This document shows positions 1 to 64,000 of a stretch of 64,000 nucleotides of DNA, in pieces. The notes under the pieces were generated by a model, which was given only the letters and a program-made list of their open reading frames with translations, ran no database searches and was not told where the DNA came from. The stretch lies in the NCBI RefSeq assembly GCF_037911585.1, contig NZ_JBAJNS010000001.1, positions 686,001-750,000 on the forward strand. The letters run 5' to 3'. The position numbers were made by a program, and so were the translations under genes. The number at the start of each line of letters is the position of its first letter. Position 1 is the stretch's first letter. The DNA comes from Streptomyces sp. GSL17-111 (GTDB lineage: Bacteria; Actinomycetota; Actinomycetes; Streptomycetales; Streptomycetaceae).

Positions 1-2058
1 GGGCACGGCGGTGCGGACGAGTACGTCGCGTACCCGCTCCTCGGACTCCATCACAGCCAGCAACGAGCCGGCCGGGCAGAGCTCGTCCATCAGCCGGCCG
101 CGCGCCGTCACCAGCCGCAGTGCGTCCGGCAGGTCGAGGACCCCGGCCGCGCAGGCGGCTGCGTACTCGCCGAGGCTGTGGCCGAGCACGGCGGCGGGAT
201 GGACCCCGGCCGAAGTCCACACTCCGGTGAGCGCGTACTGGAAGCAGAACAGCCCGAGCTGGGCCCAGCGTGCTTCGGTGTGCAGGGCTGGGGCATCGGT
301 GCGCAACAGCTCCAGCAGTGCGGGGCCTGCCTCACCGAGTTCCCGCAGGCACGCGTCCAGTCCGGACCGGAAGGCCGGCACCTGCTGGTACAGGGCCCAG
401 GCGGTCTCGGCGAGTGCGCCGCCCTGGCCGCTGTACAGGAAGACGGGCTGCCGGTCCCCCGTCGGCGCGGCCCGGTCCGCCGTCACGTCGTGGCGCGCCA
501 AGGTGCGCAACCGCTCCACCAGGGTGTCCGCGTCGGGCGCGGCCACCGCGGCGCGGTGGGCGAAAGCGGGCCGGGCCGTCCGGGCGGTGACGCAGACGTC
601 GGCCGGGTCCTGCTCGGTGGCGGCCACGTGGTCGGCATAGGCTTCGGCCTGCTGACGCAGCCCGTCCGAGCTACGTGCCGACAGGGTGAGCAGGTAGGGG
701 CCAGCGTCCGTCCGCGCGGCGGGCCGCTCGGGCGCGGCGGCGAGCACCACGTGCGCGTTGGTGCCGCCGCCACCGAACGAGCTGATCCCGGAGAGGCGTT
801 CGGCCCGTGGCTGGATCCACGGGGTGTTCTCGGACACCACGAAGAACGGCGAACTCTCCAGTCGCAGTGCCGGGTTGGGAGAGGTGAAGTTCAGCGTGGC
901 AGGGATCAAACCGTGCTCCAGCGCCATGGCCGCCTTCATCAGCCCTGGCAGGCCGGCCGCGGTGTCCAGGTGGCCGATGTTGGACTTCACCGATCCCAGG
1001 CCTATCTCCCGCCCGGTTCCGGCGCCGAACACCTGCGTGAGCGCGCTGACCTCGATGGCGTCGCCGAGCGCGGTGCCGGTGCCGTGCGCCTCCAGGTACC
1101 CGATGTCGTCCGGTGCGATCCCAGCCGTCCGCTGCGCCGTGCGGACCACGTCGGCTTGGCCCTCGGCGCTGGGGGCCAGGTAGCCGGCCCGGAGAGCGCC
1201 GTCGTTGTTGACCGCGCTGCCCTTGACCACCGCACAGATCGGGTCGCCGTCGGCCAGCGCGTCCCGCAGGCGGCGCAGCAGTACGACGCCCGCGCCGCTG
1301 CCGCCCACGGTGCCGCGCGCCGCCGCGTCGAACGGGCGGCACACGCCGTCCGGGGACAGGAAGCCGCCTTCCTCGTACACGTAGCCGCGGCGCAGCGGGA
1401 AGTGCACCCCGGCCGCACCGGCGAGCGCCATGTCGCTCTCTCCGGTGAGCAGCGATTGGCAGGCCAGATGGAGCGTCACCAGGCCGGTGGAGCAGGCGGT
1501 CTGCACACCGATGCTGGGTCCGCGGAGGCCGAGGCGGTGCGAGACCCGTGTGCAGAGGTGGTCGCTCTGCGTGGCGATGAACGCCTGAAGCGGGGCGAGT
1601 TCGGTGAGCAGGCTGGAACTGCGGGCCAGGTTCTCGCTGAAGTAGGAGCTGAGTCGGTTGCCCGCGTACAGGGCCATGCCCGCGCCACCGAAGCAGCCGA
1701 TCCGTGCGTCGCCGAGCCGTTGCGGGTCGTACCCGGCCCGTTCGAGGGCGTCCCAGACGCACTCGAGGAAGAGCCGGTGCTGGGGGTCGGTGATCCGCGC
1801 CTCGGCGGGCGGGATCCGGAACAGCCCGGGGTCGAAGTCCTCGGCGCCTTCCAGGTAACCCGCGGACGGCACGTAGTCGGGGTGGCGCACCACGTCGGGG
1901 TCGACGCCGGCGGCGAGGAGTTCGTCGGGGGTGAAGGTCCGAATCGAGGAGACCCCGCCGGTGAGGTTGGCCCAGAACTGCTCGGGCGTGTTCGCGCCCG
2001 GGAACCGGCAGGCCATGCCGATGATCGCGACGTCCCGTCCGGATTCGGCGGTGCTCAT
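1..2058 (-). CDS. Type I PKS, KS-AT (3' end beyond window)
   Basis: Open frame from ATG at 2058 down to base 1 with no stop, so the protein is truncated by the window (686 codons visible). Residues about 8-430 form a ketosynthase: active-site Cys189 in TACSTG, EAHGTGT and SNIGH are all present, so it should condense. An acyltransferase follows with a GQGG entry motif and nucleophile Ser628 in GHSLGEY; the specificity motif lies past the edge. The start overlaps the stop of the upstream gene as TGATG, indicating translational coupling. It is the last visible gene of a minus-strand PKS/NRPS operon. Its intact AT could also load the neighbouring module whose AT is decayed; that is inference. Downstream domains and any release domain cannot be seen. 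Confidence 0.9.
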   Translation of the reverse strand, partial: MSTAESGRDVAIIGMACRFPGANTPEQFWANLTGGVSSIRTFTPDELLAAGVDPDVVRHPDYVPSAGYLEGAEDFDPGLFRIPPAEARITDPQHRLFLECVWDALERAGYDPQRLGDARIGCFGGAGMALYAGNRLSSYFSENLARSSSLLTELAPLQAFIATQSDHLCTRVSHRLGLRGPSIGVQTACSTGLVTLHLACQSLLTGESDMALAGAAGVHFPLRRGYVYEEGGFLSPDGVCRPFDAAARGTVGGSGAGVVLLRRLRDALADGDPICAVVKGSAVNNDGALRAGYLAPSAEGQADVVRTAQRTAGIAPDDIGYLEAHGTGTALGDAIEVSALTQVFGAGTGREIGLGSVKSNIGHLDTAAGLPGLMKAAMALEHGLIPATLNFTSPNPALRLESSPFFVVSENTPWIQPRAERLSGISSFGGGGTNAHVVLAAAPERPAARTDAGPYLLTLSARSSDGLRQQAEAYADHVAATEQDPADVCVTARTARPAFAHRAAVAAPDADTLVERLRTLARHDVTADRAAPTGDRQPVFLYSGQGGALAETAWALYQQVPAFRSGLDACLRELGEAGPALLELLRTDAPALHTEARWAQLGLFCFQYALTGVWTSAGVHPAAVLGHSLGEYAAACAAGVLDLPDALRLVTARGRLMDELCPAGSLLAVMESEERVRDVLVRTAVP

Positions 2059-5000
2059 CACACGGCCTCGGTTTCAAGGAGGACGGTGCCCGGTCGGTCG
2101 AACCGGTCGGAACCGCGCCGCGGCGCGGCCGGTTCGGGTTGTCCGCTCCCGCCTCCCCCACCGCCCGCGCCGCGCAGGCGGTCCAGGTGCGCGGCGAGGG
2201 CGGCCACGGTCGGATGGGCGAAGAAGTCGGAGATCTCCACCCGGGTCCGCAGCTTCTCCTCGATCAGGTGCTGCACCCGGGGCAGCTGCAGAGACCGCGC
2301 GCCCATGTCGAAAAAGCCTTCACCGTAGAGGACTTCGGGAACGGCGAGGACCTCCTGCCAGATACCGGCGAGAGTGGCGAGGGTCTCCTGGTCGGCGCCC
2401 TCGCGCGAGCCCGTACCCGTCGGGTCGGCGACGGCCGCCACCGCGACCGGTCTGCCGCGCAGATCGTTGACGACGATTTCGCCGGTGTGAGCGGGCAGCG
2501 GTACGCAGCGGACCTCGAGCCGGTCCAGCGGTGCGGTCGGCAGTTCGATGCGGGCCAGAATGAACGGGTTGGTCGGCTCCAGGCCGATCACGGTGTGGCC
2601 GACGGGCAGCCGCACGGCGCTGTCGAAGGCGCGCAGCGCGGCCTCCACGGTGAGCACCCGGTAGCCGCGCGAGCGGACCAGTTCGTCGTCCTCACTGCCC
2701 GCACTCATGCCGGTCGACTGCCAGCGGGACCAGGACAGCAGGTGCACCGGCACGCCCCGGGCGCCCAGCTGTGCGGCCCAGGCGTCGAGGAAGGCGTTGG
2801 CCGCGCCGTAACCGGCCACCTGGGCGCCGCCGAAGATCGCGTTGACCGAGGAGAAGGCGACCACGGAGCCCTTCCGCTCGGCGATCAGCCGACCCAGCAG
2901 GAGGGCGGGTTCGACCTTGGCAGCGAGTACCTCGCGCAGCCGCTCCGGCGTCAGCTCGGCGACCGGGACGCCGTCCATCAGGCCGGCCACGTGCACGGCA
3001 CCGGCGACCGGCAGGTTCCAGGCCGCCTCGACCTCCGCGAGCGCGGCGCGCAGCCCGTCCTCGTCGCCGGAGTCGACAGCGAGGTAGCGGACCCGGCCGA
3101 CCTGTTCCAGCTCGCGCAGACGCCGCTGGCGGGCGTCGAGTGCGTCCCGGTCGCCCTGCAGGGTGCTCGGCTCCGGCAGGGGTGTGCGGCCGAGCAGGAC
3201 GAGCGAGCAGCCGGTGGTGGCGAGCAGATGACGGCAGACCTCGAAGCCGACGCCGCCGAGGCCACCGGTGACCAGGTAGGTCGCGTCCCGTCGGAAGAGT
3301 GCCGACGGCCCGTCCGTGACGGGCTCGGGCTCGGGCTGGCCGGTGATGCACAGCTCGCGCCGCACACCGCCCCGGTAGGAAACCAGAGCGCCGACCGCCT
3401 CGCCGAGCAGTTCGCCGTCCGCAGCCCGCTCATCACCGGGTTCGGCGTCGATCAACCGCACCCGTAGCCACGGCAGTTCGGCATCGAGGCTGGGGGCCAG
3501 CCCCGCGAGCGGACTCAGCGCGAGGTCCGGGATGTCGTCGGCGGTGACCGCGCACAGGCCGGCGCCGAGCAGGGTGAGCCGGACCGGCCCGCGCGGCGCC
3601 AGTTCGTCCAGCGCGCGGACCACCAGCAGTACCTGCTCGATCACGGAGGCCTGGCGTTCGATCACGGTGCGCGCATCCTGCGGCCGCGGCTCGGCCGGGA
3701 AGGCGAGCACCACTTCGCCGGGCAGCCGGGTGCCGTCCGCGCCGTCGGCCAGGAACGCGCCGACCGCGCCGATGGAGGGCGCGACCGTGACCAGGTGGGG
3801 GTCCATCTCCTGGTCGCCGTCCCAGATCCCGAAGGTGCAGCGGTGCCCGTGGGCGGTCAGCAGGGCACGCAGTCGTCTGCCGGTCGTGGCGTCCGCGCCC
3901 AGCACCACGGTTCGCGCGGCGTCGATGTCACGGATGCCAGGCGCGGTGGGACGGGCCGCTCGGACACGCCACTCGGGGCGGGCCAGCCACACCCCGGCGG
4001 GTTCGGCCGCCGCGCCGCGCGCCAGCCGGTCATCGAACTCCCCCGCGTGCAGCCGTGCGGCGAGCACCGCTCGGCGGATCTTGCCGATCGAGGTCTTGGG
4101 GATCTCCTCGGGCCGCACCTGGATGACGTGCCGGGGCGGGAAGCCGTAGTGCTCCAGCACCCGCCGGCGTACGTCAGCGCCCACCGCCTCCCCCTGCTGG
4201 CCGGCCCGCGGGCTGTAGAAGACGGCGATCTCGTCGGTGGCAGCGTTGTCGGGGCGGTAGCAGACCGCGGCGGTGAAGCTCTCACGTACCCGGTCGGAGC
4301 GCTCGACCACGGCCTCCACCTCGGTCGAGGGGATACTGATGCCGTTGACCCGGATGACGTCCTTGGAGCGGCCGACGATGGTCAGCGCCCCGGCGGCGAT
4401 GACGGCGCGGTCGCCGGTGCGGAACCAGCCGTCGGGTGCGAAGGAGTCAGCGTTGGCCTTGTCGTTGTTGTGGTAGCCGCGGGTGACCATGCTGCCGGTG
4501 ACCTCCAGGTCGCCGGTCTCGCCCTCGACGGCGGGCGAGCCGTCGGCCCGGACGATGCGCACCGACAGGCCGGGGAACGGGCCGCCGACCGACACGGGAC
4601 CGAGCAGAGAGCCCACCGTGCCGGAGAAGTCCTGGTCCGCGGTCACCACGGAGCAGGTCTCGGACATGCCCCAGGCGGGCTGCACGGTGTGATCCCGGAG
4701 TCCGAACGGTGCGAGCACGGCGAGGAACTGGCGTACTTGCTCGGCGACAACCATTTCCCCCGCGTTGATGATGGACCGCACCCGGGACAGGTCCCAGTCA
4801 CGGTCGGCCAGGTCCCCGGCGCGGGCTCCGATCAGCGAGAAGGCGAAGTTCGGCGCCCAGGTCAGGGTGGCCTGGTACTGGGTGAGCAGGTCCAGCCAGC
4901 GCAGCGGGTCGCCGAGCACGACGTCGGTGGGGACGTGCACGTCCTCGCAGCACAGGTAGATGTCGCGGACGTGGCACATCAGCAGGCCGACCACGTGGTC

Positions 5001-6104
5001 CAGCGGGAACCAGTTGACCGAGACGTCGTCGGCGCCGAGGCCGAGCGTGGCGCGGGCGGCGGCGGTCATCGAGAGGATCGCCGCGTGGGTCTGGGTGACC
5101 AGCTTGGGCATCCCGGTGCTGCCGGAGGTCAGCAGCATCACCGCGGTGTCATCCGGCGCGATCCCTGCCGGGGTAGCGGGCTCGGCCTCGGTCAGCGCGT
5201 TCAGGCCGTGCAGCCGGGCGCGTTCGCGTACGGCCGGCGGCACGCTCGTCGGGTCGGAGGTGACGATCACGGGCTCCTGGAGCAGTTCCCACACGTACTG
5301 CAGCCGCTCCGCCGCCAAGGCGCCCGCCTCGGCGGTGACCGGGGCGCACGGTACAGCCACCGCGCCACTCACCTGGCAGGCCCAGAAGGCGGTCAGGAAC
5401 TCCTCGTGGTCGCCGGCCGGCAGCAGCACCGGATCGCCCGGACGCACCCCGGCCCCCTGCAGGCCCTTCGCCACCCGTGCGGCGCGCTCGCGCAGCTCGC
5501 CGTAGGTCAGCCGGACCGCCTCGCCCGTGCCCGGGACGAACACCACGCCCGCGCTGCTGGCCGCGGCCCGCTCCAGTGCTTGTGCGAGGGTGAGCGGACC
5601 GTCCGGGTCGCTGGTCCGCCGCCCCCCGCTGAGCAGTGCCGGGCGCGCCTCGCCGTCCTGACGCCCGGTCACCGGGGCGGCATCGTCCGGCCGGACCACC
5701 AGGCCGTTGGGCTGCGGTACACCGGCCTCCACGATCGCGGCCCGGGCCTGGGCGGCGCCGACGTCCCGTGCGGCCCGTTCAGCCGCGCGCAGCGTGTCCT
5801 CGCCGAGTGCCGGCAGCTCGGCCAGCTGGCCCTGGTCCACGTGCCCCTCGGGGTCGCGGGGCAACGCGGTCAGCCGGACCAGGTGCGGGCCCAGTTCCGG
5901 CGGCACGCCGACGCAGGCGCGCCGCAGGGTGCGCAGGAGGTCGGCATGGCCGGTCGGCCGTCCAGGGACCACGTAGGCGATGATCCCGGTATCGGCCGGC
6001 CCAGCAGCCACCCACCAGTCGGTGACCCCCGGCAGCTCCCGGAGTGCCACACGGACTCGGTCCGCTGCCTGCTCGACGTCAGGGGATCCTGACTCCTGAT
6101 TCAT
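2058..6104 (-). CDS. AMP ligase-ketoreductase-ACP loading-type synthase
   Basis: 1348 aa. Residues about 150-690 form an AMP-forming ligase: LLTSGSTGMPK, WGMSET, GWFRTGDR and the C-terminal GKIRR lysine are visible. The text NWFPLDHV resembles fatty-acyl or keto-acid loading ligases more than amino-acid A domains. Residues about 930-1130 are a ketoreductase with TGGLGGVG and catalytic Ser, Tyr and Asn (FSSVNAIFG, AGYGAANAF). An acyl carrier domain ends the protein with Ser1271 in GARSL. A ligase-KR-ACP order is known from AerA of aeruginosin biosynthesis, which loads and reduces an alpha-keto acid, so a hydroxy-acyl starter is the best guess. A good AGGAGAG ribosome site precedes the ATG. It lies 58 bp after the upstream synthase gene and is coupled to the KS-AT gene. 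The substrate is not predictable from sequence. Confidence 0.85.
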   Translation of the reverse strand: MNQESGSPDVEQAADRVRVALRELPGVTDWWVAAGPADTGIIAYVVPGRPTGHADLLRTLRRACVGVPPELGPHLVRLTALPRDPEGHVDQGQLAELPALGEDTLRAAERAARDVGAAQARAAIVEAGVPQPNGLVVRPDDAAPVTGRQDGEARPALLSGGRRTSDPDGPLTLAQALERAAASSAGVVFVPGTGEAVRLTYGELRERAARVAKGLQGAGVRPGDPVLLPAGDHEEFLTAFWACQVSGAVAVPCAPVTAEAGALAAERLQYVWELLQEPVIVTSDPTSVPPAVRERARLHGLNALTEAEPATPAGIAPDDTAVMLLTSGSTGMPKLVTQTHAAILSMTAAARATLGLGADDVSVNWFPLDHVVGLLMCHVRDIYLCCEDVHVPTDVVLGDPLRWLDLLTQYQATLTWAPNFAFSLIGARAGDLADRDWDLSRVRSIINAGEMVVAEQVRQFLAVLAPFGLRDHTVQPAWGMSETCSVVTADQDFSGTVGSLLGPVSVGGPFPGLSVRIVRADGSPAVEGETGDLEVTGSMVTRGYHNNDKANADSFAPDGWFRTGDRAVIAAGALTIVGRSKDVIRVNGISIPSTEVEAVVERSDRVRESFTAAVCYRPDNAATDEIAVFYSPRAGQQGEAVGADVRRRVLEHYGFPPRHVIQVRPEEIPKTSIGKIRRAVLAARLHAGEFDDRLARGAAAEPAGVWLARPEWRVRAARPTAPGIRDIDAARTVVLGADATTGRRLRALLTAHGHRCTFGIWDGDQEMDPHLVTVAPSIGAVGAFLADGADGTRLPGEVVLAFPAEPRPQDARTVIERQASVIEQVLLVVRALDELAPRGPVRLTLLGAGLCAVTADDIPDLALSPLAGLAPSLDAELPWLRVRLIDAEPGDERAADGELLGEAVGALVSYRGGVRRELCITGQPEPEPVTDGPSALFRRDATYLVTGGLGGVGFEVCRHLLATTGCSLVLLGRTPLPEPSTLQGDRDALDARQRRLRELEQVGRVRYLAVDSGDEDGLRAALAEVEAAWNLPVAGAVHVAGLMDGVPVAELTPERLREVLAAKVEPALLLGRLIAERKGSVVAFSSVNAIFGGAQVAGYGAANAFLDAWAAQLGARGVPVHLLSWSRWQSTGMSAGSEDDELVRSRGYRVLTVEAALRAFDSAVRLPVGHTVIGLEPTNPFILARIELPTAPLDRLEVRCVPLPAHTGEIVVNDLRGRPVAVAAVADPTGTGSREGADQETLATLAGIWQEVLAVPEVLYGEGFFDMGARSLQLPRVQHLIEEKLRTRVEISDFFAHPTVAALAAHLDRLRGAGGGGGGSGQPEPAAPRRGSDRFDRPGTVLLETEAV

Positions 6105-6162
6105 CGCTCTCCTACTTGCTGCTCGGCGGGACGTGCGGTGGCGGCGGGCGGCCCGCCCGTGA

Positions 6163-9100
6163 TCAGTGGGACCGCACCGAGCGGGCCAGGTCGCTGACGG
6201 TGGGCGCGTCGAAGAAGACGTCCACGGGGAGGTCGACCGCGAACCGGGTGCGGATCTTCGCCAGGATCTGGACCGCGGAGATGGAGTCGCCGCCCTCCTC
6301 GAAGAAGTCCGACTCGGCGGTGAGTCCGGTCCGGCCCAGGACCTGGGACCAGATCCCGATCAACTCCGGGACGATGCCGGGGTCCCGCGTGGTGGGGGCA
6401 GCGGCAGCCTGATCCGACATGCCGGATCGCGGGGTCGACTCGTCGGCCAGCGGAGTCGACACATCGGTACGCGGAGTCGGCGGCTGGTGCGCGCGGGCAC
6501 TTTCGCGCTCCGACGGAACCGGTTCGTCCCACCGCACGGCGCGGCCGCCGGCCGCCGCGCCGAGCAGGGCCGCCCAGTCCGACAAGTCCGCCATGCCGCG
6601 CGGTAGCAAGTGCCCGTCCTCGGCCTCGTCGCCGTGCGAGGCGACCGACGCGGCGACCGCGTCGCTCAACTGACGGTGCGTCACGAAAAGGTCAGGTCCC
6701 AGTCGCACAGCCACGGCCTGATCGTCGAGCACCGGCAGCTCGGGCACCGGCCCGGCGTCCCAGGCGTGGACCTCCACCAGGGCTACGCCGTCGAGACCCG
6801 GCACCCGCCCCCGGTCGGCGACGGCCACGGTCGGCCGCCCGGCCGTCGCGACACCGTCGGTGCCCAGCGGGACCCCACAGCCGCCGGACCACAGGATGCC
6901 GAGCACTCCCACCAGCAGCGCGGACCCCGGTTCGACCGCGAGCCCGACCGGATCGCCGGCGCCGACCCCGGCCTCGACCAGCCGTGCCGCCAGCCGCCGG
7001 GCCCGCTCGACCGCCATGGCGAGTGTCAGCGGAACCGTCTCGCCGCACACCGGCACGGCCTGCGGCCGCCGCTCGGCGTGCCGCGCCACCAGCTCCGTGG
7101 CGCGCTCGGCCTCGGTCTCGGCCGCGGGCGCGCCCACCGCGGCGCGCAGCAGCACGTCGAACCGGACGTTCAGTGCCCGGACCTCGTCCTCACTGACCGC
7201 CTCGGTGTTGTAATCCCAGGAAATGCGGTGGCCACTGTCGAAGTGCGTGATGTTCAGCCCCAGGTCGAACCGGACCGCGGGGGCCCCGCTCTCCAGGTGC
7301 CGCACCGTGAGCCCGGGCAGCTCCGGCAGGTGCGGCTTGTCCCAGCTGAACACGGCCGAGAGGATCGCCGGCTGACCCCAGGTCGCTGGCTTCGGCAGGT
7401 CACGCATGATCTCGGCCAGCGTGCAGGCCTCGTGGTCGAAGGCATCGAGCAGCACCCCGCGGATCCGGCGCAGGTGGGCGTGGAAGTCCTCCGCCGGGTC
7501 GCGGAGCGAACGGATGGGCAGCACGTTGGCGCAGTAGGCGACCAGGTCCTTGCCCGGGCCCTCGGCAGGGCGGCGCGCGGTGGGCACACCGACCACCACG
7601 TCATCCTGGCCGGCGATCTCGTGCAGCAACGCCGTGTAGGCGGCCAGCACCACCATGAACGGACTGGCTCCGTGTTGGGAGCCGAATTTCCGCACCCGTC
7701 GCAGCAGGTCCTGGTCGAAGTCGACGTTCAGCCGGGCACCGGCGTGCCCGGTCACCCGCTTGCCGACGGTGCGGCGCCGGCCGGGCAGGGTGAGCGGTTC
7801 GGGCAGCGGGTCGAAGACGCCGCGCCAGTACGCCAGGTCGGCCTCGGTCGCGGACCGGCCGTCGGGCCCGAGCAGGTAGTCGGCGAGCCGGGGTGCCGGG
7901 GCGAGCGGCTCGCCGACACCGATCTCGTCAGCGTAGAGACGGCCCAGTTCGTCCAGCAGCACGTTCTCCGCACCGCCGTCGACGGCCACATGGTGCGCGG
8001 TCAGGCAGAGCAGGTGCTCGCGAGGCCCCACGGTCAGGAGCGTGCCACGCAGCAGCGGTCCACGGGCCAGGTCGAACGGGCGGGCGGCCTCCTCCTCCAG
8101 CAGCGCCGTGAGCTCTCGGGCGCGCGCGGCCTCGTCCAGACCGGACAGGTCCATCAGCTCGAGGTCAGCGTCCACATCCGTCCGTACGGTCTGGGTGGCG
8201 CCGTCGTCGCTGAAGGCCACCCGCAACGACTCGTGCCGGTCCACCAGCGTCCGGAACGCGGCGCGCACCGCCCGGGTGTCCAACTCTCCGCTCAGACTGA
8301 GCAGTCGGCGCAGGTTGTACGCGCTGTTGGTCTCGGCGCCGAACTGTGCGGCGGCCCAGACCAGGCGCTGGTTGGGGGTGCTGGGCAGCGCGACGGGCTG
8401 CGGCGGTCGGCTCTGCGGTGCGGCCCCGCGCTCGGGCTGGGTCAGGACGACCGCCGGACGGGCCGCCGCCCCGGCGTCGCGGGCAGGGGCGTCGGCCACC
8501 GTCCGACGCAGCCGGTCGAGCGCCTCGAATCCCTCGCGCGCCAGGTCCGGCTGCACGCCGAAATCCACGAAGCAGGCGATCTCGTCCACCCCGGCGTCGG
8601 CGAGCTCGTCCACGGTCGCCCGGCAGCCTTCGATGCCGCCGATCAACGAGCGGTGACGCAGGTACTTGTCCTGGGCCGAGCGGATCAGGAACGCGCGGTC
8701 GGACTCGGCCAGCCGATCCGGGTCGATCCGCCGCTCGGCGGGCGACATCCGGTTGGTCAGGTCGAGCGCCGCGGCCAGGTAGTGCGCCAGCGGGTCGGCG
8801 GCCGCGGCCCGCACCTTCTCCTCGTCCTCGCCGACCAGGGTGTGCACGAGGACCGTAATCCGGCCCGCGTCGTGGCCGGCCCGGGCCCGGGCATCCCGGT
8901 AGGCGGCGATCTTGGTCTTGAGCTCGGCGACGTCCTGAGTGAGCAGGTTGGTCAGCACCCCCAGACCCGCCTCACCGGCTGCGCCGAACGCCCCAGCACT
9001 GCCCAGCGTGGTCAGCCACAGGGGAAGTTCGGGCTGTACGGGACGCGGATAGGTGAGGACCTTGTGAGTTCCCTCGCCCGCGGGGAACTCCAGTTCCTCA

Positions 9101-12100
9101 CCGCGCCACAGCCGACGGACCTGGTCGATCCGCTTCATGGTGACTTCGCGGCGGTCGGCGAAGGAGCCGGGCGCCAGTACGAAGTCGCGGTCGTTCCAGC
9201 CGGAGGCGACGGCGATGCCGACTCGCCCTTGGGAGAGCCGGTCCACCACGGCCCACTCCTCGGCGATCCTGGCCGGGTGGTGCAGCGGACCCACCACACT
9301 GCCTGCGCGCAGCTTGACCCGGCCGGTGCGCTGAGCAAGCGTCGCGGCGAGCACGGCGGGGTTGGGCGACAGGCCGCCGAAGGGGTGGAAGTGCCGCTCG
9401 GGCAGCCAGATCGCGTCGAAACCGTGCTGGTCGGCGAAGTCGGCGCCGTCCATCAGCAGCCGGTAGTGCGCGTCGATGTCGATCAAGTCGCTGTCGCCGA
9501 AGTAGGACAGGCTCAGCTGCGGGGCGCGGCGCGCGGCCGGGACGGCCGGGGCCTGCGGGCGTTCGGGTTCACGTACCGTCAGCACCGGTACGACCGGTGC
9601 TGACGGAGGTATCGGGCGCCGGGGCGCGGCCTCGGGCGCACGGACCGCTGGCGCCGGACCGGACGATCCGTCGGCGCGCTGCCACAGGCCGGCCTCCCTC
9701 ATCTCGGCGGCCGCGTCCAAGGCGGCGTGCACCACCTGGTCGACGTCCTCGTCGGTGTGCGCCGTGGACAGGAACGAGGCTCCGGTCTCGGCGACGTACA
9801 CGCCGCGCACCGCCAGGTTGGCGCGGAACAGGTCCATCTCCACCGGCTGGTGGACGAAGCTGAAGTTGGCGTTCTGCGCGAACCGGAAGAAGGATCCCGT
9901 GTTGGCCGCACCGAGCGGCACACCCAGCTCGGCGAAGCCCATGTTCAGCCGTTCGGTCATCGCGTCGGAGCGCTCGTTGAGCTCCTTGTACAGCTGCGGT
10001 CCGTTTTCCCGCAGGTGCCCGAGCACCGCGCGGGAGGCCGCCAGGGCTAGCGGGTGGTTGGCGTACGTGCCGGCGGTGAAGGTGAGTGCGGTCTCGCCCG
10101 GGATCATCCACTCGCCCACCCAGGACCCGCCGTCGACCAGGTCAAGGAAGTCGCGGCGGCCCGCGACGGCGGCCATCGGCAGGCCGGCCGCCAGCGTCTT
10201 GCCGTAGGTCACCAGGTCCGCCTGGATATCGAACAGCTCCTGGCAGCCGCCGGCCCCTACCCGGAAGCCGGTGAGGACCTCGTCGAAGACCAGCGCGATG
10301 CCCTCCTCCCGGGTGAGCGCGCGCAGTCGGCGCAGGAAGTCCACCGGGTGCAGGCCCGGGTTGCCGTTCTGCACCGGCTCGACCACGACGGCCGCGAGCT
10401 CCCCGGCCAGCTCGGCGATGGTGGTCAGCGAGCTCTCCCGGTCCAGCGGCAGCACGATGACGTCTTCCGCCATCGCCTCTGGGACACCGATGACCATCGG
10501 GTCCGCGCCATGGTCCGGGTGGTCGAGGCGGGGTGAGACCAGCGTCCCGTCGAAGTGCCCGTGGTAGCCCTTGGCGAACAGTACGATCTTGGACCGGCCG
10601 GTGGCGGCGCGGGCCAGGCGGATCGCGGTCATCACGGCCTCGGTACCGGAGGCGCAGAACAGCATCCGCTCGGCACCGGTCAACTCGTGCACCAGCCCGG
10701 CCACCTCGCCGGCCAGTCGGCTGGCGCTGCCCAGTTGCATGCCCCGGCGCACCTGCTCGGCCAGAGCCGCGACCACCGGCTCGGGGCTGTGACCGAGCAG
10801 GTGGGCGCCGAAGCCCATGGAGAGGTCTATGTACGCGTGCCCGTCGGCATCCCAGAGGCGGGAGCCGGCCGACCGGTCGCCGCACAGCGGGTAGCGGATC
10901 GCGCGTACCTCCGGGCGGGTCGCCGGGGCGTAACGCCGGTTGTTGGCCAGGCGGTCCTGGTGGCGCAGCGCGTACTCGCGGGAGGCGGCGGTGCGGGCCT
11001 GGTAGCGGGTGATGACGTCGGCGACGTACGCCTCACGGCGGGCGGCAGGCGCGAGGGCGGGCGCCGCGGCCGCGGGTGCCGCGGCACGTTGTCCGGCAAC
11101 GGGCGCCGTGGATGCGGCAGTTCGGGCACGCAGCTCGGTGAGCTCGGCGGTCAGCGTTCGAACCTGCGCCTGCAGTGCCTCGAGGGCGTCGCCGACGGGA
11201 CCGGGCGCCGCGGGCGCGGCGACTGGCGCAGGGGCGGAGACCGGAGCCGTGGCGGGTGCGTGGACCGGGGCGGGGGCGGGGGCGGAGACCGGAGCCGTGG
11301 CGGGTGCGTGGACCGGGGCGGGGGCGGGGGTGGAAACCGGGGACCGAACGGGATCCGGAGCCGGAACGGCGGCCGGGGACGGCGCGGCAGTCGGCGTGGG
11401 GGCCCTCTCGGGCGCTGCAACGCTCGCGGCCGAAGCACTGATCGCGCCAGCGACATGACGGGCGATCTCTTCGACGGTCAGCAGGTCCTCGAAGAGCTCA
11501 CGCACCGTCAGCGCGACGTCGAACCGGTCCGCGACCCGCTGGACGATCCGTGCGAAGACCAGCGAGTCCGCGCCAAGCTCCAGCAGCGGCGCCCGCTCGG
11601 ACACCTCCGCTTCGGCCATGCCCAGCATGTGCGCGAGTTCACTGCGCAGGAACGCTCCAACGTCGGCCATGCCGCCATCCCATCCATCGTCAGGTTGATC
11701 GTCCGCGTGTGCGGTGCTGGGTACGAGCTGCGGGTCCGGGATACCGGACAACCACAGCCGGTTGCGCCGGAACGGGTGTCCGGGGAGCCTGGCCGAGCGC
11801 ACCCCGGGCAGCACGCGCCGCCACTCGACGGCCCGTCCGTGGACGAACAGCTCGCCGAGCCCGGCCAGCACACCGGCCCGCGAGCTGTCCTCGACGCCGG
11901 TGAGTGCCGTCGCCACCGCCGTTCCGGGAGCGGCCGACGCGAGGGCGCGCTCGGCCAGTCCGGCTTCGCCGCCGGCCTGCAGCAGGACGCACGGGGTCCC
12001 TGCCGCGAGTGCCGCGGCCTCGCGCAGGACCGGGTGCGAGCCGTCGCCGCCCCGGGCGATCACGATGTCGACCGAATCGGGAGTCGGCTGCCCCGCCGGA

Positions 12101-14028
12101 CCGCCCGCGCCCGCATCTCCCGTGAAAGCCGACACGGCTTGAGGCAGAGAGAGTTCGCCAGCCAGACAGCGCGCCACGGTGAGGGTGCCGGGCTCGGCGA
12201 TCAGCACGTCGGGCGTCAGGCCCCAGGCCCGCCACATCTGGCCGGCCGCGTACCGGCTCGCGAAGGCCGCCACAGCGCTCGCCACGTCGCCGAGGACGGC
12301 CGCGGGTTCCACGCCCGCCGCCTCGGCCACCGCGTCGACGGCCTGTCGGAACACCCCGACGTCGCGGTAGATCCGCGTCGGCACGCCAGTTGGGCCGCCG
12401 TCGGGCAGGAGCACCACCACCGGGCCCTGTGTCGGGCGCGCGCCCAACTCGCCGAAGTGCACGCCGGGTGCCCCTCCGGTGCTCCCGTACTGAAGCAACC
12501 GCTCGCGGGCGGCGCCGGCGTCGGGTGCGACGAACGCGAGCCGGGTGCGGAATGCTGACCGGCCCACGGCCAGGGCGGCGCACACCTCGTCGAGCGGCGC
12601 GTCCGTCTCCTGCCACGCTTGCGCACACTCCAGCGCCGTCGTTCGCAGCGCCTCCCCGTCCTTCGCCGAGAGCAGCACCAGGCCGGGGCCCTTCGGCACC
12701 GGTGTGGCCTCCGGTCGGACCGGGGGTTCGGTGACCAGCACGTGGCAGTTGGTGCCGCTCAACCCGAAGGCGCTCACGCCGGCGGCACGCGGGCCGGGTC
12801 CGGCCGCCCAGCGACCGTGCGTCGTCTGCACCCGCAGGCTGCTCCGATCCCAGTCGATGTGCGGGTTGGGCGTGCGGTGGTGCAGCGTCGCGGGGATCTC
12901 ACCGCGCTCCACCACCAGCAGGGCCTTGAGCAGCGACAGGATGCCGGCGGCGGACTCCAGGTGGCCGAAGTTGGTCTTCACCGAGCCGATCACCAGCGGT
13001 TGGTCGACCGGTCGGCCCTCGCCGTAGGCCGCCGTGAGGGCCTCCGCCTCGATCGGGTCGCCCAGAGAGGTGCCGGTGCCGTGCGCCTCCACGTAGCCGA
13101 CTTCGGCCGGGGCGAGCCCTCCCATCCGCAGGGCGCTGCGGATGACCGCCTGCTGGGCCCGGCCGTTCGGGGCCGTGAGCCCGCTGCTCGGCCCGTCGTG
13201 GTTGACCGCCGAGCCACGCAGCACGCCGAGGATGGGGTCGCCGTCGCGCTGCGCGTCCTCAAGGCGCTTGAGGACGACCGCGCCGGCGCCCTCGCCGAGC
13301 ACGAAGCCGTCGGCCTCGGCGTCGAAGGCGCGGCATAACCCGGTGGGTGACAGTGCGTTGGTCAGGCCGCGGGTGACGATGCTCCACGGCGTACGGACCA
13401 GGTGGCTTCCTGCCGCCAGTGCCACCTCGCTCTCGCCCGTACGCAGCGACTGCGCGGCCGTGTGGACGGCTACCAGCGAGGAAGAACAGGTGGTGTCCAA
13501 CGTGAGGGCGGGACCGTGGGACCGCAGCAGGTAGGCGATCCGGCCGGCCGCCATGGCGCGGTTGACGCCGAGCAGGGAATAGGCGTCGAGCTGGTCGAAC
13601 CGCGCTGGTGCAGTCGCGAGTTGGGCGTAGTCGTCGCCGCCGATGCCGATAAAGACGCCGGTCGCGCTGCGGGCGAGTGCGTCGGCCGCGAGGTTGGCGT
13701 GCTCCAGGGCCCGCCAGCAGACCTCCAGCAGGACGCGCTGCTGCGGGTCCGTGCCGGCCGCTTCCTTGGGGGAGATACCGAAGAAGCCGGCGTCGAACCC
13801 GTAGACGTCACCGAGGAAGGCCCCGCGCACGGGCCGGGACGGCTGAGCGTGGTCGGCTCCGAGCAGGGCCGCGGTCTCCCGCTGCCAGGGGGCGTCAGGC
13901 AGGTCGGTCACGGCATCCACACCATCGCGCAGGGCGCGCCAGAGGGCGTCGAGGCTCTCGATGCCGCCGGGCAGCCGGCAGGAAGCGCCGATCACAGCGA
14001 TCGGCACCGCCGGACCATCGGGTTTCAT
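6163..14028 (-). CDS. Hybrid PKS/NRPS: KS-(decayed AT)-ACP-aminotransferase-FMN monooxygenase-C-(decayed A)-PCP
   Basis: About 2621 aa. KS: Cys181 (TTCSSS), His316 (EAHGTGT) and NFGH are intact. Residues about 450-760 align with an acyltransferase but lack FPGQG and GHSxG. ACP: Ser822. A repetitive Pro/Ala linker follows. A class III (glutamate semialdehyde type) PLP aminotransferase has Lys1277 in TYGKT. A luciferase-like FMN monooxygenase spans about 1500-1840. Condensation domain: HHVAVDGG at about 2012. Residues about 2310-2500 are a shortened A-domain remnant without A3-A8 motifs. PCP: Ser2582 in GGDSI. The order resembles microginin and puwainaphycin synthases, where aminotransferase and monooxygenase install beta-amino and alpha-hydroxy groups. 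Start: ATG 14028 is chosen because 14040-14100 has low GC; an in-frame ATG at 14100 is possible. A TTA codon lies at 13336-13338. Confidence 0.9.
11234..11329. repeat. 48-bp tandem repeat (two copies) in synthase linker
   Basis: Two consecutive 48-bp units (11234 and 11282) encode a 16-residue Ala/Pro/Val repeat in the flexible linker between the ACP and the aminotransferase domain. The period keeps the reading frame. It is best read as linker expansion within the coding sequence rather than as a separate element. Confidence 0.75.
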
Positions 14029-14435
14029 CGCGCTCACAGAATTCCAATGGGAAGCAGGGCATTCTTGGACAATGAATGGTGCGGCATGGCTGGAAATCAT
14101 CGGGGCCGCCCTGTTTTCGTAGTACGACGGCCTGTGGAATGCGACGGAGAAGGCTCCCGCGACCTCCCAGGCGCTTCACCTACGTCGCCCGGGAAGGCGC
14201 TGGATCAAGAGCAACCTGAGACTAAGTCACCTTGTTACAGGGGTCAAGAACTCCTCACCCCCTTTTCTTCCCCCTCCAGATCCCCGCCCAGCAAGGACCA
14301 CTCAGAACCCTTTGATAAACATTGACCGCTTCCCATCAACGCTGATAGAACTCATGCCTGACGAGAAATTCGACTCACCCGTGGCCGTTTCCTCGAGGAC
14401 CGGTGGCGCCCACCCGCTACTGCTGAAGGCAGGTA
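14029..14435. promoter_or_regulatory. Divergent intergenic region between synthase operon and exporter operon
   Basis: About 400 bp separate the minus-strand synthase start and the plus-strand ABC exporter start. GC content falls visibly, especially in 14040-14100 and 14200-14370, as expected for divergent promoters. I see no convincing operator palindrome, riboswitch or conserved gene here. If the synthase starts at 14100 instead, the region begins at 14101. Confidence 0.5.
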
Positions 14436-16244
14436 ATGCGAAGCACTGAGCGAGGCGCCCGGACCTCCCCCGTCCTGGCCCTGCTGCGGGCCGCGATCGG
14501 TGCCGACGCCCGACGCACCGTCACCCTCGGCGCGGCGGTCGCCACGAGCGGGGTCCTGCCGATCCTGATCGCGATCGCCAACGGCCACCTGGTCGGGCTG
14601 ATCCGGCAGGGACACCAGGGCATCGCGATCGGCCATGCCGTCTCCGTCACGGCGGTCGCGCTGGCCACCATGTTCTTCTGCCTGCAGCTCACCGCCCTGG
14701 TGATCAACATTCTGGCCGAGGACCTGGGCCGACGGATCGGTGACTCACTGCGCCAGAAGATGATGGCGGCGATGCTGCGGCCGGCCACCGTCGCGCCGCT
14801 GGAGGACCGAGAGCTGCTGGACCGGATCGCGGTGGCCCGCGGCATCGGCACCAACCAGGTCGAGGTGCACGTCGCCGTCACCGCCCTGGCGAACGTCTCG
14901 GTGACGCGCCTTCAGGCCCTGGCCTGCGGCATCGTACTGCTCTGGTTCGACCCGCTGCTCGGGGCACTGGTCACTCTCGCCTACTTCGCCCTCACTCATG
15001 CGCTGGCCGCCGAGTACCGCGACCAGCAGGGCGCCGTCTACACCGAGTCGGAGCGGCTGCGCCGGTCCGGCTACATCCGCGATCTTGCGCTGACGGGTGA
15101 GGCAGCCAAAGAGATCCGCGTCTTCAACCTGGCCGACTGGCTGGAGCGGCAGTTCGCCTCCGCCTGGCGACCCGGGGTCGCCGGAGCCCGGCTCAGCCCG
15201 GCCATGCTGCGGATCCTCGCCGCCTGCGCCGCCGTGGTCGCCGCCCACACCGTGCTCTTCTACCGGCTCACCACGGCCGCCGCCGACGGGTCCATCGGGT
15301 TCAGCGGGTTCATCGCCTTCACCACCGCCGCGGCCGGCCTGGTGTCGGTGATCGCGCTCACCATGGACCTGGTCTATCTCCGTGAGGGCGCGCTCGCCAT
15401 CCCGGCCGCCGTGTCGGTGGTCGCCGAACTGGACGGGCACGCCACACCCGTCGGCGGCGGGCGCGTAGCGACTCCGTTGCCGCCGATCGTCTTCGAGAAC
15501 GTCGGCTTCCGCTATCCCGGCAGTTCCCATTGGGCGCTGCGCGGGCTCGACCTGGAGATCCGCCCGGGTGAGACGCTCGCGGTGGTCGGGTTCAACGGCG
15601 CCGGCAAGACCACACTGGTCAAGCTGCTGTGCGGCCTGCAGCGCCCGACCGAAGGACGGATCACGGTCGGCGGGCGTGACCTCGCCGACCTCGAACCCGC
15701 CGCCTGGCAGCAGCACTTCGCGGTCGTGTTCCAGCACTTCAACCGCTACCCGGTCTCCTTCGCGGAGAACATCGCCTTCGGCGCCCCGCAGCAGCCGACC
15801 GACCGCGAGCACATCGAGGAGTCGGCTCGCGCGGCCGGCGCCGATACGCTGGCGCAACGGCTGCCGCACGGCTTCGACACCGTGCTCTCCCGCCGCTACC
15901 CGGACGGTGACGACTTGTCCGGCGGCCAGTGGCAGCGGGTCGCGGTCGCCCGCGCCCTGCACGCGGTGCGGGCCGGTGCCCCCTGTCTGGTGCTTGACGA
16001 GCCCACGTCGGCCCTGGACGCCCGCGCCGAGGCCCGGTTCTACGACGAGGTGATGGAGCGCAGCGGCGCCTCCATGACCCTGCTGATCTCGCACCGCTTC
16101 GCGACCGTGCGGCACGCGGACCGGATCATCACCCTGGACGGCGGCCGGATCACCGAGGACGGCAGTCACGACGCACTCATGTGTCAGGAAGGGGTCTACG
16201 CACAGATGTTCACCCTGCAGGCGAAGCGGTTCCATGTCGACTGA
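14436..16244 (+). CDS. ABC exporter half-subunit (permease-ATPase)
   Basis: 602 aa with an N-terminal membrane region (about residues 1-310, several hydrophobic helices) fused to an ATPase domain (about 340-600). Walker A is GFNGAGKTT, the signature is LSGGQWQR and Walker B is VLDEPTSALDA, so it should hydrolyse ATP. It overlaps the next ABC gene by 11 bp, and the two very likely form a heterodimeric exporter in the cell membrane. First gene of the plus-strand operon divergent from the PKS/NRPS genes, which suggests export of that cluster's product; the substrate itself is inferred from context only. A GAAGGCAGG ribosome site precedes the ATG. Confidence 0.88.
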   Translation: MRSTERGARTSPVLALLRAAIGADARRTVTLGAAVATSGVLPILIAIANGHLVGLIRQGHQGIAIGHAVSVTAVALATMFFCLQLTALVINILAEDLGRRIGDSLRQKMMAAMLRPATVAPLEDRELLDRIAVARGIGTNQVEVHVAVTALANVSVTRLQALACGIVLLWFDPLLGALVTLAYFALTHALAAEYRDQQGAVYTESERLRRSGYIRDLALTGEAAKEIRVFNLADWLERQFASAWRPGVAGARLSPAMLRILAACAAVVAAHTVLFYRLTTAAADGSIGFSGFIAFTTAAAGLVSVIALTMDLVYLREGALAIPAAVSVVAELDGHATPVGGGRVATPLPPIVFENVGFRYPGSSHWALRGLDLEIRPGETLAVVGFNGAGKTTLVKLLCGLQRPTEGRITVGGRDLADLEPAAWQQHFAVVFQHFNRYPVSFAENIAFGAPQQPTDREHIEESARAAGADTLAQRLPHGFDTVLSRRYPDGDDLSGGQWQRVAVARALHAVRAGAPCLVLDEPTSALDARAEARFYDEVMERSGASMTLLISHRFATVRHADRIITLDGGRITEDGSHDALMCQEGVYAQMFTLQAKRFHVD

Positions 16245-18063
16245 GCCGCTGCCGGGCACCGCCGGGACCGGGGGCGAGCTGTCCGACATGCGTGGCCTGC
16301 GCACCGTGCTACGGCTCTCCTTCGTCGCCGACCGCCGCCACGCCACCGCCACTTTGCTGATGTTCGCCCTACGCCCGCTCGGTCAGGTACTGGCCGTGGT
16401 CTGGCTGGGCCTGCTGGTGGACGCCGCGGGCCGCGGCGACACCTCCTCCGCATGGGGCTACGCCCTTGCCAGCGCCCTGACCATGGGGCTGACGGTGCTG
16501 GTCATGCGGCTGTCGCTCAACGTCAGCGCCCTGATGATCGAGAACACCGCACACCACGTGGACCTGCGCATGCAGTCACTGGCGAACCGGATCCCGGGGC
16601 TGGGCCATTACGAGAACCCGGCCTATCTGGACCGGCTGGAGCACCTGCGCCAGGAACGCCAGCACCTGGCCGAAGGCGCGGACGTGGTCGGCTTGGAGGT
16701 CGGGGTCCTGGTCCGGACCCTCGCCACCGTGGTGCTGCTGGCCCTGATCAGCCCGTGGCTGCTGCTCCTGCCGTTCGCGACGCTGCTGTCGCTCGCCGCC
16801 GGACGGCACGCCGAACGGCTGCGCCAGACCGCGCTGACCGAGGCGGCGGCCGACCTGCGCCGTACCCGCGACCTGTTCCAGCTAGCCAGCTCCCCCGACG
16901 CCGCGATGGAGCTGCGGGTCTTCGGTCTCGCCGCGACCATCGAGGCACGGCACGCCGACAGCACCGAGCAGGCCCGGGCCACGCTCGCCGCGGCGAACTG
17001 GCGGGGACTGTGGCTGACGACGCTCGGCTGGGTGGTGTTCAGCGCGGGATACCTGACCGCGCTGCTGCTCGTGGTGGGCGCGTACCAGGACGGCACGGCG
17101 AGCGTCGGACAGGTCGTGCTGGCACTGCTGCTGATCACCGGGATGAACCTGCAGATCGACTTGCTGGTGCGGTTCACCAAGGCGCTGCTGCGGATGGCCC
17201 GGGCAGGCGCGCTGTACGACTGGCTGGAGCGCTTCAGCGCGGCCGAGCGGGGCGCCGACACCGGGGTGCAACCGCCGGAGCGGCTCACCGACGGCATCGC
17301 GCTGCGCGGCGTCACCTTCCGCTATCCGGGCACGTCCGGCACCCCCGTACTGGACGCGGTGGACCTGCGGTTGCCCGCCGGCACCGTGGTCGCGCTCGTC
17401 GGCGAGAACGGCGCCGGCAAGTCCACGCTGGTCAAGCTGCTCGCCGGATTCTACCGACCGACCTCCGGAGAGCTCCTGGCCGATGACGTCGATCTGACGG
17501 CTGTGGCTCCGGAGGCCTGGCGGGCGCGCGTCACCGCCGCCTTCCAGGACTTCGCCCGCCTGGAGTTCACCCTGCGCGACGTGGTCGGCGTCGGCGACCT
17601 GTCACGTGCGGACGACCCCGACGCGCTGATCGGGGCGCTGGACAAGGCCGCCGCCGGTGACCTGGCGGAACATCTTCCGCTCGGTCTGGACACTCCGCTG
17701 GGATCCTCTTTCCCGAACGGCGTCAAGCTCTCCGGCGGCCAGTGGCAGAAGACCGCGCTGGCCCGCTCGGCGATGCGGGAGTCCCCGCTGCTGCTGCTCT
17801 TCGACGAACCCACCTCGGCGATCGACGCGGCCGCCGAGCAGGAGCTGCTCGACCGCTACTTGCTGGCGGCGCGCACGCTCACCCGATCCACCGGTGCCGT
17901 CGCGGTGATCGTGACGCACCGGCTGTCCACGCTGAACCACGCCGACCTCGTCGTCTTCCTCAAGCACGGCAAGGTGCACGAATTCGGTCCCCACCAGGAG
18001 CTGCTCGCCAATGGTGACGACTACGCCCGCCTCTTCGAACTGCAGCGCCGTGCTTACCGGTAA
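16234..18063 (+). CDS. ABC exporter half-subunit (permease-ATPase), partner
   Basis: 609 aa, the same fused architecture as its upstream partner: membrane helices over about residues 25-310, then an ATPase with Walker A GENGAGKST, signature LSGGQWQK and Walker B LLFDEPTSAID. The ATG lies inside the end of the preceding gene, giving translational coupling. Its 3' end overlaps the candidate start of the stand-alone adenylation gene. The ATPase motifs are complete in both partners, so neither looks like a degenerate site. Export or self-protection for the left cluster is the likely role; this is inferred from position. Confidence 0.88.
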   Translation: MSTEPLPGTAGTGGELSDMRGLRTVLRLSFVADRRHATATLLMFALRPLGQVLAVVWLGLLVDAAGRGDTSSAWGYALASALTMGLTVLVMRLSLNVSALMIENTAHHVDLRMQSLANRIPGLGHYENPAYLDRLEHLRQERQHLAEGADVVGLEVGVLVRTLATVVLLALISPWLLLLPFATLLSLAAGRHAERLRQTALTEAAADLRRTRDLFQLASSPDAAMELRVFGLAATIEARHADSTEQARATLAAANWRGLWLTTLGWVVFSAGYLTALLLVVGAYQDGTASVGQVVLALLLITGMNLQIDLLVRFTKALLRMARAGALYDWLERFSAAERGADTGVQPPERLTDGIALRGVTFRYPGTSGTPVLDAVDLRLPAGTVVALVGENGAGKSTLVKLLAGFYRPTSGELLADDVDLTAVAPEAWRARVTAAFQDFARLEFTLRDVVGVGDLSRADDPDALIGALDKAAAGDLAEHLPLGLDTPLGSSFPNGVKLSGGQWQKTALARSAMRESPLLLLFDEPTSAIDAAAEQELLDRYLLAARTLTRSTGAVAVIVTHRLSTLNHADLVVFLKHGKVHEFGPHQELLANGDDYARLFELQRRAYR

Positions 18064-19588
18064 CGCGGGCGCTCCCGCCTCCGGCGGGAACCACTCGACG
18101 AGTACCGGCCAACTGGTCCTCGCCGGTCTGGACGCCGCGCCGCAGGGCGTAGCCGTCATCGACGGTCAACTTCTGCTGACGGCGCGTCGGCTGAAGCAGG
18201 ACACCGAGCGCTGGGCGGCGTTACTGACCGCACACGGGGTCGGTGTCGGCCACCGGGTGGCCGTGCTCATGGAGCGTTCGGCCGCCCACATCGCCGCGGC
18301 CCTGGGCATCATCAGCGTCGGCGCCGCCTACCAGCCCACCGACCCGCAGCTGCCCGCACCGCGGATCAAAGAGCTGCTGGCGCACAGCCGACCGACCCTG
18401 CTGATCACCGACTCCGCCTCCGCTCACCTCGGACCGGCCGGGCTGCCCGTCGTCACGCCCGCCGACACGGACCGCGGGACCGGGCCCGCCCCGGCCGTAC
18501 GGCCCGGCCCCGGCGGCGGCGACACCGTCTACGTGATGCACACCTCGGGGACCACCGGGAGACCCAAGGGCGTGGTCGTACCGCATCGCGCACTGGTCAA
18601 CCGTTTCCGCTGGGGTCAGGGCGTTTACCCGCTCGGCCGCGGCGACCGGGTGCTCTGGCACGCCAACGTGGGTTTCGACTTCTCCGTCTGGGAGATGCTC
18701 GCGCCGCTCGCCTTCGGCGCGACCGTCGTCGTCGGCGACCCCAAGGAGGCAGGCGACCCGGATGCGCTGGCTGCCTGCCTGGTACGCGACGCCATCACTG
18801 CGGTGCACTTCGTGCCGCGGATGCTCGGCCTCGTCGCCGGGCGCCTGTCCACTGCCCAGGCCGCCCAGCTGCGTTACGTGTTCTGTGGTGGCGCCACGAT
18901 GAGCGCCGCTGTCCGCGACGCGTGGCTGACCGCGTACCCGTGGACCCGGCTCTTCAATCAGTACGGGCCGACCGAGACGTGCATCGACTCGACCACATTC
19001 CTGTGCAACGGCTCCGAGTACAGCGGCGAGGTGCCGATCGGCACACCGATCGACGGCACGCACATCAGGGTGGCGGACCACTCGCTGCTGCCCGTCGCTC
19101 CGGGCGAGACAGGCGAGCTACTGATCGGCGGGGTCGGTCTGGCCGACGGCTACCTCCACCAGCCGGAGCGTACAGCCGAACGGTTCGTCACCGACCCGTA
19201 CGGTGAGCGTCTCTACCGCACCGGCGACCTAGCCCGACTCGACCCCGACGGCCGCCTGTTCCACCTAGGCCGACTCGACCGGCAGATCCAGATCAACGGC
19301 GTGCGCGCAGAACTGGGCGCGATCGAAGATGAGTTGCTTCAACACCCAGACATCAAGGAGGTCCACGTGGCGGCGCTGACCAGCGGCCCGGACACCGTCG
19401 GCACAGTCGCGTACGTGGTCACGAACGCCGAGCTCACGGCCACCGCGATCCGCCGCCACGCGGCCGGCCTGCTGCCCCGCACCCATGTCCCCACCCGGAT
19501 CGTCCGGCTGGACTCCCCGCTCGCCCGCACCCACAAGGGCGAGGTGGACGTCCAGGCTCTGCGCGCGGCCCACGCCCTCGGGCTCTGA
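18011..19588 (+). CDS. Stand-alone adenylation enzyme (no carrier domain)
   Basis: 525 aa amino-acid adenylation enzyme ending right after the A10 region, with no PCP. Core motifs: HTSGTTGRPKG (A3), FDFSVWE (A4), NQYGPTET (A5), YRTGDLARL (A7). By alignment to the GrsA frame the pocket reads D-F-W-H-V-C-Q-I-D; I know no firm match. A10 reads THKGEVD: the position normally held by the catalytic Lys517 is Glu, with a Lys two residues earlier, so activity needs testing. Start: ATG 18011 has GGAG 10 bp upstream and overlaps the ABC gene by 53 bp; GTG 18050 is an alternative. A TTA codon lies at 18221-18223. It probably charges the A-less NRPS module of the divergent synthase in trans. Confidence 0.85.
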   Translation: MVTTTPASSNCSAVLTGNAGAPASGGNHSTSTGQLVLAGLDAAPQGVAVIDGQLLLTARRLKQDTERWAALLTAHGVGVGHRVAVLMERSAAHIAAALGIISVGAAYQPTDPQLPAPRIKELLAHSRPTLLITDSASAHLGPAGLPVVTPADTDRGTGPAPAVRPGPGGGDTVYVMHTSGTTGRPKGVVVPHRALVNRFRWGQGVYPLGRGDRVLWHANVGFDFSVWEMLAPLAFGATVVVGDPKEAGDPDALAACLVRDAITAVHFVPRMLGLVAGRLSTAQAAQLRYVFCGGATMSAAVRDAWLTAYPWTRLFNQYGPTETCIDSTTFLCNGSEYSGEVPIGTPIDGTHIRVADHSLLPVAPGETGELLIGGVGLADGYLHQPERTAERFVTDPYGERLYRTGDLARLDPDGRLFHLGRLDRQIQINGVRAELGAIEDELLQHPDIKEVHVAALTSGPDTVGTVAYVVTNAELTATAIRRHAAGLLPRTHVPTRIVRLDSPLARTHKGEVDVQALRAAHALGL

Positions 19589-19615
19589 ACCACTGGACCT
19601 GGAAAGGCAACTCCC

Positions 19616-20962
19616 GTGATCGAGAAGCAGTCTCCCGCCGTGTCCACCGCGCGGGTCTTCGCCGCCAACGCCTCACAGCGCCGCCTCGTGATCCACCCGC
19701 GCCGGCCTGCCGCGGACGGCATGTTCAACGTGCTGACCCGACTGCGGCTGACCGGCCCGCTGGACACCGACCGGCTGGAGCGTGCACTCCTTCAGCTAGC
19801 AGTCCGTCACACGGTACTGCGTAGCACCTTCGCGCTCCACGGCGGCCAGACCGTGCAGATCGCGCACGCCGAACCCCACCCTGACGTCTTCCGGCTGATC
19901 GACCAGCACAGTCTCCCGGCAGGCCCGGCCGACGAGAGCCCGGTCGACGCCCTGGCCGTCCGGCTCCAGGGCACCTCTCTCTCGCTGGACCACGGCCCGG
20001 TCTTCCAGTGCACCCTGGTGCGCGTGACCGAGGATGAGCACGAGCTCTTCCTGGTCGTGGACCACGTCGTGATCGACGAGCGGTCCAAGGCGATTCTCAT
20101 CAAGGACCTGCGGGCGTACTACTCCGATCCCGACGTGGAACTGGACCCGGCGCCCCAGCTCCACGAGGTCCCTCCTCGAGACGAGGTGTCAGCGGAGGAC
20201 CTCGACTACTGGACCCGGCAACTCACTCCGCTGTCCCCGCGCCCGCTACCGGACGTCTCCCTCCAGCAGGATCCCGACGCCTTCACCGCCGGCGTGGTGC
20301 ACTTCACCCTGACCGCCGACGCCACGGCCGCGCTCGACCGCACCGCCGCCGCGCACCGGGCCACCCCGTTTTCGGTGATGCTCGCGGTCTACTACGCCGT
20401 GCTGTGGGACTGGACGGGCACGGCTGACACCACCATGTTCGTGCCTACCGACACCCGCAACGAGGACCAGCAGTTCGACGCCGTCGGCTTCTTCCAGACA
20501 GCCACCTTCATGCGCTACGAGGTACGCCCCGAGGAGTCGTTCGCCACTCTGCTGGACGGCGTCAAGCGCATGGCCGCTGCCGCCCATGCCCGCCGCCACG
20601 TCCCTATGCTGCAGATTCTGGACGCCCTGGGACTCGAGTACGGCGACCTGCGCCACCCGGTCTACCAGACAGGGTTCTCCTACTCGTCCCACGACGTCGA
20701 CAACAGCTGGCAGCTGGACGGCATCCAGATCGAGAACCTGCTGAGCTACCCCACGGTGGCCCAGATCGAGCTGCTGTTCGAGGTCATGCGCTCCCATGGC
20801 ATGTACCGCTGCGAGGTCGTCCACGCCCTCGGCGCGGTCGACCACCAGGCCGCCGAGGACTTCGCCCGCCGCTTCCAGTCCGTCCTCGCCGCCGCCACCG
20901 AGGACCCGACCCGCACCGTCTCCGCCCTGACGGGCCGCGTCGGCGAGGCCATCTCAAGCTGA
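19616..20962 (+). CDS. Stand-alone condensation-like enzyme
   Basis: 448 aa protein with the two-lobed NRPS condensation fold (N lobe about 20-180, C lobe about 215-430). The usual HHxxxDG reads DHVVIDE: the second His and the Asp remain, while the first His and the Gly are changed. Free-standing C proteins of this kind can form an amide or ester bond between a carrier-bound acyl group and a free or carrier-bound nucleophile, or can be inactive. It starts at GTG 19616 behind a GGAAAGG site, 27 bp after the adenylation gene, and is last in the exporter operon. No thioesterase is visible for the left cluster, so product release is one possible role; this is inference. Confidence 0.8.
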   Translation: MIEKQSPAVSTARVFAANASQRRLVIHPRRPAADGMFNVLTRLRLTGPLDTDRLERALLQLAVRHTVLRSTFALHGGQTVQIAHAEPHPDVFRLIDQHSLPAGPADESPVDALAVRLQGTSLSLDHGPVFQCTLVRVTEDEHELFLVVDHVVIDERSKAILIKDLRAYYSDPDVELDPAPQLHEVPPRDEVSAEDLDYWTRQLTPLSPRPLPDVSLQQDPDAFTAGVVHFTLTADATAALDRTAAAHRATPFSVMLAVYYAVLWDWTGTADTTMFVPTDTRNEDQQFDAVGFFQTATFMRYEVRPEESFATLLDGVKRMAAAAHARRHVPMLQILDALGLEYGDLRHPVYQTGFSYSSHDVDNSWQLDGIQIENLLSYPTVAQIELLFEVMRSHGMYRCEVVHALGAVDHQAAEDFARRFQSVLAAATEDPTRTVSALTGRVGEAISS

Positions 20963-21513
20963 GTAGGGTCGGAGGACCGGCGCGGTGGCTGGTTCTCCGT
21001 TTCCAGTCCCAGCCGCCTCACACCGGGCATGTGCGGGATTGGCCGCCAACGGGGTGCCTGTGACCGGGCCCCTTTCCAACGGCCCCCACCCAACCGGGCC
21101 TGATCACTTCCAGGCGGGCTCGGGAGCCGCCCCCGCACAATGAGGTCACTCAGGTGCCGAACATGGTGCACTTCGGCGCCATGAGACCCGTGCGTGGGGT
21201 GATCGTCAAGGCTGCCGATCCTGGTCTTGTGCACCAGTGAAATCCCGCCCCGCTCCGCCACCAGCGGCTTTCGTCTCTCTCCTCGTTCGACGGTGACCTG
21301 AAGCCCCGGCGGGGCAGCGATCGGTCTTCGGCACGGTCCGATAGTGTCGGTAAGCCTTGAGACGCGGACGCGCTGTTTCCGTGCCGACGTCTTGACCGAA
21401 CAGCGAGCGCCCCGCCAGGCCGAAGCCTGACGGGGCGCTGGTGCGAGTCGCTCGTGTGACCACCGGTAGCAGCGAGTCAGCGACCAGATCCTCTGGTATC
21501 CGAGCGGGTCAGC
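20963..21513. other. Intergenic gap between left cluster and acnA
   Basis: About 550 bp between the end of the plus-strand condensation-like gene and the end of the minus-strand aconitase. No convincing coding sequence was found on either strand. The only clear structure is the strong hairpin at 21406-21439. It is the probable right boundary of the left biosynthetic cluster. Confidence 0.6.
21406..21439. terminator. Strong hairpin downstream of acnA
   Basis: Inverted repeat AGCGCCCCGCCAGGC - CGAA - GCCTGACGGGGCGCT: 15-bp arms with one mismatch and a 4-base loop. It lies about 75 bp past the aconitase stop on the minus strand and also downstream of the converging plus-strand operon. No U-tract follows on either strand, as is common for actinomycete terminators, so it could stop transcription from both sides. 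Confidence 0.7.
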
Positions 21514-24324
<2,811 letters not shown>

Positions 24325-24408
24325 GACAGTCTCCTTCAGTGCATGAATTCGCGTGGTACCACCGCCATGCTGCCGCCCCCGGGCCCTTGCCCGATCGCTG
24401 AGGCTCCC

Positions 24409-24427
24409 CTAAGTTAGGGTTACCTAA
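24409..24427. promoter_or_regulatory. Iron-box-like operator (DmdR/IdeR type) upstream of acnA
   Basis: CTAAGTTAGGGTTACCTAA matches 15 of 19 positions of the actinobacterial iron-regulator consensus TTAGGTTAGGCTCACCTAA. It lies 85-103 bp upstream of the acnA start. An iron-responsive repressor controlling an iron-sulfur enzyme makes physiological sense. The site was recognised by eye. Confidence 0.6.
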
Positions 24428-24468
24428 GTTGCTGATGGCAGACGGACGACGGCGCGTCCCCGGTCAGA

Positions 24469-24486
24469 TATCTCGATGTCGAGATA
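24469..24486. promoter_or_regulatory. Perfect palindrome TATCTCGA-TG-TCGAGATA
   Basis: Two perfect 8-bp arms separated by TG, lying between acnA and the HTH-MurA gene. The size and symmetry fit a dimeric MarR- or TetR-type regulator. The MarR-family protein TamR of S. coelicolor is reported to control aconitase genes, so it is one candidate; I cannot confirm its exact consensus from memory. Confidence 0.55.
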
Positions 24487-24639
24487 ACTCTAGTACATCG
24501 CCGGTCGCCGGGTCATACCCGACCCGGCCCGACTCCGGCGCTCCTGGACGACCGGTTGAACCGGGCTCCGCCGGGTACCCCCTTTCCGCCCCTCCTCCCC
24601 GACGCGCGGGTATCTCATATGTGAGTTAGCCTCGACTCC

Positions 24640-26169
24640 ATGACCGATGACTACCTCGTCCGGATCGGACAGCTCATCAGGGATGCACGCCAGCATCGTG
24701 GCTGGTCACAGGCGCATCTGGGACAGGCGCTCGGCACCAGCCAGAGCGCGGTCAACCGCATCGAACGCGGACACCAGAACATCAGCCTTGATATGATCGC
24801 CCGCATCGGTGAGGCCCTGGACAGCGAGATCGTCTCGTTGGGCTACTCGGGTCCGATGCACCTGCGCGTCGTCGGCGGACGCCGACTCTCCGGCGCGATC
24901 GACGTCAAGACCAGTAAGAACGCCTGCGTGGCCCTGCTGTGCGCCTCCCTGCTGAACTCCGGCCGCACGGTGCTGCGCCGCGTCGCCCGCATCGAGGAGG
25001 TCTTCCGCCTCCTGGAGGTGCTGAACTCCGTCGGCGTCCGCACCCGCTGGATCAACGACGGCCTCGACCTGGAGATCGTCCCCCCGGCCGAGCTGGACCT
25101 GGACGCCATGGACGAGGAGGCGGGCCGCCGCACCCGGTCGATCATCATGTTCCTCGGCCCGCTGCTGCACCGCATGGACCGCTTCCGCATCCCCTACGCG
25201 GGCGGCTGCGACCTCGGCACCAGGTCCGTGGAACCCCACATGCAGGCGCTGCGCCGCTTCGGTCTCTCCGTGACGGCCACCGACGGCGTCTACCACGCCG
25301 TCGTGGACCGCTCCGTCACCCCCGGCCGCCCCATCACGCTGACCGAACGCGGCGACACCGTGACGGAGAACGCCCTGCTCGCGGCGGCCCGGCACGACGG
25401 GACCACCGTCATCCGCAACGCCTCGTCCAACTACATGGTCCAGGACCTGTGCTTCTTCCTGGAGTTGCTCGGCGTCACCGTCGAGGGCGTCGGCACGACC
25501 ACGCTGACCGTGCACGGCGTCCCGGACATCGACGTCGACGTCGACTACTCCCCCTCCGAGGACCCGGTCGAGGCCATGAGCCTGCTGACGGCCGCCGTCG
25601 TCACCGGTTCGGAACTGACGGTGCGCCGGGTGCCCGCGGAGTTCCTGGACATCGAGCTGGCCGTCCTGGAGGAGATGGGCCTCGACCACGACCGCAGCGC
25701 GGAGTACGCCGCCGACAACGGCCGCACCCGCCTGGTCGACCTCACCGTGCGCCCCTCGAAACTGGAGGCGCCCATCGACAAGATCCACCCCATGCCGTTC
25801 CCCGGCCTCAACATCGACAACGTGCCGTTCTTCGCCGCCATCGCGGCCAGCGCGCACGGCTCGACCCTCATCCACGACTGGGTCTACGACAACCGGGCCA
25901 TCTACCTGACCGACCTCAACCGCCTCGGCGGCCGACTCCAGCTCCTCGACCCGCACCGGGTCCTCGTCGAGGGCCCCACCCGCTGGCGCGCCGCCGAGAT
26001 GATGTGCCCGCCCGCCCTGCGCCCGGCGGTGGTCGTCCTCCTCGCCATGATGGCCGCCGAGGGCACGTCCGTGCTGCGCAACGTGTACGTCATCAACCGC
26101 GGCTACGAGGACCTCGCCACCCGCCTTAACTCCGTCGGCGCCCAGATCGAGATCTTCCGCGACATCTGA
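24640..26169 (+). CDS. HTH domain-UDP-GlcNAc 1-carboxyvinyltransferase (MurA-type) fusion
   Basis: 509 aa. Residues about 5-65 form an XRE-type helix-turn-helix (GWSQAHLGQAL, SQSAVNRIERG). The rest is an enolpyruvyl transferase with two inverse alpha/beta domains. The substrate-binding Lys-Asn pair (TSKNACVAL) and the catalytic Cys190 in GGCDLGTR are present, so PEP transfer to UDP-GlcNAc is chemically plausible. Fusion to a DNA-binding domain suggests a regulatory or specialised second MurA rather than the main cell-wall enzyme. Its pairing with aconitase is conserved in Streptomyces as far as I recall (SCO5998/SCO5999 region), so it belongs to the core genome. Confidence 0.88.
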   Translation: MTDDYLVRIGQLIRDARQHRGWSQAHLGQALGTSQSAVNRIERGHQNISLDMIARIGEALDSEIVSLGYSGPMHLRVVGGRRLSGAIDVKTSKNACVALLCASLLNSGRTVLRRVARIEEVFRLLEVLNSVGVRTRWINDGLDLEIVPPAELDLDAMDEEAGRRTRSIIMFLGPLLHRMDRFRIPYAGGCDLGTRSVEPHMQALRRFGLSVTATDGVYHAVVDRSVTPGRPITLTERGDTVTENALLAAARHDGTTVIRNASSNYMVQDLCFFLELLGVTVEGVGTTTLTVHGVPDIDVDVDYSPSEDPVEAMSLLTAAVVTGSELTVRRVPAEFLDIELAVLEEMGLDHDRSAEYAADNGRTRLVDLTVRPSKLEAPIDKIHPMPFPGLNIDNVPFFAAIAASAHGSTLIHDWVYDNRAIYLTDLNRLGGRLQLLDPHRVLVEGPTRWRAAEMMCPPALRPAVVVLLAMMAAEGTSVLRNVYVINRGYEDLATRLNSVGAQIEIFRDI

Positions 26170-26323
26170 AAGCTCTTGGACCGTGTCCGATGTGGTGTGG
26201 CGGACGCGTCGTTCGCGGTGCACGAGGGGGGCCGTCACGCGGTCGAGCGCCGAGGGCGTCCGTGGGCGGTCCGTTCCCCGGAGTCATCGACCCGGCGATT
26301 CCGCACATCGAAGGACCTCCTCT

Positions 26324-28975
26324 TCAGACGGCGGGCTTGAGGGTCGCGGAGCGCAGGGCGTCCCGCAGGGCGGGCCCGATCACGGCGAGCGCGTCGGGAC
26401 GCATCAGGCGCAGGTGCTCACTGGCCACCGGGACGGTCCGGATCTCCCCGGTGACGTAGGGGCGCCACAATTTCGCCGCTCCCGCGCCCCGGCCGCCGGG
26501 CGCGGACTCGAAGAGCACCAGCGAACCGTCGAACACCGGTGTCTCGACGTCGGGTTCGTCGAGCAGGCGCATGGTGTTCTCCGTGACGGCCAGGAGCGCG
26601 TCGATCAGTTCCGCCTCCAGTCCGGGGGGCGCGTCCTTGCCGTCGAAGGCCACGGCGCGGACGTCCGCTGGTCCGGCGGCGGTCTCCTGCGGACCGCCGG
26701 CCGGCCAGGCGTCGATGGCGGCCAGCAGCGCGACCTGGTGCCCCGCGTCGCGCAGCCGTGCGGCGACGGCGTGGGCGGCGGTGCCTCCGAAGGACCAGCC
26801 GGTCAGCAGATACGGCCCCCGCGGTTGTTCGGCGGTGATGAGGGAGCAGTAGTCGGACACGAGCGCGCCGAAGCTCGTCGCGAGCCGGTCCCGGCCGTCG
26901 AGGCCCCGAGCCTGGACGGCGTACACCGGATGCTCCGCCGGCACGTGCGGGAGCAGCCCGGTGTAGCTCCACCCCAGCCCGCTGCCGGGATGGAGGCACC
27001 ACAGCGGACTGCCGTCGCCGCCGGCGCGCAGCCGCACCAGCGGGTCGAGCGGTCCGCGGGCACTCGGCTGCTCCCGTAGCAGTCCGGCCACCGTCGGCTC
27101 CAGGAAGATCTGCTGCATCGAGACGTCGATGCCGACCGCCTGCCGGGCCGAGCGGATCAGCCGGGGCACCAGGAGGGAGTGGCCGCCCAGTTCGAAGAAG
27201 TTGTCCTCGACGCCGACCTCCCGCGCACCCAGCACCTCGGCGAAGACGCCGCACAGCGCCGTCTCGGCGGGAGTGCGCGGAGCGAGGCGCCCGGCGGGCG
27301 GGGCGCTGAACTCCGGCAGCGGCAGTGCGGCCCGGTCGAGTTTGCCGTTCGTGGTGAGCGGAAGCCTGCCGACCGCCAGGACGGCCGAGGGCACCATGGC
27401 CGCCGGCAGGCGTCGGGCGACGGACGTGCGCAGGCCGGCCAGGTCCAGCTCCTCGCGCAGGCCCTCTTCGGGGACGACGTAGCCGACGATCCGGCGGTCG
27501 CCGGGGGCGGGCTCGTGCACCAGCGCCGCACTCCGCGCGACCTGCGGGTCGGCCAGCAACGCGGCCTCGACCTCGCCGAGTTCGATCCGGTGCCCCCTGA
27601 TCTTGACCTGCCCGTCCGCCCGCCCGACGAACTCCAGCCCGCCCGTCGGCAGCCAGCGCACCAGGTCGCCCGTCCGGTACATGCGGGACCCGGCCGGCCC
27701 GTACGGGTCCGCCAGGAAGCGTTCCGCGGTCAGGCCGGGCTGCCGCAGGTATCCGCGGGCGACACCGGTGCCCGCGACGTACAGCTCACCCACCACGCCC
27801 CGCGGAACGAGACCGAGCACCTGGTCCAGCACGTACAGCCGGGCACCGGGACACGGCCCGCCGATCGGTACCGGGCCGGCGGGGACCGGTTCCCCGAGGG
27901 GGAGCGGGAACTCGGCGCAGTTGACGGTCGTCTCGGTCGGTCCGTAGCTGTTGTAGATCACCGTGTCCGGGTGCCGCAGACGCCAGCGCTCCATGGCCTC
28001 GCCGCGCAGGGGCTCGCCGCCGACGAGGAGGCACGCGGTGGGGGAGAGGTCGTGCGGTAGCGACTCCAGCAGATCCAGGTGGCTGGGGGTGATCTCCAGC
28101 AGCGCGGGCCGGGGCGCCCCGCCGTGGTCCGCTGCGGTCAGGTCCGTGAGGTGCAGGCAGCCACCGCTGACCAGGGGGAGGTAGACGGCGGAGACGGTCA
28201 GGTCGAAGGAGATCGACGAGTGGATCAGATTGATGCCCGACACCCCCGGGTAGGTGACCCGGCCCCGGCGCAGGTAGGCGCCGAGCGCACCGTGCTCCAC
28301 GACGACCCCCTTGGGGCGCCCGGTGGAGCCGGAGGTGTGGATCACGTAGGCGGGGTGGCCGGGGAGCAGCGGCCGGACGCGGTCGGCGTCGGTCAGATCG
28401 GCGTCGGACGGGTCGGCGTCGGACGGGTCGGCGTCGGACGCGTCCGGGGCGGTGGGGTCCGGGGCGCTGAGCCGGTGGAGATCGGCCACGGTGAGCAGGG
28501 GCACGTCCGCCACGCCGATCCGCCGGGCGAGTTCGGCGTTCCCGATCAACAGGCGGGGCGCGGCCTCCTCCAGCATCATGGCGATCCTGGCGGGCGGCAG
28601 TGCGGTGTCCACCGGCACGTAGGCGGCGCCGGACTTGAGCACCGCGAGCATCGCGGCGAAGGCGTCCGCGGACCGTGGCAGCACGACGGCGACCAGGTCC
28701 TCCGGCCCGATGCCCTGCCCGGCCAGCGCACGGGCCAGGCGGTTCGTCCGCCGGTTCAGCTCCCGGTAGCCGAGAACCGTGCCGCTCTCCACCAACGCGG
28801 GCGCGTCCGGAGTGCGGGCGGCCTGTTCCTCGAAGAGGCCGGGCAACGTGGCAGCACCCTCCCCCGACGGCACCCGGCCACCGGTACCGCACGCCAGCAA
28901 CCGCGCCCGCTCGCCGGACGTGAGGAGGGGAAGGCGGCTGATCCGCAGGTCGGGGTCGGCCACCGCCGCCTCCAC
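26324..28975 (-). CDS. NRPS A-PCP-thioesterase (3' part of frameshifted C-A-PCP-TE gene)
   Basis: 883 aa in this frame. Adenylation domain about residues 40-530 ([36 protein letters not shown]), then a PCP with GGHSLL, then a type I thioesterase with GWSFGG and a late His in SEHLRL. In the GrsA frame the pocket reads D-L-S-E-L-G-S-V-N-K; the FDLTV scaffold is typical of Asp/Asn-type domains, but Glu at position 278 is unusual. The preceding condensation domain lies in another frame, and this frame opens only at the C-A junction, so the two pieces are almost surely one gene, module 3 with product release. A four-unit 15-bp repeat lies before the A3 motif. Confidence 0.85.
28381..28440. repeat. 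15-bp tandem repeat in A domain
   Basis: Four head-to-tail 15-bp units (the first imperfect), each close to GGTCGGCGTCGGACG on the plus strand, encode a repeated Asp-Ala-Asp-Pro-Ser stretch in the surface loop before the A3 motif of the third NRPS adenylation domain. The period preserves the frame; slippage expansion is the likely origin. Confidence 0.8.
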
Positions 28976-30249
28976 CAGCCGGGTCCACCAGTGACGAGGG
29001 CGACGGCGGTCGGGGGGTCGAACAGGTCGAGGGCGTAGTCCAGGTTGCCGTACAGGCCGGCGGGGGCGAGTTCCGGGTCCGGCGCCCGCTCCCGCAGGTG
29101 CAGGGCGAGGTCGAACTTGGCGCTGTCGCCGTCCACCGGTTCCTCAACGGCGGTCAGACCGGGCAGCCGCGGGGTCTGCTCGGGCCCGTCCTCCAGTACG
29201 AGCATCACCTGGAACAGGGGGTTCCAGGCGGCGGACCGCTCGGGACGGAGCACGTCCACGAGTCGCTCGAACGGCAGGTCCTGGTGGGCGTAGGCGTCCA
29301 GGTCCACCTCGCGGACGCGCCCGAGGAGTTCGCGGAAGGTCGGATCGCCAGCGGCGTCGGTGCGGAGCACCAGCGTGTTGACGAACATGCCGATGAGGCC
29401 GTCCAGCGCCTCGTCGGTCCGTCCGGCGATCGCCGAGCCGACGGGGATGTCGGTGCCCGCGCCCAGCCGGGTCAGCAGGGCGACCACCCCGGCCTGGAGG
29501 GCCATGAACAGGCTCGCCTTCTCCTGCCGGGCCAGAGCCAGCAGGCGGCGGTGGGTGTCCGGGCCGAGCGAGACCGGTGCCGTGCCGCCCCGATGGGAGG
29601 CCACGGGGGGCCGGGGCCGGTCGGCGGGGAGGGCCAGGCAGTCCGGAAGCCCGTCCAGCTGACGCCGCCAGTAGGCGAGTTGTTCTCCGGCCAGACTTTC
29701 CGGGTCATCCTCCGCCGCCAGGAGCTCGTTCTGCCACAGCGTGTAGTCGGCGTACTGCACCGGCAACGGGTCCCAGTGCGGCGCGCGGCCCGCTCGCCGG
29801 GCCGTGTAGGCGGCAGCCAGCTCGTCCAGCAGGGGGGTGAGCGACCAGCCGTCCGCGGCGATGTGGTGTAACAGGACGAGCAGCACGTGCTCCCGTGCGC
29901 CCAGCCGGAAGAGGTGCGCGCGCAGTGGGATTTCCGTGGTGAGGTCGAAGACGTGGCCGGCCGCCGCGCGCAGTGCGTCGCCAAGCTCCGCCTCGCTGCG
30001 CACGACGACCGGCAGCGGCGGCCGGGCGGAGTCCGCGTCGAGCACGACCTGGTGAGGTTGGCCGTCGGCCTCGGGGAAGACGGTACGGAGGCTCTCGTGG
30101 CGCTCCACCACGTCGGCGATCGCCTCGGAGAGCGCGCAGTGGTCCAGTTCCCCGTGCAGCCGGTACGCCAGCGGGATGCGGTATCCGGCGCCGCCGTCCA
30201 GCTGGTTGAGGAACCAGATGCGGGACTGTGCGAACGACAAGGGGATCAC
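28756..30249 (-). CDS. NRPS condensation domain (5' part of frameshifted C-A-PCP-TE gene)
   Basis: Frame of 497 aa, of which about the first 420 residues are a condensation domain ([18 protein letters not shown] at 128-134, [18 protein letters not shown]). After ALVT near 28990 the translation turns into a low-complexity Arg/Pro-rich tail that is out of frame with the adjacent A domain, and it ends at 28756. The expected continuation is found one frame over, so a one-base indel at 28975-29020 is likely; a run of six G at 29012-29017 is one candidate. It starts at GTG behind AGGGAGAA, 63 bp after the upstream NRPS gene. A TTA codon sits at 29869-29871, just before the catalytic HH. Confidence 0.85.
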
Positions 30250-30312
30250 GGGTTCTCCCTGGGGTGGTCAGGCCGTGCGCGGGTGCGGGCGTGGTGCGGA
30301 GGCCGGCCGCGG

Positions 30313-33300
30313 TCACCGGGGACCGCCCGGTCGGGGCATGCGGTGCAGCGCGGCCCGCCGCGAGCGCGGCGCCTTCTCCAGTCGCTCCGCCAGGCCCGCG
30401 ACCGTCGGAGCCTCGAACAGGGTGCGCACCTCCATCTCCACGGCCAGGGCCGCCCGGACGCGGCCCGCCAAGCGGGTCGCCAGCAGGGAATGGCCGCCGA
30501 GGTCGAAGAAGGAGTCGTCGATGCCGACCCGGTCGAGCCCCAGCACCTCGGCGAAGAGCCCGCAGAGGGCCTTCTCACGTTCCGTCCGGGGTTCTCGCCC
30601 GGAGACCGACCGGGAGAAGTCGGGCGCCGGGAGCCGACTGTGGTGCACCTTGCCGCTCACGGTCAGCGGCAGGGCGTCCACCATCACCACGGCGGACGGC
30701 ACCATGAAGTCCGGCAGTACCCGGGCGGCGTGGGCCCGCAGCGCGGCCCCGTCGGTACGGGCGCCACGTGCCGGGACGACGTAGGCGGCCAGCCGCTTCC
30801 CGCCGGTGGCGTCCTCCCGTACCGCGACGGCCACCTGGGCCACGTCGTCGTGCCGGCCGAGCACCGACTCGACCTCGGCCGGCTCGATCCGGAAGCCACG
30901 CACCTTGACCTGGGCGTCGGTACGGCCCGCGTAGGCGAGTTGACCGTCGCGGGTCCACGTCACCAGGTCGCCGGTGCGGTACATGCGCGCTCCCGCCCCG
31001 TCGAACGGGTCGGCGACGAAACGCTGGGCGGTCAGTGCGGGCCGGTCCCAGTAGCCGCGGGCCAGGACGTCCCCGGCGATGTACAGCTCCCCGGTCACGC
31101 CGGGCGGTACGGGTCGCAGCCGCCGGTCCAGGACGTACATCCGGGCGTTGGCGATGGGTCCGCCCACCGGCGCGGTGAAGGACCGCCACCGCTCCAGTGC
31201 CGTGGGAAGGGTGAACGTGGTGACGAGGTGGGTCTCGGTGGGGCCGTAGAGGTTGTGCAGGCGACGCCCGGGCCGGGCCGCGACGAACTCGCGCACCCGG
31301 GGCGTCAGCCGCAGCACCTCACCGCCCTGGCTGAGGTCCCGGAGCGCGGGCAGGTCCAGCCGCTGCTCCGCGGCCGCCTCGCAGATCGCCTCCACCATCA
31401 CGTTCGGCGCGCACACCTCCTCCACCCGGTGCTCGTCGAGCCAGCGGACGAACGCCGCCGCGTCCCGCCGTACCGCGTCATCGGGCACCGCCAGCGTCTT
31501 GCCGGAGGTCAGCGTCTCGATGATCTCCCAGGCGGACACGTCGAAGCTGATCGCGGAGAACTGGGCGACGGCACCGCGCCGGGCTCCGGTCTCCCCGGCG
31601 GCGAGCCACTCGGCGTGCCACAGCACCAGGTTGACCAGCGGCCCGGCCGTCATCACCACGCCCTTGGGCGTGCCGGTGGAGCCCGAGGTGTGGATCACGT
31701 ACACCGGACTGTCCCGGACCAGCGGCGCGGTGCGCTCCTCGTCGGGCAGGTTGCCCTCCGGCTGCGCGGCCAGCGCGGCGGCCACGGCCGGCTCGTCCAG
31801 GAGGAGACGCTCCGGTCCGCCCGGCGGCAGCCCTGCAGCCGTCGCGGCGGTGCTCACCACGACGGCCGGGCGCACGTCGTCGAGGAGGAAGGTGATCCGC
31901 TCGGCCGGGTACTGCGGGTCCAGCGGCAGGTAGGCGGCGCCTGCCTTGAGCGTCGCCCACACCGCGACGGGCAGGACGACCGAGCGCGGGACCGCCAGGG
32001 CCACCACCGACTCCGGTCCGATGCCGCGCGCCGTCAGCAACCGGGCCAGCCGGTTGGCCCGGCGGTTCAGTTCGACGTAGGAGAGCGTGCCGTCGGGGGC
32101 GGTCACGGCGGGGTGCTGCGGCGTCTGGGCCACCCGCGCCTCGAACAGGTCGGGCAGCGACGTGTCGGGGACGGGCCGACGGGTGTCGTTCCAGTGCCGC
32201 AGCACACGGTCCTGTTCGCCGGGGACCCACAGCTCGTACCGGCTCACCGGCAGGGCCGGGTCGTGCGCCACGCCGTCCAGCAGCCGCAGCAGACGACCGG
32301 CCAGGCGCTCGACGGTGTCGTGGTCGAACAGGTCGGCGTTGTACTGCACCGTCCCGCTGAGCCCCGCGGCACCGCGGTCGGCCCGGTCCCGGTCGTCGAA
32401 CTCGAAGGCCAGGTCGAACGGGGAGGTGTGCGTCTCCACCATCTCCGCGCGGACCTCGACGTCCGGCAGGGTCAGCTCACCCGCGCGGGTGTTCCGCAGC
32501 GCCAGCACCACCTGGAAGAGCGGGTGCCAGGCCAGGGAACGGCCGGGTGCGAGCTCTTCCACCAGCAGCTCGAACGGCACGTCCTGGTGCGCGTAGGCGT
32601 GCAGGCAGTTCTCCCGCACCCGGCCGAGGAGTTCGGTGAACGGGGGGTCGCCGGAGAGGTCGGTACGCAGGACGAGGGTGTTCGCGAAGAAGCCGACCAG
32701 ATCCTCCAGCGAGTCGTCCGTGCGCCCGGCCACCGGCGCGCCGACGGGTACGTCGTCCCCCGCGCCGAGCCGGGAGAGCAGCACGGCCAGAGCTGCCTGG
32801 AGCACCATGAAGGTGCTCGCGCCGTGTGCGTGGGCGAGCTTGTGCAGCGCCTCGTGCAGTTCCTCCGGCACCTTCAGGGACACCGACCCACCCCGGTGGG
32901 AGGGTGTGCCCGGGCGTGGCCGGTCCGTCGGCAGCGGGGTCTCCTGCGGCAGGCCGTCCAGGACGTTCCGCCAGCGGTCGAGCTGTGTTGCCAGGGGGCT
33001 GTCCGGGTCGTCCCGTCGGCCCAGCGTCGCACGCTGCCACAGGGTGAAGTCGGCGTACTGCAGCGGCAACGGCTCCCACCGCGGCGCCTGGCCGGCATGC
33101 CGTGCGGCGTACGCGGTGGACAGGTCGCGCAGCAGCAGTTGTTCGGACCAGGCGTCGCCCGCGATGTGGTGGATCACCAGCAGCAGCACGTGCTCGTCCG
33201 CCCCGGACGTGAACAGGCGGGCGCGCAGCGGGATGTCCGACACCAGGTCGAAGGGCTCGACGGCCGCGCGCGCCAGCACGTCGGCCAGTTCCCCGGCCGC

Positions 33301-36300
33301 GACGGGTCGTGCCGGCAGCGCCGGCGCCACGGAGTCGACGGGGAGCACCTGCTGGTACGGCTCCCCGTCGACGGTGGGGAAGACCGTGCGCAGCGCCTCG
33401 TGCCGGTCGAGCACGTCCGTGAGCGCCGCCCGCAGCGCCGCGGTGTCCAGACGTCCCGTCAGGTGCAGCGCGACCGGGTGGTTGTAGGTGGCCCCCGGGC
33501 CTTGGAGCTGCCGCAGGAACCACAGCCGGGTCTGGGCGTACGACAGGGGAATCCGGTCGGGCCGCACCGCCGGGGTGGCCGGTTCGACCCGGGCCTGCCC
33601 CGTCCCGTCGAGCCGCTTCGCCAGTTCGGCGACCGTCGGCGCTTCGTAGACCGCGCGGATGCCGAGCTCCCGGCCGAGCACGGCCCGGATGCGGTTGAGC
33701 AGCCGGGTGGCCGCCAGGGAGTGACCGCCCAGTGCGAAGAAGCTGTCGTCCACGCCCACGTGGGACAGGCCGAGCACGTCCGCGAAGACGGCGCACAGCC
33801 TCTCCTCGACGGGGGTGGCGGGTGACCTCCCCCCGCCGGCCGGGGCGAACGACGGCTCCGGCAGCTCGGCCCGCACGTCGACCTTGCCCTCCGCCGTGAC
33901 GGGCAGCGACTCCAGGGGGACCACGGCGGCGGGCACGAGGTGCGCCGGCAGGAACTCCGCCGCCTGCCGGCGCACCGCCGCCGGGTCCACGGTCGCGCCG
34001 GGCGAGGGAACGACGTACGCGGCCAGGTAGCGGTCACCACGGTCGTCGTCACACACGCGCACCAGAGCCTGCCCGACGCCGTCGCAGCGCGCCAGCGCCG
34101 CCTGCACCTCGCCCGGTTCGATGCGGACGCCGCGCACCTTGACCTGGCTGTCCGCCCGTCCGACGAACAGCAGGTCGCCCTCCGGTGTCCAGCGGGCCAG
34201 GTCTCCCGTCCGGTACATCCGCGCCCCCGGTGGGCCGAAGGGGTCCGCGACGAACCGTGCGGCCGTCTGACCGGGGCGGCCGAGGTAGCCGCGGGCCAGC
34301 GCGGCGCCGGCGACGTAGAGTTCACCGACCACTCCGGCGGGCAGCAGCCGCAGCGCGCGGTCCAGCACGTACGTCCTGGTGCCCGGCACCGGGCGGCCGA
34401 TCGGTGGTGCTTCCCCCGCCTGCCCGGGCAGGCACACCTTCCGGGTCACCTCGACCGTGGTCTCGGTCGGACCGTAGGCGTTGTGCAGCGGGATGCCCGC
34501 GGCGGCGCAGCGGTGCACGAGGTCACCCGCGAGCGTGTCACCGCCGGCCGTCACCAGGCGCAGGTCCGGCAGTTCCTCGGGCCGCAGGGCGCGCAGGGTC
34601 GTGGGGGCCAGGTGCGCCACCGTCACCCGGTGACGCGCCAGGAGGCGCTGGAGCGCCTCGGTGTCGATGCGTTCGTCGTCGTCCGCCAGCACCACCGTCG
34701 CCCCGGCGGCGAGGGTGACGAGCAGTTCCAGCACGGAGGCGTCGAAAGTGAGTGAGGCGGCGGCCAGCACCCGGTCGTGCGGGACCAGGCCGTAGGCGGG
34801 GACGGTGTGCCGCACGAAGGCGGCGACGGCGCGGTGTTCGACGACGACGCCCTTGGGGCGTCCCGTCGACCCCGATGTGTGCAGGACGTACGCCGGGTGG
34901 GTGGGCAGCAGGGGCGACAGCCGGTCCGCGTCGGTCACCTCCGCGTCCGATCGCGCGGCCGCGTCGGCCGCGACCGCCGGGTCGTCCAGGGCGAGCAGGG
35001 ACCCCTCGGGCCAGGCGGCCGCCAGCCGCCCGGTGAACTCGGCCGTGGTGACGGCCAGCACGGGCCGGGTGTCACGCAGCAGGTAGGTGACGCCGTCGTC
35101 GGGGTGCGCCGGGTCGATCGGCAGGTAGGCGGCGCCGGCTCTGAGCACGGCGAGGACGGCCACCACCGTCTGGGCGGACCGGGGGAGCAGCAGGGCCACG
35201 TGCTTGCCCGGCCCGGCGCCGCGGCTGATCAGGGCCCGGGCCAGCCGGTTCACCCGCGCCGCCACCTCGCCGTAGGACAGCTGAGTGTCGCGAACGACCA
35301 CCGCGGGGGCATCCGGATCGCACGCCGCGCCGACCGCCGGCAGCGGGGGCAGCGTGGTCTCCGGAACGGGTGGCGCCGGCTCGTCCCAGGTGCGCGGAAC
35401 GCGGTCCCGGACGCTGTCGGCCAGCAGGTCGGCGCGCCCGACGGGGGTGTCGGGCGACGCACCGGTGACCCATTCCAACGCCTCGTGCAGCAGCGACGCG
35501 CAGGACGCGTGCTGCTGCACGTCGTACAGTTCGGGGTCCGCGTCGACCGCGAGCTGGATGCTGCGGTCGTGGGAGATGTCCCACACGGCGACGGACAGGT
35601 CCTGGAACGGACCGGCGGACAGGTTGCGGGCGGTGGCGGGCGCCCCGGCGAAGCTGATGCGGTAGTCGAACGGCATGACGTTGACGGAGACCGACCACGG
35701 GGCCTCGCCGGGCCGCAGCCCGGCGTCGTGCAGCAGGTCCTCGTACCGGTAGCGCTGGTGGCGCACGGCCTCCAGGACGCGCACCGCGCACTGCTCCACC
35801 AGGCTCCGTACCGACCTGCCCGGGTCCACGGCGACGCGCAGCGGCACGACGTTGGCCGTCATGCCGGGCACGTGCTGCTCCGCCCCCGGCGCACGCCCCG
35901 GTACGGCGAGCCCGAGCAGCACGTCCGTCTCCCCGGTGGCGCGGCTCACGCCCAGTGCCGTCGCCGCCACGACGAGCCCGGCCAGCTTGGAGCCCAGGGC
36001 GGTCGCGGCCGTACGGAGCCGGTTGGCGTCACCGGACGGCAGGTTCCGCAGGTGCCGACGGACGTCCCGGGCCGGCCCGCGCGGCGGCCGTCCGCTGAGG
36101 CTGAACCCCGTGGGGCGGTCGGCGAGCACGCTCCGCCAGTGCTCGCGGTCCGCTCGGAGCGCCGCCGAACCGCGGTAGGCGGCGTCGGCGTCAAGGAGGA
36201 CCTGGATCGGCTCGAACGGGCGGCCGAGGTCGTCGACGCCCTCGACGAGCCGCGTGTAGAGGTCCGCGACCCGGCCCGCGACGAGGAAGAGGCTGAAGCC

Positions 36301-36732
36301 GTCGCTGACGAGGTGATGGCCCCCCTGGTACCAGTGGTAGCGGTCGTCGTCCACCCGGAAGAGGGCGTAGCGGGCGAGCGGGTCGGTCAGCGGGTCGCGC
36401 GGTCTGCGGAGGTCGGCCCGCATCCACTCCAGGGCCGCGTCCCCCGGGTCCTCCCGGTCCCGGAGGTCGATGTGGTGCAGGGTGTGCCGGAGAGACGGAT
36501 CGACGGCCGCGGTCAGCGCTCCGTCGTCCTCCGAGAAGCGCAGCCGCAGCGCCTGCGCCTCCTGGACGGCCCGCCGCAGCGCCTCGTCGAACAGCGCGGT
36601 GTCGAGCGGGCCGGCGATGTCCAGGTACTCGCCCACGTTGAGGATCGGGCTGTCCGGATCGAACCGGTGGGCGTACCACAGGCCCCGCTGGCCGGGCATC
36701 AGGCCGACGGGCTCGGGACGGCGTTCTGGCAT
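30313..36732 (-). CDS. Two-module NRPS: C-A-PCP-C-A-PCP
   Basis: 2139 aa. C1 (about 1-430) has HHLVSDG at 139 and a text close to the EntF condensation domain, which joins an aryl acid to an amino acid. A1 has an inferred pocket D-A-L-H-V-A-A-V-E-K: aromatic-like, but with Glu at 331. PCP1: Ser1005. C2: HHIAGDA at 1188 (final Gly is Ala). A2 has a proline-type scaffold (FDVSAWE, YGPTETH) with pocket D-V-W-C-L-Q-L-L-V-K. PCP2: Ser2082. No epimerase or methylase domain is present. The start at 36732 (GGGG site upstream) is preferred over an ATG at 36822 that adds 30 unconserved residues. It lies in an operon after the amidinotransferase and MbtH genes. A2 probably takes the alkylproline made by the divergent operon. 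Confidence 0.9.
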
Positions 36733-36881
36733 CTCACACCCCAAATCAGGCGGCGTCGGCGGCCATGGTCGATGGCCGCGACGGTGCGGGGGCCGGTACG
36801 GCTTCCGCACGGCGGCGGTCACCGGTGTACGGGCCGTGGGCCGCCGAGGCGGGCGTTCGGTCCGCCCCGGTCACGGGTGGT

Positions 36882-37088
36882 TCAGGACTCGGCGGCGATC
36901 AGCCCGGCGGGCCGCATGTCGGTCCAGTGCTCCTCCACGTAGCGCAGGCACGCGTCCCGGTCGTCCTCACCGTGCACCACCAGCCAGCCCGTCGGCACGG
37001 TGGCGAAGACCGGCCACAGGGAGTGCTGGCCCTCCTCGTTGCGCAGCACGAGGAACCGCCCCTCGGGGTCGTCGAACGGATTGGTCAC
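36882..37088 (-). CDS. MbtH-family NRPS accessory protein
   Basis: 68 aa, the usual MbtH length. It has the family signature: NPFDD at the N terminus, N-E-x-x-Q-H-S-L-W-P, W(L)VV and the C-terminal W-T-D-M-R-P run. MbtH proteins bind A domains and are often required for their solubility or activity, so this one should partner the NRPS genes just downstream. GTG start; GGAGTTTCC precedes it. The 150-bp gap to the NRPS start contains no other gene. Confidence 0.93.
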
Positions 37089-37218
37089 GGAAACTCCTTC
37101 GGATCAGGCGTCGGAGTGTTCTCCTGTCGGGGTGTGGCCGGCCGCTCGGTGCCGAGGCTGACGGGCCCGGTGTTCCGCGGCGGCTCGCTCGGGTTCCTCC
37201 GGGTCGGCACGACGCGCC

Positions 37219-38358
37219 TCATCCCAGGTAGGAGTTGAGGCCGCCTCGGCGACGGACGTCCAGCGTGGCGCAGTGGAAGGAGCCCCCGAAGCTGTTGAAG
37301 TGGCGGAAGTCGCACGGGATGGGCGTGAAGCCCCAGTTCTTGAGCGCGGTGATCATCGGCTCGTCCTGGCGTTCCACCACCACGCGCTGCTCGTCCAGCA
37401 TGAGGAGGTTCATGTTGATCCACTTGCTCGTCAGATAGAGCGGGTGGCTGTCGGGGATCACCGGTTCCGGCGCGCGCAGGACGTCCCAGCCCCGGAAGAG
37501 GTCCGGTACGCGCCGCACTCGCTCCGGGTGGACGAGCAGTTTGCCGGGGGCCAGCGGCATCAGGGTCGCGTCGATGTGCATGGGGTGCGCGTCGTCGAAC
37601 TCCAGGACGTGGACGCGGTAGCGGTCGCCGAGGTGGCGGCGCAGCCACTCGATGCCGAAGGTGTTGGTGACGTTGCTCCGCTGCGCGATGATGTCCCGAC
37701 CGCAGCGGAGGAAGTCGGCCGCGTCGAAGGTCGGTTCGAACTCGGTGACGACCAGGCGGGCCGGCTCGTCGTCGCCCGGCTCGGTCCACTCGTGGTCGTA
37801 GAGCTCGTCGCGCAACTCCGGCTTGGGCCCGGCGCTCCACCTCGCGCCGCCGTGGAAGTACTCCTTGAGCAGGGGGCGGTAGGCGAGCGTCTCCTGGTAC
37901 CGCGAACGCCAGGCCATGGGGCACTCGATGATCTCGTCGCCCACCACGAGCAGCGCGTCCCGCGGCATGGCCGCGTACATGCCGGTACTGGCCCACTCAC
38001 CGGTCGAGTAGGGGCGGCGCTGGGGCATCCGCTCCGGACGGCGGACGGTGACGCCCTCCCTCTCGAGTATCCGGACGAACCCCTCCAGTTCCGCCCGGGC
38101 GGCCCTGATCAGTTCCAGCGGGAACGGGCGGCCGGCGTGCCGGCGGAACGTCTCGCTCCGCCCGACCGGAAGAACGGGTTCCATGGAGAAGTGCCAGGTC
38201 GGAAAACTCGCACCGTCGACGATGCCGACGATGACTTCCTCAAGCGGGTCCCACTCCGTGTGGGAGCGGACCGGACCCGCGTCGCGCTGCACATGCCGGG
38301 TTTGCTGATGCTGGGTGACTAATCCGGCTTTCGCCGGTGCAGGATCGTCCCATTCCAC
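37219..38358 (-). CDS. L-arginine-dependent amidinotransferase (AGAT family)
   Basis: 379 aa, full length for the glycine amidinotransferase family. Conserved blocks: VGDEIIECPMAWRSR, EFEPTFDAADF with the catalytic Asp, MHIDAT with the catalytic His, and Cys363 in FHCATLDVRRRG, which carries the amidino intermediate. It moves the amidino group from arginine to an amine. The acceptor may be glycine, lysine (giving homoarginine, as AmtA does in phaseolotoxin biosynthesis) or another amine; the sequence alone does not decide. First gene of the NRPS operon, so its guanidino product is probably an NRPS substrate. GTG start with GAGGG upstream; a TTA codon at 38320-38322 (residue 13). Confidence 0.92.
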   Translation of the reverse strand: MEWDDPAPAKAGLVTQHQQTRHVQRDAGPVRSHTEWDPLEEVIVGIVDGASFPTWHFSMEPVLPVGRSETFRRHAGRPFPLELIRAARAELEGFVRILEREGVTVRRPERMPQRRPYSTGEWASTGMYAAMPRDALLVVGDEIIECPMAWRSRYQETLAYRPLLKEYFHGGARWSAGPKPELRDELYDHEWTEPGDDEPARLVVTEFEPTFDAADFLRCGRDIIAQRSNVTNTFGIEWLRRHLGDRYRVHVLEFDDAHPMHIDATLMPLAPGKLLVHPERVRRVPDLFRGWDVLRAPEPVIPDSHPLYLTSKWINMNLLMLDEQRVVVERQDEPMITALKNWGFTPIPCDFRHFNSFGGSFHCATLDVRRRGGLNSYLG

Positions 38359-38792
38359 TTAATGTCCCTCGCCCAAGAGGTGCACGGAATTCATCGACCT
38401 GAATCGGAAACCTGGCGGGGAGGCGGGAACGGTCGGCTGAGTCACTGCCGGAAGGGGCTGGTCAAGCCCGGTCCGTCCACAGTCCCCCGTCTAAACCACT
38501 ACGCGTGACAGTTGACTACGATGCATTGCTCCTGGCATCTTCGTCAACCCTGCGGTCGTTGTTGTGAGCGACGCTTGTCGTGACGACCCGGGATGGGCGA
38601 GCATTGCAACGTAGCGGGCTTCCTGCGCCTCGGGACAAACGGACCCGAGCCCCCGCTCGAAGATCGTGCGCTACCGGCCCGGTTCACGATAGGACCGCGT
38701 ACTGGCCGGGCGAACACCGAGAAACGATCAACGGCTCTCAAGATCCTGTTGGCTCGTGGACTGCGCGACTCAAAAAATTTGGGGGGATCCGT
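38359..38792. promoter_or_regulatory. Divergent promoter region of the NRPS and alkylproline operons
   Basis: About 430 bp between the amidinotransferase start (minus) and the methyltransferase start (plus), with lower GC than its flanks. TTGACT at 38512-38517 followed about 18 bp later by CATCTT is a weak plus-strand promoter candidate. No clear SARP heptamer repeats could be fixed by eye. One intergenic region would allow one regulator to switch both arms of the cluster. Confidence 0.5.
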
Positions 38793-39791
38793 ATGACTAC
38801 CGGTGACGCCGAATCGTCGGTGGCCCGTATCTTCAATGCGTCAGTGGCCGCCTCGGCGGTGGGTGCGGCGTGGGAGCTCGGGGCGTTGGACGAGTTATCC
38901 GACCACGGTGTTCTCGACGTCAACAAGTTCGCATCCGAAAAACATCTCGACCGCACGGCGGCACTCGCTCTCTTCCGGGCGTTGGCCGCCGTCGGCATAG
39001 TGGAACGTGACGACGTGAAGATCGTTCCTGCCACCCATTTCGCCGAGGTCTACCGAGCCCGTTCCTTCTTCCACTGGCTCTCCCGGGGGAGCGCCGACCT
39101 GTTCCGTCGGATGCCGGAGGTCCTGGTCGCCGAGAACAGGGTGGGGGACTTCCGACGGCGGGACAGCGCGGCCATCGCGTACGCCTGCCGGGAGATCAGC
39201 ACGTTCTGCTACGACCCCTGGTTCCGCGAGGCCGTCGACGGCCTCGACTTCGAGGTCACCGCCGTCGCGGACCTGGGGTGCGGTAGCGGAGAACGCGTGC
39301 TGCAACTTCTTCGCCGTTTTCCCGCGGCGCGCGGGCTGGGCGTCGACATCGCCCGCCCCGCCCTGGCGTCGGCCGCCGAAGCGGCCGACGCGGCCGAACT
39401 GGCGGACCGTGTCCTCTTCGTGGAAGCGGACGTGCTCGCGATGGAACCCCGTGAGGAGTTCCTGGGGGTGGAACTCCTCACCTCCTTCATGATGGGCCAC
39501 GACTTCTGGCCCCGGCAGAGCTGCGTGGCCACACTGCGGCGGCTGCGCGAGCTGTTTCCGGAGACCCGACGTTTCCTCCTCGGTGACGCCACCCGCACGG
39601 TGGGAATTCCGGACGACGAACTGCCGGTTTTCACTTTGGGATTCGAGGTCGCGCACGACCTCATGGGCACTTTCATTCCCACGGTCGCGGACTGGGAGTC
39701 CGTCTTCGAGGAGGGCGGGTGGCTCCTGCGCCGCAAGCACACGATCGACCTCGCGGTCGGAGAGGTGATCTTCGAACTGGAACAGCTCTGA
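38793..39791 (+). CDS. SAM-dependent C-methyltransferase (MppJ-like; possible LmbW role)
   Basis: 332 aa. An N-terminal helical dimerisation/winged-helix region (about 1-130) precedes a Rossmann methyltransferase fold with DLGCGSGE and GVDIARP. The blocks MGHDFWPR, LLGDATRTVGIPD and VAHDLMG are very like MppJ, the iron-binding phenylpyruvate C3-methyltransferase of mannopeptimycin biosynthesis; the two His residues match its metal ligands as I remember them. In lincomycin and anthramycin clusters a methyltransferase (LmbW type) in this position extends the proline side chain. So it may methylate the beta carbon of an aryl-pyruvate or act like LmbW. Start ATG 38793 has GGGGGGAT upstream. First gene of the alkylproline operon; TTA codon at 38895-38897. 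Confidence 0.82.
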   Translation: MTTGDAESSVARIFNASVAASAVGAAWELGALDELSDHGVLDVNKFASEKHLDRTAALALFRALAAVGIVERDDVKIVPATHFAEVYRARSFFHWLSRGSADLFRRMPEVLVAENRVGDFRRRDSAAIAYACREISTFCYDPWFREAVDGLDFEVTAVADLGCGSGERVLQLLRRFPAARGLGVDIARPALASAAEAADAAELADRVLFVEADVLAMEPREEFLGVELLTSFMMGHDFWPRQSCVATLRRLRELFPETRRFLLGDATRTVGIPDDELPVFTLGFEVAHDLMGTFIPTVADWESVFEEGGWLLRRKHTIDLAVGEVIFELEQL

Positions 39792-39842
39792 CCGGAACGG
39801 TCCTCACCACGGCCACCCGCACCGGACCGCCGAAGGAGAATC

Positions 39843-40334
39843 ATGAAGGCCCAGCCAGTTCCTCCGGTTTCCCCTCTCCCCCACACGTACCTTCACCACA
39901 TCGCGGTGCAGACGACCGACCTCGACAACTGCACCATGTGGTACCGCGACTTCCTCGGCTGCCAGCGCACCTGGGCGACGGACCGTTTTTCCGACCTGAC
40001 GGTGAGCCGTCTGCCGGGCATCGTGCGCATGGCCGAACTGGCCTGCGGAGAAACCCGCTTCCATCTCTTCGAAAGCGCGGCCTCGGGTGAAGGGAGGCCC
40101 CACCCGCACGAGACGCAGTTCCAGCACGTGTGCATGGCCGTCGATTCTCCGGACGCCCTGCGCCGACAGCGCGAGTCCTGGTGGGAACTGGCTCGTTCCG
40201 GCCGGTACGCGTTCTCCCTGCCGGACCCGCCCACCGAGATCGTCATGGACGACGACGGGGTGAAGAGCTTCTACTGCCTCGACGTCAACGGTCTGGAGTT
40301 CGAGTTCACCCACCTCCCGGCGGGCGCCTCGTGA
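39843..40334 (+). CDS. L-DOPA 2,3-dioxygenase, VOC fold (LmbB1-like)
   Basis: 163 aa single-domain vicinal-oxygen-chelate protein. Candidate metal ligands: His in YLHHIAVQ, His in FQHVCMAV and Glu in GLEFEFTH. The N-terminal run DLDNC-x-WYRDFLGC matches LmbB1/HrmF-type enzymes as I recall them. In the lincomycin and pyrrolobenzodiazepine pathways this enzyme opens the ring of L-DOPA, and the product cyclises to a yellow pyrroline intermediate. An AAGGAG site precedes the ATG. The stop overlaps the start of the tyrosine hydroxylase gene (GTGA), so hydroxylation and ring opening are translationally coupled. The family call rests on motif and neighbours together. Confidence 0.85.
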   Translation: MKAQPVPPVSPLPHTYLHHIAVQTTDLDNCTMWYRDFLGCQRTWATDRFSDLTVSRLPGIVRMAELACGETRFHLFESAASGEGRPHPHETQFQHVCMAVDSPDALRRQRESWWELARSGRYAFSLPDPPTEIVMDDDGVKSFYCLDVNGLEFEFTHLPAGAS

Positions 40335-41281
40335 CCCCCGGTTCCGCGGCGGCCCTCGCCCTCCCCGGCACCGGAAGCTGGGACTTCAGCGACTACCCCT
40401 ACGGTCTGGAGCCGCTCACCCTCCCGCATCCGGGGGAGCCGTACGCCACCGAGGGATGCGTACGGCACGCCGACGTGCGGCAGGTGTGTCGGGCCCTCCA
40501 CACCCGCGCGGAGGAGGGACTTGAGATCACCCGGCCCGCCGCCGGGTTCACGTTGGAGCGGTTGTTCTGGTTCCGCTGGATCACCGGACACCAGATCTCC
40601 TTCGTCATCTGGCGGCTGCTCGCGGACGCCCTGGCCCGGCTCTCCGCGGGCGAGGGCGACCGCGAGGAGCTGTCGGCGGAGATCACCCAGCACGTGCGCG
40701 GGTACTGCGGAATGCTGCTCTACACCGGCTCCTGCGATCGCGCCGTCTACAACGGCACCATCCGGCCGAGCATGTACCGCCTGCACAGCACCTTCAGCGG
40801 CACGTGGGCACCCGACTACCCGGCGGTGCGCAGCCTCTTCCGCGGGCGGAGGGTGCCACCCGTCGCGGCCTCGCAGGTTGAGGCGCTGGTGCGGGAGGTG
40901 CGCCTCAGCAGCCGGATCCACCTCGGCGTGGCCTCGAAGCTCGTCACCGGAGGGCGCTCCCTGCTCCAGCGGTCCATCGCCGACCGGGACACCGTCCAGC
41001 CGCGGATGTGGGGCGCCGTCTTCGACTGCTACTTCCTGACCCTGCGCGCCCCGGTCTCGTCGCCGGAGGTCGCCTCCCAACTCCTGCGCAGGCAGAAGGC
41101 CGTCGTCATGGACCTGGCCGCGAACGGTCTTTACCCCGCCGCCGGCAGCGACGAGGTCCCCAAGGAACTGCGGCAACCGGACGTCCTCGCGTGTGAGGAG
41201 GACCTGACCGAGTCCCTCTTCCGGATCGCCCGTCTGGCCGCCGGGCTGCCCCTCGACCGTGCGCGGGCGGCAGCCCGGTGA
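40331..41281 (+). CDS. Heme-dependent L-tyrosine 3-hydroxylase (LmbB2-like)
   Basis: 316 aa, close to the length of LmbB2, HrmE and anthramycin Orf13. Typical family text is the block YNGTIRP-x-MYRLHSTFSG-x-W and an all-helical body as in the tryptophan-dioxygenase superfamily. It should convert L-tyrosine to L-DOPA, the first committed step to 4-alkyl-L-prolines. GTG start overlaps the stop of the dioxygenase gene, and the stop overlaps the next GTG, so the block is tightly coupled. It could be mistaken for a tryptophan 2,3-dioxygenase; the complete set of lincomycin-type neighbours argues for tyrosine hydroxylation. Confidence 0.86.
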   Translation: MTPGSAAALALPGTGSWDFSDYPYGLEPLTLPHPGEPYATEGCVRHADVRQVCRALHTRAEEGLEITRPAAGFTLERLFWFRWITGHQISFVIWRLLADALARLSAGEGDREELSAEITQHVRGYCGMLLYTGSCDRAVYNGTIRPSMYRLHSTFSGTWAPDYPAVRSLFRGRRVPPVAASQVEALVREVRLSSRIHLGVASKLVTGGRSLLQRSIADRDTVQPRMWGAVFDCYFLTLRAPVSSPEVASQLLRRQKAVVMDLAANGLYPAAGSDEVPKELRQPDVLACEEDLTESLFRIARLAAGLPLDRARAAAR

Positions 41282-42180
41282 GCGGGCTGCGACACGGTGT
41301 GGTCCTGCTGCCCGAGCACCGATGGGCACGGGCACGGGAACTCTGGGCCCGGGCGGAGACCTTCGGCTTCGACCACGCGTGGACCTACGACCACCTCACG
41401 TGGCGCACCCTGCGCGACGAGCCGTGGTTCGGGACGGTGCCCACGCTCACGGCGGCGGCGACAGCCACCTCGCGCATCCGCCTGGGCACGCTGGTGGCCA
41501 GCCCGGCCTTCCGGCACCCGGTGACGTTCGCAAAGGAACTGACGGCGCTCGACGACATCTCCGGCGGACGGCTCGTCTGCGGGCTGGGCGCCGGAGCGGG
41601 CGGCCACGACGAGGAGGTGCTGGGCTCGAAGCCGCCGTCGCCCTCCCAACGTGCACAGCGGTTCGAGGAGTTCGTCGAGCTGACCGACCTGCTGCTGCGG
41701 TCGCCGGTGACGGACTACACGGGCAGGTACTTCACCGCCGTCGACGCGCGTACCGTCCCCGGGAGCGTGCAGCAGCCGCGGGTGCCGTTCGCCGTCGCTG
41801 CCACCGGCCCCCGCGGCATGCGACTGGCGGCCCGGTACGCCGACGTCTGGGTGACGGCCGGGCAGCCCGGCTGGGGTGAACCCGCCCGCTACGACCACGC
41901 CGTCCCGCACCTGGCCGGCCAGGTGCGTGCGATGGAGGAGGCGTGCGCCGCGATCGGACGCGACCCCTCCACGGTGCGTCGCCTGGTGGTGACCGGGGCG
42001 ATGATCCGCCACGTCTCCGACTCGGTCTCCGCCTACCAGGACGCCTGCGGACTGTTCGAGGCCGCCGGCTTCACCGACGTCGTCATCCACTGGCCCCGGG
42101 ACGGCTTCCCCTACCAGGGCCGCATCGAGGTCCTGGAGGACATCGCCCACACCGTGCTCACCCCCGGAGGTGCCCCGTGA
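41278..42180 (+). CDS. F420-dependent LLM-class reductase (LmbY-like)
   Basis: 300 aa luciferase-like (alpha/beta barrel) oxidoreductase. Family text: FDHAWTYDHL, IRLGTLVASP, FRHPVTFAKEL, DDISGGRLVCGLGAG. In lincomycin biosynthesis LmbY reduces the pyrroline ring double bonds with reduced coenzyme F420; hormaomycin and some pyrrolobenzodiazepine clusters carry homologues. How many double bonds are reduced decides whether the proline ring is saturated or keeps an exocyclic ethylidene. Starts at GTG overlapping the previous stop, and its own stop overlaps the next gene (GTGA). No other F420 gene is in the window; the cofactor would come from general metabolism. Confidence 0.85.
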   Translation: MSGLRHGVVLLPEHRWARARELWARAETFGFDHAWTYDHLTWRTLRDEPWFGTVPTLTAAATATSRIRLGTLVASPAFRHPVTFAKELTALDDISGGRLVCGLGAGAGGHDEEVLGSKPPSPSQRAQRFEEFVELTDLLLRSPVTDYTGRYFTAVDARTVPGSVQQPRVPFAVAATGPRGMRLAARYADVWVTAGQPGWGEPARYDHAVPHLAGQVRAMEEACAAIGRDPSTVRRLVVTGAMIRHVSDSVSAYQDACGLFEAAGFTDVVIHWPRDGFPYQGRIEVLEDIAHTVLTPGGAP

Positions 42181-43043
42181 TCCGCTACGAGGTGGTCGAC
42201 ATGTTCACCGACCGCCCCTTCGCCGGCAGCACCCTGGCGGTGGTCCCGGACGCCGAGGGCCTGTCCACCGCGTCCATGAGCGCGATCGCAGCGGAGCTGG
42301 GCGCCGTGGAGACGGCGTTCGTGCTGCCGGCCACGGCACCGGACGCCACCTACCGGGTCCGGGTGTTCACCCCCACCGCGGAATCCCCCGGGGGAGGCCA
42401 CTCCTGTGTCGGCACAGCGGCGACGCTGGTACGGGTCGGTGCCGTCCCGGCCGGGCGGGTGGTCCAGGAATGCGGGCCGGCCCGGCACGTCCTGACCGCA
42501 CGGGCCGACCGTGCGACGCTCACCCTCACCGGACCGGTTCCGGGTGCCGACCTCGACCCGGCACCGCTGCTCGCGGCAGTCGGTCTCGCCGCCGAGGACG
42601 CGTCCGGTGGGAATCCCCGCGCCGAGGGCTTCGGAACCCCCTTCACCTTCCTGCCGGTACGGGAGGCGGCTCTCGCCCGGGCGGAGCCGGAACCGGCCCG
42701 GATGGCCGCCGCCGCACTCCCCGCTCTGTGCCTCCTGCACTGGGACGGCTCCCGGCGCGCCGCCCGCACCCGGCTCTTCGCACCCGGCTTCGGCATCGCC
42801 GAGGACCCGGCGTGCGCACCGGTGGCCGCCGCCCTCGGGCTGTGGCTGGCCGGGACCGGCCGACTGCCCAACACGGACGGCGACCACACCTACACGCTCC
42901 ACCAGGGCACCGAAGCGGGCCGGCCCGCCCTGCTGACGTGCACGCTCACCGTGGCGAACGGCTCCCCCGCGCAAGCCGCCGTGACGGGCCGCGTGACGGC
43001 GGTCGCCCACGGCCGGATCACCGCCCCGCACACCGTCCGGTGA
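42177..43043 (+). CDS. PhzF-family isomerase (LmbX-like)
   Basis: 288 aa with two related hot-dog-like halves. PhzF-family marks: DMFTDRPFAGSTLAVV at the start, the catalytic-type Glu in GAVETAFVLP, and the GGGHSCVGTA loop. In lincomycin biosynthesis LmbX shifts a double bond of the alkylproline precursor before reduction by LmbY. The true start is GTG 42177 with GGAGG upstream, overlapping the LmbY-like stop; a longer frame opening at 41943 is not real. Part of the six-gene alkylproline block. Confidence 0.87.
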   Translation: MIRYEVVDMFTDRPFAGSTLAVVPDAEGLSTASMSAIAAELGAVETAFVLPATAPDATYRVRVFTPTAESPGGGHSCVGTAATLVRVGAVPAGRVVQECGPARHVLTARADRATLTLTGPVPGADLDPAPLLAAVGLAAEDASGGNPRAEGFGTPFTFLPVREAALARAEPEPARMAAAALPALCLLHWDGSRRAARTRLFAPGFGIAEDPACAPVAAALGLWLAGTGRLPNTDGDHTYTLHQGTEAGRPALLTCTLTVANGSPAQAAVTGRVTAVAHGRITAPHTVR

Positions 43044-43064
43044 CTCTCCTGGGAAGGACCCCCT

Positions 43065-44858
43065 GTGCTGCTCCGTCCCGAACTGCACGGCATCCACGGC
43101 GCCGTCTCCTCCACCCACTGGCTCGCCTCGGCGACGGGAATGGCGATGTTCGACCGCGGCGGCAACGCCTTCGACGCCGCGACGGCCGCCGCCCTCGTCA
43201 TCCAGGTCGTGGAACCCCACCTCAACGGCCCCGGCGGGGACGCCCCGATCCTGCTCCACGACGCGGCGAGCGGCAGGGTGGAGGTCCTCTGCGGGCAGGG
43301 GCCGATGCCCGCGGCGGCCACCACCGACGCCTTCCGGCAGCGTGGGCTGGACGCGGTCCCCGGCTCGGGGCTGCTGGCGGCGTGCGTGCCGGGCGCGTTC
43401 GGCGCGTGGATGCGGCTCCTGCGTGACCGCGGGCGCCTCCGGGTCGAGGACGTGCTGCTGCCCGCCATCGGGTACGCCGAGGACGGGTATCCCCTGCTGC
43501 CCAAGGCCGCCGAGATGATCAGCGTGATGGCTCCACTGTTCCGCGACGAGTGGACCGAGTCCGGCCGCACCTATCTGGACCACGGCACCGCACCGGCGGC
43601 CGGGTCCCGGATGCGCAACCCAGCCCTGGGACGGACGTTCAGACGCATTCTGGCCGAGGCCCGAGCGGCCGGACCCGACCGCGAAGCCCAGGCCGAAGCC
43701 GCACGGGCGGCCTTCTACCAGGGTTTCGTCGCCGAGGCCGTGGACCGGTACATGGCCACCGGCTCGGCCGTCGACGCCACGGGCCGCAGGCACGGCGGCC
43801 TGCTCACCGGAGAGGACCTGGCCTCGTGGCGGCCGCCCGTGGAAACACCCGCCTCCTTCGACTACCGCGGCCACCTGGTGCACAAGCCCGGACCGTGGTC
43901 GCAGGGCCCGGTCTTCCTCCAGCAACTGGCACTCCTGGAGGGTTTCGACCTGACGGCCGCGGGGCACGGCAGTGCCGACCACCTGCACACCGTGGTCGAG
44001 TCGGCGAAGCTCGCCTACGCCGACCGGGAGGCCTGGTACGGCGACCCGGTCCACGCCGACGTGCCGCTGGCCGCCCTGCTCGACCGCGACTACGCGGCGA
44101 AGCGTCGCGAGCTCATCGGGCCCACCGCGTCCGGAGTGCTGCGTCCCGGCTCACCCGACGGCCGCACCCCGCACGTCGCCGAGTGCCTCGACCGCTCCGG
44201 GGCGCCCACCGACCCGGACTGGCTCGCCCAACTGCACAACGGCATACCCACCGTGCTGCTGCGGACCGCGGCCAAGGGGGACACCACCTGTGTCACCGCC
44301 ACCGACCGGGAGGGCAACATGGTCGTCTCGACGCCCAGCGGCGGCTGGCTCAAGAGCTCCCCCGTGGTGCCGGGCCTCGGCTTCCCCCTCGGCACCCGTG
44401 GACAGATGGCATGGCTGACCGAGGGGCATCCCAACTCCCTCGCGCCCGGCAAGCGTCCGCGCACCACGCTGAGCCCCACCCTCGTGCTGAAGGAAGGACG
44501 CCCCCACCTGGCCTTCGGCACACCGGGCGGGGACCAGCAGGACCAGTGGACACTGCACTTCTTCCTCAACCATGTCGACTTCGGCATGACACCGCAGCAG
44601 GCCACGGAGGCGACCACGTTCCACACCGACCACGTCCCCACCTCGTTCACGCCACGTCAGTCGCGTCCGCTCGCCCTGGTGGCCGAGCAGGGCTTCGACC
44701 CGGCCGTGCTGGAGGAGCTGGGCCGTCGCGGGCACGAGGTCCGCGAGGTCCCGGCACAGACCCTCGGCAAGGTGTGCGCGACGGGCGTGGACGGCGGTTG
44801 CGGCGTGGTCGCCGCGGCCAGTCCGCGTGGAGGCCAGGCCTACGCCGTCGTCCGGTGA
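43065..44858 (+). CDS. Gamma-glutamyltransferase homologue (LmbA-like)
   Basis: 597 aa Ntn-hydrolase of the gamma-glutamyltranspeptidase family. The self-cleavage/nucleophile site is Thr407 in GDTTCVT, followed by TDREGNMV. GTRGQMAWL and GTPGGDQQ match the C-terminal subunit. In the lincomycin pathway LmbA is proposed to break a carbon-carbon bond, removing a two-carbon unit from the ring-opened DOPA product, rather than to act on glutathione. No obvious signal peptide is present, unlike periplasmic GGTs, which supports a biosynthetic role. GTG start behind GGGAAGGA, 21 bp after the isomerase gene. Confidence 0.86.
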   Translation: MLLRPELHGIHGAVSSTHWLASATGMAMFDRGGNAFDAATAAALVIQVVEPHLNGPGGDAPILLHDAASGRVEVLCGQGPMPAAATTDAFRQRGLDAVPGSGLLAACVPGAFGAWMRLLRDRGRLRVEDVLLPAIGYAEDGYPLLPKAAEMISVMAPLFRDEWTESGRTYLDHGTAPAAGSRMRNPALGRTFRRILAEARAAGPDREAQAEAARAAFYQGFVAEAVDRYMATGSAVDATGRRHGGLLTGEDLASWRPPVETPASFDYRGHLVHKPGPWSQGPVFLQQLALLEGFDLTAAGHGSADHLHTVVESAKLAYADREAWYGDPVHADVPLAALLDRDYAAKRRELIGPTASGVLRPGSPDGRTPHVAECLDRSGAPTDPDWLAQLHNGIPTVLLRTAAKGDTTCVTATDREGNMVVSTPSGGWLKSSPVVPGLGFPLGTRGQMAWLTEGHPNSLAPGKRPRTTLSPTLVLKEGRPHLAFGTPGGDQQDQWTLHFFLNHVDFGMTPQQATEATTFHTDHVPTSFTPRQSRPLALVAEQGFDPAVLEELGRRGHEVREVPAQTLGKVCATGVDGGCGVVAAASPRGGQAYAVVR

Positions 44859-44961
44859 GCGGAGGTCGGGAAGGAGGCGGGCCCGTGCACCCCGCGACCC
44901 CGCGCGGCGGGCATCGACGCGGTCCCCTCGGGAACGCCGGCCGGTGTGCGAGGGTGCCCGC

Positions 44962-46254
44962 GTGACGTCGCCGCCAGGGCGTCGCGGGACGCGTCGACCA
45001 AGCCGCCTGGGACGGACGTTCACGCTGCTGTGGTCGGCGTCGTGGGTCTCCTCGGTCGGTGACGGGATGCGGGAGGCGGCGCTTCCCCTCCTCGTGGTCT
45101 CGGTGTCCGCCTCACCCGGTGCCGTCGCGGTGGTCGCAGCCGCCGGGACCCTGCCGTGGCTGCTGGTGTCGCCCTTCAGCGGAGCCCTCGCGGACCGGCT
45201 CGACCCCCGGTGGCTGATGATGTCCACCGACACGTCGAGGGCGGTGGTGGTGGCCGGGTTCGCCGTGTGGACGCTCGTGGGAAGTCCGCCGCTGCTCGCT
45301 CTCGCACTGGTCGCGTTCGCGCTCGGCTGCGGTGAGACCCTCTTCGACAACGCGGCCATGTCGATGGTGCGGGACGTCGTCCCCGCCGACCGGCTCGACC
45401 TCGCCAACGGCCGCCTCCAGGGCAGCCAGATCGTGGGCGGCCACTTCGTGGGGCCGCTGCTCGGTTCCGCGCTGTTCGCGGTGGCCGCCGGCCTGCCCTT
45501 CGTCGTGGACGGGTTCACCTTCGCCCTCGCCGCGGTGCTGCTCGCCGTCGCGGGCCGCTCCGGCCGCCCGGCGCCCGTGCGGGGCCGGCGACCGATACTG
45601 ACCGAGATCGGGGACGGCGCCCGCTGGCTCTGGAACCACCGGGGACTTCGCCTGCTCGCCGTGGTCTGCACGGTCGCCACCCTGGCCTTCTACCTCGGCA
45701 TGACGCTGCTCGTCCTGCTGGTCACCCGGCACCTGGACGCGCCCCCGCTCCTGTACGGCGTGGTACTCGCAGCCGGTGCCGTCGGCGGTGTCCTGGCCGG
45801 TTTCGGAGCCGGACGGATCAGCGACCGGCTGGGACTGCGTTCCCGCATCGGCCTGGCCTTGGCCTCCATGGCGGTGTCGATGTCCGTGATGGGTCTGAGC
45901 ACATCGGTGGCCCTGGTGGCGGCGATGTACGCGGTCGCCGGTTTCGGTGTGGTCAGCTGGAACGTGCAGGTGGTGACGCTGCGTCAACGCATCGTCCCAC
46001 GGGAGTTGTTCGGTCGTGTCAACAGCGGCTACCTGCTGGCCAGCCGGCTGGGCATGCTCCTCGGGGCCACCCTCGCCGGATGGATCGGGAGCGCCCTCGA
46101 CATCCGCGCCCCCTTCTTCCTCGGCGGCGCCCTCCTGCTGCTCAGTCTCGCCGCCGTTCCCCGCCTGGCCGGTCTCAACCCGGCCCCGACCCCAGGCTCC
46201 GGCACGGCGGCGAAACCACCGGCGGACGCCTCGCCGCAACCGGACTCACGCTGA
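44962..46254 (+). CDS. MFS transporter (exporter)
   Basis: 430 aa integral membrane protein with about twelve hydrophobic helices and the cytoplasmic loop motif GALADRLDPR between helices 2 and 3, typical of drug-exporting major facilitator proteins (MFS_3 / enterobactin-exporter-like). Start GTG 44962 is chosen because it has GAGGG 7 bp upstream and gives a short positive N terminus; upstream in-frame sequence overlaps the previous gene and is Arg/Pro-rich without conservation. Last enzyme-side gene before the regulator, so export of the NRPS product, or self-resistance, is likely. Confidence 0.85.
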   Translation: MTSPPGRRGTRRPSRLGRTFTLLWSASWVSSVGDGMREAALPLLVVSVSASPGAVAVVAAAGTLPWLLVSPFSGALADRLDPRWLMMSTDTSRAVVVAGFAVWTLVGSPPLLALALVAFALGCGETLFDNAAMSMVRDVVPADRLDLANGRLQGSQIVGGHFVGPLLGSALFAVAAGLPFVVDGFTFALAAVLLAVAGRSGRPAPVRGRRPILTEIGDGARWLWNHRGLRLLAVVCTVATLAFYLGMTLLVLLVTRHLDAPPLLYGVVLAAGAVGGVLAGFGAGRISDRLGLRSRIGLALASMAVSMSVMGLSTSVALVAAMYAVAGFGVVSWNVQVVTLRQRIVPRELFGRVNSGYLLASRLGMLLGATLAGWIGSALDIRAPFFLGGALLLLSLAAVPRLAGLNPAPTPGSGTAAKPPADASPQPDSR

Positions 46255-46506
46255 CGACAGCACGCCGACAAGCGCAGTGGGGTCGCCGCAGTAACCGGCC
46301 TGTGATGAAGCCCACGTGGCGTGTATGTGTAATTCTGCGCAGGCATGTCGGCCACCGGGGAATGTCACCCGACGGATACCGGGGCGACGTATTGCCACAT
46401 CATCCGGAGATCAACGGGGCTTGTCTTCAAGGAACGCCCAAGTACGCTGTGGCGGAGCATTCTTGAGCCATCGCAATTCATGGAACACGCGCCCTTCCAC
46501 GTACCC

Positions 46507-47340
46507 ATGAACGCTCGCGCAACCGTCCTTCGCCGCAGCTCCGGAGGTGTGACCGTCATCGTCGGCAACGCAGTGACTTTCCATGTTCTCGGCCCTCTGG
46601 ATGTGTATCTGAACGACCGTCCGGTCCCTCTCGGGTCGGCACGGCAGAGAGCCGTCCTGTCAACACTCCTTCTTACTCCGGGGCAACCCGTCACCACGGA
46701 ACAGCTCACCGAAGCCGTATGGCCCGGAAAGGCTCCCGCCCGTACGGCGGCGAATCTGCACAGCTACGTGTCCCATCTCCGCCGGGTCCTGGAACCGCAC
46801 GGTCCGCCCCGGCAGCGGCATCACCTGCTGCGCCGGGAGCAGGGCGGCTACGTGCTCGCCGGGGACCCCGAGAGTCTGGACGCCGTCCGCTTCGAGCGGC
46901 TCCTGCACGAGGGCCGCGCGCTGTCGACGGCGGGACGCCACCAGGAGGCGAGCCGGACCTTACGCGAGGCCCTGGCCCTGTGGCGCGGCGGTGCACATCC
47001 GGAGGTGAGCGACTACACACCCGGCGCGCATGCCGCCGCCCGCTACGAGGAGCTGCGGCTCGTCGCGCTCGAGAGCCTGTGGGAGGCCGAACTGGCCTCG
47101 GAGAGCGACGTCTCGGTGCCGACGGCAGACCTGGCGGAGCTCAGCGCCCGCTTCCCCACCCACGAGCGGTTCAGCCTGCTCCTCATGAAGGCGCTCCACC
47201 GCTCGGGCCGCCGGGCCGAAGCCATCGACACCTACCACCGCACACGCCGGACGCTCGCCGAGGACTACGGCATCGATCCCGGTGTGGAACTCCAGGAACT
47301 GTTCGGTCGCATCCTCTGCGGAGAGCCGGCCGTGAGCTGA
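46507..47340 (+). CDS. SARP-family pathway activator
   Basis: About 277 aa from ATG 46507. It has an OmpR-type winged-helix DNA-binding domain (VTFHVLGPLDVYL, AVWPGKAPARTAANLHSYVSHLRRVL) followed by a bacterial transcriptional activation domain (about residues 110-270). There is no ATPase extension, so it is a small SARP. Such proteins bind direct heptamer repeats near -35 boxes and recruit RNA polymerase to antibiotic genes. A TTA codon at 46960-46962 makes translation dependent on the bldA tRNA. The start is uncertain: ATG 46480 and GTG 46549 are in frame. The 250 bp upstream are relatively AT-rich and probably contain its promoter. It lies between the alkylproline operon and the PKS genes and may control either or both. 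Confidence 0.85.
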   Translation: MNARATVLRRSSGGVTVIVGNAVTFHVLGPLDVYLNDRPVPLGSARQRAVLSTLLLTPGQPVTTEQLTEAVWPGKAPARTAANLHSYVSHLRRVLEPHGPPRQRHHLLRREQGGYVLAGDPESLDAVRFERLLHEGRALSTAGRHQEASRTLREALALWRGGAHPEVSDYTPGAHAAARYEELRLVALESLWEAELASESDVSVPTADLAELSARFPTHERFSLLLMKALHRSGRRAEAIDTYHRTRRTLAEDYGIDPGVELQELFGRILCGEPAVS

Positions 47341-47966
47341 GCGCCACCGTCCGCGCCACCCGCCACGCGTGAGAGGTGGGTGGCCGAAAGCAGCAGCCTC
47401 GCGACGGCCCGGCATCCTCGCTCACCCGTCCGCGTCAGCCCCGCCACGGGGCCCCACCAGGCATTCAAGATGTGGCCATGGTGTCGCCAAGGGGCCCGTG
47501 GCAGGGTACGGATCAAGAAGACGGGGGTCGCACACCCGGGCGGACGCGCAGCACGCACGTCGGCGGCCGGTGGTTCGCTGCGGCGGCCCGTCGACTTGAC
47601 CCGAGGCCCCTCGCACGGCCTCGCACTGCCGACCAGACCACACGTCACCCGGGGGAGACGACGATGCACGGCACCGCAAGTCCACACCACTGAGCGCGGC
47701 ACACTCCGCTGTGTCCGGTCCGCGCCCCATCCGCCGTGTGGACCACGAAGGCGGACGCCGGTGACCGACCGGGCCCGCCCGCCCGGATGGGCCCGACGCC
47801 GTCCGGTGAGCGGCCCGGCACGTCGACGGCCGTCATCGGGCATTGCCGCGCCCGCCCGTTGCCGCACCTCCGCGAGAACACCCGTGTCCACACACACCCG
47901 TGTCCACCGCGCCCGGATCGACGGGAACCGGACGACGCACCCGGTCGACGAGAAAGCCGAGTAGCC
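47341..47966. other. Intergenic region upstream of the PKS genes
   Basis: About 625 bp between the SARP stop and the PKS start. Open frames here have Arg/Pro-rich shadow-like translations with no recognisable domain. It should contain the promoter of the modular PKS operon; no operator could be assigned. Confidence 0.5.
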
Positions 47967-50900
47967 GTGTCGCAGACAACGCCGCGCCCCGAACCGGGCC
48001 CGGACACCGCCAACGACCAGCCCGCCCGCACCGTCGCACCGCCCGTCCTCGACGCCCCGCTGGTGCCGCTCGTGTTGTCGGCACGTAGCGAGTCCGCCCT
48101 GATCGACCGGGCCCGGGCCCTCCTCGCCCACATCGAGGCCCATCCCGACATCCTGCCCGCAGCGGTGGGGCGGACGCTGGTCACCGCACCCGGCGCGACG
48201 AGCGGCCCACACCGTGCCGTGCTGTTGGTGGCCGAACGGTCGGAGGCGGTCCAGGGTCTGACGGCCCTCGTCGAGGGCGGGTTCGCCCCCTTGCTGTTCC
48301 GCTCCCCCGCCGGCGCCACCTGCGGCGAAAACTCCTCGCACGACCCCCGTGCGGTTCACGTCTTCCCCGGCCAGGGCTCCCAGTGGGCCGGTATGACGCT
48401 GGACCTGCTGGCCGCCTCCGAGGTCTTCCGGGAGCGCTTGACCGACTGCGCCAAGGCCCTGGAGCCGCACGTCCCGTGGTCGCTGTTCGACGTGCTGCGC
48501 GGGGCTCCGGGGGCACCACCGCTGGAGTCCGTCGACGTCGTGCAGCCCGTGCTGTTCGCCGTCACGGTGGCCCTGTCCGCGCTCTGGCGCGCGTGCGGCG
48601 TGGAGCCGGCGGCCGTCATCGGGGCCAGCCTCGGTGAGATCACCGCCGCGCAGGTCGCGGGCGCACTGAGCCTGGAGGACGCCGCGTCCGTCGTGGCCGC
48701 GTGGAGCCGGATGCAGGCCGACGCCCCGGGCGAGGGCGACCTCGCCTCGGCGCTCCTGTCCCGGTCCGAGCTGGAGCCGTGGCTGCGCGCCGAGCACCGA
48801 CGTGGGCGGGTGCACTTCGCCGGGGCCAACGGACCGTCGTCCGTCCTGTTCAGCGGGGAACGCGCCGCCGTGGCCGAACTCGTCGAGGCACTCGGGACGG
48901 CGGGCGTGCGGGTCCGCACACTCGGCAACGGCCTGGCGGCGCACGCCCCGGACCTCGCGGTGGACCCGGCTCCCCTGCTGCGGCGGACGGCCTCCGTCAC
49001 CGCGCGCACGACGACGGTCCCGTTCCACTCCTCCCTGGTCGGGGGCGCCTTCGACACCGCCGGACTCGACGGCGCCTACTGGCACCGCAACATCGTCTCC
49101 GAGATCCGTCTCACGGACGCGGTGCGCGCCCTCCCCGGGGCGGAGCACCGCGTCTTCCTGGAGGTCAGCCCGCATCCGGTGGTGCTCGACGGGGTGCAGC
49201 AGACCCTTGACGCCCTCGCGGCGGGGTCCCCGAGGGGCGCCTCCGGACGGGTCGTGCCGACGCTGCGTCGCGGGCAGAACGGAGCCGTCAACCTGCTGAC
49301 CGGGCTCGCGGAACTGTACGTCGCCGGCTGTGACGCCCGCTGGGCCGCGCTCTTCCCGGAGCACGACGACGCCACGGCGCTCGATCCGGCGTTCCTGCCC
49401 GGTCATGCGGACCTCGGCCCGGCGCAGGAGGCGGGAGGCGACGGTGGAGACAGTGAGGAGGGTGCAGGCGGAGCCACCGGGGTGGCGGACTTCCAGGCCC
49501 GGTTCACCGCACTGCCTGCCGCTCAGCAACGCCCCTGGGTCGAGCAGTTGGTGCGGTCGCTGATCGTCACGCTGCGCGGCGGCGCGGACGACGGTGACCT
49601 CGGGCGCGCCCGCGTCTCCTTCCGCGACCTCGGCTTCGACTCGGTCACCGGAATCGCCCTGCGCAACAGGCTCGTCGAGGCCACCGAACTGTCGCTGCCC
49701 GTCACCCTGCTGTTCGAGCATCCCACCGTCGGCGCACTGGTCGACCATCTCTGCGCGCGGCTGGGTGGGCGGGAGGACGGGGCCGGGGTGACGGTCCCCG
49801 AAGCCGAACCGTCCCCTACGGGCGCGGCCTCCCCTCCCCCCGGAGCGGACGACCCCATCGCCATCGTGGGCATGGCCTGCCGCCTTCCCGGCGGCGTGGA
49901 CTCGCCCGCCGCGCTGTGGCGGCTGGTCACCGACGGCACCGACGCCATCTCCGACTTCCCCGAGAACCGCGGCTGGGACCTCGACGGGCTCCACGACGCC
50001 GACCCCGACCGTCCCGGCACGACCTACGTGCGGCACGGAGGCTTCCTGCACGACGCGGGCCTGTTCGACGCGTCGTTCTTCGGCATCAGCCCACGCGAGG
50101 CGCTGGCCATGGACCCGCAGCAGCGGCTGCTCCTGGAGACCACCTGGGAGGCGCTGGAACACGCGGGCATCGACCCCACGGCGCTGCACGGCAGCACGGG
50201 CGGTGTCTTCGTCGGCGCGATGAGTCAGGAGTACGGTGCCCGACTGCACGAAGCCGACGCGTCGGTGCAGGGGCACGTCCTGACCGGGACGACGGTCAGC
50301 GTCCTCTCCGGGCGTCTGGCATACGTCCTCGGCCTGGAGGGCCCGGCCCTGACCGTGGACACCGCCTGCTCGTCCTCCCTGGTCGCGCTGCACCAGGCCG
50401 TGCGCTCGCTGCGCTCGGGAGAGTGCACGATGGCGCTGGCGGGCGGGGCAACCGTCATGGCCGAGCCCGGCATGTTCGTGGAGTTCAGCCGACAGCGCGG
50501 ACTCGCTCCCGACGGGCGGTGCAAGGCGTTCGCCGCAACCGCCGACGGGACGGCCTGGGCCGAGGGCGTGGGCGTGCTGGTGCTGGAGCGGTTGTCCGAC
50601 GCCCGGCGGGCCGGACGTCGGGTGCTGGCCGTCGTGCGCGGCTCGGCCGTCAACCAGGACGGCGCCTCCAACGGACTCACCGCGCCCAACGGACTCGCCC
50701 AGCAGAAGGTCGTCCGGGCGGCGTTGGCCGACGCAAACCTCATGTCCGACGGCGTGGACGCGGTGGAGGCGCACGGGACCGGTACGACGCTCGGAGACCC
50801 GATCGAGGCCCAGGCGCTCCTGGCCACCTACGGCCAGAACCGCCCCGCCGAACGGCCGGTGTGGCTGGGCTCGCTCAAGTCCAACATCGGTCACACCCAG

Positions 50901-53900
50901 GCCGCCGCCGGCGTCGCGGGCGTCATGAAGATGGTCCTCGCCCTGCAGCACGGCGTCCTGCCCTCCACCCTCCACGTCGACGAACCCACCCCCCACGTCG
51001 ACTGGACCACCGGAGCCGTCCGCCTCCTCACCCAGGACCAGCCCTGGCCCGACACCGGCCGCCCCCGCCGCGCCGCCGTCTCCTCCTTCGGCATCAGCGG
51101 AACCAACGCCCACGTCGTCCTGGAGCAGGCCCCGACGGAGACGCCGGACCTCGCCCCGGCTGAGGCGCCGGACCCGGTGGCGTGCGAGGTGCCGGTGGTG
51201 TCGCTGGTGCTGTCCGCGCGGGACGGGAACGCCCTACGCGCTCAGGCGGGACGTCTGGCGGCGCACCTGCGGGAGACGTCCGACGACGTGCGTGAGGTGG
51301 CCGATGCCCTGATCACCCAGCGTGCCTTCCTCGACCACCGCGCCGTCATCCTCGGCACCGACCGCGACGAACTCCTCCACGGCCTCGACACCCTCGCCAC
51401 AGGCGAGGAAGCCCCCGGGGTCATCACCGGACACGGCCAGGCCGAACGACCCGTCTTCGTCTTCCCGGGTCAGGGCTCGCAATGGGCCGGCATGGCCCAC
51501 GACCTCCTGAACACCTCCGCCGTCTTCCGGCAATCGATCGACGCCTGCGAAGAGGCCCTGGCGCCCCATGTGGACTGGTCGCTGACCGAGGTCCTGCGCA
51601 GCGACGAGCCCATCACCCGCGTCGACGTCATCCAGCCCGTGCTGTTCGCGGTCATGGTGTCCCTCGCCGCGATGTGGCGCTCCCTGGGCGTCGAACCCGC
51701 AGCCGTCATCGGGCACTCCCAGGGCGAGATCGCCGCAGCCGTCGTCTCCGAAGCCCTCACCCTCAACGACGGCGCCAAAATCGCCGCCCTACGCTCCCAA
51801 GCCCTCCGCACCCTCAGCGGCACCGGAGGCATGGCCTCCCTACCCCTGAGCCCTGAGGACACCACGGACCTCATCGCCCCCTGGGCGTCCGAGCTGAGCA
51901 TCGCCGCCCACAACGGACCCCACACCACCGTCATCGCCGGAAACACCGAGGCACTCGACCAACTCCTCACCCACTGCGAGGAAAAGCAAATCCGGGCCCG
52001 ACGCATCGACGTCGACTACGCCTCACACACCCACCACATCGAAACCCTCAAAACCCACCTCGCGACATCACTCACCGACATCACCCCCCAGCCGTCAAAG
52101 ATCCCCTTCTACTCCACCGTCACCGGCACCACCCTCGACACCACCCAGCTCACCGCCGACTACTGGTACACCAACCTCCGCCAACCCGTCCTCCTCACCC
52201 ACACCACCCAACACGCCCACACCCAAGGCCACACCGCCTACATCGAAATCAGCCCCCACCCCATCCTCACCCCCGCCCTCGAAACCACCCTCGAACCCCA
52301 CCCCGTCCTCATCACCGGCACCCTCCACCGCAACAAGAACGCCTGGCACCAACTCCTCACCAACGCCGCCCACACCACCACCCACGGCATCCCCACACAC
52401 TGGAACCACACCACCAACCAGACCACGCACCACCTCAACCTCCCCACCTACCCCTTCCAACGCACCCACTACTGGGCCTTGGCCAACGGCCACGAGTCAC
52501 TCCGCACGGTCGGGCTGGCCGCCGCCGAACACCCGCTGCTGGTCACCACGACCACGCTCCCCGACCGTTCCACCCTGCACACCGGCACCATCGGTGCGAA
52601 CCGCGCCCCCTGGCTCGCCGATCACGCGGTGTGGGACCTGCCCCTCGCGCCTGGCACCGCCTTTCTCGAACTTGCCCTGCACGCCGGCTTGCACGCCGGT
52701 GCCCCGCACGTCGAAGAGCTGACGCTGCACGCCCCGCTTCCGCTCCATCCCGCGCGCACTCTTCACCTCCGTACCACCGCGCCCTCCTCCACGGGACAGC
52801 GGACCCTCACGGTGCACACGAGCGTCGACCACGACACCTGGACCCACCACGCCACCGCGACGCTGGCCCCGGAGCCGACCTCGGCGGTTGAGGTCCCCGA
52901 GTGGTCGGCCGACGACGACACGGCGGCGTTGACGCCCGCGGACGGTTGGTACGAGCGGCTGGCCGATGCGGGGTTCCACTACGGCCCCGCCTTCCGGGGG
53001 CTGAGGGGGCACGGGCGCAGGGACGGCGCGCTGGTCACGGAGGTGCGGCTGCCCGACGGGCCCCGGACGGACGCGCACCGGTTCGGCGTTCATCCGGCGC
53101 TTCTCGACGCGGCGTTGCACGCCTGCCTGCTGGAGGGTTCCGACGGAGTCCGTCTGCCGTTCGTGTGGAGCGGGGTCACCCTGCACGCCACGGGCGCCGA
53201 GGTGCTGCGCGTCCGGCTGACGCCGATCGGGCCCGACACCATGTCGCTGACCGGTTGTGACGAGACGGGCCGGCCGGTCATATCGGTGGCCTCGCTGACG
53301 TTGCGTCCGGTGACGGCCGAGCAGTTCCGCGCGGCCATGCGGGTGCGCCCGCACGGCCCCCTGTACACCGTGGGGTGGCGCCCGTTGGGCGTGTCGGGGA
53401 GCGATCGGTCACGGCCTGAGCCCGTCGTGGTCGGACCCGCGCTGCCGGGGCTGCCCAACCCCGCCCACGCCGACCTCGCCGGTCTGCTGGCGGCCCCGGA
53501 GGACGTGACGCCGCCCGGCGACGCGGCGGTGCCGACCACCGTCATCGTGCCGTGCGTGGCGAGCGCGGAGGCGGGGGTCACGGCGGCGCACACGGCGTTG
53601 GCACGGGCGCTGGAGTCGCTGACCTCCTGGCTCGCTCAGGAACGGTTCTCGGCCTGGCGGCTGGTGCTGCTCACCCGGGGTGCCGTGGCCGTGCGGGACG
53701 GGGAGGGCATCGACGATCTGGGGTGGGCGCCGCTGTGGGGCCTGGTGCGGTCGGCGCAGTCCGAGCATCCGGGTCGGATCGTCCTGGCCGACGTGGACGC
53801 GACCCCGGAGTCGTACCGGGCACTGACGGCCGCGCTCGACCGTCCCGGCTTCGAGCCGCAGCTCGCCGTCCGGCGTGGTGAGGTGTACGCCGCACGGTTG

Positions 53901-55280
53901 GAGGAGGCGGAACAGGCCGAGCCGATCGTCGGTCCGGGAACCGGGGACGAAGGGCTGGAAGGGGAGAAGCCGGGCGCGGGCAGCGGGTTCGACGGCCACG
54001 GCACGGTGTTGATCACCGGTGGTACGGGACTGCTGGGTGCGCTGACGGCTCGGCACCTCGTCGAGCACCACGGCGTACGGCGTCTCCTGCTGCTCAGCCG
54101 CCGTGGTCCCGAGGCCCCCGGGGCGGATGTGCTGCGGAAGGAACTGGTCGCGTCGGGCGCGGAGGTGGTGATCGTCGCCTGCGACGTGTCCCAGCGCGCG
54201 GACCTCCGCCGGGCCCTGGACCACGTTCCGCACGACCATCCGCTGAGCGCCGTGGTGCACACGGCGGGCACGCTGGACGACGGCACCCTGGAGACGCTCA
54301 CCCCTGAGCGCGTCGCCGCCGTGCTGCGGCCCAAGGCGGACGCCGCCTGGCACCTGCACGAGCTCACCCGCGAGCACGAGGTGAAGGCGTTCGTGCTCTT
54401 CTCCTCCGCGGCCGGAGTGCTCGGGCAGGCGGGGCAGGGGAGCTACTCGGCGGCCAACGCCTGGCTGGACGCGCTGGCGCACTTCCGCCGCGCCCAGGGG
54501 CTGCCCGCGCTCTCCCTGGCCTGGGGGCTGTGGGCGGAGTCCGGCGGAATGACGGGGCACCTCACCACCTCGGACCTGAGCCGACTGCGCCGGACGGGGC
54601 TCGCCCCGATGCCCACGGAGGAGGGCCTGGCCCTGTTCGACGCGGCGGTACGGACGGCGGCGGCGCAGGCGGGGCCGTCCGTCCTCGTGCCGGCCCGGTG
54701 GGACCTGGCAGCCGTGCGGGCCGGTACCGAGGTGCCCGCACTGCTCAGCGGTCTCGTACGACCGGCCCCGCGCAGGGTGGCGCCCGGGGCGTCCGACGGC
54801 ACCCGCACGGACGGGAGCGGTCTGTACGAGCGGCTGCGGAGCGCGTCGGACGCCGACCGGGCCCGGGCGCTGCTGGACCTCGTCCGGCGCACCGTGGCGG
54901 CCGTGCTCGGCCACGCGGAAGGTCAGCAGGTCGATCCCGACCGAGGCTTCCTGGAGTTGGGGCTCGACTCGCTGACCGCGTTGGAGCTGCGCAACCGGCT
55001 GGGGGCCGAGGCGGGGCTGCGGCTCCCGGCCACCCTGATCTTCAACCATCCCACCCCGGCCGCCGTGGCCCTCAGGCTGGAGAGCCTGTTGTTCCCCGCA
55101 GGGGACGCCGCGTCCCCGCCACCGGACGCCGCCCCCGGACCGGACGACGTCGTCACGCCGAGCCCCCGGAACGCCGAGCACGAACCGCCGGACAGCCCTG
55201 ACGGCGGCCGTGACGTGGCCGAGGCGATCGACGCCATGGATCTGGACGACCTGGTCCGGGCCGCCCTGCGAGACGACTGA
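47967..55280 (+). CDS. Modular type I PKS: loading AT-ACP plus module 1 KS-AT-DH-KR-ACP
   Basis: About 2437 aa. Loading AT has FPGQGSQW, a nucleophile motif GASLGE (usual His replaced by Ala) and LAAH where extender ATs have YASH; a loading ACP (GFDSVTG) follows. Module 1: KS Cys801 (TACSSS), AT Ser1251 (GHSQGE) with YASH at 1351-1354, predicting methylmalonyl-CoA; DH with [10 protein letters not shown] (Gly of HxxxGxxxxP is Asp) and LLDAALH; KR with TGGTGLLG and an LDD motif (B-type); ACP Ser2335. The acidic C-terminal helix looks like a docking element for the next protein. GTG 47967 is the likely start; upstream frame is not conserved. If the DH works, module 1 leaves an alpha-methyl double bond. 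Confidence 0.9.
51191..52474 (+). repeat. AT-region repeat, copy 1 (module 1)
   Basis: KS-AT linker, AT and post-AT linker of module 1. Long stretches are identical or nearly identical in DNA sequence to copies at 56865-58082 and 61517-62802. Its 3' third uses A/C-rich, G-poor codons unlike the flanking modules. The likely origin is recent module duplication or gene conversion. Confidence 0.85.
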
Positions 55281-55346
55281 CCCCGCCCCGAGGACGTTCC
55301 TCATCCCCGCCATCGTGCCGCGTACCCAGAGGTTCGGAGACCCCCG

Positions 55347-58300
55347 ATGACCGCGTCGAACGAGCAAGTCGTCAAGGCACTGCGCGCCTCGCTCAAAGAG
55401 GCCGAGCTGCTGCGGCAGCAGAACCGCAGGCTGACCGCCGCCGCTGCCGCCGCCGACGAGCCGCTGGCCGTCGTCGGCATGGCCTGCCGGTACCCGGGGG
55501 ACGTCACCTCGCCCGAGGATCTGTGGCGCCTGGTGACGAACGGCACCGACGCCGTCTCCGACTTCCCCGAGGACCGGGGGTGGGACGTCGCGGGTCTGTA
55601 CGACCCGGACCCCGAGGCCATCGGCCGGACGTACACACGCTCCGGCGGCTTTCTGCGCGGTGCCGCCCACTTCGACCCCGGGTTCTTCGGCATCAGCCCG
55701 CGCGAGGCGACGGCCATGCACCCGCAGCAGCGGCTACTGCTGGAGACGTCGTGGGAAGCCCTGGAGCGGTCGGGCATCGACCCGACCTCGGTGCGCGGCA
55801 CTCGCACGGGCGTCTTCGCGGGCGTCATGCACCAGGACTACGCCTCCCGTCTGCGCCGGGCGCCCGACGGCCTGGAGGGCTACCTGATGACGGGGAGCCT
55901 CGGCAGCGTGGTGTCGGGGCGCGTCGCCTACACCCTCGGGCTGGAAGGCCCGGCGGTCACGGTGGACACGGCCTGCTCCTCCTCGCTGGTGGCCCTGCAC
56001 CTGGCGGGCCAGTCCCTGCGCCAGGGCGAGTGCTCGATGGCACTGGTCGGCGGTGTGACGGTGATGACCACGCCGGTGAGCTTCGTCGAGTTCAGCCGCC
56101 AGCGTGCCCTCTCCCCCGACGGCCGCTGCCGCTCCTTCGCGGCCGGGGCCCAGGGCACCGGCTGGGCCGAAGGCGTGGGTGTGCTGGTGCTGGAGCGGTT
56201 GTCCGACGCCCGCCGGGCCGGGCACCGCGTGCTGGCCGTCGTGCGCGGCTCGGCCGTCAACCAGGACGGCGCCAGCAGCGGCTTCTCCGCGCCGAACGGC
56301 CCGGCGCAGGAACGCGCGATCCGGCAGGCGCTCGGCAGCGCCGGACTGACGCCTGCGGACGTGGACGCGGTCGAGGCGCACGGCACCGGCACCAAGCTGG
56401 GTGACCCGATCGAGGCACAGGCCCTCATCGACACCTACGGGCAGAACCGACCCGCCGAACGACCCCTGTGGCTGGGATCGTTGAAGTCGAACATCGGCCA
56501 CGCCCAGGCCGCCGCCGGCGTCGGTGGGGTGATGAAGATGGTCCTCGCCCTGCGCCACGGCGTCCTCCCGCAGACCCTGCACGTGGACGCTCCCTCCCCG
56601 TACGTCGACTGGGGATCGGGGGGCGTCGAACTGCTCACCGAGCAGCGCCCCTGGCCGGCCGTGGACCGGCCGCGCCGGGCCGCCGTCTCCTCCTTCGGCA
56701 TCAGCGGCACCAACGCGCACGTCATCCTCGAGCAGGCACCCGACGAAACGCCCGGTCCCGCCCCCGTGGCCGTTCCCGGCGCCCCCCGGGATGCCGAGGC
56801 CGAGGCGGAGACGTCGGTGATCTCGTTGGTGCTGTCGGGGCGCAGCGCCCGTGCCGTGCAGGCCCAGGCGGGACGTCTGGCGGCGCACCTGCGGGAGACC
56901 TCCGACGACGTCCGTGAGGTGGCCGATGCCCTGATCACCCAGCGTGCCTTCCTCGACCACCGCGCCGTCATCCTCGGCACCGACCGCGACGAACTCCTCC
57001 ACGGCCTCGACACCCTCGCCACCGGTCAGGAAACCCCCGGGGTCATCACCGGACACGGACAGGCCGAACGACCCGTCTTCGTCTTCCCGGGTCAAGGCTC
57101 GCAATGGGCCGGCATGGCCCACGACCTCCTGAACACCTCCGCCGTCTTCCGGGAATCCATCGCCGCCTGCGAGGAAGCCCTCAACCCGTACGTGGACTGG
57201 TCGCTGACCGAGGTCCTGCGCAGCGACGAGCCCATCACCCGCGTCGACGTCATCCAGCCCGTGCTGTTCGCGGTCATGGTGTCCCTCGCCGCGATGTGGC
57301 GCTCCCTGGGCGTCGAACCGGCGGCGGTGATCGGGCACTCCCAGGGCGAGATCGCCGCAGCCGTCGTCTCCGAAGCCCTCACCCTCAACGACGGCGCCAA
57401 AATCGCCGCCCTGCGCTCCCAAGCCCTGCGCACCCTCAGCGGCACCGGAGGCATGGCCTCCCTACCGATGAGCCCCGAAGACACCACCACGCTGCTTCAA
57501 CCCTGGGCCACCGACCTCAGCATCGCCGCCCACAACGGACCCCACACCACCGTCATCGCCGGAAACACCGAGGCACTGGAAGAACTCCTCACCCACTGCG
57601 AGAACAACGACATCCGGGCCCGACGCATCGACGTCGACTACGCCTCACACACCCACCACATCGAAACCCTCAAAACCCACCTCGCGACATCACTCACCGA
57701 CATCACCCCCCAGCCGTCAAGGATCCCCTTCTACTCCACCGTCACCGGCACCACCCTCGACACCACCCAGCTCACCGCCGACTACTGGTACACCAACCTC
57801 CGCCAACCCGTTCTCCTCACCCACACCACCCAACACGCCCACACCCAAGGCCACACCGCCTACATCGAAATCAGCCCCCACCCCATCCTCACCCCCGCCC
57901 TCGAAACCACCCTCGAACCCCACCCCGTCCTCATCACCAGCACCCTCCAACGCAACAAGAACGCCTGGCACCAACTCCTCACCAACGCCGCCCACACCAC
58001 CACCCACGGCATCCCCACACACTGGAACCACACCACCAACCAGGCCACCCACCACCTCAACCTCCCCACCTACCCCTTCCAACACCAGCACCTGTGGATC
58101 GCGGACGAGCCGGACGCCGCCGCGACGGAGGCGGGTCCGGCGCACGGGCCTGACGCGGCGTTCTGGGAAGCGGTCGAGGCACAGGACCTCGGCGAGTTGG
58201 TCCGGACGCTGGACGTGGACGAGGAGCAGGGCTCGTCGCTGTCGGCCGTGCTGCCCACGCTGTCCTCGTGGCGTCGGCGGAGCAAGGAGCGGGCGACGGT

Positions 58301-61300
58301 CGACGCCTGGCGTTACCGTGCCGAGTGGCGGCCGCTGGAGTGGAGCGGGCACGGGCGGCTGACGGGTACGTGGTGGGTCGTGGTGCCCACGGGGCACGTG
58401 GAGTCGCCGTGGGTCGCGGAGACGACACGGATGCTCACCCGCCACGGGGTGCGTGTGGTGACGGTGGAGCTGTCGGCGGCGGACGCCGACCGGGCGGCGT
58501 TGGCCGGGCGACTGCGTGCGCTGGGCGCGGGCGGCGAGGAGGCGCCGGCCGGTGTGCTGTCGTTCCTCGCGTGGGACGGAGGGCGCGACTCCCGGCACCG
58601 GGCGCTCCCCGTCGGCGTGGGTCTCACGCTGGCGCTGGCCCAGGCGTGGGTGGACCTCGGGAGTCGGGCACCGCTGTGGTGCGTGACGCGGGGCGCGGTG
58701 TCGGCGGCGTCCGGGGACGCCCCGGCCGATCCGGTGCAGGCACAACTGTGGGGTCTGGGTCGCGTCGTCGCGCTGGAACACCCCCGCCTCTGGGGCGGTT
58801 TGATCGATCTGCCCCAGGAGCCGGACGAGTCGTCCCTCACCGCTCTGCTGCGCGTCCCCGTCGACGGCGGCGGCGAGGACCAGGTGGCCGTGCGTCGCGG
58901 GACCGTCGCCGTCCGACGGATGGTGGGCGCAGCGACCGGGGACGTGGAGCCGGGGCGCCGCTGGCGGCCCAGGGGAACGGTACTGATCACCGGCGGGACG
59001 GGGAGTCTCGCTCCCCGGCTGGCGCGGCGGCTGGCCGAGACCGGTGCCGAGCATCTGGTGCTGGTGAGCCGTTCGGGGGCCGACGCGCCGGGGGCAGCCG
59101 AGCTGTCGGCGGAGTTGTCCGCCGCCGGTGTCCGGGTGACGGTGGCGGCCTGCGACGTGTCGGACCGCGAGGCCGTCGCGGCTCTGCTGGCGCGGCTGCG
59201 CGCGGAGGGCCACGTCGTGCGCACCGTGCTGCACACGGCCGCGTACATCGAGTTGGCGCCGTTCGAGGGGACGACCGCCGAAAGCTTCGACGCCGTTCTG
59301 GCCGCCAAGGTGGACGGAACCGAGCACCTGGTGGAGCTGCTCGACGCGGAGGAGCTGGACGCGTTCGTGCTGTTCTCCTCGATCGCCGGGTTCTGGGGTA
59401 GCGGCGATCACGCGGCGTACGCGGCGGCCAACGCGGCGCTGGACGCCTGGGCGGAACGGGGTCGGGCCCGGGGACTGCCGATGACATCCGTGGCCTGGGG
59501 CGTCTGGGAGGACGCCGTCAACACGTGGCGCAACCTGGGCGACACCGATGTGGAAGCGACGCGCGAGCGGGTACGCCGTCAGGGCTTGCCGCTCATGCGG
59601 CCCGAGCTGGCGCTGGCGGCGCTGGAACAGGCGCTCGACCACGACGACACCTTCGTCGCGGTCTCGGACATCGACTGGGAGCGGTTCGTGCCGCTGTTCA
59701 CCGCGATGCGGCCGAGTCGTCTGCTCGCCGAACTGCCGGCCGCTCGGTCCGTGTCGGAGCGCAGCACGACGGCCACGGCGGACGCCGAGGGCCAGGGCGG
59801 CGAAGGCCCGGTGGCCGGTGCGGAGTTGCGGGCGCGCTTGGACGGCCTGTCCCCGGCGGACGCCGAACGCGTCCTGCTCGAACGTGTCGACTCGCTCGCG
59901 AGAACGGTGCTCGGCCACGGCGGGACGGAGGCCCTCTCCCCGGACCGCGCGTTCAAGGATCTCGGCTTCGAATCGCTGACGGCCGTGGAGCTGCGCAACC
60001 GGTTGAACCGGGAGACCGGCTTGCGTCTGCCCGCGACCCTGGTCTTCGACCGGCCGACGCCGCGCGCTCTCGTCGGGTATCTGCGGGAGCAGCTCCTCCC
60101 CCGGGCGGAGGAGGAGGCCGTAGAGGACCTCCGGTCCGGTCCGGCGGATCAGGGCGGCGAGCTTCGGGATGACGAGGACGCCATCGCGATCGTCGGGATG
60201 GCGTGTCGCTTCCCCGGCGGCGTCGACTCCCCCGAGTCCCTGTGGCGGCTGCTGGCCGAGGGCGGTGACGCGGTCTCCTCGCCGCCCGCCGCGCGCGGCT
60301 GGGGACAGGGTCAAGCGTTCGGCGTCGAGGACCCCGGCGTTCTGCGCGGCGGCTTCCTGGCGGACGTCAGCGGGTTCGACGCGGCGTTCTTCGGCATCGG
60401 GCCGCGCGAGGCGCTGGCCATGGACCCGCAGCAGCGGCTGCTCCTGGAGACCACCTGGGAGGCGTTCGAGCGCGCGGGCGTCGACCCGGCCTCGCTGCGC
60501 GGCAGCCGCACCGGCGCGTTCATCGGCGCGATGGGGCACGGCTACGGGCAACGGTCCGCCGACGCCCCGCAGGCCGTGCAGGACTACGTGATCACCGGGG
60601 GCGTGACGAGCGTCATCTCGGGCCGGCTGGCCTACACCTTCGGGCTGGAGGGCCCGGCCGTCACGGTGGACACGGCCTGCTCGTCGTCCCTGGTCGCGCT
60701 GCACCTGGCGGTGCGTTCACTCCGCAGCAACGAGTCGACGATGGCGCTGGCGGGCGGTGTCGTGGTGATGCCGACGCCGGACGTGTTCATCGGCTTCGGT
60801 CGGATGGGCGCGCTGGCGGAGGACGCGCGCTGCAAGGCGTTCTCCGACGACGCGGACGGCTTCGGTCTGGCGGAGGGCGCCGGGGTGCTGCTGCTGGAAC
60901 GCCTCTCGGACGCCCGTCGCAACGGGCGCCGGGTGCTGGCCGTCGTGCGGGGCTCAGCCATCAACCAGGACGGGGCCTCCAACGGCCTCGCCGCACCCAA
61001 CGGACCCGCACAGGAGCGCGTCATCCGGGCAGCGTTGGCGGACGCCGGGGTGGCTCCCGAAGAGGTGGACGCCGTCGAGGCGCACGGCACCGGCACCCGG
61101 CTGGGTGACCCGATCGAGGCGCAGGCGCTGCTGTCGACCTACGGAGCGAAGCGTCCCGTCGAACGACCGCTGCGGCTCGGTTCGTTGAAGTCCAACATCG
61201 GCCATACCCAGGCCGCCGCCGGGGTCGCGGGCGTGATGAAGATGGTCCTCGCCCTCCAGCACGACGTCCTGCCGTCCACCCTGCACGTCACCGAGCCGAC

Positions 61301-64000
61301 GACGCACGTCGACTGGTCGGACGGGACGATGGAAGTGCTCACCGAACAGCGTGACTGGCCGAAGGGTGGACGGCGCCGCAGGGCCGGAGTGTCCGCTTTC
61401 GGCATCAGCGGCACCAACGCCCACCTCGTCCTGGAGGAAGCACCTGAGGAGCCACAGGGTCAGACCCCGGTGCCCGAACCCGCCAGCGCTTCCGAGACCG
61501 CCGCAGCGGAGTCCCTGCCGGTGGTGTCGCTGGTGCTGTCCGCGCGGGACGGGAACGCCCTACGCGCTCAGGCGGGACGTCTGGCGGCGCACCTGCGGGA
61601 GACCTCCGACGACGTGCGTGAGGTGGCCGATGCCCTGGTCACCCAGCGTGCCTTCCTCGACCACCGCGCCGTCATCCTCGGCACCGACCGCGACGAACTC
61701 CTCCACGGCCTCGACACCCTCGCCACAGGCGAGGAAGCCCCCGGCGTTATCACCGGACACGGACAGGCCGAACGACCCGTCTTCATCTTCCCCGGCCAGG
61801 GCTCCCAATGGGCCGGCATGGCCCACGACCTCCTGAACACCTCCGCCGTCTTCCGAGAATCCATCGCCGCCTGCGAAGAGGCCCTGGCGCCCCATGTGGA
61901 CTGGTCGCTGACCGAGGTCCTGCGCAGCGACGAGCCCATCACCCGCGTCGACGTCATCCAACCCGTCCTGTTCGCGGTCATGGTGTCCCTCGCCGCCATG
62001 TGGCGCTCCCTGGGCGTCGAACCCGCAGCCGTCATCGGGCACTCCCAGGGCGAGATCGCCGCAGCCGTCGTCTCCGAAGCCCTCACCCTCAACGACGGCG
62101 CCAAAATCGCAGCCCTACGCTCCCAAGCCCTCCGCACCCTCAGCGGCACCGGAGGCATGGCCTCCATACCCCTGAGCCCTGAGGACACCACGAACCTCAT
62201 CGCCCCCTGGGCCTCCGAGCTGAGCATCGCCGCCCACAACGGACCCCACACCACCGTCATCGCCGGAAACACCGAGGCACTCGACCAACTCCTCACCCAC
62301 TGCGAGAACAACGACATCCGGGCCCGACGCATCGACGTCGACTACGCCTCACACACCCACCACATCGAAACCCTCAAAACCCACCTCACCACCACCCTCA
62401 CCGACATCACCCCCCAGCCGTCGAAGATCCCCTTCTACTCCACCGTCACCGGCACCACCCTCGACACCACCCAGCTCACCGCCGACTACTGGTACACCAA
62501 CCTCCGCCAACCCGTCCTCCTCACCCACACCACCCAACACGCCCACCAAAACGGCCACACCGCCTACATCGAAATCAGCCCCCACCCCATCCTCACCCCC
62601 GCACTGGAAACCACCCTCGAAACCACCAACACACCCGTCCTCATCACCGGCACCCTCCAACGCAACAAGAACGCCTGGCACCAACTCCTCACCAACGCCG
62701 CCCACACCACCACCCACGGCATCCCCACCACAGCCCCAGAACCACGCCCCACCCACCACATCGACCTCCCCACCTACCCCTTCCAACGCACCCACTACTG
62801 GCTGGACAGTGCGCCGGCGCCCGACGCGCTCGTGCGGTCGGCCGGGCTCTCCTCCGCCGAGCATCCGCTGCTCGCCGTAGCGACCACGCTGCCGGACGGG
62901 GCCACCCTGCACACCGGCACCCTGGCCACGGGCACGCACCCCTGGCTCGCCGATCACGCGGTGTGGGACACGGTCCTGCTACCCGGCACCGGTCTGCTCG
63001 ACCTGACGCTGCACGCGGCGCACCACGCCGGAACCCCGTACGTCGAGGAGCTGACGCTGCACGCACCGCTGGTCCTCGGCGCCGACGCCGCCCGGACCGT
63101 GTACGTCCGTACGGAGCCGCCCGCCGACGACGGCAGCCGCACCCTCACCGTGCACAGCACGGCCGACCACCACACCTGGACGCTCCACGCGTCCGCCGTC
63201 CTCTCCCCCACCGTGCCGACGGACGGCGCGGCCGGCGCGGCGGACGCCACGGCGTCCGGTGCCTGGGCCGGAACGTGGCCCCCGGCCGGGGCCGAGCCGG
63301 TGAACGTGGAGGGACTCTACGAGCGGCTGGCCGAGGAGGGTCTGAGGTACGGTCCCGTCTTCCGCGGGCTGCGGCAGGTGTGGCGGCGCGGTGCGGAGTT
63401 GTTCGCCGAGGTGTGCCTGCCCCAGGAGTCGCACGCGGACGCCGAGCGGTTCCGCGTTCACCCCGCGCTGCTCGACGCGGCGCTGCACACGCACCTGGTG
63501 GACGGCGTCGACCGGGTCCGGCTGCCGTTCGCCTGGCGCGGGATCACCCTGCACGCGGTCGGGGCGACGGAGTTGCGGGTGCGTCTGGCTCCGGACGGGC
63601 CCGAGAGCCTGTCGTTGAGTGTGTCGGACGCCGGTGGGTCCCCGGTCGCGACCGTCTCGTCCCTGGCGGTACGCCCGGTCGAGCGGGAGCAGGTGTCGGC
63701 GGCGGCCCGTGGGGCCGTGGTGGCGGAGTCGCTGTACGAACCGGTGTGGCGGGAGGTGTCCGGGCCCACGGGCGGGGCACCTCGTCGAACGGCCGTCGTC
63801 CGGGCGGACGCGCTGCACGCCGACGGGGACCCGGACGTGGTCGCCACCGGGCTGCTCGACGCGGCGGCGGACGCGGTCGCGTCCCCCGAGGTGATCGTCG
63901 TCCCGTGCGGGTGGTCCGCGCATCCGTCGCGGGTGCCGGATCGCGTTGGCCTGGCGGTGGGGCGCGTGGTCGCCCTGCTGCGTGCCTGGGCGGCGGACGC
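55347..64000 (+). CDS. Modular type I PKS: module 2 KS-AT-KR-ACP, module 3 KS-AT-DH-KR (3' end beyond window)
   Basis: Starts at ATG 55347 with a coiled-coil N-terminal docking helix (KALRASLKEAELLRQQNRRL). Module 2: KS Cys210, AT Ser665 with YASH (methylmalonyl type), KR with TGGTGSLA, no LDD, and a Trp in GFWGSG, suggesting an A-type ketoreductase; ACP Ser1543. Module 3: KS Cys1778, AT Ser2233 with YASH, DH with His2537 in HAVWDTVLLP and LLDAALH, then the structural half of a KR where the window ends. The open frame continues to base 64000, so at least a KR and ACP remain outside. Together with the upstream gene this gives a starter plus three methylmalonyl extensions so far. Confidence 0.9.
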   Translation, partial: MTASNEQVVKALRASLKEAELLRQQNRRLTAAAAAADEPLAVVGMACRYPGDVTSPEDLWRLVTNGTDAVSDFPEDRGWDVAGLYDPDPEAIGRTYTRSGGFLRGAAHFDPGFFGISPREATAMHPQQRLLLETSWEALERSGIDPTSVRGTRTGVFAGVMHQDYASRLRRAPDGLEGYLMTGSLGSVVSGRVAYTLGLEGPAVTVDTACSSSLVALHLAGQSLRQGECSMALVGGVTVMTTPVSFVEFSRQRALSPDGRCRSFAAGAQGTGWAEGVGVLVLERLSDARRAGHRVLAVVRGSAVNQDGASSGFSAPNGPAQERAIRQALGSAGLTPADVDAVEAHGTGTKLGDPIEAQALIDTYGQNRPAERPLWLGSLKSNIGHAQAAAGVGGVMKMVLALRHGVLPQTLHVDAPSPYVDWGSGGVELLTEQRPWPAVDRPRRAAVSSFGISGTNAHVILEQAPDETPGPAPVAVPGAPRDAEAEAETSVISLVLSGRSARAVQAQAGRLAAHLRETSDDVREVADALITQRAFLDHRAVILGTDRDELLHGLDTLATGQETPGVITGHGQAERPVFVFPGQGSQWAGMAHDLLNTSAVFRESIAACEEALNPYVDWSLTEVLRSDEPITRVDVIQPVLFAVMVSLAAMWRSLGVEPAAVIGHSQGEIAAAVVSEALTLNDGAKIAALRSQALRTLSGTGGMASLPMSPEDTTTLLQPWATDLSIAAHNGPHTTVIAGNTEALEELLTHCENNDIRARRIDVDYASHTHHIETLKTHLATSLTDITPQPSRIPFYSTVTGTTLDTTQLTADYWYTNLRQPVLLTHTTQHAHTQGHTAYIEISPHPILTPALETTLEPHPVLITSTLQRNKNAWHQLLTNAAHTTTHGIPTHWNHTTNQATHHLNLPTYPFQHQHLWIADEPDAAATEAGPAHGPDAAFWEAVEAQDLGELVRTLDVDEEQGSSLSAVLPTLSSWRRRSKERATVDAWRYRAEWRPLEWSGHGRLTGTWWVVVPTGHVESPWVAETTRMLTRHGVRVVTVELSAADADRAALAGRLRALGAGGEEAPAGVLSFLAWDGGRDSRHRALPVGVGLTLALAQAWVDLGSRAPLWCVTRGAVSAASGDAPADPVQAQLWGLGRVVALEHPRLWGGLIDLPQEPDESSLTALLRVPVDGGGEDQVAVRRGTVAVRRMVGAATGDVEPGRRWRPRGTVLITGGTGSLAPRLARRLAETGAEHLVLVSRSGADAPGAAELSAELSAAGVRVTVAACDVSDREAVAALLARLRAEGHVVRTVLHTAAYIELAPFEGTTAESFDAVLAAKVDGTEHLVELLDAEELDAFVLFSSIAGFWGSGDHAAYAAANAALDAWAERGRARGLPMTSVAWGVWEDAVNTWRNLGDTDVEATRERVRRQGLPLMRPELALAALEQALDHDDTFVAVSDIDWERFVPLFTAMRPSRLLAELPAARSVSERSTTATADAEGQGGEGPVAGAELRARLDGLSPADAERVLLERVDSLARTVLGHGGTEALSPDRAFKDLGFESLTAVELRNRLNRETGLRLPATLVFDRPTPRALVGYLREQLLPRAEEEAVEDLRSGPADQGGELRDDEDAIAIVGMACRFPGGVDSPESLWRLLAEGGDAVSSPPAARGWGQGQAFGVEDPGVLRGGFLADVSGFDAAFFGIGPREALAMDPQQRLLLETTWEAFERAGVDPASLRGSRTGAFIGAMGHGYGQRSADAPQAVQDYVITGGVTSVISGRLAYTFGLEGPAVTVDTACSSSLVALHLAVRSLRSNESTMALAGGVVVMPTPDVFIGFGRMGALAEDARCKAFSDDADGFGLAEGAGVLLLERLSDARRNGRRVLAVVRGSAINQDGASNGLAAPNGPAQERVIRAALADAGVAPEEVDAVEAHGTGTRLGDPIEAQALLSTYGAKRPVERPLRLGSLKSNIGHTQAAAGVAGVMKMVLALQHDVLPSTLHVTEPTTHVDWSDGTMEVLTEQRDWPKGGRRRRAGVSAFGISGTNAHLVLEEAPEEPQGQTPVPEPASASETAAAESLPVVSLVLSARDGNALRAQAGRLAAHLRETSDDVREVADALVTQRAFLDHRAVILGTDRDELLHGLDTLATGEEAPGVITGHGQAERPVFIFPGQGSQWAGMAHDLLNTSAVFRESIAACEEALAPHVDWSLTEVLRSDEPITRVDVIQPVLFAVMVSLAAMWRSLGVEPAAVIGHSQGEIAAAVVSEALTLNDGAKIAALRSQALRTLSGTGGMASIPLSPEDTTNLIAPWASELSIAAHNGPHTTVIAGNTEALDQLLTHCENNDIRARRIDVDYASHTHHIETLKTHLTTTLTDITPQPSKIPFYSTVTGTTLDTTQLTADYWYTNLRQPVLLTHTTQHAHQNGHTAYIEISPHPILTPALETTLETTNTPVLITGTLQRNKNAWHQLLTNAAHTTTHGIPTTAPEPRPTHHIDLPTYPFQRTHYWLDSAPAPDALVRSAGLSSAEHPLLAVATTLPDGATLHTGTLATGTHPWLADHAVWDTVLLPGTGLLDLTLHAAHHAGTPYVEELTLHAPLVLGADAARTVYVRTEPPADDGSRTLTVHSTADHHTWTLHASAVLSPTVPTDGAAGAADATASGAWAGTWPPAGAEPVNVEGLYERLAEEGLRYGPVFRGLRQVWRRGAELFAEVCLPQESHADAERFRVHPALLDAALHTHLVDGVDRVRLPFAWRGITLHAVGATELRVRLAPDGPESLSLSVSDAGGSPVATVSSLAVRPVEREQVSAAARGAVVAESLYEPVWREVSGPTGGAPRRTAVVRADALHADGDPDVVATGLLDAAADAVASPEVIVVPCGWSAHPSRVPDRVGLAVGRVVALLRAWAAD
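56865..58082 (+). repeat. AT-region repeat, copy 2 (module 2)
   Basis: Near-identical to copies in modules 1 and 3 from the AT entry linker through PTYPFQ. It diverges sharply right after, where module 2 lacks a dehydratase. This puts the homology boundary at the post-AT linker. Confidence 0.85.
61517..62802 (+). repeat. AT-region repeat, copy 3 (module 3)
   Basis: Near-identical to copy 1, including about 50 bp more upstream sequence shared only with module 1, and differing mainly at 62545-62760. Shared upstream text and the dehydratase that follows make modules 1 and 3 the closest pair. Confidence 0.85.

Follow-up and report, generated by a model that had tools for sequence, protein, structure and literature searches.

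The window, a 64,000-nucleotide stretch of the Streptomyces sp. GSL17-111 genome, carries a LmbB1-B2-Y-X-A-like cassette (39843–44858, forward strand) divergent from an amidinotransferase-MbtH-NRPS block (26324–38358, reverse strand) (Table 1). A sequence-only reading of this DNA had described the five alkylproline genes as one coupled operon divergent from an AGAT-type amidinotransferase and an MbtH gene. All of these are present, with 4-base overlaps between the cassette genes from LmbB1-like through LmbX-like, all on the forward strand, and with the amidinotransferase and MbtH genes on the reverse strand. Absent from that list was a methyltransferase gene which heads the cassette 51 bp before the lmbB1-like gene, and which proved more informative than any other gene of the cluster.

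Table 1. Genes and domains of the cluster and its right-hand flank.
Feature	Position	Strand	Evidence
A3-PCP3-TE part of module 3, code DLSELGSVNK	26324..28975	-	Pfam AMP-binding 3e-75, PP-binding, Thioesterase 3.2e-23
C3 condensation domain of module 3	28756..30249	-	Pfam Condensation 2.9e-80; own frame
NRPS C1-A1-PCP1-C2-A2-PCP2, 2169 aa	30313..36822	-	Pfam domains
MbtH-like protein	36882..37088	-	Pfam MbtH 2.9e-27
AGAT-family amidinotransferase	37219..38358	-	PDB phmmer: HsvA 9.6e-124, SxtG 1.1e-121, AGAT 6.5e-114
MppJ-type C-methyltransferase	38793..39791	+	PDB MppJ 4kib E 6.7e-120, 188/326 identical
LmbB1-like L-DOPA 2,3-dioxygenase	39843..40334	+	Weak NCBIfam matches, vicinal-oxygen-chelate proteins
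LmbB2-like heme-dependent L-tyrosine hydroxylase	40331..41281	+	PDB L-tyrosine hydroxylases 7kqr 1.6e-78, 8r2s 9.9e-78
LmbY-like F420-dependent reductase, LLM oxidoreductase	41278..42180	+	Pfam Bac_luciferase 3.3e-45
LmbX-like PhzF-family isomerase	42177..43043	+	Pfam PhzC-PhzF 1.3e-38; TIGR00654 above cut-off
LmbA-like gamma-glutamyltranspeptidase homologue (C-C bond hydrolase)	43065..44858	+	Pfam G_glu_transpept 1.8e-108
MFS exporter	~44962..46254	+	Pfam MFS_3/MFS_1; start inferred
SARP-type regulator	46345..47340	+	Pfam BTAD 1e-34, Trans_reg_C

The top NCBIfam matches of the LmbY-like protein are F420 LLM subfamilies, under cut-off. The LmbA-like protein retains the Asp-Thr self-cleavage pair, judged by eye against the LmbA-type motif described in PMC5519988. 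LmbB1, LmbA (with this pair) and LmbY homologues stand together in one locus, the combination which we took to mark an alkylproline pathway. In a survey of LmbB2 loci (80 of 97 retained, flanks of at most 10 kb, so that genes farther off were missed) 73 of the 80 named loci have a LmbB1 homologue immediately before the B2 homologue and in the same orientation. For the LmbB2-like protein, a place outside the known families, which the earlier reading had named as a refuting outcome, did not come about: it lies inside the known family tree, in its own clade with sister clusters at 100/100 support; six of the 89 rows (four with an internal stop, two short) were left out of this tree, including core member L041/L011. 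The clade has 11 members, from core and sister loci, and the methyltransferase is present in 10 of the 11 loci. Residues L75, S153, T154, V178, Q223, W227 and K256 are specific to the clade and may mean an altered substrate.

The methyltransferase is 58% identical to MppJ over 326 aa and conserves all six of W99, R127, M240, H243, D244 and H295, which we take to be the MppJ active-site residues. It is predicted to β-methylate 4-hydroxyphenylpyruvate. MppJ is a phenylpyruvate β-C-methyltransferase acting on the benzylic carbon; the jomthonic acids, which contain β-methylphenylalanine, require JomM, a protein sharing 55% identity with MppJ (PMC6117699). An identity as a LmbW/SibZ-type enzyme was rejected. 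LmbW is only 26% identical to MppJ (PMC6085390), SibZ scores only about 1e-12 against MppJ, and the window's enzyme, 25–28% identical to SibZ and a Por10-like protein, does not group with these two in the tree (which does not include the LmbW sequence itself; one 100-aa piece was left out of the first methyltransferase tree, and L163 also out of the second). Also rejected as best identity was a 2-ketoarginine methyltransferase (PDB match 1.4e-4 versus 6.7e-120 for MppJ), the best NCBIfam match being TIGR04543, 2-ketoarginine methyltransferase, at 69 bits with a cut-off of 425.

No SibZ-type methyltransferase was found at E ≤ 1e-20 in any of the eight core genomes, so that their alkylproline set is that of tomaymycin (4-ethylidene) plus the MppJ-type enzyme. 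In S. sp. S465 (L042) and S. noursei (L098) an MppJ-type and a SibZ-type methyltransferase share the locus, which argues that the types are not interchangeable there. Other MppJ relatives, of 50–54% identity, have NRPS genes as neighbours but no LmbB1/B2 within the stretch examined, and the methyltransferase could therefore feed another residue.

The PDB matches of the amidinotransferase (HsvA, SxtG, AGAT) span E values of 9.6e-124 to 1.7e-111; there was no Pfam match at 1e-4. Its D211/H260/C362 align with the Asp-His-Cys catalytic triad of AGAT, D254/H303/C407, and the enzyme is predicted to act as an Arg:Lys amidinotransferase, giving homoarginine. AmtA and McyK have been named as bacterial homoarginine enzymes (PMC12283262). 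Besides the window's own protein, the best 120 of 4204 database matches are 70–90% identical and mostly of uncharacterised context, indicating that such enzymes are not confined to clusters of this kind; at E ≤ 1e-140 the class-wide sample gave 1 of 394, the window's own. Allostreptomyces psammosilenae has the cluster, yet its genome (98% complete) yielded no amidinotransferase at E ≤ 0.001, and the enzyme is thus not obligatory for the family. Since the A1 code of this species (DALHSGAVDK) is nearly that of the window, A1 may take Arg or Lys.

The NRPS opens with a C domain in module 1 and has three modules in all, with a TE at the end. Pyrrolobenzodiazepine clusters have a two-module NRPS for anthranilate and alkylproline, with reductive release. 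With three modules and a terminal TE, the present cluster was rejected as one of these. Adenylation codes were read from a MAFFT alignment against a GrsA-PheA fragment, giving DALHTGAVEK for A1 and DVWCSGLLVK for A2. The A1 code ends in an acidic residue (E/D331) in 8/8 clusters and fits the published Arg pattern in part only (codes of PMC12283262 and PMC3874040); A1 is predicted to take a cationic residue, namely homoarginine. The A2 code, DVWC[S/G]GLLVK, is constant in all eight, agrees with no proline or alkylproline code among those compared from the same two papers, and is predicted to specify the alkylproline. A3 has six forms in the eight clusters and is the least conserved coding stretch between the window and S. 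chumphonensis (88–90% versus a median of 95%); the third residue probably differs between strains. No dedicated aminotransferase or acyl-loading gene common to the clusters was seen.

The domains C-A-PCP-C-A-PCP and C-A-PCP-TE named in the sequence-only reading are all there, but its single open gene for module 3 is not: C3 and A-PCP-TE lie in different frames, with the break near 29.0 kb. In the two nearest relatives A-PCP-TE falls within one 1309-aa frame, to which the window part is 88% and 92% identical, and single frames of 1293–1316 aa span module 3 in four further regions. Both near relatives differ from the window by one base near 29.0 kb. Because of this break, production in the sequenced strain is doubtful, unless it is a sequencing error.

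Seven further actinobacterial genomes have this gene set as well (eight in all, one lacking the amidinotransferase), which is more than chance. Between 29.1 and 44.7 kb, 300-base bins are 93–99% identical to S. chumphonensis. Two Nocardiopsis have the gene set or marker genes, N. ansamitocini, which carries the cluster, and N. sp. NPDC050513, the latter found among the best 120 of 4204 and the best 120 of 595 protein matches; a genus search around N. ansamitocini, covering one genome, gave nothing further. The MFS exporter is absent at this position in S. chumphonensis. Among the relatives' regions the SARP gene is present in that of S. chumphonensis only; the regulator may serve this cluster, the adjacent PKS, or both. 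The type I PKS starting at 47736 was rejected as part of the core: at E ≤ 1e-10 it has no match in five relatives' regions (40–55 kb each from N. ansamitocini, both Embleya-type genomes, A. psammosilenae and NRRL WC-3742). It is present in S. chumphonensis up to the contig end, and S. sp. 13-12-16, represented by two short contigs, does not extend to this position. The KS-aminotransferase-monooxygenase hybrid on the left was likewise rejected, collinearity with S. chumphonensis ending at 21509. In a Pfam scan of the relatives' flank genes (10 selected proteins), NRRL WC-3742 has downstream A-PCP, Asn-synthase and other genes which are not common to the family and which suggest additional loading or tailoring there.

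From the genes observed we infer, leaning slightly towards acceptance, that the cluster would make an acyl-homoarginine-3-methyl-4-ethylideneproline-variable residue peptide through a cassette fed by the MppJ-type enzyme. This methyltransferase would act on 4-hydroxyphenylpyruvate at its benzylic carbon, after which β-methyltyrosine would be formed by an aminotransferase of the host. LmbB2-like hydroxylation, LmbB1-like ring opening, LmbA-like removal of the oxalyl group, LmbX-like isomerisation and LmbY-like F420 reduction would then convert β-methyltyrosine to 3-methyl-4-ethylideneproline, the ring methyl arriving at C-3 because the β-carbon of tyrosine becomes C-3 of the proline. The amidinotransferase would transfer an amidino group from arginine to lysine, supplying homoarginine to module 1, and the NRPS would couple the acyl cap, homoarginine, the methylated ethylideneproline and a third residue before release by the TE. 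The layout proposed from sequence alone (N-acyl, guanidino residue, alkylproline, third residue) agrees with the starter C domain, the acidic residue of A1, the constant A2 and the variable A3; against homoarginine at its guanidino position stands A. psammosilenae, in whose genome no amidinotransferase was found.

Lucentamycins contain homoarginine. They are described as 3-methyl-4-ethylideneproline peptides from Nocardiopsis lucentensis CNR-712, lucentamycin A having an IC50 of 0.20 µM on HCT-116 cells (PMC2707044). The formula of lucentamycin C, C26H46N6O5 (PMC7918646), equals by arithmetic a C5-acyl group, homoarginine, 3-methyl-4-ethylideneproline and Leu as the free acid; two other compositions also agree with it, each having a C6 cap, one with Arg and one in which the ring methyl is missing, and it does not give the residue order. 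The number of modules and the opening C domain suit an acyl cap followed by three residues. In the literature searched, we found no published lucentamycin gene cluster or genes for 3-methyl-4-ethylideneproline, nor were "ethylideneproline" and "homoarginine" found in one paper. The suggestion of a lucentamycin-like product, already made from the sequence, is strengthened by the MppJ-type methyltransferase, which would account for the 3-methyl, and is compatible with the formula, whose fit is not unique. That the alkylproline pathway runs wholly on β-methyltyrosine, with the MppJ-type enzyme ahead of LmbB2-B1-A-X-Y, and that this is the genetic basis of the lucentamycins and a guanidino-tripeptide family, has in our view about an even chance of being right.

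The methyltransferase might instead do the job of LmbW, methylating the keto acid in the side chain of the DOPA product after ring opening, to give a three-carbon alkylproline without ring methyl. LmbW and MppJ have a common mechanism and key residues (PMC6085390), the gene stands at the cassette head, and the core genomes offered no other LmbW candidate; nevertheless, with 58% identity to MppJ against 25–28% to SibZ and the Por10-like protein, and with both types coexisting in L042 and L098, we hold this to be decidedly improbable. Hormaomycin contains β-methyl-Phe, and both-type loci such as L098 would suit a hormaomycin-like product with that residue. This, the known function of MppJ and JomM, and the 50–54% relatives beside NRPS genes without alkylproline genes would agree with a separate β-methyl-Phe or β-methyl-Tyr loaded as such, for example on module 3, in the way known from mannopeptimycin or jomthonic acid, leaving the proline as plain 4-ethylideneproline. 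Such an arrangement is improbable, however, given that A3 has six forms though all clusters keep the methyltransferase, and that the latter heads the cassette and tracks its LmbB2 clade.

It is hardly credible that the methyltransferase acts with the amidinotransferase product, β-methylating a 2-keto guanidino acid in the manner of MrsA. TIGR04543 is indeed the top NCBIfam match, but its score falls far under the cut-off, the PDB 2-ketoarginine methyltransferase is a far poorer match than MppJ, and A. psammosilenae has the methyltransferase without the amidinotransferase. Compatible with any functional reading for the relatives would be decay of the cluster, module 3 being broken and no product made in this strain. 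The frame break relative to the two near relatives lends this some weight, and we regard it as unlikely but worth keeping in mind: the remaining genes are open, the bins to the right of the break retain their high identity to S. chumphonensis, and the break could just as well be a one-base error of assembly.

Should methylation proceed through β-methyltyrosine, alkylproline biosynthesis would have a second route for methyl addition, at the ring carbon via an arylpyruvate as against the side chain via LmbW. There would also be a genetic basis for the lucentamycins and for guanidino tripeptides constant at residues 1 and 2 and diverse at residue 3. The cluster supplies named candidate enzymes for 3-methyl-4-ethylideneproline, the residue used to describe the lucentamycins, and the clusters form a natural series seemingly varying mainly at residue 3. 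An MppJ-type methyltransferase, LmbB1/B2/Y/X/A and an A domain with DVWC[S/G]GLLVK could serve as a genome-mining signature.

Like the lucentamycins, the cluster would have 3-methyl-4-ethylideneproline, as predicted from its gene set; its A3 codes are unlike the standard codes for Leu or Trp. Tomaymycin is the known two-carbon example, having homologues of LmbX and LmbY but none of LmbW (PMC4780272), and its TomI, TomH, TomL, TomK and TomJ represent the same five functions; the window differs in adding the MppJ-type methyltransferase and in feeding a tripeptide NRPS with a TE, not a benzodiazepine. The lincomycin, anthramycin, sibiromycin and porothramycin systems share the LmbB1, B2, A, X and Y homologues, but their LmbW/SibZ-type methyltransferases were not found in the core genomes, and the pyrrolobenzodiazepine-like loci sampled have the A code DVMY(A/T)VMLAK, versus DVWCSGLLVK here. 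Hormaomycin, for which we know of no amidinotransferase, also has an alkylproline cassette within an NRPS cluster. It differs in being a larger depsipeptide and in lacking LmbX (PMC4780272). AmtA and McyK are likened to the window's amidinotransferase by the proposed Arg:Lys reaction. MppJ of mannopeptimycin and JomM of the jomthonic acids are the counterparts of the methyltransferase, which keeps the MppJ active-site residues; their product is β-methyl-Phe, whereas here the enzyme is proposed to supply the alkylproline cassette.

As the sequence-only reading had it, the alkylproline cassette is divergent from the genes for the amidinotransferase, MbtH and the NRPS; all were located in the window (bases 686001–750000 of contig C1, in a genome of 6.03 Mb and 5 contigs), at the coordinates it assigned. 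Its list of LmbB1-, LmbB2-, LmbY-, LmbX- and LmbA-like genes also stands, save that it left out a methyltransferase gene directly ahead of the lmbB1-like gene. Because each of the three junctions from LmbB1 through LmbX overlaps by 4 bases, translation of these genes is probably coupled. Module 3 had been taken for a single gene, which was wrong for this strain, since its C and A-PCP-TE parts occupy different frames. In the nearest relatives, Streptomyces chumphonensis KK1-2 and Streptomyces sp. 13-12-16, A-PCP-TE lies within an open frame of 1309 aa, and the whole module occupies single frames of 1293–1316 aa in S. chumphonensis, Nocardiopsis ansamitocini, Embleya scabrispora DSM 41855, a second Embleya-type genome (G004) and Streptomyces sp. 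NRRL WC-3742. Near 29.0 kb the window differs by one base from both nearest relatives; the break would be either an assembly error or genuine.

Features of the cluster and its flanks in the window
Feature	Position	Strand	Remarks
Hybrid synthetase	6163–14100 and 2058–6104	-	KS, class-III aminotransferase, luciferase-like monooxygenase, C, carrier domains; then A-KR-carrier protein
MurA-type enolpyruvyl transferase	24640–26169	+	N-terminal HTH (HTH_3/HipB-like) domain; adjoins aconitase gene; collinear in S. chumphonensis
Module 3, A-PCP-TE part	26324–28975	-	frame other than C part
Module 3, C part	28756–30249	-	own frame
MbtH, C-A-PCP-C-A-PCP synthetase, third module with TE		-	same strand as amidinotransferase
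Amidinotransferase	37219–38358	-	
Methyltransferase	38793–39791	+	
LmbB1-, LmbB2-, LmbY-, LmbX-, LmbA-like genes, MFS exporter, SARP regulator		+	follow methyltransferase in this order
Type I PKS	47736–55280	+	two AT, KS, DH, KR, two carrier domains; begins directly after SARP gene

The closest solved relative of the methyltransferase is MppJ (E 6.7e-120, 188/326 residues identical), and all six residues which we take to be the MppJ active site (W99, R127, M240, H243, D244 and H295) are retained. LmbW, Ant5, SibZ, HrmC and Por10 are handled as mutual homologues in PMC6085390, which puts the identity of LmbW to MppJ at 26%. An LmbW/SibZ-type identity was rejected: the window enzyme is only 25–28% identical over ~216 aa to SibZ (P0283) and to P0241, a Por10-like protein of S. 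albus, against 188/326 for MppJ, and the two families separate at 100/100 support. At E ≤ 1e-20 SibZ found no match in the eight core genomes or S. catenulae; its homologues occurred in two of the 11 genomes queried (Streptomyces sp. S465 and S. antibioticus). Both types share a single locus in S465 (L042) and S. noursei (L098). MppJ-type enzymes (50–54% identity) also lie beside NRPS genes at loci L160–L162, with no LmbB1/B2 within the 18–20 kb fetched; these probably serve β-methyl amino acid products.

LmbB2-like matches, weak to strong, were present in 31 of 200 Streptomycetaceae genomes, and relatives are encoded at 97 named GTDB loci, 80 of which were kept for analysis. Besides the two nearest relatives, N. 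ansamitocini, the two Embleya-type genomes and NRRL WC-3742, the cluster is carried by Allostreptomyces psammosilenae. In NRRL WC-3742 (L011/L041) the LmbB2-like gene has an in-frame TGA; the remaining core genes were found. In the LmbB2 tree, core and sister clusters group together in a single clade (100/100 support, 11 rows). The methyltransferase was seen at 10 of the 11 loci in this clade; the remaining one (L039) is a 9.4-kb contig whose sequence begins inside the NRPS. The sister clusters (L038, L039, L042 and L043) showed no amidinotransferase or LmbX in the flanks examined. Three of the four have the MppJ-type enzyme, and those same three the middle A code DVMTGG(C/G)MAK; those of S465 and S. 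antibioticus additionally have a SibZ-type enzyme. Their products are possibly 3-methyl-4-(three-carbon)-prolines.

Adenylation codes were read from a MAFFT alignment to a GrsA fragment, and were partly repeated. The A1 code is DALHTGAVEK in the window and its two nearest relatives and D(A/G)LHSG(A/G)V(E/D)K in the remaining clusters, with an acidic residue at 331 in all eight. A2 reads DVWC(S/G)GLLVK throughout (8/8), unlike the sister-cluster code, the DVMY(A/T)VMLAK of PBD-like loci, or the proline pattern VQ(Y/F)IAHVV given in PMC3874040. A3 has six different codes among the eight clusters, three positions differing between the window and S. chumphonensis. Between these two the A3 stretch (27900–28800) is 88–90% identical against a median of 95% (300-base bins), and the sole lower bin, 26100, is mostly intergenic. 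With A1 and A2 steady and A3 divergent, the peptides look alike in residues 1 and 2 and varied in residue 3, as would suit a series of analogues. The NRPS starts with a C domain that carries an HHxxxDG motif, which makes an acyl or aroyl cap likely. The clusters showed no acyl ligase or carrier protein in common; an extra A-domain gene lies downstream in the two Embleya-type genomes and NRRL WC-3742. The TE motif is GWSFGG, and linear release is assumed.

The amidinotransferase retains its Asp-His-Cys triad, and lysine is its predicted acceptor; PMC12283262 lists AmtA and McyK as bacterial enzymes for homoarginine. The prediction is weakened by A. psammosilenae, which keeps the A1 code DALHSGAVDK although its genome gave no amidinotransferase match at E ≤ 0.001; either it loads arginine or lysine, or A1 may be broad. 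The enzyme occurs at 5 of the 80 LmbB2 loci, all core clusters. Sixteen of the 200 Streptomycetaceae genomes encode an amidinotransferase at E ≤ 1e-100, four at least 78% identical, all in the core cluster, and 12 at 53–63%. Of the best 120 among 4204 matches in a large protein set, those other than the window's own are relatives 70–90% identical, mostly without known context. One genome (G132, L164–L166) carries, on one contig and ~41 kb apart, a further LmbB2 cluster and an amidinotransferase gene (63% identical).

Among the relatives' regions fetched, the PKS and SARP genes were found only in that of S. chumphonensis, where the PKS is kept to the contig end, and both therefore probably lie outside the shared core; annotation of the window reaches 55280. 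The SARP may nevertheless act on the cluster in this strain. Collinearity with S. chumphonensis ends before the hybrid synthetase, whose KS/aminotransferase/monooxygenase set is that of β-amino fatty acid lipopeptides. It is accompanied, up to 20962, by two genes for ABC transporters and by stand-alone A and C genes.

In alkylproline biosynthesis C-3 of the proline ring derives from the tyrosine β-carbon. The methyltransferase would act on 4-hydroxyphenylpyruvate, transamination would give β-methyltyrosine, and the cassette would convert this, its β-carbon becoming C-3, to 3-methyl-4-ethylideneproline. The core gene content, with substrates inferred, points to this residue. MppJ itself methylates phenylpyruvate at its benzylic carbon (PMC6117699), and the proline is reported for lucentamycins (PMC2707044).

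The proposal of a lucentamycin-like product is thus strengthened by the MppJ-type enzyme and by the formula of lucentamycin C, C26H46N6O5 in PMC7918646; the product's identity is still a prediction. Once homoarginine, 3-methyl-4-ethylideneproline, leucine and water are subtracted, C5H8O remains, which corresponds to a C5 acyl cap; this fits an acylated tripeptide acid containing a single four-nitrogen residue, the kind of product expected of the three modules. The same formula, which gives no residue order, agrees as well with arginine plus a C6 cap, or with a C6 cap and a proline lacking the ring methyl. Lucentamycins A and B have phenyl and indole rings (PMC9310018), and B is grouped with tryptophan-derived peptides (PMC4557006); a variable cap would suit a family without a common acyl-loading gene. 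In the open-licence literature searched, no publication describing lucentamycin biosynthetic genes was found; subscription journals are mostly outside that coverage. Tomaymycin is the known two-carbon case, with homologues of LmbX and LmbY and none of LmbW (PMC4780272). The core clusters equal it in alkylproline genes and add the MppJ-type enzyme; judged by gene content, this methyltransferase inside an alkylproline pathway is the new element.
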